Assembly: GCA_014843695.1 (NCBI GenBank)
Contig: CM026398.1
Span: forward strand, 11,665,584 to 11,729,583
DNA from: Archivesica marissinica
Taxonomy: Eukaryota; Mollusca; Bivalvia; Venerida; Vesicomyidae
Direction: 5' to 3'
Length of the DNA stretch: 64,000 bases
Shown: positions 1-64,000 of the stretch, one piece after another
How the letters are laid out: each line of letters starts with the position of its first letter
How positions within the stretch are numbered: position 1 is the stretch's first letter
Made by a program: the position numbers and the translations under genes
The notes under the pieces: generated by a model
Seen by the model: only the letters and a program-made list of their open reading frames with translations
Told to the model about the DNA's origin: nothing
The model's database searches: none

Positions 1-158
1 CTGTTACAGGTACAAAACACCCCCTCCAGACAAAATCCATTTTGTTACTGTCGTGGACAACCCCCCCCCCCCCCCCCATTAATAGTACAAAAATCCCACG
101 GTGGCACAAAACACACCCATAATAGTTCAAATTACCTCCCCATGAAAATAAATCACCC

Positions 159-2158
159 CCATGCTACAAAATACTTCCCATGATGCTACAAAATGCTCCC
201 ATGATGCTACAAAATACTCCCATGATGCTACAAAATACCTCCATGATGCTACAAAATGCTCCCATGATGCTACAAAATGCTCCCATGATGCTACAAAATA
301 CTCCCATGATGCTACAAAATACCTCCATGATGCTACAAAATGCTCCCATGATGCTACAAAATGCTCCCATGATGCTACAAAATACCCCCATGATGCTACA
401 AAATACCCCCATGATGCTATAAAATACCCCCATGATGCTACAAAATACCTCCATGATGCTACAAAATACTCCCATGATGCTACAAAACACGTCATATGAT
501 GACAAAATACCCCCATGATGCTATAAAATACCCCCATGATGCTACAAATACTCCCATGATGCTACAAAATGCTCCCATGATGCTACAAAACACGTCATAT
601 GATGCTACAAAATACTCCCATGATGCTACAAAATGCTCCCATGATGCTACAAAACACGTCATATGATGCTACAAAATACCTCCATGATGCTACAAAATGC
701 TCCCATGATGCTACAAAATGCTCCCATGATGCTACAAAATACTCCCATGATGCTACAAAATACCTCCATGATGCTACAAAATGCTCCCATGATGCTACAA
801 AATGCTCCCATGATGCTACAAAATACTCCCATGATGCTACAAAATACCTCCATGATGCTACAAAATGCTCCCATGATGCTACAAAATGCTCCCATGATGC
901 TACAAAATACCTCCATGATGCTGCAAAATACTCCCATGATGCTACAAAACACGTCATATGATGACAAAATACCCCCATGATGCTATAAAATACCCCCATG
1001 ATGCTACAAAATACTCCCATGATGCTACAAAATACTCCCATGATGCTACAAAATGCTCCCATGATGCTACAAAACACGTCATATGATGCTATAAAATGCT
1101 CCCATGATGCTACAAAACACGTCATATGATGCTACAAAAAACTCCCATGATGCTACAAAATACTCCCATGATGCTACAAAACACGTCATATGATGACAAA
1201 ATACCCCCATGATGCTACAAAACACGTCATATGATGCTACAAAATACCTCCATGATGCTACAAAATGCTCCCATGATGCTACAAAATGCTCCCATGATGC
1301 TACAAAATACTCCCATGATGCTACAAAATACTCCCATGATGCTACAAAATACTCCCATGATGCTACAAAATACTCCCATGATGCTACAAAATACCTCCAT
1401 GATGCTACAAAATACTCCCATGATGCTACAAAATACTCCCATGATGCTACAAAATACTCCCATGATGCTACAAAACACGTCATATGATGACAAAATACCC
1501 CCATGATGCTATAAAATACCCCCATGATGCTACAAAATACTCCCATGATGCTACAAAACACGTCATATGATGACAAAATACCCCCATGATGCTACAAAAT
1601 ATGATGCTACAAAAGTGATGCTACAAAACACGTCATATGATGTCCCCATGATGCTTTTGTTTGATGCTACAAATGTGATGCTACAAAATGCTCCCATGAT
1701 GCTACAAAATACTCCCATGATGCTACAAATTTGATGCTACAAATACTCTGTTTTGTGTTTGTGTTTTGATGCTACAAAATACTCCCATGATGCTACAAAA
1801 TACTATGATGCTACAAAAACTTGTGTTGTGTTATGATGCTACAAAATACTCCATGATGCTACAAAACACTCATGATGACAAAAATGCTCCCATGATGCTA
1901 CAAAACACGTCATATGATGCTACAAAATGCTCCCATGATGCTACAAAACACGTCATATGATGCTACAAAATACTCCCATGATGCTACAAAATACTCCCAT
2001 GATGCTACAAAACACGTCATATGATGACAAAATACCCCCATGATGCTACAAAATACCCCCATGATGCTATAAAATACCCCCATGATGCTACAAAATACCC
2101 CCATGATGCTACAAAATACTCCCATGATGCTACAAAATACCCCCATGATGCTACAAAG
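159..2158. repeat. 21-bp minisatellite, ~2.0 kb
   Basis: The unit is close to CATGATGCTACAAAATRCTCC, about 95 copies. Variants carry AACACGTCATATGATG, ATACCTCC or ATACCCCC; the AACACGTCATATGATG variant recurs as a block marker. Because 21 is a multiple of 3, several frames stay open on both strands (peptides such as repeated HDATKYS or VASWEYF), but these are not genes. Copies from about 1590 to 1860 are irregular, with G/T-rich insertions. Confidence 0.97.
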
Positions 2159-2166
2159 TGATTGTG

Positions 2167-3818
2167 TTTTGTGTTTTACCTGGGGGTATAATGTCCTAGT
2201 ACAGGGTGTTTTACCTGGGGTTATAATGTCCTAGTACAGGGGTGTTTTACCTGGGGGTATAATGTCCTAGTACATTGTATTTTACCTGGGGGTATAATGT
2301 CCTAGTACAGGGTATTTTACCTGGGTTATAATGTCCTAGTACAGGGGTGTTTTACCTGGGGGTATAATGTCCTAGTACAGGGGTGTTTTACCTGGGGGTA
2401 TAATGTCCTAGTACATTGTGTTTTACCTGGGGGTATAATGTCCTAGTACAGGGTGTTTTACCTGGGTTATAATGTCCTAGTACAGGGGTGTTTTACCTGG
2501 GGGTATAATGTCCTAGTACAGGGGTGTTTACCTGGGGTATAATGTCCTAGTACAGGGTGTTTTACCTGGGGGTATAATGTCCTAGTACAGGGGTGTTTTA
2601 CCTGGGGGTATAATGTCCTAGTACATTGTGTTTTACTTGGGGGTATAATGTCCTAGTACAGGGTGTTTTACCTGGGGGTATAATGTCCTAGTACAGGGTG
2701 TTTTACCTGGGGGTATAATGTCCTAGTACAGGGTGTTTTACCTGGGGGTATAATGTCCTAGTACAGGGGTGTTTTACCTGGGGGTATAATGTCCTAGTAC
2801 ATTGTGTTTTACCTGGGGGTATAATGTCCTAGTACAGGGTGTTTTACCTGGGGGTATAATGTCCTAGTACATTGTGTTTTACCTGGGGGTATAATGTCCT
2901 AGTACATTGTGTTTTACCTGGGGGTATAATGTCCTAGTACATTGTGTTTTACCTGGGGGTATAATGTCCTAGTACATTGTGTTTTACCTGGGGGTATAAT
3001 GTCCTAGTACAATAATGTCCTAGTACAGGGGTGTTTTACCTGAGGGTATAATGTCCTAGTACAGGGTGTTTTACCTGGGGGTATAATGTCCTAGTACATT
3101 GTGTTTTACCTGGGGGTATAATGTCCTAGTACAGGGGTGTTTTACCTGTGGGTATAATGTCCTAGTACAGGGGTGTTTTACCTGGGGGTATAATGTCCTA
3201 GTACATTGTGTTTTACCTGGGGGTATAATGTCCTAGTACAGGGTGTTTAACCTGGGGGTATAATGTCCTAGTACATTGTGTTTTACCTGGGGGTATAATG
3301 TCCTAGTACAGGGGTGTTTTACCTGTGGGTATAATGTCCTAGTACAGGGGTGTTTTACCTGGGGGTATAATGTCCTAGTACAGGGTGTTTTACCTGGGGG
3401 TATAATGTCCTAGTACATTGTGTTTTACCTGGGGGTATAATGTCCTAGTACAGGGGTGTTTTACCTGTGGGTATAATGTCCTAGTACAGGGGTGTTTTAC
3501 CTGGGGGTATAATGTCCTAGTACATTGTGTTTTACCTGGGGGTATAATGTCCTAGTACAGGGTGTTTAACCTGGGGGTATAATGTCCTAGTACATTGTGT
3601 TTTACCTGGGGGTATAATGTCCTAGTACAGGGTGTTTTACCTGGGGGTATAATGTCCTAGTACAGGGTGTTTTACCTGGGGATATACAGCCCTAGTACAT
3701 TGTGTTTTACCTGGGGGTATAATGTCCTAGTACAGGGGTGTTTTACCTGGGGGTATAATGTCCTAGTACATTGTGTTTTGCATTGGGCGGTATAACGTCC
3801 TTGTACGTGGGTGTTTTG
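2167..3818. repeat. 36-bp minisatellite, ~1.6 kb
   Basis: Unit: TTTTACCTGGGGGTATAATG followed by TCCTAGTACAGGGGTG, about 45 copies. Two main variants end in TACAGGG(G)TG or TACATTGTG, and they alternate in blocks. It directly abuts the preceding 21-bp array and fades out in a diverged copy at 3777-3818. Confidence 0.97.
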
Positions 3819-3892
3819 TTCGCTGCAGTATTGGGAATGGTTTTGTCCAGTTGTGTTTCAACGTAGCAGTTTTGGAAAGTGTGTGATTTTGT

Positions 3893-4433
3893 CCACCTAT
3901 GGCAACAATGATATTTGTCCACCTATGGCAACAATTATTTTTGTCCACCTATGGCAACAATGATATTTGTCCACCTATGGCAACAATGATTTTTGTCCAC
4001 CTATGGCAACAATGATTTTTGTCCACCTATGGCAACAATGATATTTGTCCACCTATGGCAACAATGATTTTTGTCCACCTATGGCAACAATGATTTTTGT
4101 CCACCTATGGCAACAATGATATGTGTCCACCTATGGCAACAATGATATTTGTCCACCTATGGCAACAATGATTTTTGATTTTTGTCCACCTATGGCAACA
4201 ATGATATGTGTCCACCTATGGCAACAATGATATGTGTCCACCTATGGCAACAATGATTTTGTCCACCTATGGCAACAATGATATGTGTCCACCTATGGCA
4301 ACAATGATTTTGTCCACCTATGGCAACAATGATGTGTCCACCTATGGCAACAATGATATGTGTCCACCTATGGCAACAATGATGTGTCCACCTATGGCAA
4401 CACTGATATGTGTCCACCTATGGCAACACTGAA
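3893..4433. repeat. ~26-bp minisatellite, 0.54 kb
   Basis: Unit: TTTGTCCACCTATGGCAACA plus ATGATA, about 21 copies. The last third carries shortened spacers (TGTGTCC, TTTTGTCC). Unrelated to the arrays on either side. Confidence 0.96.
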
Positions 4434-4490
4434 TTTTTTTAGCTCGGAGGAATTATGTCCTACAATCATTTTGTTTACTGGATAATGCGG

Positions 4491-5223
<733 letters not shown>

Positions 5224-5500
5224 CAGGGCTCATTCTAGAGGGCGACTTGGGCAAAATAGTCACCCTAGGGACCCTGACTTCACCCCCTAGGTGCCCGCCC
5301 CACTTCCGCCTAAAAACAACACAATTTAAAAAAAAAGATTTTGTTCAGTAAGATACATTTGCACATTATAAAGCACTCCTTCTATTCAAATGTTGTATTT
5401 AATGGTCATACTGTGCATTTTAACCATATTTTGTTATTAAATAATACCATTTAAGGATGCAATCGCACGCTTTCTCACTTCTCCCAAAAAATGAGCCCTG
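5224..5500. mobile_element. hAT-like MITE (277 bp)
   Basis: The ends are inverted copies: CAGGGCTCATTCT at the left and AAAATGAGCCCTG at the right (11 bp perfect). CAGGG termini are typical of hAT transposons. A clean 8-bp target duplication is not visible (cactaact against taacttgt). There is no coding capacity. The interior carries a run of A and the only local G/C-rich segment (5225-5310). Confidence 0.65.
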
Positions 5501-6270
5501 TAACTTGTAAAAAAGAAAAATCAGTTAATTTATATATTTTTTAACGATCATAAGAATGATCATAATGCGTTACACAATTAACCCATAATACTTTAACAAT
5601 CATCTGTTTAATTTCACTGTAAATAGCTATTTCCCCATAATATTCATATATCAACGTAACTGCTGAATTATACAACAGGTACGCGATATAACTTTTGTTA
5701 ATATAGTTGATTACCAGGACTACTAAGTGAATAAAAGCAAACAACTTTGTTTATGAACATTTTTATAACCCACAATTTGTCGTGTCAACATTATTTTTGT
5801 ACTATTCATTAATTACAAGGCTGAATTTGTCAATTTCGTAATCATATTCAGTAATGTGTTTCGCCCGTGGGAAGAAATTTTACGTGATAGTTTCGTCGCT
5901 AAATATGCATCTGATAACATCATTTCTGATGAATGAATTTGATACCCAAATAAAGGTTAAAACATCTTCTTTTGATTGATATAATATAGTGCATTTTTGA
6001 AAATTTAATTTTGGTCAAAGTGCCTCAAATTTGGAGAACTATGTTGTTGCATAGGCACATAGAAAGTAATTATGATGAAAAAGTAAATAATACGGATCCA
6101 CCTTTTCTTGTTTCCAATAAAGAGCAGTCAAGGGAAATGATTTAAACATATTTTATTGCCTCTTCAATATGCATAGTTTAGGCAACAGGTGTGGGCCACA
6201 CGTACAAATCATATTAGAAATGGGCCCTCACCAATAACAATTGTAACAATTTAATATATAAAATGAAACC
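5501..6270. other. unique AT-rich intron, no gene seen
   Basis: Very AT-rich. An open frame on the minus strand (5541-5744) has no recognisable domain and no splice-site support. Nothing else is supportable. Confidence 0.5.
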
Positions 6271-6287
6271 AAAACACACTAGTAACC

Positions 6288-6568
6288 ACAGACGGATCTG
6301 TAGTCCAGTGGTAACACGCTGGACTGGTAATCCAGGGATCGCAGGTTCGATCCCCCGTCTGACCCTAATAAAATAAACAGTCTTTCAGATGGGACGTTAA
6401 ACCGATGTCTCGTGTCGGTGCTTTACACCGTGCACATAAAAGAACCAGAGGAGACTCTGGTATGGGTCTCTGTCTGTATCATGCACTATCCTCCAAAAAT
6501 CTAAAATTACTAATCTCTTCAGTAGGCGTTGCTCATATGGGCAACCGGTAGCGACGATAAATAAACGT
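6288..6568 (+). mobile_element. tRNA-derived SINE with 17-bp target-site duplication
   Basis: The head is tRNA-like: A box at TGTAGTCCAGTGG, anticodon stem CTGGA/TCCAG with loop CTGGTAA (reads GGT, Thr-like), B box GGTTCGATCC. A body with GATGGGACGTTAAACC follows, a core that I recall from invertebrate SINEs (possibly Meta-type; the family name is from memory). The tail is ATAAATAAACGT. It is flanked by perfect 17-bp repeats AAAACACACTAGTAACC at 6271-6287 and 6569-6585, marking a fairly recent insertion. A truncated reverse copy lies at 30252-30433. Confidence 0.88.
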
Positions 6569-6695
6569 AAAACACACTAGTAACCTTTAAACCAAGGTTA
6601 AAAATAGATTGTGGAATGCTGAGTCCCTTACCAATGCAGTATATAACATTGAAGCATATTCAAATACTATAACATTTATGGAAATCTACGAGTAT

Positions 6696-6916
6696 CATTT
6701 ATGTAACGAACATCATTTATGTAACGTTGACCATTTTATGTAACGTTGAACATTTATGTAACGAGTATCATTTATGTAACGTTGAACATTTATGTAATGT
6801 TGAATATTTATGTAACGTTGAACATTTATGTAATGTTGAACATTTATGTAACGAGTATCATTTATGTAACGTTGAACATTTATGTAACGTTGAACATTTA
6901 TGTAACGTTGAACATT
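6696..6916. repeat. ~18-bp minisatellite, 0.22 kb
   Basis: Unit CATTTATGTAACGTTGAA, about 12-13 copies, with a variant CATTTATGTAACGAGTAT(C) recurring every several units. Open frames (NIYVTLNIYV) are artefacts. Confidence 0.95.
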
Positions 6917-7333
6917 TTCAAAAAGGAAACAATTGTCTGCTACAGGAATGTTATTACTACCATAAAGTATTATTCCTATGTTAATATGATGACAAGCCTG
7001 AAGTGTTTGGAATAGTACATTAGGTTGCTGTTGGTATCTTGCAGAAATGAAAAAGTAATGGAAGGCATCTTCATAACCTACATGTCCACCATATTCATCT
7101 TCGAAATGATATAAATATAAATCTCCATTAAGATTTAGTAGGGAAATAAGTCATATACGATTTTTCGACAGAGGCATGTTGCTTGAGCTAATTGAGCTAA
7201 GTAATTTAATTTAATAAAATTGTTGACATATACTTTTCTATTCTATCATGTTGGTTTTTAGTAATATTTACTAATTTTAGAATATGACAATAACGGGGAA
7301 AAATACATTCCTTTGATCTTTAATATTTTTCAG
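6917..7333. other. unique intron before DOCK exon 1
   Basis: No array or mobile element was recognised. The AT-rich sequence ends in the polypyrimidine tract and acceptor of the exon at 7334. Possible cag sites (for example near 7041) do not open a DOCK-like frame. Confidence 0.5.
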
Positions 7334-7406
7334 TGACAAGTCTTAATTTAGGGGTCTTGCCGCCTAATTTCAAGAACTGGGAATATCAGATGAAAGTTAC
7401 AGTGTT
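7334..7406 (+). CDS. DOCK: DOCK exon 1 of window (pre-DHR-1 segment)
   Basis: The exon lies between a pyrimidine-rich acceptor (tatttttcag) and a consensus donor (gtaagt). It starts with 2 nt finishing a codon from an unseen exon, then reads TSLNLGVLPPNFKNWEYQMK and VTV, and leaves 2 nt (TT) over. These join the first C of the next exon to give Phe. DOCK proteins have a matching segment here: an 'ILDVL' strand followed by a charged stretch ending in a beta strand (VLKVYTC in DOCK3). It is short and the least conserved of the set. The phase match and its position make it credible. No earlier exon was found between 1 and 7333. Confidence 0.75.
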
Positions 7407-7428
7407 GTAAGTTCACGTGTTTCTTCAA

Positions 7429-7864
7429 TTGTGATAGCCGGTAGTGTTGCCAATATCCCTGGAAATATCCAACAATTGTGATAGCCAGTAGTGTTGCCAA
7501 TATCCCTGGAAATATCCTAGAATTGTGATAGCCGGTAGTGTTGCCAATATCCCTGGAAATATCCTAGAATTGTGATAGCTGGTACTGTTGCCAATATCCC
7601 TGGAAATATCCAACAATTGTGATAGCCGGTACTGTTGCCAATATCCCTGGAAATATCCTAGAATTGTGATAGCCGGTACTGTTGCCAATATCCCTGGAAA
7701 TTTCCTAGAATTGTGATAGCTGGTACTGTTGCCAATATCCCTGGAAATATCCTAGAATTGTGATAGCCGGTACTGTTGCCAATATCCCTGGAAATATCCT
7801 AGAATTGTGATAGCCGGTACTGTTGCCAATATCCCTGGAAATATCCTAGAATTGTGATAGCCGG
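7429..7864. repeat. 47-bp minisatellite, 0.44 kb
   Basis: Unit: TTGTGATAGCCGGTACTGTT, then GCCAATATCCCTGGAAATAT, then CCTAGAA; about 9 copies. It begins about 20 bp after the donor of DOCK exon 1 and passes at TAGCCGGTGCCAG into the next array, suggesting fusion of two arrays at a shared CCGGT. Confidence 0.96.
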
Positions 7865-8972
7865 TGCCAGTTCACTGCATTCCCATATAGCAGTACTAGC
7901 GGTGGCAGTTCACTGCATTCCCATATAGCAGTACTAGCGGTGGCAGTTCACTACATGGCATTCCCATATAGCAGTACTAGCGGTGGCAGTTCACTGTGTG
8001 GCATTCCCATATAGCAGTACTAGCGGTGCCAGTTCACTACATGGCATTCCCATATAGTAGTACTAGCGGTGCCAGTTCACTGCATGGCATTCCCATATAG
8101 CAATACTAGCAGTGCCAGTTCACTGCATGGCATTCCCATATAGCAGTACTAGCGGTGCCAGTTCACTGCATGGCATTCCCATATAGCAGTACTAGCGGTG
8201 CCAGTTCACTGCATGGCATTCCCATATAGCAGTACTAGCGGTGCCAGTTCACTGTGTGGCATTCCCATATAGCAGTACTAGCAGTGCCAGTTCACTGCAT
8301 GGCATTCCCATATAGTAGTACTAGCGGTGCCAGTTTACTGCATGGCATTCCCATATAGCAGTACTAGCGGTGCCAGTTCACTGCATGGCATTCCCATATA
8401 GAAGTACTAGCGGTGCCAGTTCACTGCATGGCATTCCCATATAGCAGTACTAGCGGTGCCAGTTCACTGCATGGCATTCCCATATAGTAGTACTAGCGGT
8501 GCCAGTTCACTGCATGGCATTCCCATATAGCAGTACTAGTGGTGGCAGTTCACTGCATTCCCATATAGCAGTACTAGTGGTGGCAGTTCACTGCATTCCC
8601 ATATAGCAGTACTAGCGGTGCCAGTTCACTGCATTCCCATATAGCAGTACTAGCGGTGCCAGTTCACTGTGTGGCATTCCCATATAGCAGTACTAGCGGT
8701 GCCAGTTCACTGTGTGGCATTCCCATATAGCAGTACTAGCGGTGCCAGTTCACTGTGTGGCATTCCCATATAGCAGTACTATCGGTGCCAGTTCACTGCA
8801 TGGCATTCCCATATAGCAGTACTAGCGGTGCCAGTTCACTGCATGACATTGCCATATAGCAGTACTAGCGGTGCCAGTTCACTGTGTGGCATTCCCATAT
8901 ATCAGTACTAGCAGTGCCAGTTCACTGCATGGCATTCCCATATAGCAGTACTGGCGGTACAGTTCACTGCAG
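7865..8972. repeat. 43-bp minisatellite, 1.1 kb
   Basis: Unit: GGTGCCAGTTCACTGCATGG then CATTCCCATATAGCAGTACTAGC; about 26 copies. A short form without CATGG (38 bp) and a TGTGTGG form occur in clusters. It ends 45 bp before DOCK exon 2. Confidence 0.97.
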
Positions 8973-9017
8973 TATAACAATAGACTTGCATGGTTATTTA
9001 ATACCATTCTGATGCAG

Positions 9018-9124
9018 CTCCAAAGATAACGAAGAACAGTTTGCTGGAAAACATGAAGAGTTGATCAAGAAGATGTCCACGGTGACGGGCAATCCTCTTA
9101 GTAGCAGTTACAAACAACTACCAA
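9018..9124 (+). CDS. DOCK: DOCK exon 2 of window (linker before DHR-1)
   Basis: The acceptor is tctgatgcag and the donor gtaagt. After one codon-completing base it reads SKDNEEQFAGKHEELIKKMS, then TVTGNPLSSSYKQLP. This aligns with the DOCK3 segment in which an acidic patch is followed by a helix ending in IIRKSS, directly ahead of the conserved 'SLQLLRGD' block. It ends with 1 nt (A), which joins CA of the next exon as Thr. A 43-bp minisatellite runs up to 45 bp before it, and a TTAA-flanked MITE starts 43 bp after it. Confidence 0.85.
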
Positions 9125-9162
9125 GTAAGTATAGACTGTGATATATGTGTATATATGTCACG

Positions 9163-9403
9163 TTAACCCTTTCAACACCACAGACCTCTAAATAGGCTTA
9201 CAAAAAGTGTAGATCCAGATGAGCCGGCTCGTGACGAGCCGTCTCATCAGGATCTGCACTTTTTGCCAGTGATATGACTATTTTTAGACATAATTACCCA
9301 TTTTGATAAATGAACTTGTCCAAATGTGATTTTCTGATTCATTTATTGGTTTATGAATATCATGGACCAGTCCATGTGAGTTATTTGGTGTTGAATGGGT
9401 TAA
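9163..9403 (+). mobile_element. TTAA-flanked palindromic MITE, copy 1 (piggyBac-like)
   Basis: A 233-bp element at 9167-9399 starts CCCTTTCAACACC and ends GGTGTTGAATGGG, with TTAA on both sides (9163-9166, 9400-9403). TTAA duplication and CCC ends fit piggyBac-type MITEs. The centre has a second inverted repeat (GATGAGCCGGCTCG / CGAGCCGTCTCATC) bounded by complementary AGTGTAGATCC / GGATCTGCACT. There is no coding capacity. Two more copies lie at 25765 and 57108. Confidence 0.88.
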
Positions 9404-9751
9404 TATCCCCATGGATACTCCGGGCAGGATGACAGTACTTCGATGAATGACATTTAAAGTTACATCATGAAGCTGCCTTGTTACCTCAAGTTTTAATCAA
9501 TTAACATCTCCATTTATCAATTGATTTAGTTTAATCATATTTTATTGCTCGATTCGTTTTACATATACATGTGAATACAAAACATGACAAATTAAGGAAA
9601 GGCAAACGGGTCAGGCTACAAGTTCTAGCAACATTAGTTACGGCCCTACCCGAGTCTTCATCACAAGTCCAAATATGTTATTATTGCCACAGACCTTTCT
9701 TTTGAAGGAACAATATACTTTTAAAAACATTTGTGAAATTCTTGCATGTTT

Positions 9752-10138
9752 AACCCTTTCCCTCATAGAAGCACTTCTTGACGCCATTACCAATACAACA
9801 TACATTGACAATGTAGTAGTCAAACCAATGTTCATAAACCCTTTCCCTCATAGAAGCACCTCTTGACGCCATTACAATACAACATACATTGACAATGTAG
9901 TAGTCAAACCGATGTTCATAATAAAGGCCAGCATCTCATGTAGTCCCAGTAATATCTATGGAGGTGGGATAGATATGGCTACTACTTATCCGCTGCATGA
10001 TAGCTAAATAGCTGTCGTTTGTATGGAGATATAATAGTATATTAACATAAAAATCTATGAAGGAAAGGGTTAATGGCTGTCGTTTGTATGGAGATATAAT
10101 AGTATATTAACCTAAATCTCTATGAAGGAAAGGGTTAA
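9752..10138. mobile_element. second TTAA-flanked MITE family, compact copy with duplicated ends
   Basis: TTAA followed by CCCTTTCCCTCATAGAAG opens the element, and TCTATGAAGGAAAGGG then TTAA closes it. Both ends are themselves duplicated: the left end recurs at about 9838, and the right end occurs at 10030-10073 and again to 10138. It shares ATTGACAATGTAGTAG and the GTCGTTTGTATGGAGATATA segment with the expanded element at 60083-61176. Confidence 0.78.
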
Positions 10139-10329
10139 GCCCAGTTTGGGAACAAATGATCTTAGTTTATATGTTGAAAATCATATAAGGAAATGATTGA
10201 AAAGAATGATTCTGAAAAAAAGAGTTTTGTTTCAATTAGAAAAAAATGTATAACTGTTTGATTAAAGTGTACAAGTTTGCATGTGTTTGTATAGCAGTTT
10301 GATTGCTGCCATTTGATTGTGTTTCATAG
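10139..10329. other. short unique intron before DOCK exon 3
   Basis: AT-rich, with a T/G-rich run ahead of the exon 3 acceptor. No other feature seen. Confidence 0.5.
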
Positions 10330-10455
10330 CATTGACCATGTCACTTCAAATCCTGCATGGAGACCTTGCTAATGTGAAGAAAGAGGACCCGATGTTGTTC
10401 AGCAAGGGAGTTGCTCAGATCCAGAAAATGGGATTCATAGAAGATCTGTCACCAG
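10330..10455 (+). CDS. DOCK: DOCK exon 3 of window (conserved block leading into DHR-1)
   Basis: The acceptor is tttcatag and the donor gtagga. It reads LTMSLQILHGDLANVKKEDP then MLFSKGVAQIQKMGFIEDLSP. This is clearly the DOCK block 'SLQLLRGD-x-QIRRENPM-F-RG-A-TRKLGF--VIMPG' that precedes the C2 domain. The family motif MPG is LSPG here. The exon leaves 1 nt (G), completed by GT of the next exon to Gly, the invariant Gly before the RNDLY motif. The intron that follows is 12.4 kb and starts with a SINE insertion. Confidence 0.95.
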
Positions 10456-10543
10456 GTAGGACATGTACATTCGTTGTGAATGGTTACTGAATTGCCTAGC
10501 AACCAAGCACCCTGACTGTAAGGATAGGATTTGGGAAGTACTG

Positions 10544-10787
10544 TGCTATTAGTGCAGTGGTTAGCGCGCTCGCTTCTTACCAATGCAACCCGGGTTCGAT
10601 CCTCGGACCGGGAAGTATGTGAGATGGTACGGTGGTCACCAGATCGGACAGGTGGGTTTTCTCCGGGTACTCCGGTTTCGTCCCGCACGAATGACAACAT
10701 TTACGCCGCCTGCGCCAACGAGAGTGATTAATATAAGTTGTTAAAACTTGCTTCGCAATCGTTGTAAAATAAATAAAGTTTAAACTT
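10544..10787 (+). mobile_element. tRNA-derived SINE with 25-bp target-site duplication
   Basis: The head has an A box at TAGTGCAGTGGTTAGC and a B box GGGTTCGATCC. A core containing GGTGGGTTTTCTCCGGGTAC and TCCGGTTTCGTCCC follows, then an AT-rich tail with AATAAATAAAG. Perfect 25-bp flanking repeats (10519-10543 and 10788-10812; TAAGGATAGGATTTGG then GAAGTACTG) mark a recent LINE-mediated insertion just inside the 12.4-kb intron. It differs in family from the SINE at 6288. Confidence 0.9.
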
Positions 10788-10844
10788 TAAGGATAGGATT
10801 TGGGAAGTACTGATGCAGAACAAGAGGTCAGAAAATACTGGTTC

Positions 10845-11065
10845 CTTCATAAGTATGTTGGAGAGATTGGTTACGGTCGTTCAAATAATTTGCCTATCAT
10901 CGCCATTTGTCCCATTGGAGGTGTCAAATTGGTTCTTGTTAGGAAGTTATCCATCTGACTTGCAGAAGGCCGATGGTTGTACCTGGGTGCCTGGTCCGTG
11001 TCTGAAATATTTGCTCAGAGAGGCAACTGGCATCTTCCACCATGCATAACAGCTGGAGAATATTA
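10845..11065 (+). mobile_element. interspersed repeat shared with 51620-51855
   Basis: This segment (GTTAGGAAGTTATCCATCTG, GAAGGCCGATGGTTGTACC, TGGGTGCC, GTCTGAAATA, GCATCTTCCACCA) is a diverged copy of the segment near 51.7 kb. It is non-coding; an open frame at 10813-11049 has no recognised domain. It directly precedes the 52-bp array. The repeat class was not recognised with certainty (SINE-like). Confidence 0.6.
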
Positions 11066-11105
11066 CTGAGCTGTCGGTACAAACTTGAACCCACAAAACG
11101 AGATG

Positions 11106-14100
11106 TAGACTGTTTTCTTGCTCCTCTGCTGTGGGTTTGAGTCATGCCAGACACATGTAGACTGTTCTCTTGGCCTTCTGCTGTGGGTTTGAGTCATGCC
11201 AGACACATGTAGACTGTTCTCTTGGCCTTCTGCTGTGGGTTTGAGTCATGCCAGACACATGTAGACTGTTCTCTTGCTCCTCTGCTGTGGATTTGAGCCA
11301 TGCCAGAGACATGTAGACTGTTCTCTTGGCCCTCTGCTGTGGGTTTGAGTCATACCAGAGACATGTAGACTGTTCTCTTGGCCCTCTGCTGTGGATTTGA
11401 GTCATGCCAGAGGCATGTAGACTGTTCTCTTCGCCCTCTGCTGTGGGTTTGAGTCATGCCAGAGGCATGTAGACTGTTCTCTTGGCCCTCTGCTGTAGAT
11501 TTGAGTCATGCCAGAGGCATGTAGACTGTTCTCTTGGTCCTCTGCTGTAGATTTGAGTCATGCCAGAGGCATGTAGACTGTTCTCTTGGCCCTCTGCTGT
11601 AGATTTGAGTCATGCCAGAGGCATGTAGACTGTTCTCTTGGCCCTCTGCTGTGGATTTGAGTCATGCCAGAGGCATGTAGACTGTTCTCTTGCTCCTCTG
11701 CTGTGGAGTTGAGTCATGCCAGAGGCATGTAGACTGTTCTATTGGCCCTCTGCTGTGGATTTGAGTCATGCCAGAGGCATGTAGACTGTTCTCTTGGCCC
11801 TCTGCTGTGGGTTTGAGTCATGCCAGAGGCATGTAGACTGTTCTCTTGGCCCTCTGCTGTGGATTTGAGTCATGCCAGAGGCATGCAGACTGTTCTCTTG
11901 GCCCTCTGCTATGGGTTTGAGTCATGCCAGAGGCATGTAGACTGTTCTCTTAGCCCTCTGCTGTGGTTTTGAGTCATGCCAGAGGCATGTAGACCCTTCT
12001 CTTGGCCCTCTGCTGTGGGTTTGAGTCATGCCAGAGGCATGTAGACTGTTCGCTTGGCCCTCTGCTGTGCATTTGAGTCATGCCAGAGGCATGCAGACTG
12101 TTCTCTTGGCCCTCTGCTGTAGATTTGAGTCATGCCAGAGGCATGTAGACTGTTCTTTTGGCCCTCTGCTGTGGATTTGCGTCATGCCAGAGGCATGTAG
12201 ACTGTTCTCTTGCTCCTCTGCTGTGGATTTGAGTCATGCCAGAGGCATGTAGACTGTTCTATTGGCCCTCTGCTGTGGATTTGAGTCATGCCAGAGGCAT
12301 GTAGACTGTTCTCTTGGCCCTCTGCTATGGGTTTGAGTCATGCCAGAGGCATGTAGACTGTTCTCTTGGCCCTCTGCTGTGGTTTTGAGTCATGCCAGAG
12401 GCATGTAGACTGTTCGCTTGGCCCTCTGCTGTGCATTTGAGTCATGCCAGAGGCATGCAGACTGTTCTCTTGGCCCTCTGCTGTGGATTTGAGTCATGCC
12501 AGTGGTATATAGACTGTTCTCTTGGCCCTCTGCTGTGGATTTGAGTCATGCCAGAGGCATGCAGACTGTTCTCTTGGCCCTCTGCTGTGGATTTGAGTCA
12601 TGCCAGAGGCATATAGACTGTTCTCTTGGCCCTCTGCTGTGGATTTGAGTCATGCCAGCGGTATATAGACTGTTCTCTTGGCCCTCTGCTGTGGGTTTGA
12701 GTCATGCCACAGGCATGTAGACCCTTCTCTTGGCCCTCTGCTGTGGGTTTGAGTCATGCCAGAGGCATGTAGACTGTTCTCTTGGCCCTCTGCTGTGGGT
12801 TTGAGTCATGCCAGAGGCATGTAGACTGTTCTCTTGGCCCTCTGCTGTAGATTTGAGTAATGCCAGAGGCATGTAGACTGTTCTCTTGGCCCTCTGCTGT
12901 GGATTTGAGTCATGCCAGAGGCATGCAGACTGTTCTCTTGGCCCTCTGCTGTGGGTTTGAGTCATGCCAGAGGCATGTAGACTGTTCTCTTGGCCCTCTG
13001 CTGTGGATTTGAGTCATTCCAGAGGCATGCAGACTGTTCTCTTGGCCCTCTGCTGTGGATTTGAGTCATGCCAGAGGCATATAGACTGTTCTCTTGGCCC
13101 TCTGCTGTGGATTTGAGTCATGCCAGAGGCATGCAGACTGTTCTCTTGGCCCTCTGCTGTGGATTTGAGTCATGCCAGAGGCATATAGACTGTTCTCTTG
13201 GCCCTCTGCTGTGGATTTGAGTCATGCCAGAGACATATAGACTGTTCTCTTGCTCCTCTGCTGTGGATTTGAGTCATGCCAGAGACATATAGACTATTCT
13301 CTTGCTCCTCTGCTGTGAGTTTTAGTCGTGTCAGAGACACATGTAGACTGTTCTCTTGCTCCTCTGCTGTGGATTTGAGTCATGCCAGACACATGTAGAC
13401 TGTTCTCTTGGCCCTCTGATGTGGATTTGAGTCATGCCAGAGGCATGTAGACTGTTTTCTTGGCCCTCTGCTGTGGGTTTGAGTCATGCCAGAGGCATGT
13501 AGACTGTTCTCTTGGCCCTCTGCTGTAGATTTGAGTCATGCCAGAGGCATGCACACTGTTCTCTTGGCCCTCTGCTGTAGATTTGAGTCATGCCAGAGGC
13601 ATGCAGACTGTTCTCTTGGCCCTCTGCTGTAGATTTGAGTCATCCCAGAGGCATGTAGACTGTTCTCTTGGCCCTCTGCTGTGGATTTGAGTCATGCCAG
13701 AGGCATATAGACTGTTCTCTTGGCCCTCTGCTGTGGATTTGAGTCATGCCAGAGACATGTAGACTGTTCGCTTGCTCCTCTGCTGTGAGTTTTAGTCATG
13801 CCAGAAGCATATACACTGTTCTCTTGCTCCTCTGCTGTGGGTTTGAGTCATGCCAGAGGCATGTAGACTGTTCTCTTGCTCCTCTGTTGTGAGTTTTAGT
13901 TGTGTCAGAGGCATATAGACTGTTCTCTTGCTCCTCTGCTGTGAGTTTTAGTTGTATCAGAGGCATATAGACTGTTCTCTTGCTCCTCTGCTGTGGGTTG
14001 GTTTGAGTCATGCCAGAGACATGTAGACTGTTCTCTTGCTCCTCTGCTGTGAGTTTTAGTCGTGTCAGAGGCATGTAGACTGTTCTCTTGCTCCTCTGCT

Positions 14101-14600
14101 GTGAGTTTTAGTCATGTCAGAGGCATGTAGACTGTTCTCTTGCTCCTCTGCTGTAAGCTTTAGTCATGTCAGGGGCATGTAGACTGTTCTCTTGCTCCTC
14201 TGCTGTGAGCTTTAGTCGTGTCAGAGGCATATAGACTGTTCTCTTGCTCCTCTGCTGTGAGTTTGAGTCATGGCAGAGACATGTAGACTGTTCTCTTGCT
14301 CCTCTGCTGTAGGTTTGAGTCATGTCAGAGGCATATAGACTGTTCTCTTGCTCCTCTGCTGTAGGTTTGAGTCATGTCAGAGGCATATAGACTGTTCTCT
14401 TGCTCCTCTGCTGTAGGTTTGAGTCATGTCAGAGGCATATAGACTGTTCTCTTGCTCCTCTGCTGTGAGTTTGAGTCGTGTCAGAGGCATATAGACTGTT
14501 CTCTTGCTCCTCTGCTGTAGGTTTGAGTCATGGCAGAGACATATAGACTGTTCTCTTGCTCCTCTGCTGTAGGTTTGAGTCATGGCAGAGACATATAGTT
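11106..14600. repeat. 52-bp minisatellite, 3.5 kb
   Basis: Unit: TGTAGACTGTTCTCTTGGCC, CTCTGCTGTGGATTTGAGTC, ATGCCAGAGGCA; about 67 copies. Two sequence classes differ at CTTGGCCCTC versus CTTGCTCCTC. The first dominates the middle and the second the 3' end (from about 13.75 kb), where GAGTTTTAGTCGTGTCAG also spreads. This is what local homogenisation would give. Confidence 0.97.
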
Positions 14601-14699
14601 TTGAGTGGCTGTCCAATTGTCTGCTTACTTAGAATTTGCATTTGGAAAAACAAAATATGATGTCGTAAAATATTTCCTATTTTATATAAGTACTGATAA

Positions 14700-17600
14700 A
14701 GATAAGTTGATGCTCTCCTATATATAATGGTGTTATGATCTCCTATATATAATGGTGTTTATGATCTCCTATATATAATGGTGTTATGATCTCCTATATA
14801 TAATGGTGTTAAGATAAGTTTATGATCTCCTATATATAATGGTGTTTATGATCTCCTATATATAATGGTGTTGATGATCTCCTATATATAATGGTGTTTA
14901 TGATCTCCTATATATAATGGTGTTTATGATCTCCTATATATAATGGTGTTATGATCTCCTATATATAATGGTGTTGATGATCTCCTATATATAATGGTGT
15001 TTATGATCTCCTATATATAATGGTGTTTATGATCTCCTATATATAATGGTGTTATGATCTCCTATATATAATGGTGTTATGATCTCCTATATATAATGGT
15101 GTTATGATCTCCTATATATAATGGTGTTTATGCTCTCCTATATACAATGGTGTTGATGCTCTCCTATATATAATGGTGTTTATGATCTCCTATATACAAT
15201 GGTGTTTATGATCTCCTATATATAATGGTGTTTATGATCTCCTATATACAATGGTGTTTATGCTCTCCTATATATAATGGTGTTTATGATCTCCTATATA
15301 TAATGGTGTTTATGATCTCCTATATATAATGGTGTTTATGACCTCCTATATATAATGGTGTTTATGATCTCCTATATATAATGGTGTTTATGATCTCCTA
15401 TATATAATGGTGTTTATGATCTCCTATATATAATGGTGTTTATGATCTCCTATATATAATGGTGTTTATGCTCTCCTATATATAATGGTGTTTATGATCT
15501 CCTATATATAATGGTGTTTATGCTCTCCTATATATAATGGTGTTTATGCTCTCCTATATATAATGGTGTTTATGATCTCCTATATATAATGGTGTTTATG
15601 ATCTCCTATATATAATGGTGTTTATGACCTCCTATATATAATGGTGTTATGATCTCCTATATATAATGGTGTTTATGCTCTCCTATATATAATGGTGTTT
15701 ATGATCTCCTATATATAATGGTGTTTATGACCTCCTATATATAATGGTGTTATGATCTCCTATATATAATGGTGTTTATGATCTCCTATATATAATGGTG
15801 TTTATGATCTCCTATATACAATGGTGTTTATGCTCTCCTATATACAATGGTGTTTATGATCTCCTATATATAATGGTGTTTATGATCTCCTATATACAAT
15901 GGTGTTTATGCTCTCCTATATATAATGGTGTTTATGCTCTCCTATATATAATGGTGTTGATGATCTCCTATATATAATGGTGTTTATGATCTCCTATATA
16001 TAATGGTGTTAAGATAAGTTGATGATCTCCTATATATAATGGTGTTAAGATAAGTTGATGATATCCTATATACAATGGTGTTTATGATCTCCTATATATA
16101 ATGGTGTTTATGCTCTCCTATATATAATGGTGTTTATGATCTCCTATATATAATGGTGTTTATGATCTCCTATATATAATGGTGTTTATGATCTCCTATA
16201 TATAATGGTGTTTATGCTCTCCTATATATAATGGTGTTATGATCTCCTATATATAATGGTGTTTATGATCTCCTATATATAATGGTGTTTATGATCTCCT
16301 ATATATAATGGTGTTATGATCTCCTATATATAATGGTGTTATGATCTCCTATATATAATGGTGTTTATGATCTCCTATATATAATGGTGTTTATGATCTC
16401 CTATATATAATGGTGTTTATGCTCTCCTATATATAATGGTGTTTATGATCTCCTATATATAATGGTGTTTATGATCTCCTATATATAATGGTGTTTATGA
16501 TCTCCTATATATAATGGTGTTAAGATAAGTTGATGATCTCCTATATATAATGGTGTTTATGATCTCCTATATATAATGGTGTTAAGATAAGTCTATGATC
16601 TCCTATATATAATGGTGTTAAGATAAGTTGATGATCTCCTATATATAATGGTGTTAAGATAAGTTGATGATATCCTATATACAATGGTGTTATGATCTCC
16701 TATATACAATGGTGTTGATGATCTCCTATATATAATGGTGTTTATGATCTCCTATATATAATGGTGTTTATGATCTCCTATATACAATGGTGTTGATGAT
16801 CTCCTATATATAATGGTGTTATGAACTCCTATATACAATGGTGTTGATGATCTCCTATATATAATGGTGTTTATGATCTCCTATATATAATGGTGTTTAT
16901 GATCTCCTATATACAATGGTGTTTATGATCTCCTATATATAATGGTGTTTATGATCTCCTATATATAATGGTGTTTATGATCTCCTATATATAATGGTGT
17001 TTATGATCTCCTATATATAATGGTGTTATGATCTCCTATATATAATGGTGTTATGATCTCCTATATATAATGGTGTTTATGCTCTCCTATATATAATGGT
17101 GTTTATGCTCTCCTATATATAATGGTGTTTATGCTCTCCTATATATAATGGTGTTTATGCTCTCCTATATATAATGGTGTTTATGCTCTCCTATATATAA
17201 TGGTGTTTATGCTCTCCTATATATAATGGTGTTTATGATCTCCTATATATAATGGTGTTTATGATCTCCTATATATAATGGTGTTTATGATCTCCTATAT
17301 ATAATGGTGTTTATGATATCCTATATATAATGGTGTTTATGATCTCCTATATATAATGGTGTTTATGATCTCCTATATATAATGGTGTTAAGATAAGTTG
17401 ATGATCTCCTATATATAATGGTGTTAAGATAAGTTGATGATCTCCTATATATAATGGTGTTAAGATAAGTTTATGATCTCCTATATATAATGGTGTTTAT
17501 GCTCTCCTATATATAATGGTGTTTATGATCTCCTATATACAATGGTGTTTATGATCTCCTATATATAATGGTGTTTATGCTCTCCTATATACAATGGTGT

Positions 17601-18675
17601 TTATGATCTCCTATATATAATGGTGTTTATGATCTCCTATATATAATGGTGTTTATGATCTCCTATATATAATGGTGTTTATGATCTCCTATATATAATG
17701 GTGTTTATGATCTCCTATATATAATGGTGTTTATGATCTCCTATATATAATGGTGTTTATGATCTCCTATATATAATGGTGTTTATGATCTCCTATATAT
17801 AATGGTGTTTATGATCTCCTATATATAATGGTGTTTATGATCTCCTATATATAATGGTGTTAATGATCTCCTATATATAATGGTGTTAAGATAAGTTTAT
17901 GATCTCCTATATATAATGGTGTTTATGACCTCCTATATATAATGGTGTTTATGACCTCCTATATATAATGGTGTTTATGATCTCCTATTTATAATGGTGT
18001 TATGATCTCCTATATATAATGGTGTTTATGATCTCCTATATATAATGGTGTTTATGATCTCCTATATATAATGGTGTTTATGCTCTCCTATATATAATGG
18101 TGTTTATGATCTCCTATATATAATGGTGTTTATGATCTCCTATATATAATGGTGTTTATGCTCTCCTATATATAATGGTGTTTATGATCTCCTATATATA
18201 ATGGTGTTTATGATCTCCTATATATAATGGTGTTTATGATCTCCTATATATAATGGTGTTTATGCTCTCCTATATATAATGGTGTTTATGCTCTCCTATA
18301 TATAATGGTGTTTATGATCTCCTATATATAATGGTGTTTATGATCTCCTATATATAATGGTGTTTATGATCTCCTATATATAATGGTGTTATGATCTCCT
18401 ATATATAATGGTGTTTATGATCTCCTATATATAATGGTGTTTATGATCTCCTATATATAATGGTGTTTATGATCTCCTATATATAATGGTGTTATGATTT
18501 CCTATATATAATGGTGTTAGATAAGTTTATGATTTCCTATATATAATGGTGTTAAGATAAGTTTATGATTTCCTATATATAATGGTGTTAAGATAAGTTT
18601 ATGATTTCCTATATATAATGGTGTTAGATAAGTTTATGATTTCCTATATATAATGATATTAAGATAAGTTGATGA
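14700..18675. repeat. 26/27-bp minisatellite, 4.0 kb
   Basis: Unit: ATGATCTCCTATATATAATG then GTGTT(T), about 148 copies with very low divergence (variants CTCTCC, TATACAATGG, GACCTCC, and inserts AAGATAAGTTG). Every unit carries TATATATAATGG. Short imperfect open frames are artefacts. Confidence 0.98.
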
Positions 18676-19154
18676 TCTCATATAAAGTTGCCATTTTAGT
18701 GTTTCACATTTCACAATTTATTCATTAAAAGTATTTTATTTTCATAAATTTAAATATTGTTTCAAGACTGGCAGGTAAATTGAATGCTAGGATTAAATTT
18801 GGGGCACTTAGTAGGTGTTTTTTAACTGGTATTTGAGGGATGCGTATGTTTTTAAGTTTAGCTTATGGTAAATACTTGAATATGGTGCGGGCTAATGCAT
18901 GTAAGCATGTTCATAGAATTAGCATTTGTCAAGATTTTGCATCATAAAGACTGCAAGTTGTAACAGATGTATGATTTAATATCCGATGACTAATCACATT
19001 TACAGCATGTTTCTTTGACTAAAACATTTTGTGATTAATTACACTCTCAACATATCTCTGTTTTTTACCAGATAAAAATCCCTTCTTTTGTTTATAATAA
19101 TTATCTGAAAAAGTTGAAACTGAAAGAACTGAAGATATTGTTTCTCTTAAAGCG
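18676..19154. other. unique AT-rich intron, no gene seen
   Basis: No exon, array or mobile-element end was recognised here. Confidence 0.5.
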
Positions 19155-20565
19155 ACATCGCAAACAGCAAGAAAACACATTGTTTTACGTATGAACAGCA
19201 AGAAAACACATTGATTTATGTGTGAACAGCAAGAAAACACATTGATTTATGTATGAACAGCAAGAAAACACATTGATTTACGTATGAACAGCAAGAAAAC
19301 ACATTGATTTCCATATGAACAGCAAGAAAAAAACATTGATTTACGTATGAACAGCAAGAAAACACATTGATTTACGTATGAACAGCAAGAAAACACATTG
19401 ATTTACGTATGAACAGCAAGAAAACACATTGATTTTTGTATGAACAGCAAGAAAACACATTGATTTATGTGTGAACAGCAAGAAAACACATTGATTTATG
19501 TGTGAACAGCAAGAAAACACATTGATTTATGTATGAACAGCAAGAAAACACATTGATTTATGTGTGAACAGCAAGAAAACACATTGATTTCCATATGAAC
19601 AGCAAGAAAACACATTGATTTACTTATGAACAGCAAGAAAAAAACATTGATTTACGTATGAATAGCAAGAAAACACATTGATTTATGTATGAACAGCAAG
19701 AAAACACATTGATTTATGTATGAACAGCAAGAAAACACATTGATTTATGTGTGAACAGCAAGAAAACACATTGATTTATGTATGAACAGCAAGAAAACAC
19801 ATTGATTTACGTATGAACAGCAAGAAAACACATTGATTTATGTATGAACAGCAAGAAAACACATTGATTTACGTATGAACAGCAAGAAAACACATTGATT
19901 TACGTATGAACAGCAAGAAAACACATTGATTTACATATGAACAGCAAGGAAAAAACATTGATTTACGTATGAACAGCAAGAAAACAGATTGATTTACGTA
20001 TGAACAGCAAGAAAACACATTGATTTACGTATGAACAGCAAGAAAACACATTGATTTATGTGTGAACAGCAAGAAAACACATTGATTTATGTGTGAACAG
20101 CAAGAAAACACATTGATTTATGTATGAACAGGAAGAAAACACATTGATTTATGTATGAACAGCAAGAAAACACATTGATTTACGTATGAACAGCAAGAAA
20201 ACACATTGATTTCCATATGAACAGCAAGAAAACACATTGATTTACGTATGATTAGCAAGAAAACACATTTGATTTATGTATGAACAGCAAGAAAACACAT
20301 TGATTTACGTATGAACAGCAAGAAAAAACATTGATTTATGTATGAACAGCAAGAAAACAGATTGATTTACGTATGAACAGCAAGAAAACACATTGATTTA
20401 TGTGTGAACAGCAAGAAAACACATTGATTTACGTATGAACAGCAAGAAAACACATTGATTTACGTATGAACAGCAAGAACACACATTGATTTACGTATGA
20501 ACAGCAAGAAAACACATTGATTTACGTATGAACAGCAAGAAAACACATTGATTTACATATGAATA
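19155..20565. repeat. 31-bp minisatellite, 1.4 kb
   Basis: Unit: GAACAGCAAGAAAACACATT then GATTTACGTAT; about 45 copies, with GATTTATGTGT, GATTTATGTAT and GATTTCCATAT variants in mixed order. Confidence 0.97.
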
Positions 20566-20664
20566 GCATTTCTACTACTAATTCTTCCAAAATAATTTGA
20601 ACACAAACTTTCAATCAATAAAAAAGTGTTATTTTGCAGTCTAGGAACTCTCAAAATTGAGAGC

Positions 20665-20975
20665 AGCCCACAGTCATCCATGCTCCTCAATTGACATTTG
20701 TTTATTATTATTGGAATCTATACTAAGCTTGTGATACAGTCGTTTCGAGATAATTTAAATCTGACTAGTCTAAAAATAGATATGCATAGCAAATATGAGA
20801 TATAACGGTACATTTGTACAATAAATATTGTTATTCAGGATTAAGCATGGATGTTGGCCCTATTTATATTATTTTGTTATGTTAACAAAGGTGTATACAA
20901 CGTTATTTGTTTTGTTAGTTGAAATACTCAGATTCTGTGGCAAAAATTTAGAAAGAAATTATATCGTATAATGGG
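20665..20975 (+). mobile_element. interspersed repeat A (inverted partner at 33795-34085)
   Basis: About 300 bp is clearly related, in reverse orientation, to 33795-34085. Shared blocks include TTTGTTTATTATTA, AATCTATACTAA, CTTGTGATAC, GAGATATAACGGTA, ATAAATATTGTT, GCATGGATGTTGGC and GAAATACTCAGATTCTGTGG. It has no coding capacity and no clear terminal repeats. The type is unknown. Confidence 0.75.
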
Positions 20976-21445
20976 AAATTACATTTATATAAATTTGCTT
21001 TCATTCACCAATGTCGTGTCGCTTTAAATATATCCTCATATTTAAAATGTAAAATATAGTTTTACAAGAAAGTATGTTTGCGAATTTTCAAATCTCAATA
21101 ATGTCAGTGAAAATGCCGAGATTTTTTTTTTATGAAAATCATGTTTGTTAGTCGATAACAAATGTTTACAGATAAATACCCATTGCATATACTGTAAGAT
21201 GTCTGTCCAGATATAGTACGGAAATTTAATAATTATAAGATGAGAAAACAGATGAAAATTGATAGCATGTGGTGCAAAGGAAACAACGATAAAAACAGAG
21301 GAAACCAATTAAGGGGACGTATCTACTTTTAGGAGTATTCTGTGGCAGTAACTGACACAATGTTCCTTATCCTCACAGCATATTTATCGTCACTATACAT
21401 ACATGACATTTGCTATAACTTGTTGACTTAATTTGTATTTTGAAA
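20976..21445. other. unique AT-rich intron, no gene seen
   Basis: A minus-strand open frame (21042-21308) has no recognisable domain. It reads as hydrophobic AT-rich noise, and there is no splice support. Confidence 0.5.
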
Positions 21446-21627
21446 TACAGTCAAACCTGTCTTAAGCAGCCAGCCAAGGGAATCACAGAAAATGGCTGCT
21501 GAGCACAGGTGGCTGCTTAATAGAGGTCAAATGTATAATAAAACAACCCATTGGGCATCTGAAAACTGGCTGCTTAATACAGGTTGGCTGCTTAATGGAG
21601 GTGACCACTAACACAGGTTTTACTGTA
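21446..21627. mobile_element. CAGTCAAACC-type MITE, compact copy (178 bp)
   Basis: Begins CAGTCAAACCTGTCTTAAGC and ends ACAGGTTTTACTG, flanked by TA on both sides. The inside holds GGCTGCTTAATACAGGTTGG repeated about twice, the same motif that is amplified in the larger copy at 31793-32977. No coding capacity. Confidence 0.75.
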
Positions 21628-21993
21628 TTCTATAAATTAATACAGTGACTGATGATGTCATCAACACCAATTGGTTAACTATATTTATATTTATGAAATA
21701 CAAGCAAATTGTCATATCTCGTGATCACCAAACTATGTTTTTGCACTAGTGCAGGATTTATAGGGTTTATAGCTGGATGTGGATTTCAGTGCCACTTGAT
21801 TTTCAGTGGCACTTGATTTTCAGACGCCATGTTGTTTGTTTATGTTTATGTATGAAGTATGAATATGTATACAGTGCTCATTTGCATAGTTATTGCACTA
21901 GTGAAATATGAAAACCATGTAATGGCGATATTACCCGTCTGCAGCACAAATAATGTTATAAACACAAATATCCTCTGTATCCATTGATTATGT
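21628..21993. other. intron with a short duplicated segment
   Basis: Mostly unique. CAGTGCCACTTGATTTT occurs twice in tandem around 21789-21822. No gene seen. Confidence 0.5.
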
Positions 21994-22815
21994 TAGGTAA
22001 ATGACTGCTAAATGTATGGAGAACTGTTGTGTATAAACCTATATGGGGGACAGTGTTATTATGATAGGTAAATGACTGCTAAATGTATGGAGAACTGTTG
22101 TGTATAAACCTATATGGGGGGACAGTGTTATTATGATAGGTAAATGACTGCTAAATGTATGGAGAACTGTTGTGTATAAACCTATATGGGGGAACGTGTT
22201 ATTATGATAGGTAAATGACTGCTAAATGTATGGAGAACTGTTGTGTATAAACCTATATGGGGGGAACGTGTTATTATGATAGGTAAATGACTGCTAAATG
22301 TATGGAGAACTGTTGTGTATAAACCTATATGGGGGACAGTGTTATTATGATAGGTAAATGACTGCTAAATGTATGGAGAACTGTTGTGTATAAACCTATA
22401 TGGGGGGAACGTGTTATTATGATAGGTAAATGACTGCTAAATGTTGGAGAACTGTTGTGTATATGACTGCTAAATGTATGGAGAACTGTTGTGTATAAAC
22501 CTATATGGGGGGGAAGTGTTATTATGATAGGTAAATGACTGCTAAATGTATGGAGAACTGTTGTGTATACACCTATATGGGGGGACAGTGTTATTATGAT
22601 AGGTAAATGACTGCTAAATGTATGGAGAACTGTTGTGTATAAACCTATATGGGGGGGGAAGTGTTATTATGATAGGTAAATGACTGCTAAATGTATGGAG
22701 AACTGTTGTGTATAAACCTATATGGGGGGAAGTGTTATTATGATAGGTAAATGACTGCTAAATGTATGGAGAACTGTTGTGTATAAACCTATATGGGGGA
22801 ACGTGTTATTATTGC
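21994..22815. repeat. ~71-bp minisatellite, 0.8 kb
   Basis: Unit: AGGTAAATGACTGCTAAATG, TATGGAGAACTGTTGTGTAT, AAACCTATATGGGGG(G), A(CA)GTGTTATTATGAT; about 11-12 copies. G-run length varies (5-8 G). It ends 70 bp before DOCK exon 4. Each unit carries GATAGGTAAATG, a donor-like motif. Confidence 0.96.
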
Positions 22816-22884
22816 ATGCACATAATAATCGGAATGATGGAATTTCTGATAATTTAGGATCACTGTTATATGTTAATTCTTTAG

Positions 22885-23009
22885 GTGAAATTCGCAATGA
22901 CCTGTACGTGACATTGAAATGTGCTGATTTTGATCGAGGGAGTAAGAAGTCTCAGAAAAATGTAGAGGTCAAGGTCACAGTTGTAAATGAAGCGGGACAA
23001 CTTATAAAG
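22885..23009 (+). CDS. DOCK: DOCK exon 4 of window (start of DHR-1/C2 domain)
   Basis: The acceptor is aattctttag and the donor gtacag. It reads EIRNDLYVTLKCADFDRGSK then KSQKNVEVKVTVVNEAGQLIK. RNDLYVTL, DFDRGSK and KNVEV are hallmark residues of the DOCK homology region 1, which folds as a C2 domain and binds phosphoinositides. The exon ends in phase 0. It is squeezed between a 71-bp repeat array upstream and a 29-bp array that begins about 12 nt after the donor. A longer open frame starting at 22779 only reads intron repeat before the exon and is not the true start. Confidence 0.97.
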
Positions 23010-23020
23010 GTACAGTATTT

Positions 23021-24483
23021 GTGTCTCCCGGGATAGGGTGCAGATAATGGTGTCTCCCGGGATAATGTGTAGATCATGATGTCTCCCGGGATAACGTGCA
23101 GATCATGGTGTCTCCCGGGATAATGTGTAGATCATGGTGTCTCCCGGGATAACGTGCAGATCATGGTGTCTCCCAGGATAATGTGTAGATCATGGTGTCT
23201 CCTGGGATAATGTGCAGATCATGGTGTCTCCTGGGATAATGTGTAGATCATGGTGTCTCCCGGGATAACATGCAGATCATGGTGTCTCCTGGGATAATGT
23301 GCAGATCATGGTGTCTCCCGGGATAACATGCAGATCATGGTGTCTCCCGGGATAATGTGCAGATCATGGTGTCTCCCAGGAGAATGTGCAGATCATGGTG
23401 TCTCCTGGGATAATGTGCAGATCATGGTGTCTCCCGGGATAATGTGCAGATCATGGTGTCTCCCGGGATAATGTGCAGATCATGGTGTCTCCCGGGATAA
23501 TGTGCAGATCATGGTGTCTCCCGGGATAATGTGCAGATCATGGTGTCTCCCGGGATCATGTGCAGATCATGGTGTCTCCCGGGATAACATACAGATAATG
23601 ATGTCTCCCGGGATAATGTGCAGATCATGGTGTCTCCCGGGATAATGTGCAGATCATGGTGTCTCCCGAGATAATGTGCAGATCATGGTGTCTCCCGGGA
23701 TCATGTGCAGATCATGGTGTCTCTCGGGATAATATGCAGAGCATGGTGTCTCCTGGGATAATGTGCAGATCATGGTGTCTCCTGGGATAACATGCAGATC
23801 ATGGTGTCTCCCGGGATAATGTGCAGATCATGATGTCTCCCGGGATAATGTGCAGATCATGGTGTCTCCCAGGATAATGTGTAGATCATGGTGTCTCCCG
23901 GGATAATGTGTAGATCATGGTGTCTCCCGGGATAATGTGTAGATCATGGTGTCTCCCGGGATAATGTGCAGATCATGGTGTCTCCCGGGATAATGTGCAG
24001 ATCATGGTGTCTCTCGGGATAATGTGCAGATCATGGTGTCTCCCGGGATAACGTGTAGCTCATGGTGTCTCCCAGGATAATGTGCAGATAATGGTGTCTC
24101 CCGGGATAATGTGCAGATCATGGTGTCTCCCGGGATAATGTGCAGATCATGGTGTCTCCCGGGATCATGTGCAGATCATGGTGTCTCTCGGGATAATATG
24201 CAGAGCATGGTGTCTCCTGGGATAATGTGCAGATCAGGGTGTCTCCTGGGATAACATGCAGATCATGGTGTCTCCTGGGATAATGTGCAGATCATGGTGT
24301 CTCCCGGGATAATGTGCAGATCATGGTGTCTCCTGGGATAATGTGCAGATCATGGTGTCTCCTGGGATAACGTGCAGATCATGGTGTCTCCCGGGATAAC
24401 GTGTAGATCATAGTGTCTCCCGGGATAATGTGTAGATCATGGTGTCTCCTGGGATAACGTGTAGATCATGGTGTCTCTCGGTA
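23021..24483. repeat. 29-bp minisatellite, 1.46 kb
   Basis: Unit: TGGTGTCTCCCGGGATAATG then TGCAGATCA; about 50 copies with a CCCGGG palindrome in most units (variants CCTGGG, CTCGGG). It starts about 11 nt after the exon 4 donor. Confidence 0.97.
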
Positions 24484-24571
24484 ACATAAAGAAGTTCGAG
24501 TTTTATTTTGTGACAAGTTTGGTCCATTCAACCCACAGTGATTATACCCCAGGATATGAACTAAATGGGAG

Positions 24572-25292
24572 TCATTTATGTCCATCCGTCAGTCAGTTTC
24601 ATGTCTGTATGTACATCCGTCAGTCAGTTTCATGTCTGTATGTCCGTCTATCAGTCAGTTTCATGTCTGTATGTACATCCGTCAGTCAGTTTCATGTATG
24701 TATGTACATCCGTCAGTCAGTCAGTTTCATGTCTGTATGTCCATCCGTCAGTCAGTTTCATGTCTGTATGTCCATCCGTCAGTCAGTTTCATGTCTGTAT
24801 GTCCATCCGTCAGTCAGTTTCATGTATGTATGTCCATCCGTCAGTCAGTTTCATGTATGTATGTACATCCGTCAGTCAGTTTCATGTATGTATGTCCATC
24901 TGTCAGTCAGTTTCATGTATGTATGTCCATCCGTCAGTCAGTTTCATGTATGTATGTCCATCCGTCAGTCAGTTTCATGTATGTATGTCCATCCGTCAGT
25001 CAGTTTCATGTATGTATGTCCATCCGTCAGTCAGTTTCATATATGTATGTCCATCCGTCAGTCAGTTTCATGTATGTATGTCCATCCGTCAGTCAGTTTC
25101 ATGTATGTATGTCCATCCGTCAGTCAGTTTCATCTATGTATGTCCATCCGTCAGTCAGTTTCATGTCTGTATGTACATCCGTCAGTCAGTTTCATGTCTG
25201 TATGTCCATCCGTCAGTCAGTTTCATGTATGTATATCCGTCCGTCAGTCAGTTTCATGTATGTATGTCCATCCGTCAGTCAGTTTCATGTCT
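24572..25292. repeat. 31-bp minisatellite, 0.72 kb
   Basis: Unit: ATCCGTCAGTCAGTTTCATG then TATGTATGTCC; about 23 copies. No frame meets a stop and 31 is not a multiple of 3, so all three + frames are open over most of the array. The 238-282 residue frames are artefacts. Confidence 0.97.
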
Positions 25293-25764
25293 GATCCATA
25301 CCTTCCAAGCACTTAAGGATTTTCATTAAACTTGTATCAAATTCCAGTTACTGTTTATTGCATGCATGTTTTTTTAAGATTTTTCTACGCAAATTACTAA
25401 TAAATCACAAATTTCGATCACTTTGAGTAATTCTGTCCTGTAACGGTCCTGTTGGTTTAAACATATTTATTTATTCATAATCTACAGTACATATCTATTG
25501 TATACAAAATGAGGATGAATTTAATCGAAAGCTTAAAGCTTATTGAGATTATCTCCATCATCAGTCCTGTTGACTGAGCCAGCATGACACAGCACCATGC
25601 ACTTGCTCATCGGAGAAGTCAATGAACATGATTATCTTTGCTGACCGTCTCACCTTCGCTTTTGTTGGTGTCGGTGACCATGGAATCTACCAGATGCTTG
25701 AATCGTGTCTCGACATCATACACTGAATAACGTGCAAAACTTTGAATTGTTTGGATGGTCGTCG
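25293..25764. other. unique intron, no gene seen
   Basis: The segment 25560-25730 is less AT-rich and on the minus strand reads a short open stretch (around KAKVRRSAKIIMFIDF), but without start, splice or family evidence. It could be a decayed transposon or pseudogene fragment. Confidence 0.4.
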
Positions 25765-26008
25765 TTAACCCTTTCAACACCACAGACCTCTAAATTGGCT
25801 TACAAAAAAGTGTAGATCCAGATGAGCCGGCTCGTGACGAGCCGTCTCATCAGGATCTGCACTTTTTTCAAGTAATATAACTATTTTTAGAAACAAAATT
25901 ACCCATTTTGATAAATGAACTGATCCAAATGTAATTTTGTTATTAATTTATTGGTCTAAAAATATCATGGACCAGTCCATGTCAGTTACTTGGTGTTGAA
26001 TGGGTTAA
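25765..26008 (+). mobile_element. TTAA-flanked palindromic MITE, copy 2
   Basis: A 236-bp element (25769-26004) with the same ends as copy 1 (CCCTTTCAACACC / GGTGTTGAATGGG), TTAA on each side, and the same central GAGCCGGCTCGTGACGAGCC palindrome. Same orientation as copy 1. It ends 39 bp before DOCK exon 5. Confidence 0.9.
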
Positions 26009-26047
26009 GCACGCTTGGACTGTATTGTATTGTATGCTATTTTGCAG

Positions 26048-26146
26048 AACTGTATATCTTACGGCTGTGGAGAAGCGGGGAGGTCCGAGTATTACACTTC
26101 TGTATACTACCATAGCAACAAACCAGAGTGGAACGAAACTATACGG
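26048..26146 (+). CDS. DOCK: DOCK exon 5 of window (DHR-1, central strands)
   Basis: The acceptor is ctattttgcag and the donor gtattt, the weakest donor of the set. The 33 codons read NCISYGCGEAGRSEYYTSVY then YHSNKPEWNETIR. They align with the DOCK3 'DCISLGSGEPNRSSYHSFVLYHSNSPRWGEIIK' region residue for residue in length. It contains the surface-loop GEAGRSEY and the conserved tryptophan of the PxW motif. It is phase 0 on both sides. A TTAA-flanked MITE ends 39 bp before it, and a 34-bp repeat array starts about 120 bp after it. Confidence 0.96.
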
Positions 26147-26267
26147 GTATTTGCTCAAACTTTAAGAGATCTTTGAGCCTGATGGCTGCTACAGTTCTCT
26201 GCCATCAGCATTGCTTTTTATTTCATTGAAGTATTTTGGCAAGTTGTTGTATCCCTTGAACCACTCA

Positions 26268-26925
26268 AAGCTTTACACATACCTCTCAATGCATCAAACT
26301 GAAACTTTACACATACCACTCAATGTATGACAATGAAACTTTACACATACCACTCAATGTATCACAATGAAACTTTACACATACCACTCAATGTATCACA
26401 ATGAAACTTTACACATACCACTCAATGTATCACAATGAAACTTTACACATACCACTCAATGTATCACACTGAAACTTTACACATACCACTCAATGTATGA
26501 CAATGAAACTTTACACATACCACTCAATGTATGACAATGAAACTTTACACATACCACTCAATGTATGACAATGAAACTTTACACATACCACTCAATGTAT
26601 GACAATGAAACTTTACACATACCACTCAATGTATCACAATGAAACTTTACACATACCTCTCAATGTATGACTATGAAACTTTACACATACCACTCAATGT
26701 ATGACAATGAAACTTTACACATACCTCTCAATGTATGACTATGAAACTTTACACATACCACTCAATGTATGACAATGAAACTTTACACATACCACTCAAT
26801 GTATGACAATGAAACTTTACACATACCACTCAATGTATGACAATGAAACTTTACACATACCACTCAATGTATCACAATGAAACTTTACACATACCACTCA
26901 AATGCATCACAATGAAACATTAACT
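26268..26925. repeat. 34-bp minisatellite, 0.66 kb
   Basis: Unit: TGAAACTTTACACATACCAC then TCAATGTATGACAA; about 19 copies with GTATCACAA and CTCTCAATG variants. Confidence 0.96.
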
Positions 26926-27004
26926 GTAAGTATGGTGTGCAAGTTATTTGTTTATACTGTAGAATGACGCCCCTGTCCCTGTTATACATAGTAACGTTGT
27001 CAGA

Positions 27005-27334
27005 TTGGAGATCTCTGTACCTATAGATATATTGCCAGGATCTCAGATATGACATGGAATATTATGTATTTCAGATCTCTGTACCCATAGATATATTGCC
27101 AGGATCTCAGATATGACATGGAATATTATGTATTTCAGATCTCTGTACCCATAGATATATTGCCAGGATATCATATATGACACAGAATGTTATGTATTTC
27201 AGATCTCTGTCGCCATAGATATATTGTCAGGATATCATATATGACACAGAATGTTATGTATTTCAGATCTCTGCCGCTCGCCATAGATATATTGCCAGGA
27301 TATCAGATATGACACAGAATGTTATGTATTTCAG
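27005..27334 (+). repeat. ~64-bp repeat built from acceptor + 5' edge of DOCK exon 6
   Basis: Five tandem copies of GTATTTCAG plus ATCTCTGTACCCATAGATAT and following bases lie directly before the real exon; the first copy lacks the AG. Each pseudo-edge reads ISVPIDI then LPG, like the exon, but diverges after GGATCTCA and reaches an in-frame TGA. None has a donor. They are non-functional but splice-competent-looking acceptors. Confidence 0.93.
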
Positions 27335-27398
27335 ATCTCTGTACCCATCGATATATTCCCAGGATCTCATCTTTGTTTTGAGATTTTCCATTGCTCTG
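27335..27398 (+). CDS. DOCK: DOCK exon 6 of window (DHR-1, PID-x-GSHL strand)
   Basis: The acceptor is gtatttcag and the donor gtaagt. It reads ISVPIDIFPGSHLCFEIFHC then S, leaving 1 nt. This is the DOCK 'IPIDRFRGSHLRFEFRHCS' segment. Phase 0 in and phase 1 out fit both neighbours. Both ends are duplicated in the flanking intron: five decayed copies of the acceptor plus first ~40 nt lie upstream, and one copy of the last ~17 nt plus donor lies downstream. The copy at 27335 is the only one that keeps the GSHL coding and joins to a donor, so it is taken as the real exon. Confidence 0.93.
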
Positions 27399-27455
27399 GT
27401 AAGTAAACCAATTCTTAGATTTTCCATTGCTCTGGTAAGTAAACCAATTCTTAGA
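27381..27455 (+). repeat. 36-bp duplication of exon 6 3' edge + donor
   Basis: AGATTTTCCATTGCTCTG, then gtaagtaaaccaattctt, occurs twice in tandem (27381 and 27417), followed by a third partial copy (AGATTTTC). The first contains the true exon end at 27398; the second is a decoy donor at about 27435. Confidence 0.92.
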
Positions 27456-27613
27456 TTTTCACCTTCACAAAGTGTAGCTGCTGAAAAGAGGTCAAATTGA
27501 AAATTAGAGCTTGTACATCTGGTAGTTGGCTGCTTAACACAGATGACTGTTGACACTTGTTTGTTTGTAATGTTTACAAATCGGACCAATCAATATTAAT
27601 AAACACAACTGAA

Positions 27614-30133
27614 ACTGTCAGTCATTACATTCCCCTGTCAGTCATTACATTCCCCTGTCAGTCATTACATCTGCCTGTCAGTCATTACATCTGCCTGTCA
27701 GTCATTACATCCACCTGTCAGTCATTACATCTGACTGTCAGTCATTACATCCGCTTGTCAGTCATTACATCCGCCTGTCAGTCATTACATTCCCCTGTCA
27801 GTCATTACATCTGCATGTCAGTCATTGCATCTGCCTGTCAGTCATTATATTCCCCTGTCAGTCATTACATTCCCCTGTCAGTCATTACATCTGACTGTCA
27901 GTCATTACATCCGCTTGTCAGTCATTACATCCGCCTGTCAGTCATTACATTCCCCTGTCAGTCATTACATCTGCATGTCAGTCATTGCATCTGCCTGTCA
28001 GTCATTATATTCCCCTGTCAGTCATTACATTCCCCTGTCAGTCATTACATCTGACTGTCAGTCATTACATCCGCTTGTCAGTCATTACATCCGCCTGTCA
28101 GTCATTACATCTGACTATCAGTCATTACATTCCCCTGTCAGTCATTACATTCCCCTGTCAGTCATTACATCCGACTGTCAGTCATTACATCCGCCTGTCA
28201 GTCATTACATCTGACTATCAGTCATTACATTCCCCTGTCAGTCATTACATTCCCCTGTCAGTCATTACATCCGACTGTCAGTCATTACATCCGCCTGTCA
28301 ATCATTACATCTGACTGTCAGTCATTACATTCCCCTGTCAGTCATTACATCTGACTGTCAGTCATTACATCCACCTGTCAGTCATTACATCTGACTGTCA
28401 GTCATTACATTCCCCTGTCAGTCATTACATCCGACTGTCAGTCATTACATCCGCCTGTCAGTCATTACATTCCCCTGTCAGTCATTACATCTGCCTGTAA
28501 GTCATTACATCTGCCTGTCAGTCAGTACATCCACCTGTCAGTCATTACATTCCCCTGTCAGTCATTACATCTGCCTGTCAGTCATTACATTCACCTGTCA
28601 GTCATTACATCCACCTGTCAGTCATTACATCCGCCTGTCAGTCATTACATTCCCCTGTCAGTCATTACATCTGCCTGTCAGTCATTACATTCCCCTGTCA
28701 GTCATTACATCCGCCTGTCAGTCATTACATCCACCTGTCAGTCATTACATTCCCCTGTCAGTCATTACATCTGCCTGTCAGTCATTACATTACCCTGTCA
28801 GTCATTACATCTGACTGTCAGTCATTACATTCCCCTGTCAGTCATTACATCTGCCTGTCAGTCATTGCATCCGCCTGTCAGTCATTACATCTGCCTGTCA
28901 GTCATTACATTCCCTGTCAGTCATTACATCTGCCTGTCAGTCATTACATTCCCCTGTCAGTCATTACATCTGCCTGTCAGTCATTACATTCCCCTGTCAG
29001 TCATTACATCCACCTGTCGGTCATTACATCTGACTGTCAGTCATTACATTCCCCTGTCAGTCATTACATCCGACTGTCAGTCATTACATCCGCCTGTCAG
29101 TCATTACATTCCCCTGTCAGTCATTACATCTGCCTGTAAGTCATTACATCTGCCTGTCAGTCAGTACATCCACCTGTCAGTCATTACATTCCCCTGTCAG
29201 TCATTACATCTGCCTGTCAGTCATTACATTCCCCTGTCAGTCATTACATCCACCTGTCAGTCATTACATCCGCCTGTCAGTCATTACATTCCCCTGTCAG
29301 TCATTACATCTGCCTGTCAGTCATTACATTCCCCTGTCAGTCATTACATCTGCCTGTCAGTCATTACATTCCCCTGTCAGTCATTACATCTGCCTGTCAG
29401 TCATTACATTCCCCTGTCAGTCATTACATCTGACTCAGTCATTACATTCCCCTGTCAGTCATTACATCTGCCTGTCAGTCATTACATCCGCCTGTCAGTC
29501 ATTACATACACCTGTCAGTCATTACATCTGCATGTCAATCATTACATCCACATGTCAGTCATTACATCTGCCTGTCAGTCATTACACCCGCCTGTCAGTC
29601 ATTACATCCGCCTGTCAATCATTACATCCACATGTCAGTCATTACATCTGCCTGTCAGTCATTACATCCGCTTGTCAGTCATTACATCTGCCTGTCAGTC
29701 ATTACATCTGCTTGTCAGTCATTACATCTGCCTGTCAGTCATTATATCTGCCTGTCAGTCATTACACCCGCCTGTCAGTCATTACATCTGCCTGTCAATC
29801 ATTACATCCGCCTGTCAGTCATTACATCCGTCTGTCAGTCATTACATCCGCCTGTCAGTCATTACATCTGCCTGTCAATCATTACATCCACATGTCAGTC
29901 ATTACATCTGCCTGTCAGTCATTAGATCTGCCTGTCAGTCATTACATCCACCTGTCAATCATTACATCCGCCTGTCAGTCATTACATCCGCCTGTCAGTC
30001 ATTACATCTGCCTGTCAATCATTACATCCACATGTCAGTCATTACATCTGCCTGTCAGTCATTACATCTGCCTGTCAGTCATTACATCCGCCTGTCAGTC
30101 ATTACATTCCCATGTCAGTCATTACATCCGCTA
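27614..30133. repeat. 20-bp minisatellite, 2.5 kb
   Basis: Unit: CTGTCAGTCATTACATCYGC; about 126 copies with variant tails (TTCCC, CTGAC, CCACC, CTGCA). An 8-unit, 160-bp higher-order repeat is visible (27741-27900 equals 27901-28060 unit by unit). The 437-residue frame is an artefact: 20-bp periodicity without stops. Confidence 0.98.
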
Positions 30134-30251
30134 AGATGCTTACGTTTGTGTCTCGGTGTTCACCAGAATTACGTATAAAATTATGGACGGATTTTGGTGG
30201 ATGGGTGGGCTTTGTGTCAAAGACTAATCAATTAGATATTGGAGTGTGTGT

Positions 30252-30433
30252 TTTACATTTATTTATCGTCGCTACCGGTTACCTATATAAGCGACGCCTC
30301 TTGAAGAGATTAATCATTTTAGATTTTTGGAGGATAGTGCAATGATACAGACACCATTCCAGAGTCTCCTCTGGTTCTTTTATGTACACAGTGTAAAGCA
30401 CCGACACGAGACCTCAGTTTAAAGTCCCATCTC
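30252..30433 (-). mobile_element. 5'-truncated SINE, reverse copy of the 6288 family
   Basis: Reverse complement of the body and tail of the SINE at 6288-6568 (shared blocks TTTATTTATCGTCGCTACCG, GGTTCTTTTATGTACA, GTGTAAAGCACCGACACGAG). The tRNA-like head is missing and is replaced by the CCCCTCAGCTGCTGC repeat. A 77-residue open frame over it is not a gene. Confidence 0.85.
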
Positions 30434-30439
30434 CCACTC

Positions 30440-30535
30440 CAGCCCCTCAGCTGCTGCTATTTGAGCCCCCCCGCCCCTCAGCTGCTGCTATTTGAGATCC
30501 CCCGCCCCTCAGCTGCTGCTATTTGAGTCTGCCCC
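30440..30535. repeat. ~30-bp repeat, 3 copies, C-rich
   Basis: CCCCTCAGCTGCTGCTATTT then GAG occurs three times with CCC-rich spacers. It sits where the truncated SINE lost its head. Confidence 0.9.
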
Positions 30536-30645
30536 TCCCCTGGGTAACCTAGAGTAGCTGATGAAATCAAAGTTAGTCTGTCGTTACCCATATATCTCGT
30601 ATTTCATTTAAATTGTTCACTAATGCAGGCCATGCTTACTTTCAG

Positions 30646-30758
30646 TATCAAACTTGAACAAGGAAGTGAGATGTCCATACGGATTTGCGTTTGTACGAGT
30701 AACCAACGAGGCACAGATTGTAATCAATGATAATGTGCACAAGCTCTGTGTTTATAAG
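30646..30758 (+). CDS. DOCK: DOCK exon 7 of window (DHR-1, FAF strand)
   Basis: The acceptor is ctttcag and the donor gtaagt. G from exon 6 plus TA gives Val. It then reads SNLNKEVRCPYGFAFVRVTN and EAQIVINDNVHKLCVYK. This matches the DOCK 'STKDKGEKKLFGFAF--LM--DG-TL-D--HEL-VYK' region, although the lysine-rich loop is shorter in basic residues here. It ends in phase 0 after VYK. The 3' edge (last ~13 nt) with its donor is repeated twice more immediately downstream. Confidence 0.93.
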
Positions 30759-31445
30759 GTAAGTATTACAATATAGTGTATAGGTTGATATAACTGTGTT
30801 TATAAGGTAAGTATTACAATATAGTGTATCAGGTTGATATAACTGTGTTTATAAGGTAAGTATTACAATATAGTGTATCAGGTTGATATAACTGTAGGTA
30901 TTTCAGAGTAGAGACAATGTAATGTATCAGGTTGATATAACTGTAGGTATTTCAGAGTAGAGACAATGTAATGTATCAGGTTGATATAGCTGTAGGTATT
31001 TCAGAGTAGAGACAATGTAGTGTATAGGTTGATAGAGCTGTAGGTATTTTAGGGTAGAGACAATATAGTGTATCAGGTTGATATAACTGTAGGTATTTTA
31101 GGGTAGAGACAATATAGTGTATAGGTTGATATAACTGTAGGTATTTTAGGGTAGAGACAATATAGTGTATAGGTTGATATAACTGTAGGTATTTCAGAGT
31201 AGAGACAATGTAATGTATCAGGTTGATATAACTGTAGGTATTTCAGAGTAGAGACAATGTAGTGTATAGGTTGATATAACTGTAGATATTTCAGAGTAGA
31301 GACAATGTAATGTAGCAGGTTGATATAACTGTAGATATTTCAGAGTAGAGACAATGTAATGTAGCAGGTTGATATAACATAAGATATTTCAGAGTATAGA
31401 CAATGTAATGTAGCAGGTTGATATAACTGTTGGTATTTCAGAGTA
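30746..31445 (+). repeat. ~48-bp array starting from exon 7 3' edge + donor
   Basis: The true exon end (TGTGTTTATAAG|gtaagt) and the next ~35 bp of intron recur at about 30787 and 30835, giving three donors in a row. Further copies (AGGTTGATATAACTGTAGGT, ATTTCAGAGTAGAGACAATG) have replaced the exon part by GTAGGTATTTCAGAGTAGAG; about 14 units in all. The later form carries an acceptor-like ATTTCAG. Confidence 0.9.
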
Positions 31446-31468
31446 ATGTATCGGTTGCATATGGAGTG

Positions 31469-31708
31469 TTAGGCCATAATAAAATAAATCCTAGATTTTC
31501 ATCCAAATTTTTCTGGGGGTGAAATTTTATTTTTTATTTGATATTTTCAGGATATCGATATTTATGCTGATAAAATGGTGTTTTGACAAGATTCAACTTG
31601 ACAAGATTTTTTTTTTTTTTCCAAATAGTAATAAAAAAAATCGGGGCGGGCCCTAAAAACGGGGGCGGGCGGGGATGAAAATCTAGGAAATATTTTATTA
31701 TGGCCTTA
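31469..31708. mobile_element. Harbinger-like MITE with long terminal inverted repeats
   Basis: 31472-31705 begins GGCCATAATAAAATAAATCC then TAGATTTTCATCC, and ends GGATGAAAATCTA then GGAAATATTTTATTATGGCC; about 33 bp of near-perfect inverted repeat. It is flanked by TTA on each side (3-bp duplication), which fits PIF/Harbinger. Non-coding; it carries T- and G/C-rich runs inside. Confidence 0.82.
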
Positions 31709-32302
31709 TGATTAAAAATAATATGAACTAGTCAATTGAAATCCAATCCCATGCTGCGTTATTAATTGTTTGCTATTATCGTTCACTGTATACAGTCAAA
31801 CCTGTGTTAAGCAGAGAGCCAAGGGAATCACAGAAACTGGCTGCTTAGCACATATTGTTTCTTAATAGAGCTCAATATATACCGTATATTCTCGGCCACA
31901 AGTCAACCTTTTTCTTGTCCAGAAATGCGATGAACGTTCAAGGTCGACTTATGCATAAGAAACAAGCAAACAAATAATTTTGAAAAAATAAGTTAAATTT
32001 TTTTTTATTTGTTGGAACTTTATTTATGTCTGTTTTATTAGATTTATAACAATTTGCTTAGACAAATATGTACATTATAAACCATAGAAAAGCTGATAAA
32101 CTCACTTCATATATCGTTGTTGTGCATCAGCATAATTTCTATGATTTGTAATGGAATAAAGTAAACCAGATATCTCAAATTGAGCTCAGTTTCATTCAAA
32201 AATGAGATACAAACAATTGTCGTAACGAATGTCATACTGGTAAGTTCACAAAGTATCCTCGACTTATAGAAGAATCCAGCTTAAAATTAGCATTTTCAAC
32301 CC

Positions 32303-32722
32303 TCGACTTGTGGCCGAGAACGACTTGTGGCCGAGAACGACTTGTGGCCGAGAACGACTTATGGCCGAGAACGACTTGTGGCCGAGAACGACTTATGGCC
32401 GAGAACGACTTGTGGCCGAGAACGACTTATGGCCGAGAACGACTTGTGGCCGAGAACGACTTGTGGCCGAGAACGACTTATGGCCGAGAACAACTTATGG
32501 CCGAGAACGACTTGTGGCCGAGAACGACTTATGGCCGAGAACGACTTGTGGCCGAGAACGACTTATGGCCGAGAACGACTTGTGGCCGAGAACGACTTGT
32601 GGCCGAGAACGACTTATGGCCGAGAACGACTTGTGGCCGAGAACGACTTGTGGCCGAGAACGACTTGTGGCCGAGAACGACTTATGGCCGAGAACGACTT
32701 ATGGCCGAGAACGACTTGTGGC
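32303..32722. repeat. 17-bp minisatellite grown from a nested MITE terminus
   Basis: Unit CGACTTGTGGCCGAGAA, about 25 copies (TTATGG variant). It is the inverted complement of the TTCTCGGCCACAAGTC that opens the nested element at 31888, so the array is an amplified terminal repeat. Frames of 142-245 residues here are artefacts. Confidence 0.95.
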
Positions 32723-32763
32723 CAGGAATATATGGTAATAAAACAACATATATGGAATCTGGA

Positions 32764-32960
32764 AACTGGCTGCTTCAATACAGGTTGGCTGCTTCAAGGT
32801 TGGCTGCTTCAATACAGGTTGGCTGCTTCAATACAGGTTGGCTGCTTCAATACAGGTTGGCTGCTTCAATACAGGTTGGCTGCTTCAATACAGGTTGGCT
32901 GCTTCAATACAGGTTGGCTGCTTCAATACAGGTTGGCTGCTTCAATACAGGTTGGCTGCT
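32764..32960. repeat. 20-bp minisatellite in the same MITE
   Basis: Unit GGTTGGCTGCTTCAATACAG, about 10 copies, nearly identical. It matches the subterminal GGTTGGCTGCTTAATACAG motif found only about twice in the compact copy at 21448. Confidence 0.95.
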
Positions 32961-33101
32961 TAATAGAGGTTTGACTGTATTTGTTGTATTGGTGCTTGTA
33001 AATGAACCATTTGTGGGTTTATATGCAAATAAAACTTCTTCATAATCAGTAAATTACCGTAATTGTTCTCCAAAATGTTTTGTCTTATCATGTTTCTACA
33101 G

Positions 33102-33315
33102 ATGGATGAGAAGCATCGAGTGGATAAGCAACGATTTTTCAAGCTTCCGTTCTTACTGGATGATCACAATGACCCTCGACAAACACCACACATTCCAAGC
33201 AAACCACACATTCCAAGCAAACCAAACGTTCCAAGCAAACCTCTGTTGAAGCCCAATGAGCGCGACTCTCTCACCATCACTACACTGCTGTGTTCAGGAA
33301 AGTTTACACAGACTG
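33102..33315 (+). CDS. DOCK: DOCK exon 8 of window (end of DHR-1; in-frame 18-bp repeat)
   Basis: The acceptor is gtttctacag and the donor gtaagt. It starts MDEKHRVDKQRFFKLPF, matching the DOCK segment that ends in 'YL-LP', and finishes DSLTITTLLCSGKFTQTG, matching 'ESFFISTQLSSTKLTQN'. Between them is an unusual linker with three in-frame 6-residue repeats (HIPSKP, HIPSKP, NVPSKP; 18-bp DNA unit, about 33191-33242). The opening ATG is internal, not a start codon: phase 0 joins it to exon 7. It ends with 1 nt over. Its last ~48 nt plus donor are repeated 6-7 more times in the intron. Confidence 0.94.
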
Positions 33316-33785
33316 GTAAGTTTCACCTCTCACCATCACTACACTGCTGTGTTCAGGAAAGTTTACACAGACTGGTAAGTTTCACCTCTCACCATCACTA
33401 CACTGCTGTGTTCAGGAAAGTTTACACAGACTGGTAAGTTTCACCTCTCACCATCACTACACTGCTGTGTTCAGGAAAGTTTACACAGACTGGTAAGTTT
33501 CACCTCTCACCATCACTACACTGCTGTGTTCAGGAAAGTTTACACAGACTGGTAAGTTTCACCTCTTACCATCACTACACTGCTGTGTTCAGGAAAGTTT
33601 ACACAGACTGGTAAGTTTCACCTCTTACCATCACTACACTGCTGTGTTCAGGAAAGTTTACATAGACTGGTAAGTTTCACCTCTCTCACCATCACTACAG
33701 TGCTATGTTCAGGTAAGTTTACACAGGCTGGTACGTTTCACCTCTTACCATCACTACACTGCTGTGTTCAGGAAAGTTTCTACAG
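33268..33785 (+). repeat. 59-bp array of exon 8 3' edge + donor
   Basis: Unit: CTCTCACCATCACTACACTG, CTGTGTTCAGGAAAGTTTAC, ACAGACTG, then gtaagtttcac; about 8 copies plus a partial. The first contains the true exon end (33315). Six more keep ACTGgtaagt exactly, one is GCTGgtacgt, and the last is broken. Downstream copies are nearly identical to the exon, so the expansion is young or being homogenised. Confidence 0.96.
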
Positions 33786-33794
33786 TCTGTTATT

Positions 33795-34085
33795 TTCTAT
33801 TATATGGTTTAATATTTTTCCAACTATTTGCCACAGAATCTGAGTATTTCAACTAATAAAACAAGTGTCGTATACGACATTTATTGACATAGCAATAATA
33901 CTGTAATCGGAGCCAACATCCATGCATGAAACAATGCGTGTATCCTGAACAATATTTATGGTACACATTTACCGTTATATCTCACAATCTAATTTGATTT
34001 ATATTAGTTATGGACGACAGTATCACAAGTTTAGTATAGATTTTAATAATAAACAAACGTCAATTCATGAGTGAGGCTGACAGGG
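33795..34085 (-). mobile_element. interspersed repeat B (inverted partner of 20665-20975)
   Basis: Reverse-orientation copy of repeat A with blocks GCCAACATCCATGCATG, TACCGTTATATCTC and AGTATAGATTTTAATAATAAA. It starts directly after the exon 8-derived array and ends at the MITE-like element at 34086. Confidence 0.72.
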
Positions 34086-34916
34086 GATAGCTGTGTATAG
34101 TGCGCACATTCCTTACTGAAATCCTCATCCAATTTATCTACTGCGCATTATACACCAGTACAGACATCAGGACATTTTTTTCCGGACCAAAATTGACCAA
34201 TATTTCATGAAATTCGACCCAAACGGCCCCACAGTCATTCTATAATTTGTTACATTCGACAGACGTTATAAACTAGCTATTAAAACCAGTTGCCGATAGT
34301 CTATATAAATAAATGAAATGAATAAGACCACAACATTAGCATATATTGCGTTTATTTTGGCAAACTTTGAAGACTTTAATTGAAATTACTAAATGCATAA
34401 AAAATGGCGATTTGATAACATCACGTGGTTTTATCGTATGTAATATTTCCCGTACTTTTCGCGTACTTCGCCGCATAAAGCGACACAGTATTTCAATTGT
34501 TTGTAGCGATAATTAATTTCGACAAACCTTTCACAATGGGTCCCAGTTAATTAGGTAGGCTACACGTGTTGAGAAGTTTGAGCATCTGCTGACATGTTTG
34601 AGAACGTGTTGAGATGTTTGAGCAGGTGTTAAGTTTGAGAAATTAATTATCACTCAACTTGTCAATTAAATGCATGTAATTTTCATGAAATTATGGGTGC
34701 GTTACCATTCCTCGATGAGGTATCTCGAGTGATTAATATAAGTTGTAAAAATCACGGAGCACAATATTTAGCGATTCTTGATAAATGTTAAATTTTGACT
34801 TGGAAAATTGCGTTTTTCACGTGCGCAGTATACATCGGAACTCAGTTTTTCCGCCGATTTTCGTGCCAGATCGTGGGTGCGCACTATACACGGTAGCGCA
34901 CTATACATAGCTAAAT
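34086..34916. mobile_element. candidate MITE with TAGCTGTGTATAGTGCGC ends
   Basis: Left end at 34088: TAGCTGTGTATAGTGCGCAC. Right end, inverted: GTAGCGCACTATACATAGCTA (imperfect). An extra copy of the terminus (GTGCGCACTATACACGG) sits just inside the right end. Target duplication was not identified. A 63-residue frame inside has no recognised domain. Confidence 0.55.
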
Positions 34917-34971
34917 ACGGTACACCTTTGGTAACAAGAATTTTTGATAATTGTTACTATGAGATTTGGAA

Positions 34972-35001
34972 ATGCAGGGAGACAAGGTTGTCAAGGTAGC
35001 C
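34972..35001 (+). pseudogene. displaced copy of the exon 9 end + donor
   Basis: ATGCAGGGAGACAAGGTTGT then CAAGgtagcc matches the last 21 nt of DOCK exon 9 and its donor (one A/G change) but lies 145 bp upstream of the exon with no acceptor of its own. It looks like the remnant of a duplication that spanned exon 9, or a seed of the kind that expanded at other exons. Confidence 0.88.
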
Positions 35002-35116
35002 CGTGTTATGTATTTTATATTTGAAAGGAAAATTAATCAAAATTTGATATACGATTAAATGTTTTGTTTTTTAAAATGTACACTTCATTAGAATTTGATT
35101 TCATGTTTGTATTCAG

Positions 35117-35220
35117 GTGATTTACTTGGTATTCTGAACTGGAAAGGTGAACAATTTAAGGACAAGCTTGGGGAAAGTCTAGACAAACTGCGTATAATGC
35201 AGGGAGACGAGGTTGTCAAG
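35117..35220 (+). CDS. DOCK: DOCK exon 9 of window
   Basis: The acceptor is gtattcag and the donor gtagca. After completing Gly it reads DLLGILNWKGEQFKDKLGES then LDKLRIMQGDEVVK. This is the DOCK 'DLLGLLKW ... LRQLMKVDGGEVVK' block that follows DHR-1. It ends in phase 0 before the FLHD exon, as in the family. A displaced copy of its last ~21 nt and donor lies 145 bp upstream at 34972-35001. The following 9.3-kb intron is almost wholly a 31-bp array. Confidence 0.96.
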
Positions 35221-35249
35221 GTAGCACTTTTTCTGTGATTTTTTTTAAC

Positions 35250-38200
35250 CATGCACATTCTCAACTAATCCAGTGTGAACCATAAACATGATCAGCTAAT
35301 CCATGGTAAACCATAAACATGATCAGCTAATCCATGGTAAGCCATACACATGATCAGCTAATCCATGGTGATACATAAACATGATCCGCTAATCCATGGT
35401 GAACCATGAACCTGATCAGCTAATACATGGCGAACAATAATCATGATCAGCTAATCCATGGTAAACCATAAACATGATCAGCTAATCCATGGTAAACCAT
35501 AAACATGCTCAGCAACTCCAGTGTGAACCATAAACATACTCAGCTAATCCAGTGTGAACCATAAACATGATCAGCTAATCCACAGTGAACCATAAACATG
35601 GCCAGCTAATCCATGGTGAACCATAAACATGCTCAGCTAATCCAGTGTGAACCATAAACATGATCAGCTAATCCACAGTGAACCATAAACATGGCCAGCT
35701 AATCCATGGTGAACCATAAACATGCTCAGCTAATATATGGTGAACCATAAACATGCTCAGCTAATACATGGTAAACCATAAACATGCTCAGCTAATCCAG
35801 TGTGAACCATAAACATGATCAGCTAATCCACAGTGAACCATAAACATGGCCAGCTAATCCATGGTGAACCATAAACATGATCAGCTAATACATTGTGAAC
35901 CATAAACATGCTCAGCTAATCCATGTTGAACCATAAACATGATCAGCTAATCCAATGTGAACCATGAACCTGATCAGCTAATCCATGTTGAACCATAAAC
36001 ATGATCAGCTAATCCACAGTGAACCATAAACATGATCAGCTAATCCACAGTGAACCATAAACATGGCCAGCTAATCCATGGTGAACCATACACATGATCA
36101 GCTAATACATTGTGAACCATAAACATGCTCAGCTAATCCATGGTGACCCATAAACATGCTCAGCTAATACATGGTGAACCATAAACATGCTCAGCTAATC
36201 CATGGTGAACCATAAACATGCTCAGCTAATCCATGGTGACCCATAAACATGCTCAGCTAATCCATGGTGAACCATAAACATGCTCAGCTAATACATGGTG
36301 AACCATAAACATGATCAGCTAATACATTGTGAACCATAAACATACTCAGCTAATCCATGGTGAACCATAAACATGCTCAGCTAATCCATGGTGACCCATA
36401 AACATGCTCAGCTAATACATGGTGAACCATACACATGCTCAGCTAATCCACAGTGAACCATAAACATGATCAGTTAATCCAGTGTGAACTATAAACATGA
36501 TCCGCTAATACATGGTGAACCATAAACATGCTCAGCTAATCCATGGTGACCCATAAACATGCTCAGCTAATCCAATGTGAACCATAAACATGCTCAGCTA
36601 ATACATGGTGAACCATAAACATGATCAGCTAATACATTGTGAACCATAAACATACTCAGCTAATCCATGGTGAACCATAAACATGCTCAGCTAATCCATG
36701 GTGACCCATAAACATGCTCAGCTAATACATGGTGAACCATAAACATGCTCAGCTAATCCACAGTGAACCATAAACATGATCAGTTAATCCAGTGTGAACT
36801 ATAAACATGATCCGCTAATACATGGTGAACCATAAACATGCTCAGCTAATCCATTGTGACCCATAAACATGCTCAGCTAATCCATGGTGACCCATAAACA
36901 TGCTCAGCTAATCCATGGTGAACCATAAACATGATCAGTTAATACATTGTGAACCATACACATGCTCAGCTAATCCATGGTGACCCATAAACATGCTCAG
37001 CTAATCCATGGTGAACCATAAACATGATCAGTTAATACGTTGTGAACCATAAACATGCTCAGCTAATCCATGGTGACCCATAAACATGCTCAGCTAATCC
37101 ATGGTGATCCATAAACATGCTCAGCTAATACATGGTGAACCATAAACATGATCCAGTTAATCCATGGTAAACCATAAACATGCTCAGCTAATCCATAGTG
37201 AACCATAAACATGATCAGTTAATCCAGTGTGAACTATCAACATGATCCGCTAATACATGGTGAACCATAAACATGATCAGCTAATCCAGTGTGAACCATA
37301 AACATGATCAGCTAATCCATGGTGAACCATACACATTCTCAACTAATCCACAGTGAACCATAAACATGATCAACTAATCCACAGTGAACCATAAACATGA
37401 TCAGCTAATCCACAGTGAACCATAAACATGATCAGCTAATCCACAGTGAACCATAAACATGATCAGCTAATCCACAGTGAACCATAAACATGATCCAGTT
37501 AATCCACAGTGAACCATAAACATGGCCAGCTAATCCACAGTGAACCATAAACATGATCAGCTAATCCAGTGTGAACCATAAACATGGCCAGCTAATCCAT
37601 GGTGAACCATGAACATGACCAGCTAATCCAGTGTGAACCATAAACATGCTCAGCTAATCCATGGTGAACCATAAACATGCTCAGCTAATCCATGGTGACC
37701 CATAAACATGCTCAGCTAATACATGGTGAACCATAAACATGCTCAGCTAATACATGGTGAACCATAAACATGATCCAGTTAATCCACAGTGAACCATAAA
37801 CATGCTCAGCTAATCCACAGTGAACCATAAACATGATCAGTTAATCCAGTGTGAACTATAAACATGATCTGCTAATACATGGTGAACCATAAACATGCTC
37901 AGCTAATCCATGGTGACCCATAAACATGCTCAGCTAATACATGGTGAACCATAAACATGATCAGCTAATCCATGGTGAACCATAAACATGCTCAGCTAAT
38001 ACATGGTGAACCATAAACATGACCAGTTAATACATTGTGAACCATAAACATGCTCACCTAATCCATGGTGACCCATAAACATGCTCAGCTAATACATGGT
38101 GAACCATAAACATGCTCAGCTAATACATGGTGAACCATAAACATGATCCAGTTAATCCACAGTGAACCATAAACATGATCCAGTTAATCCACAGTGAATC

Positions 38201-41200
38201 ATAAACATGGCCAGCTAATCCACAGTGAACCATAAACATGATCAGCTAATCCAGTGTGAACCATAAACATGACCAGCTAATCCATGAACATGGCCAGCTA
38301 ATCCACAGTGAACCATAAACATGATCCGCTAATACACGGTGAACCATAAACATGCTCAGCTAATCCATGGTGAACCATACACATGATCAGCTAATCCATG
38401 GTGAACCATAAACATGATCAGCTAATCCATTGTGAACCATAAACATGATCAGCTAATCCATGGTGAACCATACACATTCTCAACTAATCCAGTGTGAACC
38501 ATAAACATGATCAGCTAATCCATGATGAACCATAAACATGATAAGCTAATCCATGGTGAACCATAAACATGATCAGCTAATCCATGGTGAATCATAAACA
38601 TGATCAACTAATCCACAGTGAACCATAAACATGATCAACTAATCCACAGTGAACCATAAACATGATCAGCTAATCCACAGTGAACCATAAACATGATCCA
38701 GTTAATCCACAGTGAACCATAAACATGGCCAGCTAATCCACAGTGAACCATAAACATGATCAGCTAATCCAGTGTGAACCATAAACATGGCCAGCTAATC
38801 CATGATGAACCATGAACATGACCCGCTAATCCACTGTGAACCCTAAACATGCACATCTAATCCATGGTGAACCATGAACATGGCCAGCTAATCCACAGTG
38901 AACCATAAACATGATCAGCTAATCCACAGTGAACCATACACATGGCCAGCTAATCCACAGTGAACCATAAACATGATCAGCTAATCCAGTGTGAACCATA
39001 AACATGGCCAGCTAATCCATGGTGAACCATGAACATGACCAGCTAATCCAGTGTGAACCATAAACATGCACATCTAATCCATGGTGAACCATGAACATGG
39101 CCAGCTAATCCACAGTGAACCATAAACATGATCAGCTAATCCACAGTGAACCATACACATGGCCAGCTAATCCATGGTGAACCATAAACATGATCAGCTA
39201 ATCCACAGTGAACCATAAACATGATCAGCTAATCCACAGTGAACCATACACATGGCCAGCTAATCCACAGTGAACCATAAACATGATCAGCTAATCCAGT
39301 GTGAACCATAAACATGGCCAGCTAATCCATTGTGAACCATAAACATGATCAGCTAATCCACAGTGAACCATAAACATGGCCAGCTAATCCATGGTGAACC
39401 ATAAACATGATCAGCTAATACATTGTGAACCATAAACATGCTCAGCTAATCCATGTTGAACCATAAACATGATCAGCTAATCCAATGTGAACCATGAACC
39501 TGATCAGCTAATCCATGTTGAACCATAAACATGATCAGCTAATCCACAGTGAACCATACACATGATCAGCTAATCCACAGTGAACCATAAACATGGCCAG
39601 CTAATCCATGGTGAACCATAAACATGATCAGCTAATACATTGTGAACCATAAACATGCTCAGCTAATCCATGGTGACCCATAAACATGCTCAGCTAATAC
39701 ATGGTGAACCATAAACATGCTCAGCTAATCCATGGTGAACCATAAACATGCTCAGCTAATCCATGGTGACCCATAAACATGCTCAGCTAATCCATGGTGA
39801 ACCATAAACATGCTCAGCTAATACATGGTGAACCATAAACATGATCAGCTAATACATTGTGAACCATAAACATACTCAGCTAATCCATGGTGAACCATAA
39901 ACATGCTCAGCTAATCCATGGTGACCCATAAACATGCTCAGCTAATCCATGGTGAACCATAAACATGATCAGTTAATACGTTGTGAACCATAAACATGCT
40001 CAGCTAATCCATGGTGACCCATAAACATGCTCAGCTAATCCATGGTGATCCATAAACATGCTCAGCTAATACATGGTGAACCATAAACATGATCCAGTTA
40101 ATCCATGGTAAACCATAAACATGCTCAGCTAATCCATAGTGAACCATAAACATGATCAGTTAATCCAGTGTGAACTATCAACATGATCCGCTAATACATG
40201 GTGAACCATAAACATGATCAGCTAATCCAGTGTGAACCATAAACATGATCAGCTAATCCATGGTGAACCATACACATTCTCAACTAATCCACAGTGAACC
40301 ATAAACATGATCAACTAATCCACAGTGAACCATAAACATGATCAGCTAATCCACAGTGAACCATAAACATGATCAGCTAATCCACAGTGAACCATAAACA
40401 TGATCAGCTAATCCACAGTGAACCATAAACATGATCCAGTTAATCCACAGTGAACCATAAACATGGCCAGCTAATCCACAGTGAACCATAAACATGATCA
40501 GCTAATCCAGTGTGAACCATAAACATGGCCAGCTAATCCATGGTGAACCATGAACATGACCAGCTAATCCAGTGTGAACCATAAACATGCTCAGCTAATC
40601 CATGGTGAACCATAAACATGCTCAGCTAATCCATGGTGACCCATAAACATGCTCAGCTAATACATGGTGAACCATAAACATGCTCAGCTAATACATGGTG
40701 AACCATAAACATGATCCAGTTAATCCATGGTGAACCATAAACATGCTCAGCTAATCCACAGTGAACCATAAACATGATCAGTTAATCCAGTGTGAACTAT
40801 AAACATGATCTGCTAATACATGGTGAACCATAAACATGCTCAGCTAATCCATGGTGACCCATAAACATGCTCAGCTAATCCATGGTGATCCATAAACATG
40901 CTCAGCTAATACATGGTGAACCATAAACATGATCAGCTAATCCATGGTGAACCATAAACATGCTCAGCTAATACATGGTGAACCATAAACATGACCAGTT
41001 AATACATTGTGAACCATAAACATGCTCAGCTAATCCATGGTGACCCATAAACATGCTCAGCTAATACATGGTGAACCATAAACATGCTCAGCTAATACAT
41101 GGTGAACCATAAACATGATCCAGTTAATCCACAGTGAACCATAAACATGATCCAGTTAATCCACAGTGAATCATAAACATGGCCAGCTAATCCACAGTGA

Positions 41201-43072
41201 ACCATAAACATGATCCGCTAATACACGGTGAACCATAAACATGCTCAGCTAATCCATGGTGAACCATACACATGATCAGCTAATCCATGGTGAACCATAA
41301 ACATGATCAGCTAATCCATTGTGAACCATAAACATGATCAGCTAATCCATGGTGAACCATACACATTCTCAACTAATCCAGTGTGAACCATAAACATGAT
41401 CAGCTAATCCATGATGAACCATAAACATGATAAGCTAATCCATGGTGAACCATAAACATGATCAGCTAATCCATGGTGAATCATAAACATGATCAACTAA
41501 TCCACAGTGAACCATAAACATGATCAACTAATCCACAGTGAACCATAAACATGATCAGCTAATCCACAGTGAACCATAAACATGATCCAGTTAATCCACA
41601 GTGAACCATAAACATGGCCAGCTAATCCACAGTGAACCATAAACATGATCAGCTAATCCAGTGTGAACCATAAACATGGCCAGCTAATCCATGGTGAACC
41701 ATGAACATGACCCGCTAATCCAATGTGAACCATAAACATGCACATCTAATCCATGGTGAACCATGAACATGGCCAGCTAATCCACAGTGAACCATAAACA
41801 TGATCAGCTAATCCACAGTGAACCATACACATGGCCAGCTAATCCACAGTGAACCATAAACATGATCAGCTAATCCAGTGTGAACCATAAACATGGCCAG
41901 CTAATCCATGGTGAACCATGAACATGACCAGCTAATCCAGTGTGAACCATAAACATGGCCAGCTAATCCATGGTGAACCATGAACATGACCAGCTAATAC
42001 AGTGTGAACCATAAACATGCACATCTAATCCATGGTGAACCATGAACATGGCCAGCTAATCCACAGTGAACCATACACATGATCAGCTAATCCACAGTGA
42101 ACCATACACATGGCCAGCTAATCCATGGTGAACCATAAACATGATCAGCTAATCCACAGTGAACCATAAACATGATCAGCTAATCCACAGTGAATGCCAT
42201 ACACATGGCCAGCTAATCCACAGTGAACCATAAACATGATCAGCTAATCCAGTGTGAACCATAAACATGGCCAGCTAATCCATGGTGAACCATGAACATG
42301 ACCAGCTAATCCAGTGTGAACCATAAACATGTACATCTAATCCATGGTGAACCATGAACATGGCCAGCTAATCCACAGTGAACCATAAACATGATCAGCT
42401 AATCCACAGTGAACCATACACATGGCCAGCTAATCCATGGTGAACCATAAACATGATCAGCTAATCCACAGTGAACCATAAACATGATCAGCTAATCCAC
42501 AGTGAACCATACACATGGCCAGCTAATCCACAGTGAACCATAAACATGATCAGCTAATCCAGTGTGAACCATAAACATGGCCAGCTAATCCATGGTGAAC
42601 CATAAACATGATCAGCTAATCCACAGTGAACCATACACATGGCCAGCTAATACATGGTGAACCATAAACATGCTCAGCTAATCTATGGTGAACCATAAAC
42701 ATGCTCAGCTAATCCATGGTGAACCATAAACATACTCAGCTAATCCATGGTGAACCATAAACATGCTCAGCTAATCCATGGTGAACCATAAACATGATCA
42801 GCTAATCCATGGTGAACCATAAACATGCTCAGCTAATCCATGGTGAACCATAAACATGCTCAGCTAATCCATGGTGAACCATAAACATACTCAGCTAATC
42901 CATGGTGAACCATAAACATGCTCAGCTAATCCTTGGTGAACCATAAACATGATCAGCTAATCCACAGTGAACCATACACATGGCCAGCTAATCCATGGTG
43001 AACCATAAACATGCTCAGCTAATCCATGGTGAACCATACACATGATCAGCTAATCCAATGTGAACCATGAAC
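35250..43072. repeat. 31-bp minisatellite, 7.8 kb (largest array)
   Basis: Unit: GAACCATAAACATGATCAGC then TAATCCATGGT; about 250 copies. Variant classes: GATCAGC, GCTCAGC, GGCCAGC, and CCATGGT, CCACAGT, CCAGTGT, ACATGGT. Rare variants recur in the same order about 2.9-3.5 kb apart (for example 35.91 and 39.44 kb, 37.15 and 40.09 kb, 38.32 and 41.21 kb), so a block of roughly 3 kb has been duplicated. It fills most of the 9.3-kb intron between exons 9 and 10. Confidence 0.97.
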
Positions 43073-43225
43073 ATACAAAGCGATAGGTTAATTTCTTGGA
43101 AATAAGGCCATTCATTATAAATGAGTTGCTAGAATCGTGTGGCCTACTCTCTGAGGATGCTTGAACAAAAAACCACTCTAGAAATAACTATAATGGACAT
43201 AATTTATAATTCATAAAACTAAAAC

Positions 43226-44152
43226 TAATCCTACCATTGTCATTATGCCATTTGCATTTAGCACCATTTGCAAATGCTACCATTGTCATTATGCCATTTG
43301 CATTTAGCACCATTTGCAAATCCTACCATTGTCATTATGCCATTTGCATTTAGCACCATTTGCAAATCCTACCATTGTCATTATGCCATTTGCATTTAGC
43401 ACCATTTGCAAATGCTACCATTGTCATTATGCCATTTGCATTTAGCACCATTTGCAAATGCTACCATTGTCATTATGCCATTTGCATTTAGCACCATTTG
43501 CAAATGCTACCATTGTCATTATGCCATTTGCATTTAGCACCATTTGCAAATGCTACCATTGTCATTATGCCATTTGCATTTAGCACCATTTGCAAATGCT
43601 ACCATTGTCATTATGCCATTTGCATTTAGCACCATTTGCAAATGCTACCATTGTCATTATGCCATTTGCATTTAGCACCATTTGCAAATGCTACCATTGT
43701 CATTATGCCATTTGCATTTAGCACCATTTGCAAATGCTACCATTGTCATTATGCCATTTGCATTTAGCACCATTTGCAAATGCTACCATTGTCATTATGC
43801 CATTTGCATTTAGCACCATTTGCAAATGCTACCATTGTCATTATGCCATTTGCATTTAGCACCATTTGCAAATGCTACCATTGTCATTATGCCATTTGCA
43901 TTTAGCACCATTTGCAAATGCTACCATTGTCATTATGCCATTTGCATTTAGCACCATTTGCAAATCCTACCATTGTCATTATACCATTTGCATTTAGCAC
44001 CATTTGCAAATGCTACCATTGTCATTATGCCATTTGCATTTAGCACCATTTGCAAATCCTACCATTGTCATTATGCCATTTGCATTTAGCACCATTTGCA
44101 AATCCTACCATTGTCATTATGCCATTTGCATATAGCACCATTTGCAAGCTTT
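43226..44152. repeat. 46-bp minisatellite with octamer motifs, 0.93 kb
   Basis: Unit: CTACCATTGTCATTATGCCA, TTTGCATTTAGCACCATTTG, CAAATG; about 20 nearly identical copies. Each contains ATTTGCAT (the POU octamer, reversed) and an ATTTGCA...TGCAAAT inverted repeat that could form a short hairpin. Confidence 0.96.
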
Positions 44153-44548
44153 ATAAGAACCAATGGACTGTGTGCAACTTTGGCCAAAATCAGCCTCCAG
44201 TTTTACTGAAAAATTGACAATGGATCATTCTAAAAAAAGTAGAAAACAAGTTTATTCAATTCCTTCATCTCAGTACATACATGTTATAGCCATAAAATCT
44301 GGCCCTGAAAAAACATAATGTTTAGGTTTATCAAGCAAAAATAGTACAAAATAGTACACAATAGTACAACATTGAAAAAAGTATTCATTAACTTTAAATA
44401 ACTTGTGTTTGTTAACAAAACTCTATGTGTGTTTTAATGCATTTCAAGCTATCCTACGCAGCTGTTAATATCTTGTGGAGTCAACAAATATGTGGTTATG
44501 GATGGAGGTAAGCCCATATGTGGTTCTTATAATGTGCTTTTGTTTCAG
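44153..44548. other. unique intron before DOCK exon 10
   Basis: AT-rich. A short repeat AATAGTACAAAATAGTACAC occurs at about 44341-44368. No gene other than the exon that follows. Confidence 0.5.
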
Positions 44549-44638
44549 TTCCTGCATGACATTATGGACGCTCTTTTCGACATGTTGATGGAAGATTCAG
44601 CGAGAAGACAATACTCCAACCAGATCTTCCAATCCATG
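44549..44638 (+). CDS. DOCK: DOCK exon 10 of window
   Basis: The acceptor is ttgtttcag and the donor gtaaga. The 30 codons read FLHDIMDALFDMLMEDSARR then QYSNQIFQSM. They align with DOCK 'FLQDTLDALFNIMMENS ... VFDAL', a helical stretch behind DHR-1. It is phase 0 on both sides. The final ~10 nt of the exon (CCAATCCATG) with the donor is the seed of a run of about 20 donor-like repeats that follows. Confidence 0.96.
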
Positions 44639-45475
44639 GTAAGAAAAACAAAGAATATACCCCTCAACGTGTCCAATCCATGGTAAGAAAAACAAAGAAT
44701 ACTAGCCTCAAAATGTTGAATCCATGGTAAGAAAAACAAAGAATACTAGCCTCAAAATGTTGAATCCATGGTAATGTTAGTAAAGAATACTAGCTTCAAA
44801 ATGTTGAATCCATGGTAATGTAAGCAATGAATACTAGCCTCAAAGTGTCCAATCAATGGTAAGAAAAACAATGAATACACCCCTCAACGTGTCCAATCCA
44901 TGGTAAGAAAAACAAAGAATACGCCCCTCAATGTGTCCAATCCATGGTAAGAAAAACAAAGAATACTAGCCTCAAAATGTTTAATCCAGGGTAATGTAAG
45001 CAAAGAATACTCCAGTAAAATGTTGAATACATGGTATGAAAGAGTGAATACTCCAGTAAAATGTTGAATACATGGTATGAAAGAGTGAATACTCCAGTAA
45101 TATGTTGAATACATGGTATGAAAGAGTGAATACTCCAGTAAAATGTTGAATACATGGTATGAAAGAGTGAATACTCCAGTAAAATGTTGAATACATGGTA
45201 TGAAAGAGTGAATACTCCAGTAATATGTTGAATACATGGTATGAAAGAGTGAATACTCCAGTAAAATGTTGAATACATGGTATGAAAGAGTGAATACTCC
45301 AGTAAAATGTTGAATACATGGTATGAAAGAGTGAATACTCCAGTAATATGTTGAATACATGGTATGAAAGAGTGAATACTCCAGTAAAATGTTGAATACA
45401 TGGTATGAAAGAGTGAATACTCCAGTAAAATGTTGAATACATGGTATGAAAGAGTGAATACTCCAGTAATATGTT
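44628..45475 (+). repeat. array derived from exon 10 3' edge + donor (~41-50 bp units)
   Basis: The exon end CCAATCCATG|gtaagaaaaacaaag is repeated about 8 times with growing divergence to about 45010. It then becomes a tight 41-bp array (TTGAATACATGGTATGAAAG, AGTGAATACTCCAGTAAAATG), about 11 copies. The latter shows a regular 3-unit (123-bp) pattern AAAATG, AAAATG, AATATG. The minus-strand frames of 153-234 residues (TMYSTFYWSIHSF) are artefacts of 123 being divisible by 3. Confidence 0.93.
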
Positions 45476-45593
45476 CCAGTTTCATGGAAGAAAGAATGAA
45501 TAGTTCTCTGGTAATAAACAAATAAGTCAGTATAATTATTCAATTTCATGTTAAGAAACAAAGAATACTTCAGTATAAAATATTCCAATCTAT

Positions 45594-46085
45594 GAATTCT
45601 TTAGAAAGTATGAAAGTCTGTTGTAAGAAACAAAGAATACTTTAGAAAGTATGAAAGTCTGTTGTAAGAAACAAAGAATACTTTAGAAAGTATGAAAGTC
45701 TGTTGTAAGAAACAAAGAATTCTTTAGAAAGTATGAAAGTCTGTTGTAAGAAAGAAAGAATACTTTAGAAAGTATGAAAGTCTGTTGTAAGAAACAAAGA
45801 ATTCTTTAGAAAGTATGAAAGTCTGTTGTAAGAAACAAAGAATTCTTTAGAAAGTATGAAAGTCTGTTGTAAGAAACAAAGAATTCTTTAGAAAGTATGA
45901 AAGTCTGTTGTAAGAAACAATGAATACTTTAGAAAGTATGAAAGTCTGTTGTAAGAAACAAAGAATTCTTTAGAAAGTATGAAAGTCTGTTGTAAGAAAC
46001 AAAGAATTCTTTAGAAAGTATGAAAGTCTGTTGTAAGAAACAAAGAATTCTTTAGAAAGTATGAAAGTCTGTTGTAAGAAACAAT
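45594..46085. repeat. 44-bp minisatellite, 0.5 kb
   Basis: Unit: CTTTAGAAAGTATGAAAGTC, TGTTGTAAGAAACAAAGAATT; about 11 copies. Its GTAAGAAACAAAGAAT core resembles the gtaagaaaaacaaagaat donor segment of the preceding array, suggesting common descent. Confidence 0.94.
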
Positions 46086-46137
46086 AATGAATACCCAAGT
46101 AAAATTGTTCAATCCATCTTAAGAAACAAAGACTACT

Positions 46138-46345
46138 CCAGGTCAATAATAGGGTGTGTCAATAATAGGATGTGTCAATAATAGGATGTGTCAATAATAG
46201 GGTGTATCAATAATAGGGTGTATCAATAATAGGGTGTATCAATAATAGGGTGTGTCAATAATAGGATGTATCAATAATAGGGTGTGTCAATAATAGGGTG
46301 TGTCAATAATAGGGTGTATCAATAATAGGGTGTGTCAATAATAAT
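46138..46345. repeat. 16-bp minisatellite, 0.2 kb
   Basis: Unit TCAATAATAGGGTGTG (TGTA, GATG variants), 13 copies. Confidence 0.95.
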
Positions 46346-46394
46346 AACATGATTTCATGGAACTACTGACAGATTACATATTTGTTTCTTGTAT

Positions 46395-48556
46395 ATTTTT
46401 GTATATTGTGTATGTTGTATATAGTTGTATGTTGTATATAGTTGTATGTTGTATATATTTGTATGTTGTATATATTTGTATGTTGTATATATTTGTATAT
46501 AGTTGTATGTTGTATATATTTGTATGTTGTATATATTTGTATATAGTTGTATGTTGTATATATTTGTATGTTGTATATATTTGTATATAGTTGTATGTTG
46601 TATATATTTGTATGTTGTATATATTTGTATGTTGTATATATTTGTATGTTGTATATATTTGTATGTTGTATATATTTGTATGTTGTATATATTTGTATGT
46701 TGTATATATTTGTATATATTTGTATGTTGTATATATTTGTATATATTTGTATGTTGTATATATTTGTATATATGTGTATGTTGTATATATTTGTATGTTG
46801 TATATATTTGTATATATTTGTATGTTGTATATATTTGTATGTTGTATATAGTTGTATATATGTGTATGTTGTATATATTTGTATGTTGTATATATTTGTA
46901 TATATGTGTATGTTGTATATATTTGTATATATTTGTATGTTGTATATATTTGTATATATGTGTATGTTGTATATATTTGTATATATGTGTATGTTGTATA
47001 TATTTGTATGTTGTATATATTTGTATATATGTGTATGTTGTATATATTTGTATGTTGTATATATTTGTATGTTGTATATATTTGTATGTTGTATATATTT
47101 GTATGTTGTATATAGTTGTATGTTGTATATATTTGTATGTTGTATATATTTGTATATATTTGTATGTTGTATATATTTGTATGTTGTATATATGTGTATG
47201 TTGTATATATTTGTATGTTGTATATATTTGTATATGTGTATGTTGTATATATTTGTATGTTGTATACATTTGTATGTTGTATATATTTGTATGTTGTATA
47301 TATTTGTATGTTGTATATATTTGTATGTTGTATATATTTGTATGTTGTATATATGTGTATGTTGTATATATTTGTATATATTTGTATGTTGTATATATTT
47401 GTATATATGTGTATGTTGTATATATTTGTATATATTTGTATGTTGTATATATTTGTATATATTTGTATGTTGTATATATTTGTATGTTGTATATAGTTGT
47501 ATGTTGTATATATTTGTATATATTTGTATATATTTGTATGTTGTATATATGTGTATGTTGTATATATTTGTATATATTTGTATGTTGTATATATTTGTAT
47601 GTTGTATATATTTGTATATATTTGTATATATGTGTATGTTGTATATATTTGTATGTTGTATATATTTGTATATATTTGTATGTTGTATATATTTGTATAT
47701 ATTTGTATATATGTGTATATATTTGTATATATTTGTATGTTGTATATATTTGTATATATTTGTATATATTTGTATATATTTGTATGTTGTATATATTTGT
47801 ATATATGTGTATGTTGTATATATTTGTATATATTTGTATGTTGTATATATTTGTATATATGTGTATGTTGTATATATTTGTATATATGTGTATGTTGTAT
47901 ATATTTGTATGTTGTATATATTTGTATATATGTGTATGTTGTATATATTTGTATGTTGTATATATTTGTATGTTGTATATATTTGTATGTTGTATATATT
48001 TGTATATATGTGTATGTTGTATATATTTGTATGTTGTATATATTTGTATATATGTGTATGTTGTATATATTTGTATATATGTGTATGTTGTATATATTTG
48101 TATGTTGTATATATTTGTATGTTGTATATATTTGTATATATGTGTATGTTGTATATATTTGTATATATGTGTATGTTGTATATATTTGTATATATTTGTA
48201 TATATGTGTATGTTGTATATATTTGTATGTTGTATATATTTGTATGTTGTATATATTTGTATATATGTGTATGTTGTATATATGTGTATGTTGTATATAT
48301 TTGTATGTTGTATATATTTGTATATATGTGTATGTTGTATATATTTGTATGTTGTATATATTTGTATGTTGTATATATTTGTATGTTGTATATATGTGTA
48401 TGTTGTATATATTTGTATGTTGTATATATTTGTATATATGTGTATGTTGTATATATTTGTATATATGTGTATGTTGTATATATTTGTATATATGTGTATG
48501 TTGTATATATTTGTATGTTGTATATATTTGTATATATGTGTATGTTGTATATATTT
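46395..48556. repeat. TG/TA-rich minisatellite, 2.2 kb, ends in exon 11 acceptor
   Basis: A mix of 17-bp (TTTGTATGTTGTATATA) and 11-bp (TTTGTATATAT / GTGTATATAT) units. Three + frames stay open for 366-712 residues (repeated CCIYLYVVYICM), which is low-complexity noise, not a membrane protein. The last unit runs straight into TTTCAG of DOCK exon 11. Confidence 0.97.
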
Positions 48557-48559
48557 CAG

Positions 48560-48660
48560 ATCAATTTATTTACACTGATACACCATGTCAGGTTTGAGAC
48601 GTTCAAGCCCGTGTTGGAAAACTACATCACAGACACATTCTCAGCTACGCTTGTACATAA
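48560..48660 (+). CDS. DOCK: DOCK exon 11 of window
   Basis: The acceptor is gtatatatttcag and the donor gtatgt. It reads INLFTLIHHVRFETFKPVLE then NYITDTFSATLVH and leaves 2 nt (AA). It aligns with DOCK '[31 protein letters not shown]', so identity is firm. The pyrimidine tract is the last unit of a 2.2-kb TGTATATATTTG-type array, so the acceptor context is made of repeat. Leftover AA plus the G opening exon 12 gives Lys. Confidence 0.95.
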
Positions 48661-48770
48661 GTATGTTAAACATTCATCATTTTGAAACAGAAATGTCCCC
48701 ACTTGCCAAATACTGAAAGTAATCTCACATATATTGTTACTGAGTGTATATTGATGATGTTTCATTTGTT

Positions 48771-49631
48771 TCAGGCCCATGTGTGCTTATTTTGCTGACA
48801 TACTGTTTCTTTAGTGACAGGCCCCTGTGTGCTTATTTTCTGACATACTGTTTCTTTAGTGACAGGCCCCTGTGTGCTTATTTTGCTGACATACTGTTTC
48901 TTTAGTGACAGGCCCCTGTGTGCTTATTTTGCTGACATACTGTTTCTTTAGTGACAGGCCCCTGTGTGCTTATTTTGCTGACATACTGTTTCTTTAGTGA
49001 CAGGCCCCTGTGTGCTTATTTTGCTGACATACTGTTTCTTTAGTGACAGGCCCCTGTGTGCTTATTTTGCTGACATACTGTTTCTTTAGTGACAGGCCCC
49101 TGTGTGCTTATTTTGCTGACATACTGTTTCTTTAGTGACAGGCCCCTGTATGCTTATTTTGCTGACATACTGTTTCTTTAGTGACAGGCCCCTGTGTGCT
49201 TATTTTGCTGACATACTGTTTCTTTAGTGACAGGCCCCTGTGTGCTTCATTTAATAACATTCAGCTTATCTTGTTGCATACCCCTGTGTGCTTGTGTTAC
49301 TGATATACTGTTTCTTTAGTTACTTGTCCCTGTGCATTTCTATAGGTGACATACTATTTATTTTGTTACAGACCCCTGTGTACTTGTGTTATTGACATAC
49401 TGTTTATTTTGTTACAGGCCCCTGTGTGCATGCATTTTTGGCACATTGTTTCATTTCAAGTGCTTGTTTCGCTGACATACCGTTTCTTTAATTACAGGCC
49501 CCTGTGTGCGTCATTTACTGACATTCAGCTTATCTTGTTACAGACCCCTGTGTAATTGTTTTACTGACAGTGTATTTTGTTGTAGGGCCCTGTGTGCCTG
49601 TTTTTCTGATGTGTAACTTGTTTTGTTACAG
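48771..49631 (+). repeat. ~46-bp array of acceptor + 5' edge of exon 12
   Basis: Unit: TTTCTTTAGTGACAG then GCCCCTGTGTGCTTATTTTG and CTGACATACTG. About 18 copies precede the real exon (acceptor at 49631). The first ~11 are nearly identical and the rest diverge (GTTACAGACCCC, TTGTAGGGCCC). Each edge reads PLCAYFADIL in frame against PLCACFANMI in the real exon, then meets a TAG in the next unit. Confidence 0.95.
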
Positions 49632-49728
49632 GCCCCTGTGTGCTTGTTTTGCTAATATGATTGACTTGGCATGTAAACAGGAGCATAAAACAAATATGCC
49701 AAATGTGCATCTCATCCAGAGCTTCCAG
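49632..49728 (+). CDS. DOCK: DOCK exon 12 of window
   Basis: The acceptor is tttgttacag and the donor gtactg. After one codon-completing base it reads PLCACFANMIDLACKQEHKT then NMPNVHLIQSFQ. It falls where DOCK proteins have 'L-K-LK-YVD------QE--YKAMKALE'; similarity is modest. Phase 2 in and phase 0 out fit, and the next exon continues with the conserved YIFRFIVQS. Its 5' edge plus acceptor is the unit of the ~0.86-kb array directly upstream, so there are about 18 decoy acceptors before it. Confidence 0.85.
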
Positions 49729-49739
49729 GTACTGTATCA

Positions 49740-50085
49740 ATATTGGGACGTTATATATTACTTTTTAAAAGCGGCATATAATCTCAGCAAGTAAAAAATA
49801 AAATGTTCAACTATAAATATTTACATCACTATTGTGTGTCCTGTTTGTATCCATTTTCGTATGATATGAATTTCCTCGCTAATGATATGCAGCTGACATG
49901 CGCACTCAAAGTTACCTTCATGCGCTTTCGCAATGTTGGGCAGCGTTCCTCGCAAGAAAATGTGCGTCTTAGAATTTACATTGTCTGGACTAATTCGGGA
50001 CTAAATACGTTTTAAATGTGAAGTGTGCTATATGTTTCTTTGCATCATTTAAAAGAATAATTGATGTAAATATAAGTAATGAATA
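49740..50085. other. unique intron, no gene seen
   Basis: No repeat recognised. A 70-residue open frame (49803-50015) has no recognisable domain and no splice support. Confidence 0.5.
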
Positions 50086-50264
50086 GCGGGTTAATAGTTT
50101 CCATCAGGGTGTGAACTACATTGGATGTGTTTAAAGTTAACATGGAGGCACCACACACTTTAACCACACACAGTGTAGTTAATACTCGACGGAAACTATG
50201 GCATCCTGGCTAACTTTAAACAAGCCCTATGTAGTTCATACCCCGATGGAAACAATTAACCCGC
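50086..50264. mobile_element. palindromic MITE (179 bp)
   Basis: The left arm GCGGGTTAATAGTTTCCATC, AGGGTGTGAACTACAT, ...GTTTAAAGTTA is mirrored by TAACTTTAAAC..., ATGTAGTTCATACCCCGATG, GAAACAATTAACCCGC. About 50 bp arms with a 70-bp centre. No coding capacity. Confidence 0.78.
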
Positions 50265-51494
50265 GAAACATGGCCTATGTAGTTATACCCTGATGGAAAC
50301 TATTAACCCACGAAACATGGCCTATGTAGTTATACCCTGATGGAAACTATTAACCCACGAAACATGGCCTATGTAGTTATACCCTGATGGAAACTATTAA
50401 CCCACGAAACATGGCCTATGTAGTTATACCCTGATGGAAACTATTAACCCACGAAACATGGCCTATGTAGTTATACCCTGATGGAAACTATTAACCCGTG
50501 AAACATGGCCTATGTAGTTATACCCTGATGGAAACTATTAACCCACGAAACATGCCCTATGTAGTTATACCCTGATGGAAACTATTAACCCACGAAACAT
50601 GGCCTATGTAGTTATACCCTGATGGAAACTATTAACCCGTGAAACATGGCCTATGTAGTTATACCCTGATGGAAACTATTAACCCACGAAACATGCCCTA
50701 TGTAGTTATACCCTGATGGAAACTATTAACCCACGAAACATGGCCTATGTAGTTATACCCTGATGGAAACTATTAACCCGTGAAACATGGCCTATGTAGT
50801 TATACCCTGATGGAAACTATTAACCCACGAAACATGGCCTATGTAGTTATACCCTGATGGAAACTATTAACCCGTGAAACATGGCCTATGTAGTTATACC
50901 CTGATGGAAACAATTAACCCACGAAACATGGCCTATGTAGTTATACCCTGATGGAAACTATTAACCCGCGAAACACGCCCTATGTAGTTCATACCCAGAT
51001 GGAAACTATTAACCCATGAAACAGGCCCTATGTAGTTCATACCCCGATGGAAACTATTAACCCATGAAACAGGCCCTATGTAGTTCATACCCAGATGGAA
51101 ACTATTAACCCGCGAAACACGCCCTATGTAGTTCATACCCCGATGGAAACTATTAACCCATGAAACACGCCCTATGTAGTTCATACCCAGATGGAAACTA
51201 TTAACCCGCGAAACATGGCCTATGTAGTTCATACCCCGATGGAAACTATTAACTTAAATTAACCAGCCCTATATAGTTCATACCCTGATGGAAACTATTA
51301 ACCCATGAAACAGGCCCTATGTAGTTCATACCCAGATGGAAACTATTAACCCGCGAAACATGGCCTATGTAGTTATACCCTGATGGAAACTATTAACCCG
51401 CGAAACACGCCCTATGTAGTTCATACCCCGATGGAAACTATCAACCCGCGAAACACGCCCTGTGTAGTTCATACCCCAATTGAAACTATTGACC
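50227..51494. repeat. 47-bp minisatellite grown from the MITE arm
   Basis: Unit: CTATGTAGTTATACCCTGAT, GGAAACTATTAACCCACGAA, ACATGGC; about 26 copies. The unit is the right arm of the palindromic MITE at 50086-50264 plus a short spacer. The distal end (from about 50980) returns to the MITE-like TTCATACCCCGATGG form. Confidence 0.93.
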
Positions 51495-51619
51495 CACGAT
51501 TCATCCTTAAATATCATTACTACTACATATTCTTTCAACATAATTTCATGTTGCATGCAAAAATACAACTGTTGTTATTCATGCATTATTAATAATGAAA
51601 TACATCTAAGACGGTGTTC

Positions 51620-51855
51620 TCCGTTGGCAAGTTGTAATGGTCGTTGACTTCAAATCACTCGTCCTTCACCACGGTTGGATTGAATCACACTGGGGGTGTC
51701 AATTTCTTTCGTGTTAGGAAGCTATCCAGCTGGCTTTCTGAAGGTCGGTGGTTCTACCCAGGTGCCCATCCATGTCTGAAATACTGCTCGAAGATGCACC
51801 CAGGATCTTCCTCCACCAATAATAGCTGGAGAGTAGTCTAACTTAATCTGACAGT
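51620..51855 (+). mobile_element. interspersed repeat shared with 10845-11065
   Basis: Related to 10845-11065 through GTTAGGAAGCTATCCAGCTG, GAAGGTCGGTGGTTCTACCC, AGGTGCC and ATCTTCCTCCACCA; same orientation. Class uncertain. An overlapping 65-residue frame is not a gene. Confidence 0.6.
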
Positions 51856-52068
51856 GCGACTTTAAACCCCAAATCAAAACCAAAATATCTAAGACATCAG
51901 AAATATATTTTTAATAGTTAACATCTATCGATAAACCTTTCAGATTGTCTTAGTAGCAGTAGCATACATTAACCCATTATACTGGTAATTGAATTGACAT
52001 TTAAAAAATGATTGTAAAAGATTCACTATGTACTTGATGTGTAGTGATGGTAACGTTATGTCTTCCAG

Positions 52069-52124
52069 GTTATGGACTATATTTTCCGATTTATTGTCCA
52101 GTCAAGTTTGCTGCAGAGAAAGGA
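52069..52124 (+). CDS. DOCK: DOCK exon 13 of window (small)
   Basis: The acceptor is tgtcttccag and the donor gtaagt. It reads VMDYIFRFIVQSSLLQRK and leaves GA. This matches the strongly conserved DOCK block 'ALEYIFKFIVRSRILF'. At 56 nt it is too small for ORF callers but is unmistakable. GA plus the T opening exon 14 gives Asp. A 28-bp repeat array begins about 60 bp after the donor. Confidence 0.94.
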
Positions 52125-52151
52125 GTAAGTATTTATGTTATCTCCACATAC

Positions 52152-53690
52152 ATATACATCAAGATTAGAGAGCCTAGGGAATGGTTGAGTGTTACATATA
52201 CATAGAGATTGGTTGAGTGTTACATCTATGGTACATGGAGAATGGTTGAGTGTTACATCTACATGGAGTTTGGTTGAGTGTTACATCTACATAGAGATTG
52301 GTTGAGTGTTACATCTACATAGAGATTGGTTGAGTGTTACATCTACATAGAGATTGGTTGAGTGTTACATCTACATGGATATTGGTTGAGTGTTACATCT
52401 ACATGGAGATTGGTTGAGTGTTACATCTACATGGAGATTGGTTGAGTGTTACATCTACATGGAGATTGGTTGAGTGTTACATCTACATAGAGCTTGGTTG
52501 AGTGTTACATCTACATGGAGAATGGTTGAGTGTTACATCTACATGGAGAATGGTTGCATGTTACATCTACATATAGATTGGTTGAGTGTTACACATGGAG
52601 ATTGGTTGAGTGGTACATAGAGATTGGTTGAGTGTTACATCTACATAGAGATTGGTTGAGTGTTACATCGCATCTACATAGAGATTGGTTGAGTGTTACA
52701 TCTACATGGAGATTGGTTGAGTGTTGCATCTACATGGAGATTGGTTGAGTGTTAATCTACATGGAGATTGGTTGAGTGTTACATCTACATAGAGATTGGT
52801 TGAGTGTTACATCTACATGGAGATTGGTTGAGTGTTACATCTACATGGAGAATGGTTGAGTGTTACATCTACATAGAGATTGGTTGAGTGTTACATCTAC
52901 ATGGAGATTGGTTGAGTGTTACATCTACATGGAGATTGGTTGAGTGTTACATCTACATATATATTGGTTGAGTGTTACATTTATACGGAGAATGGTTGAG
53001 TGTTACATCTACATGGAGATTGGTTGATTGTTACATCTACATAGAGATTGGTTGAGTGTTACATCTACATAGAGATTGGTTGAGTGTTACATCTATGGTA
53101 CATAGAGAATGGTTGAGTGTTACATCTATGGTACATAGAGATTGGTTGAGTGTTACATCTACATAGAGATTGGTTGAGTGTTACATCTATGGTACATAGA
53201 GATTGGTTGAGTGTTACATCTCGGTACATAGAGATTGGTTGAGTGTTACATCTACATAGAGATTGGTTGAGTGTTACATCTATGGTACATAGAGATTGGT
53301 TGAGTGTTACATCTACATAGAGATTGGTTGAGTGTTACATCTACATAGAGATTGGTTGAGTGTTACATCTACGGTACATAGAGATTGGTTGAGTGTTACA
53401 TCTCGGTACATAGAGATTGGTTGAGTGTTACATCTACATAGAGATTGGTTGAGTGTTACATCTACATAGAGATTGGTTGAGTGTTACATCTGGTACATAG
53501 AGATTGGTTGAGTGTTACATCTACATAGAGATTGGTTGAGTGTTACATCTACATAGAGATTGGTTGAGTGTTACATCTACGGTACATAGAGATTGGTTGA
53601 GTGTTACATCTACATAGAGATTGGTTGAGTGTTACATCTACATAGAGATTGGTTGAGTGTTACATCTACGGTACATAGAGATTGGTTGTA
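52152..53690. repeat. 28-bp minisatellite, 1.5 kb
   Basis: Unit: GAGATTGGTTGAGTGTTACA then TCTACATA; about 54 copies. A longer form with GGTACATA inserts recurs in a regular order in the second half (53.08-53.68 kb), indicating a higher-order repeat of about three units. It ends 45 bp before exon 14. Confidence 0.96.
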
Positions 53691-53734
53691 TATACATACC
53701 TGTATATATTATACCATATATTTGTTTTCTATAG

Positions 53735-53849
53735 TGTGTTCAGTCGAGGTTCCGGTGATGCCAATGAGTTCTGGGACAATATACATAGAGTGTTCATAAG
53801 TATGGGTGAGCTACTGGCGTCTACTACCGACAACATCAAAGCATATCAA
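53735..53849 (+). CDS. DOCK: DOCK exon 14 of window
   Basis: The acceptor is gttttctatag and the donor gtaagt. After one base it reads VFSRGSGDANEFWDNIHRVF then ISMGELLASTTDNIKAYQ. It corresponds to DOCK 'LYSRATCGMEEEQFRSSIQELFQSIRFVLS', with the acidic residue then F-x(3)-I motif kept. It is phase 0 out. A longer open frame from 53682 reads through repeat before the acceptor and past the donor and is not used. Confidence 0.9.
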
Positions 53850-53969
53850 GTAAGTTCTCATCATATGTTTGGCAGTTTCAGTCGATTTCTTTTGCTTAAA
53901 CCCTGTGTGGTTTTCGAGGTGACAAGATAGTTTAGAATTGGAACCACTTTTTTGCCCTTGCAATATCAT

Positions 53970-55408
53970 AAGAGGTCAGTGACTTAAGATTGTAAGAGTT
54001 CAGTGACTTAAGATCGTAAGAGGTCAGTGACTTAAGATCATAAGAGGTCAGTGACTTAAGCTCATAAGAGGTCAGTGACTTAAGATCGTAAGAGGTCAGT
54101 GACTTAAGATCGTAAGAGGTCAGTGACTTAAGATCGTAAGAGGTCAGTGACTTAAGCTCATAAGAGGTCAGTGACTTAAGATCGTAAGAGGTCAGTGACT
54201 TAAGATCGTAAGAGGTCAGTGACTTAAGATCGTAAGAGGTCAGTGACTTAAGATCGTAAGAGGTCAGTGACTTAAGATCATAAGAGGTCAATTACTTAAG
54301 ATCATAAGAGGTCAGTGACTTAAGATCATAAGAGGTCAGTGACTTAAGCTCATAAGAGGTCAGTGACTTAAGATCGTAAGAGGTCAGTGACTTAAGATCG
54401 TAAGAGGTCAGTGACTTAAGATCGTAAGAGGTCAGTGACTTAAGATCGTAAGAGGTCAGTGACTTAAGATCATAAGAGGTCAGTGACTTAAGATCATAAG
54501 AGGTCAATTACTTAAGATCATAAGAGGTCAGTGACTTAAGATCATAAGAGGTCAGTGACTTAAGATCATAAGAGGTCAGTTACTTAAGATCATAAGAGGT
54601 CAGTGACTTAAGATCATAAGAGGTCAGTGACTTAAGATCATAAGAGGTCAGTGACTTAAGATCATAAGAGGTCAGTGACTTAAGATCATAAGAGGTCAGT
54701 TACTTAAGATCATAAGAGGTCAGTGACTTAAGATCATATGAGGTCAGTGACTTAAGATCATAAGAGGTCAGTGACTTAGGCTCATAAGAGGTCAGTGACT
54801 TAAGATCATAAGAGGTCAGTGACTTAAGATCATAAGAGGTCAGTGACTTAAGATCATAAGAGGTCAGTGACTTAAGATCATAAGAGGTCAGTGACTTAAG
54901 ATCATAAGAGGTCAGTGACTTAAGATCATAAGAGGTCAGTGACTTAAGATCTTAAGAGGTCAGTGACTTAAGATCATAAGAGGTCAGTGACTTAAGATCG
55001 TAAGAGGTCAGTGACTTAAGATCATAAGAGGTCAGTGACTTAAGATCGTAAGAGGTCAGTGACTTAAGATGTGGGTGTGTTGTTGGGTGTGACTTAGATC
55101 GTAAGAGGTCAGTGACTTAAGATTTGTAAGAGGTCAGTGACTTAAGATCATAAGAGGTCAGTGACTTAAGATCATAAGAGGTCAGTGACTTAAGATCATA
55201 AGAGGTCAGTGACTTAAGATCGTAAGAGGTCAGTGACTTAAGATCATAAGATGTCAGTGACTTAAGATCATAAGAGGTCAGTGACTTAGATAGTAAGAGG
55301 TCAGTGACTTAAGATCATAAGAGGTCAGTGACTTAAGATCATAAGAGGTCAGTGACTTAAGATCGTAAGAGGTCAGTGACTTAAGATCATAAGAGTTCAG
55401 TGACTTAA
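53970..55408. repeat. 24-bp minisatellite with IR-1-like motifs, 1.44 kb
   Basis: Unit: AAGAGGTCAGTGACTTAAGA then TCRT; about 60 copies. Each holds AGGTCAGTGACTT, an inverted pair of nuclear-receptor half-sites with 1-bp spacing. Segments with TCGT and TCAT endings alternate. Interrupted at 55070-55095 by G/T-rich sequence. Minus-strand frames (TSYDLKSL) are artefacts of 24-bp periodicity. Confidence 0.97.
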
Positions 55409-55531
55409 GACCGTCGTAGGAGGTTTTCTCCTATCTCTGTAACAGTAAATTTTCGGACATTTTTTTCTTTTCTCCATATATAACTTTTCTCCATACAACA
55501 AACAATTGGGAGATATAATACCCATTCCATG

Positions 55532-56670
55532 TTTAGTTGAGAGGAGTCCGCTATGTGGCATCCACTGTTGGATAATGCTACATTTTGTAGTTGAGAGGAG
55601 CCCGCTATGTGGCATCCACTGTTGGATAAAGCTACATTTTGTAGTTGAGAGAAGCCCGCTATGTGGCAGCCACTGTTGGATAAAGCTACATTTTGTAGTT
55701 GAGAGGAGCCCGCTATGTGGCATCCACTGTTGGATAAAGCTACATTTTGTAGTTGAGAGGAGTCCGCTATGTGGCATCCACTGTTGGATAAAGCATGTAG
55801 TTGAGAGGAGTCCGCTATGTGGCATCCACTGTTGGATAAAGCATGTAGTTGAGAGGAGTCCGCTATGTGGCATCCACTGTTGGATAAAGCTACATTTTGT
55901 AGTTGAGAGGAGCCCGCTATGTGGCATCCACTGTTGGATAAAGCTACATTTTGTAGTTGAGAGGAGTCCGCTATGTGGCATCCACTGTTGGATAAAGCTA
56001 CATTTTGTAGTTGAGAGGAGCCCGCTATGTGGCATCCACTGTTGGATAAAGCTACATTTTGTAGTTGAGAGGAGGCCGCTATGTGGCATCCACTGTTGGA
56101 TAAAGCATCTATATTTTGTAGTTGAGAGGAGTCCGCTATGTGGCATCCACTGTTGGATAAAGCTACATTTTGTAGTTGAGAGGAGTCCGCTATGTGGCAT
56201 CCACTGTTGGATAAAGCTACATTTTGTAGTTGAGAGGAGCCCGCTATGTGGCATCCACTGTTAGATAAAGCTACATTTTGTAGTTGAGAGGAGCCCGCTA
56301 TGTGGCATCCACTGTTGGATAAAGCTACATTTTGTAGTTGAGAGGAGTCCGCTATGTGGCATCCACTGTTGGATAAAGCTACATTTTGTAGTTGAGAGGA
56401 GCCCGCTATGTGGCATCCACTGTTGGATAAAGCTACATTTTGTAGTTGAGAGGAGTCCGCTATGTGGCATCCACTGTTGGATAAAGCTACATTTTGTAGT
56501 TGAGAGGAGCCCGCTATGTGGCATCCACTGTTGGATAAAGCATCTACATTGTTTAGTTGAGAGGAGTCCGCTATGTGGCATCCACTGTTTGATAAAGCAT
56601 CTACATTGTTTAGTTGAGAGGAGCCCGCTATGTGGCAGCCACTGTTGGATAAAGCTACATTTTGTAATTC
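55532..56670. repeat. 54-bp minisatellite, 1.1 kb
   Basis: Unit: TTGAGAGGAGCCCGCTATGT, GGCATCCACTGTTGGATAAA, GCTACATTTTGTAG; about 21 copies, some short (AAAGCATGTAG). Because 54 is divisible by 3, frames of 252 (+) and 285 (-) residues stay open; judged artefacts. Confidence 0.96.
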
Positions 56671-56689
56671 TCAAGTGGCATTACCATGT

Positions 56690-56828
56690 CATTTCCTGTG
56701 ATGGAGGTATTACCTAATACATGGTTTACATTTCCACTTTCAGATAGCTCTGTTGAATCACCTCCATTGTGTTTACATTCCTCTGATGGATGTATTGCCT
56801 GATACATGATTTACATTTCCACTTTCAG
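56690..56828 (+). repeat. duplicated acceptor + 5' edge of exon 15
   Basis: A near-full copy of TTTACATTTCCACTTTCAG plus ATAGCTCTGTTG and ~50 more exon bases starts at 56744, 85 bp before the real exon. It ends in ACATGA (TGA in frame). A third, partial copy (GTGATGGAGGTATTACCT) lies at about 56698. The decoy changes GCTCAC to AATCAC and GAGGTA to GATGTA. Confidence 0.93.
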
Positions 56829-57021
56829 ATAGCTCTGTTGGCTCACCTCCATTGTGTTTACATTCCTCTGATGGAGGTATTACCTGATAAAGAGATAGCT
56901 ATATTGGTGAAACTGATTCTAGAACACATGCCAAATGCGACACAAATTCCAGAAGATATCACCAGAGTTAAAATTGAACTGCTGCAAAAGACCGTTGCTA
57001 CAAAGCTATTCACTTCCGATG
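56829..57021 (+). CDS. DOCK: DOCK exon 15 of window
   Basis: The acceptor is tttccactttcag and the donor gtttgt. It reads IALLAHLHCVYIPLMEVLPD, KEIAILVKLILEHMPNATQI, PEDITRVKIELLQKTVATKL, FTSD and 1 nt. It matches the DOCK run 'A-L--FP-I--EL--MF---EVA--V---L-SMP ... VKLQSIARTVDSRLF'. The upstream intron holds a near copy of the acceptor and first ~60 nt (56720-56805) that runs into a TGA in frame, so the copy at 56829 is the functional one. It ends in phase 1. Confidence 0.93.
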
Positions 57022-57107
57022 GTTTGTTATAATTTTTTTACATTTTTAAATCTTGCCTTCATGCAAAATTGACTTGTAAAATTTGTATGTCGAATGAATT
57101 TTGCTTT

Positions 57108-57348
57108 TTAACCCATTGAACACCAAGTAACTCACATGGACTGGTCCATGATATTCATAAACCAATAAATGAATCAGAAAATCACATTTGGACAAGTTCA
57201 TTTATCAAAATGGGTAATTATGTCTAAAAATAGTCATATCACTGGCAAAAAGTGCAGATCCTGATGAGACGGCTCGTCACGAGCCGGCTCATCTGGATCT
57301 ACACTTTTTGTAAGCCTATTTAGAGGTCTGTGGTGTTGAAAGGGTTAA
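57108..57348 (-). mobile_element. TTAA-flanked palindromic MITE, copy 3 (reverse)
   Basis: A 233-bp element (57112-57344) in reverse orientation to copies 1 and 2, flanked by TTAA. It is almost identical to copy 1 over its full length, so the family was active recently. It starts about 90 bp after DOCK exon 15. Confidence 0.9.
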
Positions 57349-57714
57349 TATTATTTATATATCGTGTGATCAAAGTATGTGTTACGTCCTAGTTACACCG
57401 GGCCTATGACCAGGTTATGACAGACCTGCGATCGAAAAATGCTTGAATCGTAGAACAAGCATGTGCCTGGTCGCAGATGTTGTGTATGATCGCTAGAACT
57501 AGTCACTCGCAGCAAGATCTATTGTCATATTCAAAACTTCTGACATGCAATTCCAAATCAATCGTGCATGATCGCCTGTCATGTAATCGCATGATTGCTC
57601 GTGCTACTGATCCTACGGCCTGATAGTTGGTGGTGCTACATGTCGACCTCGGGATCTATAGTACTACCAGTGTTCAGCTCGCATGCCAGTGTACATATGG
57701 AGAGTGTGGCTGGT
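57349..57714. other. unique intron, no gene seen
   Basis: Less AT-rich than the rest. Short GATCGC/ATGATCG motifs recur between 57430 and 57600. No exon recognised. Confidence 0.45.
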
Positions 57715-58725
57715 TGGCATGCCACAATGCGGGGGTTATCGTGCCATCCATGTCGTGCTGGTGTCAGGTTCCCTTATTGGCACGCCACAATGCCGGGGTT
57801 ATCGTGCCATCCATGTCATGCTGGTGTCAGATTCCCTGATTGGCACGCCACAATGTGGGGGTTATCGTGCCATCCATGTCATGCTGGTGTCAGATTCCCT
57901 GATTGGCATGCCACAATGCGGGGGTTATTGTGCCATCCATGTAGTGTTGGTGTCAGTGTCCCTGATTGGCATGCCACAATGCAGGGTTATCGTGCCATCC
58001 ATGTCGTGCTGGTGTCAGTGTCCCTGATTGGCATGCCACAATGTGGGGGTTATCGTGCCATCCATGTCGTGCTGGTGTCAGGGTCCCTGATTGGCATGCC
58101 ACAATGCGGGGGTTATTGTGCCATGCATGTCGTGCTGGTGTCAGTGTTCCTGATTGGCATGCCACAATGCGGGGGTTATTGTGCCATCCATGCATGTCGT
58201 GCTGGTGTCAGTGTCCCTGATTGGCACGCCACAATGCGGGGGTTATTGTGCCACCCATGTCGTGCTGGTGTCAGTGTCCCTGATTGGCACGCCACAATGC
58301 GGGGGTTATTGTGCCATCCATGTCGTGCTGGTGTCAGTGTCCCTGATTGGCATGCCACAATGCGGGGGTTATTGTGCCATCCATGTCGTGCTGGTGTCAG
58401 TGTCCCTGATTGGCATGCCACAATGCGGGGGTTATTGTGCCATCCATGCATGTCGTGCTGGTGTCAGTGTCCCTGATTGGCATGCCACAATGCGGGGTTT
58501 ATCGTGCCATCCATGTCGTGCTGGTGTCAGTGTCCCTGATTGGCATGCCACAATGCGGGGGTTATTGTGCCATCCATGTCGTGCTGGTGTCAGGGTCCCT
58601 GATTGGCATGCCACAATGCGGGGGTTATTGTGCCATCCATGTCGTGCTGGTGTCAGTGTCCCTTATTGGCACGCCACAATGCGGGAGTTATCGTGCCACC
58701 CATGTCGTGCTGGTGTCAGGGTGGC
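57715..58725. repeat. 63-bp minisatellite, 1.0 kb
   Basis: Unit: GGCATGCCACAATGCGGGGG, TTATTGTGCCATCCATGTCG, TGCTGGTGTCAGTGTCCCTG, ATT; about 16 copies, G/C-rich for this window. 63 is divisible by 3, hence the 293- and 191-residue frames, which are artefacts. It ends about 24 bp before exon 16. Confidence 0.96.
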
Positions 58726-58748
58726 TTAAGTTTGAGTGTATAATTCAG

Positions 58749-58876
58749 GTTCAAGGCTTCTGCTGTTACCATTATGTCTGGAGGAGGTGAAGCAGTGTTA
58801 TGAGGGAAAGATTCTCATGCGGCTGGCCACTGAACTTCTCTCCGACGTCATGGACTCCATCTTCAAACTGAAACAG
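58749..58876 (+). CDS. DOCK: DOCK exon 16 of window (last one seen)
   Basis: The acceptor is tataattcag and the donor gtgagt. G plus GT gives Gly. It then reads SRLLLLPLCLEEVKQCYEGK, ILMRLATELLSDVMDSIFKL and KQ. This aligns with DOCK 'SRRILLPVVLHHIHLHLRQQKELLICSGILGSIFSIVK'. It ends in phase 0. No further DOCK exon was recognised between 58877 and 64000, so the next intron is longer than 5.1 kb. Confidence 0.92.
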
Positions 58877-59499
58877 GTGAGTGTATCACAGTATGGCCTG
58901 GGTTGGCACGAAACAGTGCATGTTGATAAAGAAGACAGTTTTCAACTGAGCGTATCGTGTTTTGAGTGAATGCGTGTGTTTTTGTGATGCCAGTGATTTT
59001 ACTCTTGGTTGTCGCCTCCGCCTTCTTTAACACTGCATGCATCCAGCATCTGATTCTGTTGTACTATGACCAAAAGAAATTCCGACCTTTGTAGGAAGTT
59101 AAGTTTGGTGGTAGTACCATCTTTCTCCGTCAACATTAGTTTTGCCGTATAGTTATTATATATATAGCTTATTTTTATTGGGATGTTATTAATGGTTAGA
59201 TAGGGATACATCAAGTAGTCGTGATTTCATACCATAGTTAATGAAACTAGTTTTAGAATTTTGCTATATAGCGTGCCTTTGGCGAACTTAATAGCAAAAT
59301 TCCAAAGCAAGTTTCATAATATTTGGTAAGAGTGTAGGATCCTCACAATACCATATAATGCTCATTTTAATAAATAACAATGCTACTTTTTCTCGCCAAG
59401 CGTATGGCGAATTGTCATGACGTCATTATACACAAATCATCGTGATATTTATGTTTTTCTGTGTCATTTGTCTTACCATTAGTGAACGACCCAGGTTCA
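58877..59499. other. unique intron after the last DOCK exon
   Basis: Contains a small inverted repeat (AGAATTTTGCTAT at about 59254 and ATAGCAAAATTC at about 59290). No gene recognised. Confidence 0.5.
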
Positions 59500-59925
59500 T
59501 GTATATGTATTGTCGAGTGTACAATCCAGACTCGTGTATCTATCGGGCCGAGTGAGCGAGCCAGGCTTGTGTATCTATAGGGCCGATTGAGTGAGCCAGA
59601 CTTGTGTATCTATAGGGCCAAGTGAGCGAGCCAGACTTGTGTATCTATAGGGCCGAGTGAGCGAGCCAGACTTGTGTATCTATAGGGCCGAGTGAGCGAG
59701 CCAGACTTGTGTATCTATAGGGCCGAGTGAGTGAGCCAGACTTGTGTATCTATAGGGCCGAGTGAGCGAGCCAGACTTGTGTATCTATAGGGCCGAGTGA
59801 GCGAGCCAGACTTGTGTATCTATAGGGCCGAGTGAGCGAGCCAGACTTGTGTATCTATAGGGCCAAGTGAGCGAGCCAGACTTGTGTATCTATAGGGCCA
59901 AGTGAGCGAGCCAGACATGTGTGCA
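59500..59925. repeat. 35-bp minisatellite, 0.43 kb
   Basis: Unit: GAGCCAGACTTGTGTATCTA then TAGGGCCGAGTGAGC; about 12 copies, very uniform. Confidence 0.96.
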
Positions 59926-60082
59926 AGTCTTGTGTGTTTTGCTGTGTGTATCGTAATACTGAGTATATCATGCTTTATTATATATTTAGAATTTCGAGCG
60001 TACCTGTTTGGTTGATGTTGGGGTATGTTAGTTTTCCGTCCACCTGTTGTGTTATGAGTTGCTATTAATTGCATATTATTCC

Positions 60083-61176
60083 TTAACTCTTTCCCACATA
60101 GAGATTTCAGCTAATATACTCTATATACCATACTATATCTCCAACATACGACTGCATTTCAGCATATACTCTATATACCATACTATATCTCCAACATACG
60201 ACTGCCATTTCACAATATACTCTATATACCATACTATATCTCAACATACGACTGCCATTTCAGCTAATATACTCTATATACCATACTATATCTCCAACAT
60301 ACGACTGCCATTTCATCTAATATACTCTATATACCATACTATATCTCCAACATACGACTGCCATTTCAGCTAATATACTCTATATACCATACTATATCTC
60401 AAGCATACGACTGCCATTTCATCTAATATACTCTATATACCATACTATATCTCAAACATACGACTGCCATTTCATCTAATATACTCTATATACCATACTA
60501 TATCTCAAACATACGACTGCCATTTCAGCTAATATACTCTATATACCATACTATATTTCAAACATACGACTGCCATTTCAGCTAATATACTCTATATACC
60601 ATACTATATCTCCAACATACAACTGCCATTTCAGCTAATATACCATACTATATCTCCAACATACGACTGCCATTTCAGCCAATATACTCTATATACCATA
60701 CTATATCTCCAACATACGACTGCCATTTCAGCTAATATACTCTATATACCATACTATATCTCCAACATACGACTGCCATTTCAGCCAATATACTCTATAT
60801 ACCATACTATATCTCAAACATACAACTGCCATTTCAGCCAATATACTCTATATACCATACTATATCTCCAACATACGACTGCCATTTCAGCTAGTATACT
60901 CTATATACCATACTATATCTCAAACATACGACTGCCATTTCAGCTAGTATACTCTATATCTCCAAATTATAACTGTCGTTTAGCTATAAAAATAGTGGAT
61001 TGGTCGGCTACTATATTGTCAATGTATGTGGTATTGTTGGCTACTACATTGTCAATGTATGTGGTATTGTTGGCTACTACATTGTCAATGTACGTGTTAT
61101 TGTTGGCTACTACATTGTCAATGTATGTGGTATTGGGAATGGTTTCAAGTGGCTAGTCTATGTGGGAAAGCGTTAA
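60083..61176. mobile_element. second TTAA-flanked MITE family, expanded copy
   Basis: TTAA + CTCTTTCCCACATAGAGA opens and TCTATGTGGGAAAGCG + TTAA closes the element. The interior matches the compact copy at 9752-10138 in reverse (ATTGTCAATGT, TATACTCTATA, TATCTCCAACATACGAC). It is about 1.09 kb against 0.3-0.4 kb because two internal segments have become arrays. Confidence 0.82.
60110..60970. repeat. ~58-bp minisatellite inside the MITE
   Basis: Unit: TAATATACTCTATATACCAT, ACTATATCTCCAACATACGA, CTGCCATTTCAGC; about 15 copies. A second, shorter array (GTTGGCTACTACATTGTCAA, TGTATGTGGTATT; 33 bp, about 4 copies) lies at 61006-61135. Confidence 0.95.
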
Positions 61177-61640
61177 ACTTTTAATCTGTGTTTCACGTAC
61201 ACCAGTAGAGCGAAGCTGTTAATAGTTCATATAGATAATGAAGGCATACAGATAAGTTTCTCTCTTAGTCCACCGGTTGTGTTGCTAGTTGCTATGCATT
61301 TGTTGCTAGTTGCTATGCGTTACATACCTTTCCTTTAATCAATGCTAACTGTAGTGGCTGGGATTATGTTGCTTCCATTTAGCTGCTTTAGGACGTATTC
61401 GATGCTTACATAGGGGCCACCGTAGCCGAGTGGTTAGGATCGTCACAAACAAACAATTCAATGGTTACCACCGACAGGGGTGGGGTATATGAGGGAGAGG
61501 TACAATAGAATTAGACATTTGTCAATTTGACATAGAATAACACTAATTCCAAGGGTGGGAGTTAAGCCCATGAGATATGTCACAGTCTTGTCTATTTCTC
61601 CAGGTTGGGAGTCCAGCGCAGTCTTTAATTCAACAATCTA
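61177..61640. other. intron with a possible tRNA-like SINE remnant
   Basis: GGCCACCGTAGCCGAGTGGTTAGG (about 61417) resembles a tRNA A-box region, but no good B box follows, so this is at best a fragment. Otherwise unique; no exon found. Confidence 0.4.
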
Positions 61641-62064
61641 ACCTATGGTACAGTCAAACCTATGGTACAGTCTAACCTATGGTACAGTCAAACCTATGGT
61701 ACAGTCTAACCTATGATACAGTCAAACCTATGGTACAGTCAAACCTATGGTACAGTCTAACCTATGGTACAGTCAAACCTATGGTACAGTCTAACCTATG
61801 GTACAGTCAAACCTATGGTACAGTCTAACCTATGGTACAGTCAAACCTATGGTACAGTCTAACCTATGGTACAGTCAAACCTATGGTACAGTCAAACCTA
61901 TGGCACAGTCAAACCTATGGTACAGTCTAACCTATGGTACAGTCTAACCTATGGTACAGTCAAACCTATGGTACAGTCTAACCTATGGTACAGTCAAACC
62001 TATGGTACAGTCAAACCTATGGTACAGTCTAACCTATGGTACAGTCAAACCTATGGTACAGTCA
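61641..62064. repeat. 17/34-bp minisatellite, 0.42 kb
   Basis: Unit CCTATGGTACAGTCAAA alternating with CCTATGGTACAGTCTAA; about 25 units, in part as strict 34-bp dimers. Confidence 0.96.
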
Positions 62065-64000
62065 ATAGATGCCCTTGTTCTGATGTGTCAATAGATGCCC
62101 ATGTTCTGCTGTGTCAATAGATGCCCTTGTTCTGCTATGTCAATAGATGCCCTTGTTCTGCTATGTCAATTGATGTCCTTGTTCTGCTGTGTCAATTGAT
62201 GTCCTTGTTCTGCTGTGTCAATAGATGCCCTTGTTCTGCTATGTCAATTGATGTCCTTGTTCTGCTATGTCAATAGATGTCCTTGTTCTGCTGTGTCAAT
62301 AGATGCCCTTGTGCTGCTGTGTCAATAGATGCCCTTGTTCTGCTGTGTCAATTGGTGCCATTGTTCTGATGTGTCAATAGATGCCCTTGTTCTGCTATGT
62401 CAATAGATGCCCTTGTTCTGCTGTGGCAATATATACCCTTGTTCTGATGTGTCAATTGGTGCCATTGTTCTGATGTGTCAATAGATGCCCTTGTTCTGAT
62501 GTGTCAATAGATGCCCTTGTTCTGCTGTGGCAATTGATGCCCTTGTTCTGATGTGTCAATAGATGCCCTTGTTCTGATGTGTCAATAGATGCCCTTGTTC
62601 TGCTGTGGCAATTGATGCCCTTGTTCTGCGGTGTCAATAGATGTCCTTGTTCTGCTGTGTCAATAGATGCCCATGTTCTGCTGTGTCAATAGATGCCCTT
62701 GTTCTGCTGTGTCAATTGATGTCCTTGTTCTGCTGTGTCAATTGATGTCCTTGTTCTGCTGTGTCAATAGATGCCCTTGTTCTGCTGTGTCAATAGATGC
62801 CCTTGTTCTGCTGTGTCAATAGATGTCCTTGTTCTGCTATGTCAATAGATGCCCTTGTTCTGCTGTGTCAATAGATGCCCATGTTCTGCTGTGTCAATTG
62901 ATGTCCTTGTTCTGCTGTGTCAATAGATGCCCTTGTTCTGCTGTGTCAATAGATGTCCTTGTTCTGCTGTGTCAATAGATGTCCTTGTTCTGCTGTGTCA
63001 ATAGATGCCCATGTTCTGCTGTGTCAATAGATGCCCTTGTTCTGCTGTGTCAATTGATGTCCTTGTTCTGCTGTGTCAATTGATGTCCTTGTTCTGCTGT
63101 GTCAATAGATGCCCTTGTTCTGCTGTGTCAATAGATGCCCTTGTTCTGCTGTGTCAATAGATGTCCTTGTTCTGCTATGTCAATAGATGCCCTTGTTCTG
63201 CTGTGTCAATAGATGCCCATGTTCTGCTGTGTCAATTGATGTCCTTGTTCTGCTGTGTCAATAGATGCCCTTGTTCTGCTGTGTCAATAGATGTCCTTGT
63301 TCTGCTGTGTCAATAGATGTCCTTGTTCTGCTGTGTCAATAGATGCCCATGTTCTGCTGTGTCAATAGATGCCCTTGTTCTGCTGTGTCAATTGATGTCC
63401 TTGTTCTGCTGTGTCAATTGATGTCCTTGTTCTGCTGTGTCAATAGATGCCCTTGTTCTGCTGTGTCAATAGATGCCCTTGTTCTGCTGTGTCAATAGAT
63501 GCCCTTGTTCTGCTGTGTCAATAGATGCCCTTGTTATGCTGTGTCAATAGATGTCCTTGTTCTGCTATGTCAATAGATGCCCTTGTTCTGCTGTGTCAAT
63601 AGATGTCCTTGTTCTGCTATGTCAATTGATGTCCTTGTTCTGCGGTGTCAATTGATGTCCTTGTTCTGCTGTGTCAATAGATGCCCTTGTTCTGCTCTGT
63701 CAATAGATGCCCATGTTCTGCTGTGTCAATAGATGCCCTTGTTCTGCTGTGTCAATAGATGTCCTTGTTCTGCTGTGTCAATATATGTCCTTGTTCTGCT
63801 GTGTCAATAGATGTCCTTGTTCTGCTGTGTCAATAGATGTCCTTGTTCTGCTGTGTCAATAGATGTCCTTGTTCTGCTGTGTCAATAGATGACCATGTTC
63901 TGCTGTGTCAATAGATGCCCTTGTTCTGCTGTGTCAATAGATGTCCTTGTTCTGCTGTGTCAATAGATGTCCTTGTTCTGCTGTGTCAATAGATGCCCAT
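62065..64000. repeat. 26-bp minisatellite, >1.9 kb, runs off the window
   Basis: Unit: TGTCAATAGATGCCCTTGTT then CTGCTG; about 74 copies to the window end. Variants: ATTGATGTCC, ATAGATGTCC, CATGTTC, GCTATG. A block of about 12-13 units recurs in the same variant order near 62640, 62990 and 63330 (higher-order repeat of about 340 bp). Confidence 0.96.

What the first reader, a model, noticed from the sequence alone, without database searches (positions are those of the whole stretch)
27005..56828. Minisatellites seeded at exon-intron junctions of one gene, six exons over
At exons 6, 7, 8, 10, 12 and 15 the adjoining intronic repeat is made of the exon's own edge plus its functional splice site. 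Acceptor edges are copied upstream (exons 6, 12, 15) and donor edges downstream (exons 6, 7, 8, 10). Copies always keep the exon on its proper side, as local tandem duplication crossing the junction would do. Six of 16 exons is far beyond chance placement. It suggests either that new arrays start close to exons, or that arrays containing splice sites are favoured or tolerated, since a duplicated junction leaves a working site. I know of no named system for this.
Basis: partly seen in the sequence, partly recalled or inferred. Interest (0 to 1): 0.9.

Follow-up and report, generated by a model that had tools for sequence, protein, structure and literature searches.

The report
Exon edges copied into intron minisatellites
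In a gene of what is likely a clam, 7 of the 32 exon-intron borders in this stretch have their edge and splice signal copied head to tail into the neighbouring intron, most likely by chance tandem duplication of the kind that makes up two thirds of the surrounding DNA, because the count at 101 further borders comes out near random expectation.

Summary
The gene is DOCK3/4-like, likely from a venerid-type clam.

Tandem arrays cover 74% of the window and 66% of 264 kb, so a random point recurs far more often (about 61%) than a junction does (12 of 79). Against a fairer null (non-coding windows that recur on one side only) the window has 7 of 32 with 4.0 expected (P = 0.10). The rest of the gene (5 of 47) and six myosin genes elsewhere (3 of 54) give 8 of 101 with 6.5 expected. 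Array cover falls towards exons, and splice dinucleotides of copies are not specially conserved (P = 0.39). A TRF-based count leaves the window itself high (6 of 32 against 1.7 to 2.0).

Best reading: local tandem duplication strikes anywhere; selection removes what breaks an exon; junction-spanning duplications survive because one intact edge remains. Units bearing exon edges show arrays born in place, and form natural decoy-splice-site experiments.

The parts
27009..27369 (+). 64-bp array upstream of and across the acceptor of exon 6 (exon 27335-27398); 5 upstream copies, all 5 with AG
27381..27460 (+). 36-bp duplication across the donor of exon 6; 1 downstream copy with GT
30741..31445 (+). 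array across the donor of exon 7 (exon 30646-30758); 2 downstream copies of the exon edge with GT, then the 48/49-bp array that TRF reports from 30768
33268..33779 (+). 59-bp array across the donor of exon 8 (exon 33102-33315); each unit has the last ~48 nt of the exon; 8 downstream copies, 7 with GT
44628..45475 (+). 44- and 41-bp arrays across the donor of exon 10 (exon 44549-44638); 17 downstream copies, 16 with GT
48758..49650 (+). 46-bp arrays upstream of and across the acceptor of exon 12 (exon 49632-49728); 18 upstream copies, 16 with AG
56693..56889 (+). 85-bp duplication across the acceptor of exon 15 (exon 56829-57021); 1 upstream copy with AG
33185..33241 (+). in-frame 18-bp tandem repeat inside the coding part of exon 8; the aligned Ruditapes homologue lacks 12 residues here
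7334..58876 (+). 16 exons of a DOCK3/4-like gene: 7334-7406, 9018-9124, 10330-10455, 22858-23009, 26048-26146, 27335-27398, 30646-30758, 33102-33315, 35117-35220, 44549-44638, 48560-48660, 49632-49728, 52069-52124, 53735-53849, 56829-57021, 58749-58876
   Evidence: tblastn of P0001 with splice-site refinement; 7406, 49728, 53849 and 56829 set by hand

Best explanation
Intronic tandem arrays at 7 of 32 exon-intron junctions in the window carry copies of the exon edge with its splice site, and they most likely arose by ordinary local tandem duplication that happened to span the junction, in a region where tandem arrays make up two thirds of the DNA. Shown: arrays are abundant, most have a unit of their own, their cover drops within about 100 nt of exons, and outside the window junctions are caught in array edges about as often as other non-coding windows. 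Inferred: short tandem duplications arise at any place and then grow or shrink. Those that disturb an exon are removed by selection; those spanning a junction survive because the copy next to the exon body is a complete, working edge. The extra splice sites are probably ignored because exon definition picks the site that gives the short exon. The window probably looked special because it was picked for showing several such cases.
For: Array cover 74% of the window and 66% of 264 kb; 7 to 89% in eight 10-kb stretches at seven myosin loci on C3, C4, C5, C14 and C18. One-sided recurrence: window 7 of 32, 4.0 expected; rest of gene 5 of 47, about 3.4 expected; six myosin genes 3 of 54, 3.1 expected; the last two together 8 of 101, 6.5 expected, P = 0.32. 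TRF cover 19% and 15% in the first 10 nt from exons, 48% and 50% at 50-100 nt, 65 to 73% beyond 200 nt. 110 of 161 array units match no other array in the 264 kb. Splice dinucleotides of copies are not significantly better conserved than other columns (nine arrays, P = 0.39). First-copy offsets are multiples of three in 4 of 15 cases.
Against: Whole gene 12 of 79 against 6.5 expected, P = 0.025; at the loosest setting all junctions give 18 of 133 against 11.2, P = 0.032; TRF-based counts give gene P = 0.024 and 0.028 at two of four settings and keep the window high, 6 of 32 against 1.7 to 2.0; a mixed-detector estimate gave 12 of 79 against 3.7, P = 0.0003. The nearest array is closer to a junction (median 94 nt upstream, 63 nt downstream) than to a random single-copy base (486 and 463 nt). 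The replication set is small and was picked by hand. Use of the copies in transcripts was not testable.
Confidence: 0.73

Rival explanations
1. New arrays start preferentially at or near exon-intron junctions, for example through transcription- or splicing-linked breakage.
For: Window counts above expectation under TRF-based nulls; whole gene P = 0.025; arrays lie nearer to junctions than to random single-copy bases.
Against: TRF cover falls towards exons with no peak beside them; junctions outside the window at expectation, 8 of 101 against 6.5.
Confidence: 0.1
2. Arrays containing splice sites are favoured because extra donor or acceptor sites serve splicing, for instance as decoys, recruiting sites or alternative sites.
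For: Many copies keep intact GT or AG, e.g. 135 of 137 at 151765.
Against: No significant extra conservation of the dinucleotides against each array's own consensus; in one array (102117) the splice dinucleotide is among the most variable column pairs; no preference for offsets in multiples of three; no excess in the replication.
Confidence: 0.07
3. The copies, or most of them, are assembly artefacts.
For: Across a 1000-N gap at 70026-71025 (outside the window) the same stretch stands twice with 6 mismatches in 3358 aligned single-copy bases, yet 7 of 7 complete arrays differ in copy number, up to 11.3 against 82.6, so array lengths may be unreliable.
Against: The same seven arrays with the same units occur in both versions; copies differ from each other by point changes.
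Confidence: 0.05
4. A modest real excess exists in this gene or neighbourhood only, because its arrays are unusually dense or young, without any role of the junction itself.
For: The one-sided rate is higher in the window (12.3% and 12.8%) than over the 264 kb (8.3% and 8.2%).
Against: Using the window's own rate still leaves 7 against 4.0, which needs no extra cause (P = 0.10).
Confidence: 0.05

Closest known systems
Intronic minisatellites / VNTRs
   Same: Tandem units of tens of bases in introns, with units mostly particular to one place
   Different: Here some units contain a coding exon's edge together with its splice site, and arrays make up about two thirds of the DNA around the gene. 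I recall no named class for this; my searches listed none that I recognised
Intron gain by tandem genomic duplication (passages of PMC3443670; listing of PMC4974935)
   Same: Tandem duplication of gene sequence that leaves duplicated splice signals, with coding sequence able to stay unaltered
   Different: There an exonic segment with AGGT is duplicated and a new intron results; here the duplicated segment spans an exon-intron junction and lengthens an intron. Whether any intron here is new was not tested
Minisatellites linked to splicing (CeRep25B in C. elegans, passages of PMC4039745; ABCA7 intronic VNTR, listing of PMC5954066)
   Same: Intronic minisatellites in introns near exons, with a possible effect on splice choice
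   Different: In the CeRep25B passages seen, the repeat is a 24-base unit carrying regulatory motifs, with no mention of exon edges; for ABCA7 I saw only a listing. No effect on splicing is shown here

Membership tests
Minisatellite | Head-to-tail units of about 10 to 100 bp | tested here: met
   171 arrays in 264 kb, median unit 33 bp, 5th to 95th percentile 13 to 84 bp; the seven junction arrays have units of 36 to 85 bp
Minisatellite | Unit particular to one locus | tested here: met
   110 of 161 units match no other array in the 264 kb; of the other 51, 9 match an array more than 15 kb away that is not its counterpart across a gap. The rest of the genome was not searched for the units
Minisatellite (VNTR) | Copy number varies between alleles | tested here: inconclusive
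   7 of 7 complete arrays differ between two versions of one stretch across an assembly gap, but alleles cannot be told from assembly error
Intron gain by tandem genomic duplication | The intron is new and bounded by the two copies of an exonic segment | not tested
   Intron positions of relatives were not available; one candidate (26963-27010 beside exon 6) was dropped because the homologue places the preceding exon at 26048-26146
Tandem alternative splice sites | Both sites are used in transcripts | not testable with these tools
   No RNA data on hand
DOCK3/4-type gene | Exons collinear with a DOCK3/4-like protein over most of its length | tested here: met
   67% identity over the 500 residues searched to a Ruditapes DOCK4-like protein; exons collinear from residue 64 to 1905 of 2105; DOCK5, 1 and 2 chains match in the PDB. 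DOCK domains were scanned in the homologue, not in the gene itself; subtype rests on the names of the nearest relatives

The most novel reading that the evidence does not exclude
Junction-born minisatellites are a general feature of this tandem-saturated bivalve genome: roughly one exon junction in nine carries them (15 of 133 here), some with more than a hundred near-identical, intact decoy splice sites beside the real one, and the spliceosome still picks the true edge. They form a large natural experiment on how exon definition ignores exact decoys.
Probability: 0.4. Interest if true: 0.65.

Novelty: new variant of a known kind. Interest (0 to 1): 0.42.

Why it matters
A unit that contains part of an exon carries a label of origin, so these arrays show that at least some of the minisatellites filling such introns are born in place and not delivered by mobile elements. 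They also set up a clean test of splice-site choice: the exon ending at 151765 has 137 downstream copies of its donor edge, 135 with an intact GT. If transcripts still use only the first site, exon definition would have to be very strong; if not, the gene should make many aberrant transcripts. That the special placement at exons fades against a fair null and in a replication is a caution for reading repeats in tandem-rich genomes.

Tried and rejected
Plain shuffling as a null: with about two thirds of the DNA in arrays it makes junctions look depleted (12 of 79 against about 61%), which mainly shows that exons exclude arrays. A collapsed-sequence null gave P = 0.0003 for the gene and 0.008 for the window, but it mixed TRF unit lengths with the more sensitive 24-mer detector; the like-for-like TRF version gives gene P = 0.024 to 0.176. 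I first took 26963-27010 as an exon, with a possible intron born inside it; the homologue places the preceding exon at 26048-26146, so that idea was dropped. Selection for keeping GT/AG in copies looked strong (692 of 702 against 6410 of 7722) but was not significant against each array's own consensus. An earlier count gave 98.8% identity and 8 arrays for the stretch repeated across the gap; the checked figures are 6 mismatches in 3358 aligned single-copy bases and 7 complete arrays, the eighth being cut by the gap.

Dropped before counting: the second copy of exon 16 at 71026-71143; intronic exon copies among the protein matches; 7 of 86 exon ends in the DOCK list that could not be placed; 7 of 34 exon pairs (14 junctions) in the myosin loci, among them the only pair of L025. 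Some counted junctions have weak boundaries, for example GC donors at -40402 in the DOCK gene and at 5588 in the myosin VII locus. The donors 7406, 49728 and 53849 and the acceptor 56829 were set by hand; 56829 is one of the seven positives. The myosin stretches were picked by hand from 74 listed myosin-head matches for exon density, after I had seen that some matches lie in long open frames that hint at arrays; L028 and L029 were two of four wanted.

Literature: eight searches for such arrays or for tandem repeats in clams listed no paper that I recognised as describing arrays with exon edges; three of them had lists of hundreds of which I saw 15, and I read passages of two papers only.

Full report
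What the window is. The window lies at C13:11665584-11729583 of a 1.54-Gb assembly in 2808 contigs. The + strand carries part of a DOCK gene: DOCK5, DOCK1 and DOCK2 chains match in the PDB, and the closest protein is a DOCK4-like protein of the Manila clam Ruditapes philippinarum, 67% identical over the 500 residues searched, followed by DOCK3/4-like proteins of Mactra, Mya and Dreissena. Mapping that homologue on 264 kb (the window with 60 kb upstream and 140 kb downstream) gives a collinear series of about 43 exons, 16 of them in the window. In the whole genome the 22 scored matches of the homologue (of 151 first-look candidates) all lie in this gene on C13.

At 7 of 32 junctions in the window the sequence spanning the junction recurs in the adjoining intron: acceptors of exons 6, 12 and 15, donors of exons 6, 7, 8 and 10. 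The clearest is exon 8, whose last ~48 nt and donor recur eight times in 59-bp units; the protein search found the eight intronic copies too. Outside the window the same holds at 5 of 47 junctions: -38745, 100673, 102117, 104551 and 151765 in window-relative coordinates. The last has 137 copies of a 31-bp unit containing the exon's last ~22 nt, with one base missing in most copies seen, and 135 have an intact GT.

Is it more than chance? Tandem arrays cover 74% of the window and 66% of the 264 kb. Random points recur on a given side in about 61% of cases, random points outside TRF arrays in 0.3 to 0.4%, so neither is a fair yardstick. The fairer question is how often a non-coding window that does not recur on one side recurs on the other, because an intact exon can have copies on its intron side only. 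That rate is 8.3% and 8.2% over the 264 kb and 12.3% and 12.8% in the window. Expected in the window: 4.0; observed: 7 (P = 0.10). Whole gene: 6.5 expected, 12 observed (P = 0.025). The window was picked because it shows the pattern, so the parts not picked matter most: the rest of the gene has 5 of 47, and six myosin genes on other chromosomes have 3 of 54. Together that is 8 of 101 against 6.5 expected (P = 0.32). Six settings of the detector gave replication P values from 0.10 to 0.72 and overall P values (133 junctions, window included) from 0.032 to 0.47. TRF-based counts at four settings agree for the replication: outside the window 2 to 4 of 47 against 1.8 to 2.9, myosins 2 to 3 of 54 against 1.8 to 2.7. 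They leave the window high, 3 to 6 of 32 against 1.2 to 2.0, and the gene at P = 0.024 to 0.176. A modest excess in the window therefore cannot be excluded.

Are arrays seeded at exons? TRF cover rises with distance from exons: 19% and 15% in the first 10 nt upstream of acceptors and downstream of donors, 48% and 50% at 50-100 nt, 59% and 61% at 100-200 nt, 65 to 73% beyond 200 nt. There is no peak beside exons. Against my reading, the next array is nearer to a junction (median 94 nt upstream, 63 nt downstream) than to a random single-copy base (486 and 463 nt). Random single-copy bases tend to lie in long islands, some of which are dispersed elements, so I do not take this as seeding, but I did not test it further.

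Are the copies kept for a use? At first sight the splice dinucleotides of copies match the exon's own far better than other columns (692 of 702 against 6410 of 7722). Two large arrays with fixed differences weigh heavily in that. Measured against each array's consensus, the difference is not significant (nine arrays, P = 0.39). First-copy offsets are multiples of three in 4 of 15 cases. I therefore find tolerance, not favour. Why more than a hundred decoy donors are harmless is inference: under exon definition the spliceosome would choose the site that gives the short exon, which is the exon's own site in every case here.

How arrays arise and change. Of 161 array units, 110 match no other array in the 264 kb; of the other 51, nine match a distant array that is not a counterpart across a gap, and the rest match a neighbour or a counterpart across an assembly gap. 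Together with the exon edges inside units this points to birth in place. Exon 8 also carries an in-frame 18-bp tandem repeat of its own where the Ruditapes homologue lacks 12 residues. Across a 1000-N gap at 70026-71025 the assembly repeats an 11 to 14 kb stretch, most of exon 16 included, with 6 mismatches in 3358 aligned single-copy bases, while 7 of 7 complete arrays differ in copy number (11.3/82.6, 16.4/34.6, 3.9/8.9, 25.1/39.4, 113.2/26.2, 11.4/18.4, 9.1/29.1). Either alleles differ strongly or array lengths are not assembled reliably. In both cases the presence and unit of these arrays repeat and their copy number does not.

Verdict. The claim that its frequency at exons needs a special cause is not supported by the replication. 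The case remains of interest as evidence of in-place birth of minisatellites and as a set of natural decoy-splice-site arrays.

Noticed in passing
58749-58876 and 71026-71143 (window-relative; the latter in L008): Exon 16 and the following 11-14 kb stand twice, on both sides of a 1000-N gap, nearly identical in single-copy DNA but with different array lengths: an unmerged overlap, two haplotypes or a recent duplication.
   Followed up: yes
46389-48556: A 2.1-kb low-complexity array (TTGTATATATTTGTATG) runs to within 4 nt of the acceptor of exon 11, so it seems to supply the sequence just upstream of that splice site.
   Followed up: no
6286-6577, 9162-9403, 25764-26008, 30244-30432, 57107-57348: Dispersed elements of about 190 to 290 bp that recur outside tandem arrays in the 264 kb.
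   Followed up: no
L022 903-1690; L028 near 7485: A myosin VII exon and a myosin V-like exon on other chromosomes also have donor-edge arrays; the latter has 115 copies, all with GT.
   Followed up: partly
G000:C5:40041121-40185263: Muscle-myosin-like exon matches repeat with equal scores at three places about 64 to 76 kb apart, which suggests recent tandem gene copies or an assembly repeat.
   Followed up: no
33185-33241: An 18-bp coding tandem repeat in exon 8 lengthens the protein in frame.
   Followed up: partly
L022-L029: TRF cover of eight 10-kb stretches at myosin loci ranges from 7% to 89%, so array density differs strongly between loci.
   Followed up: partly
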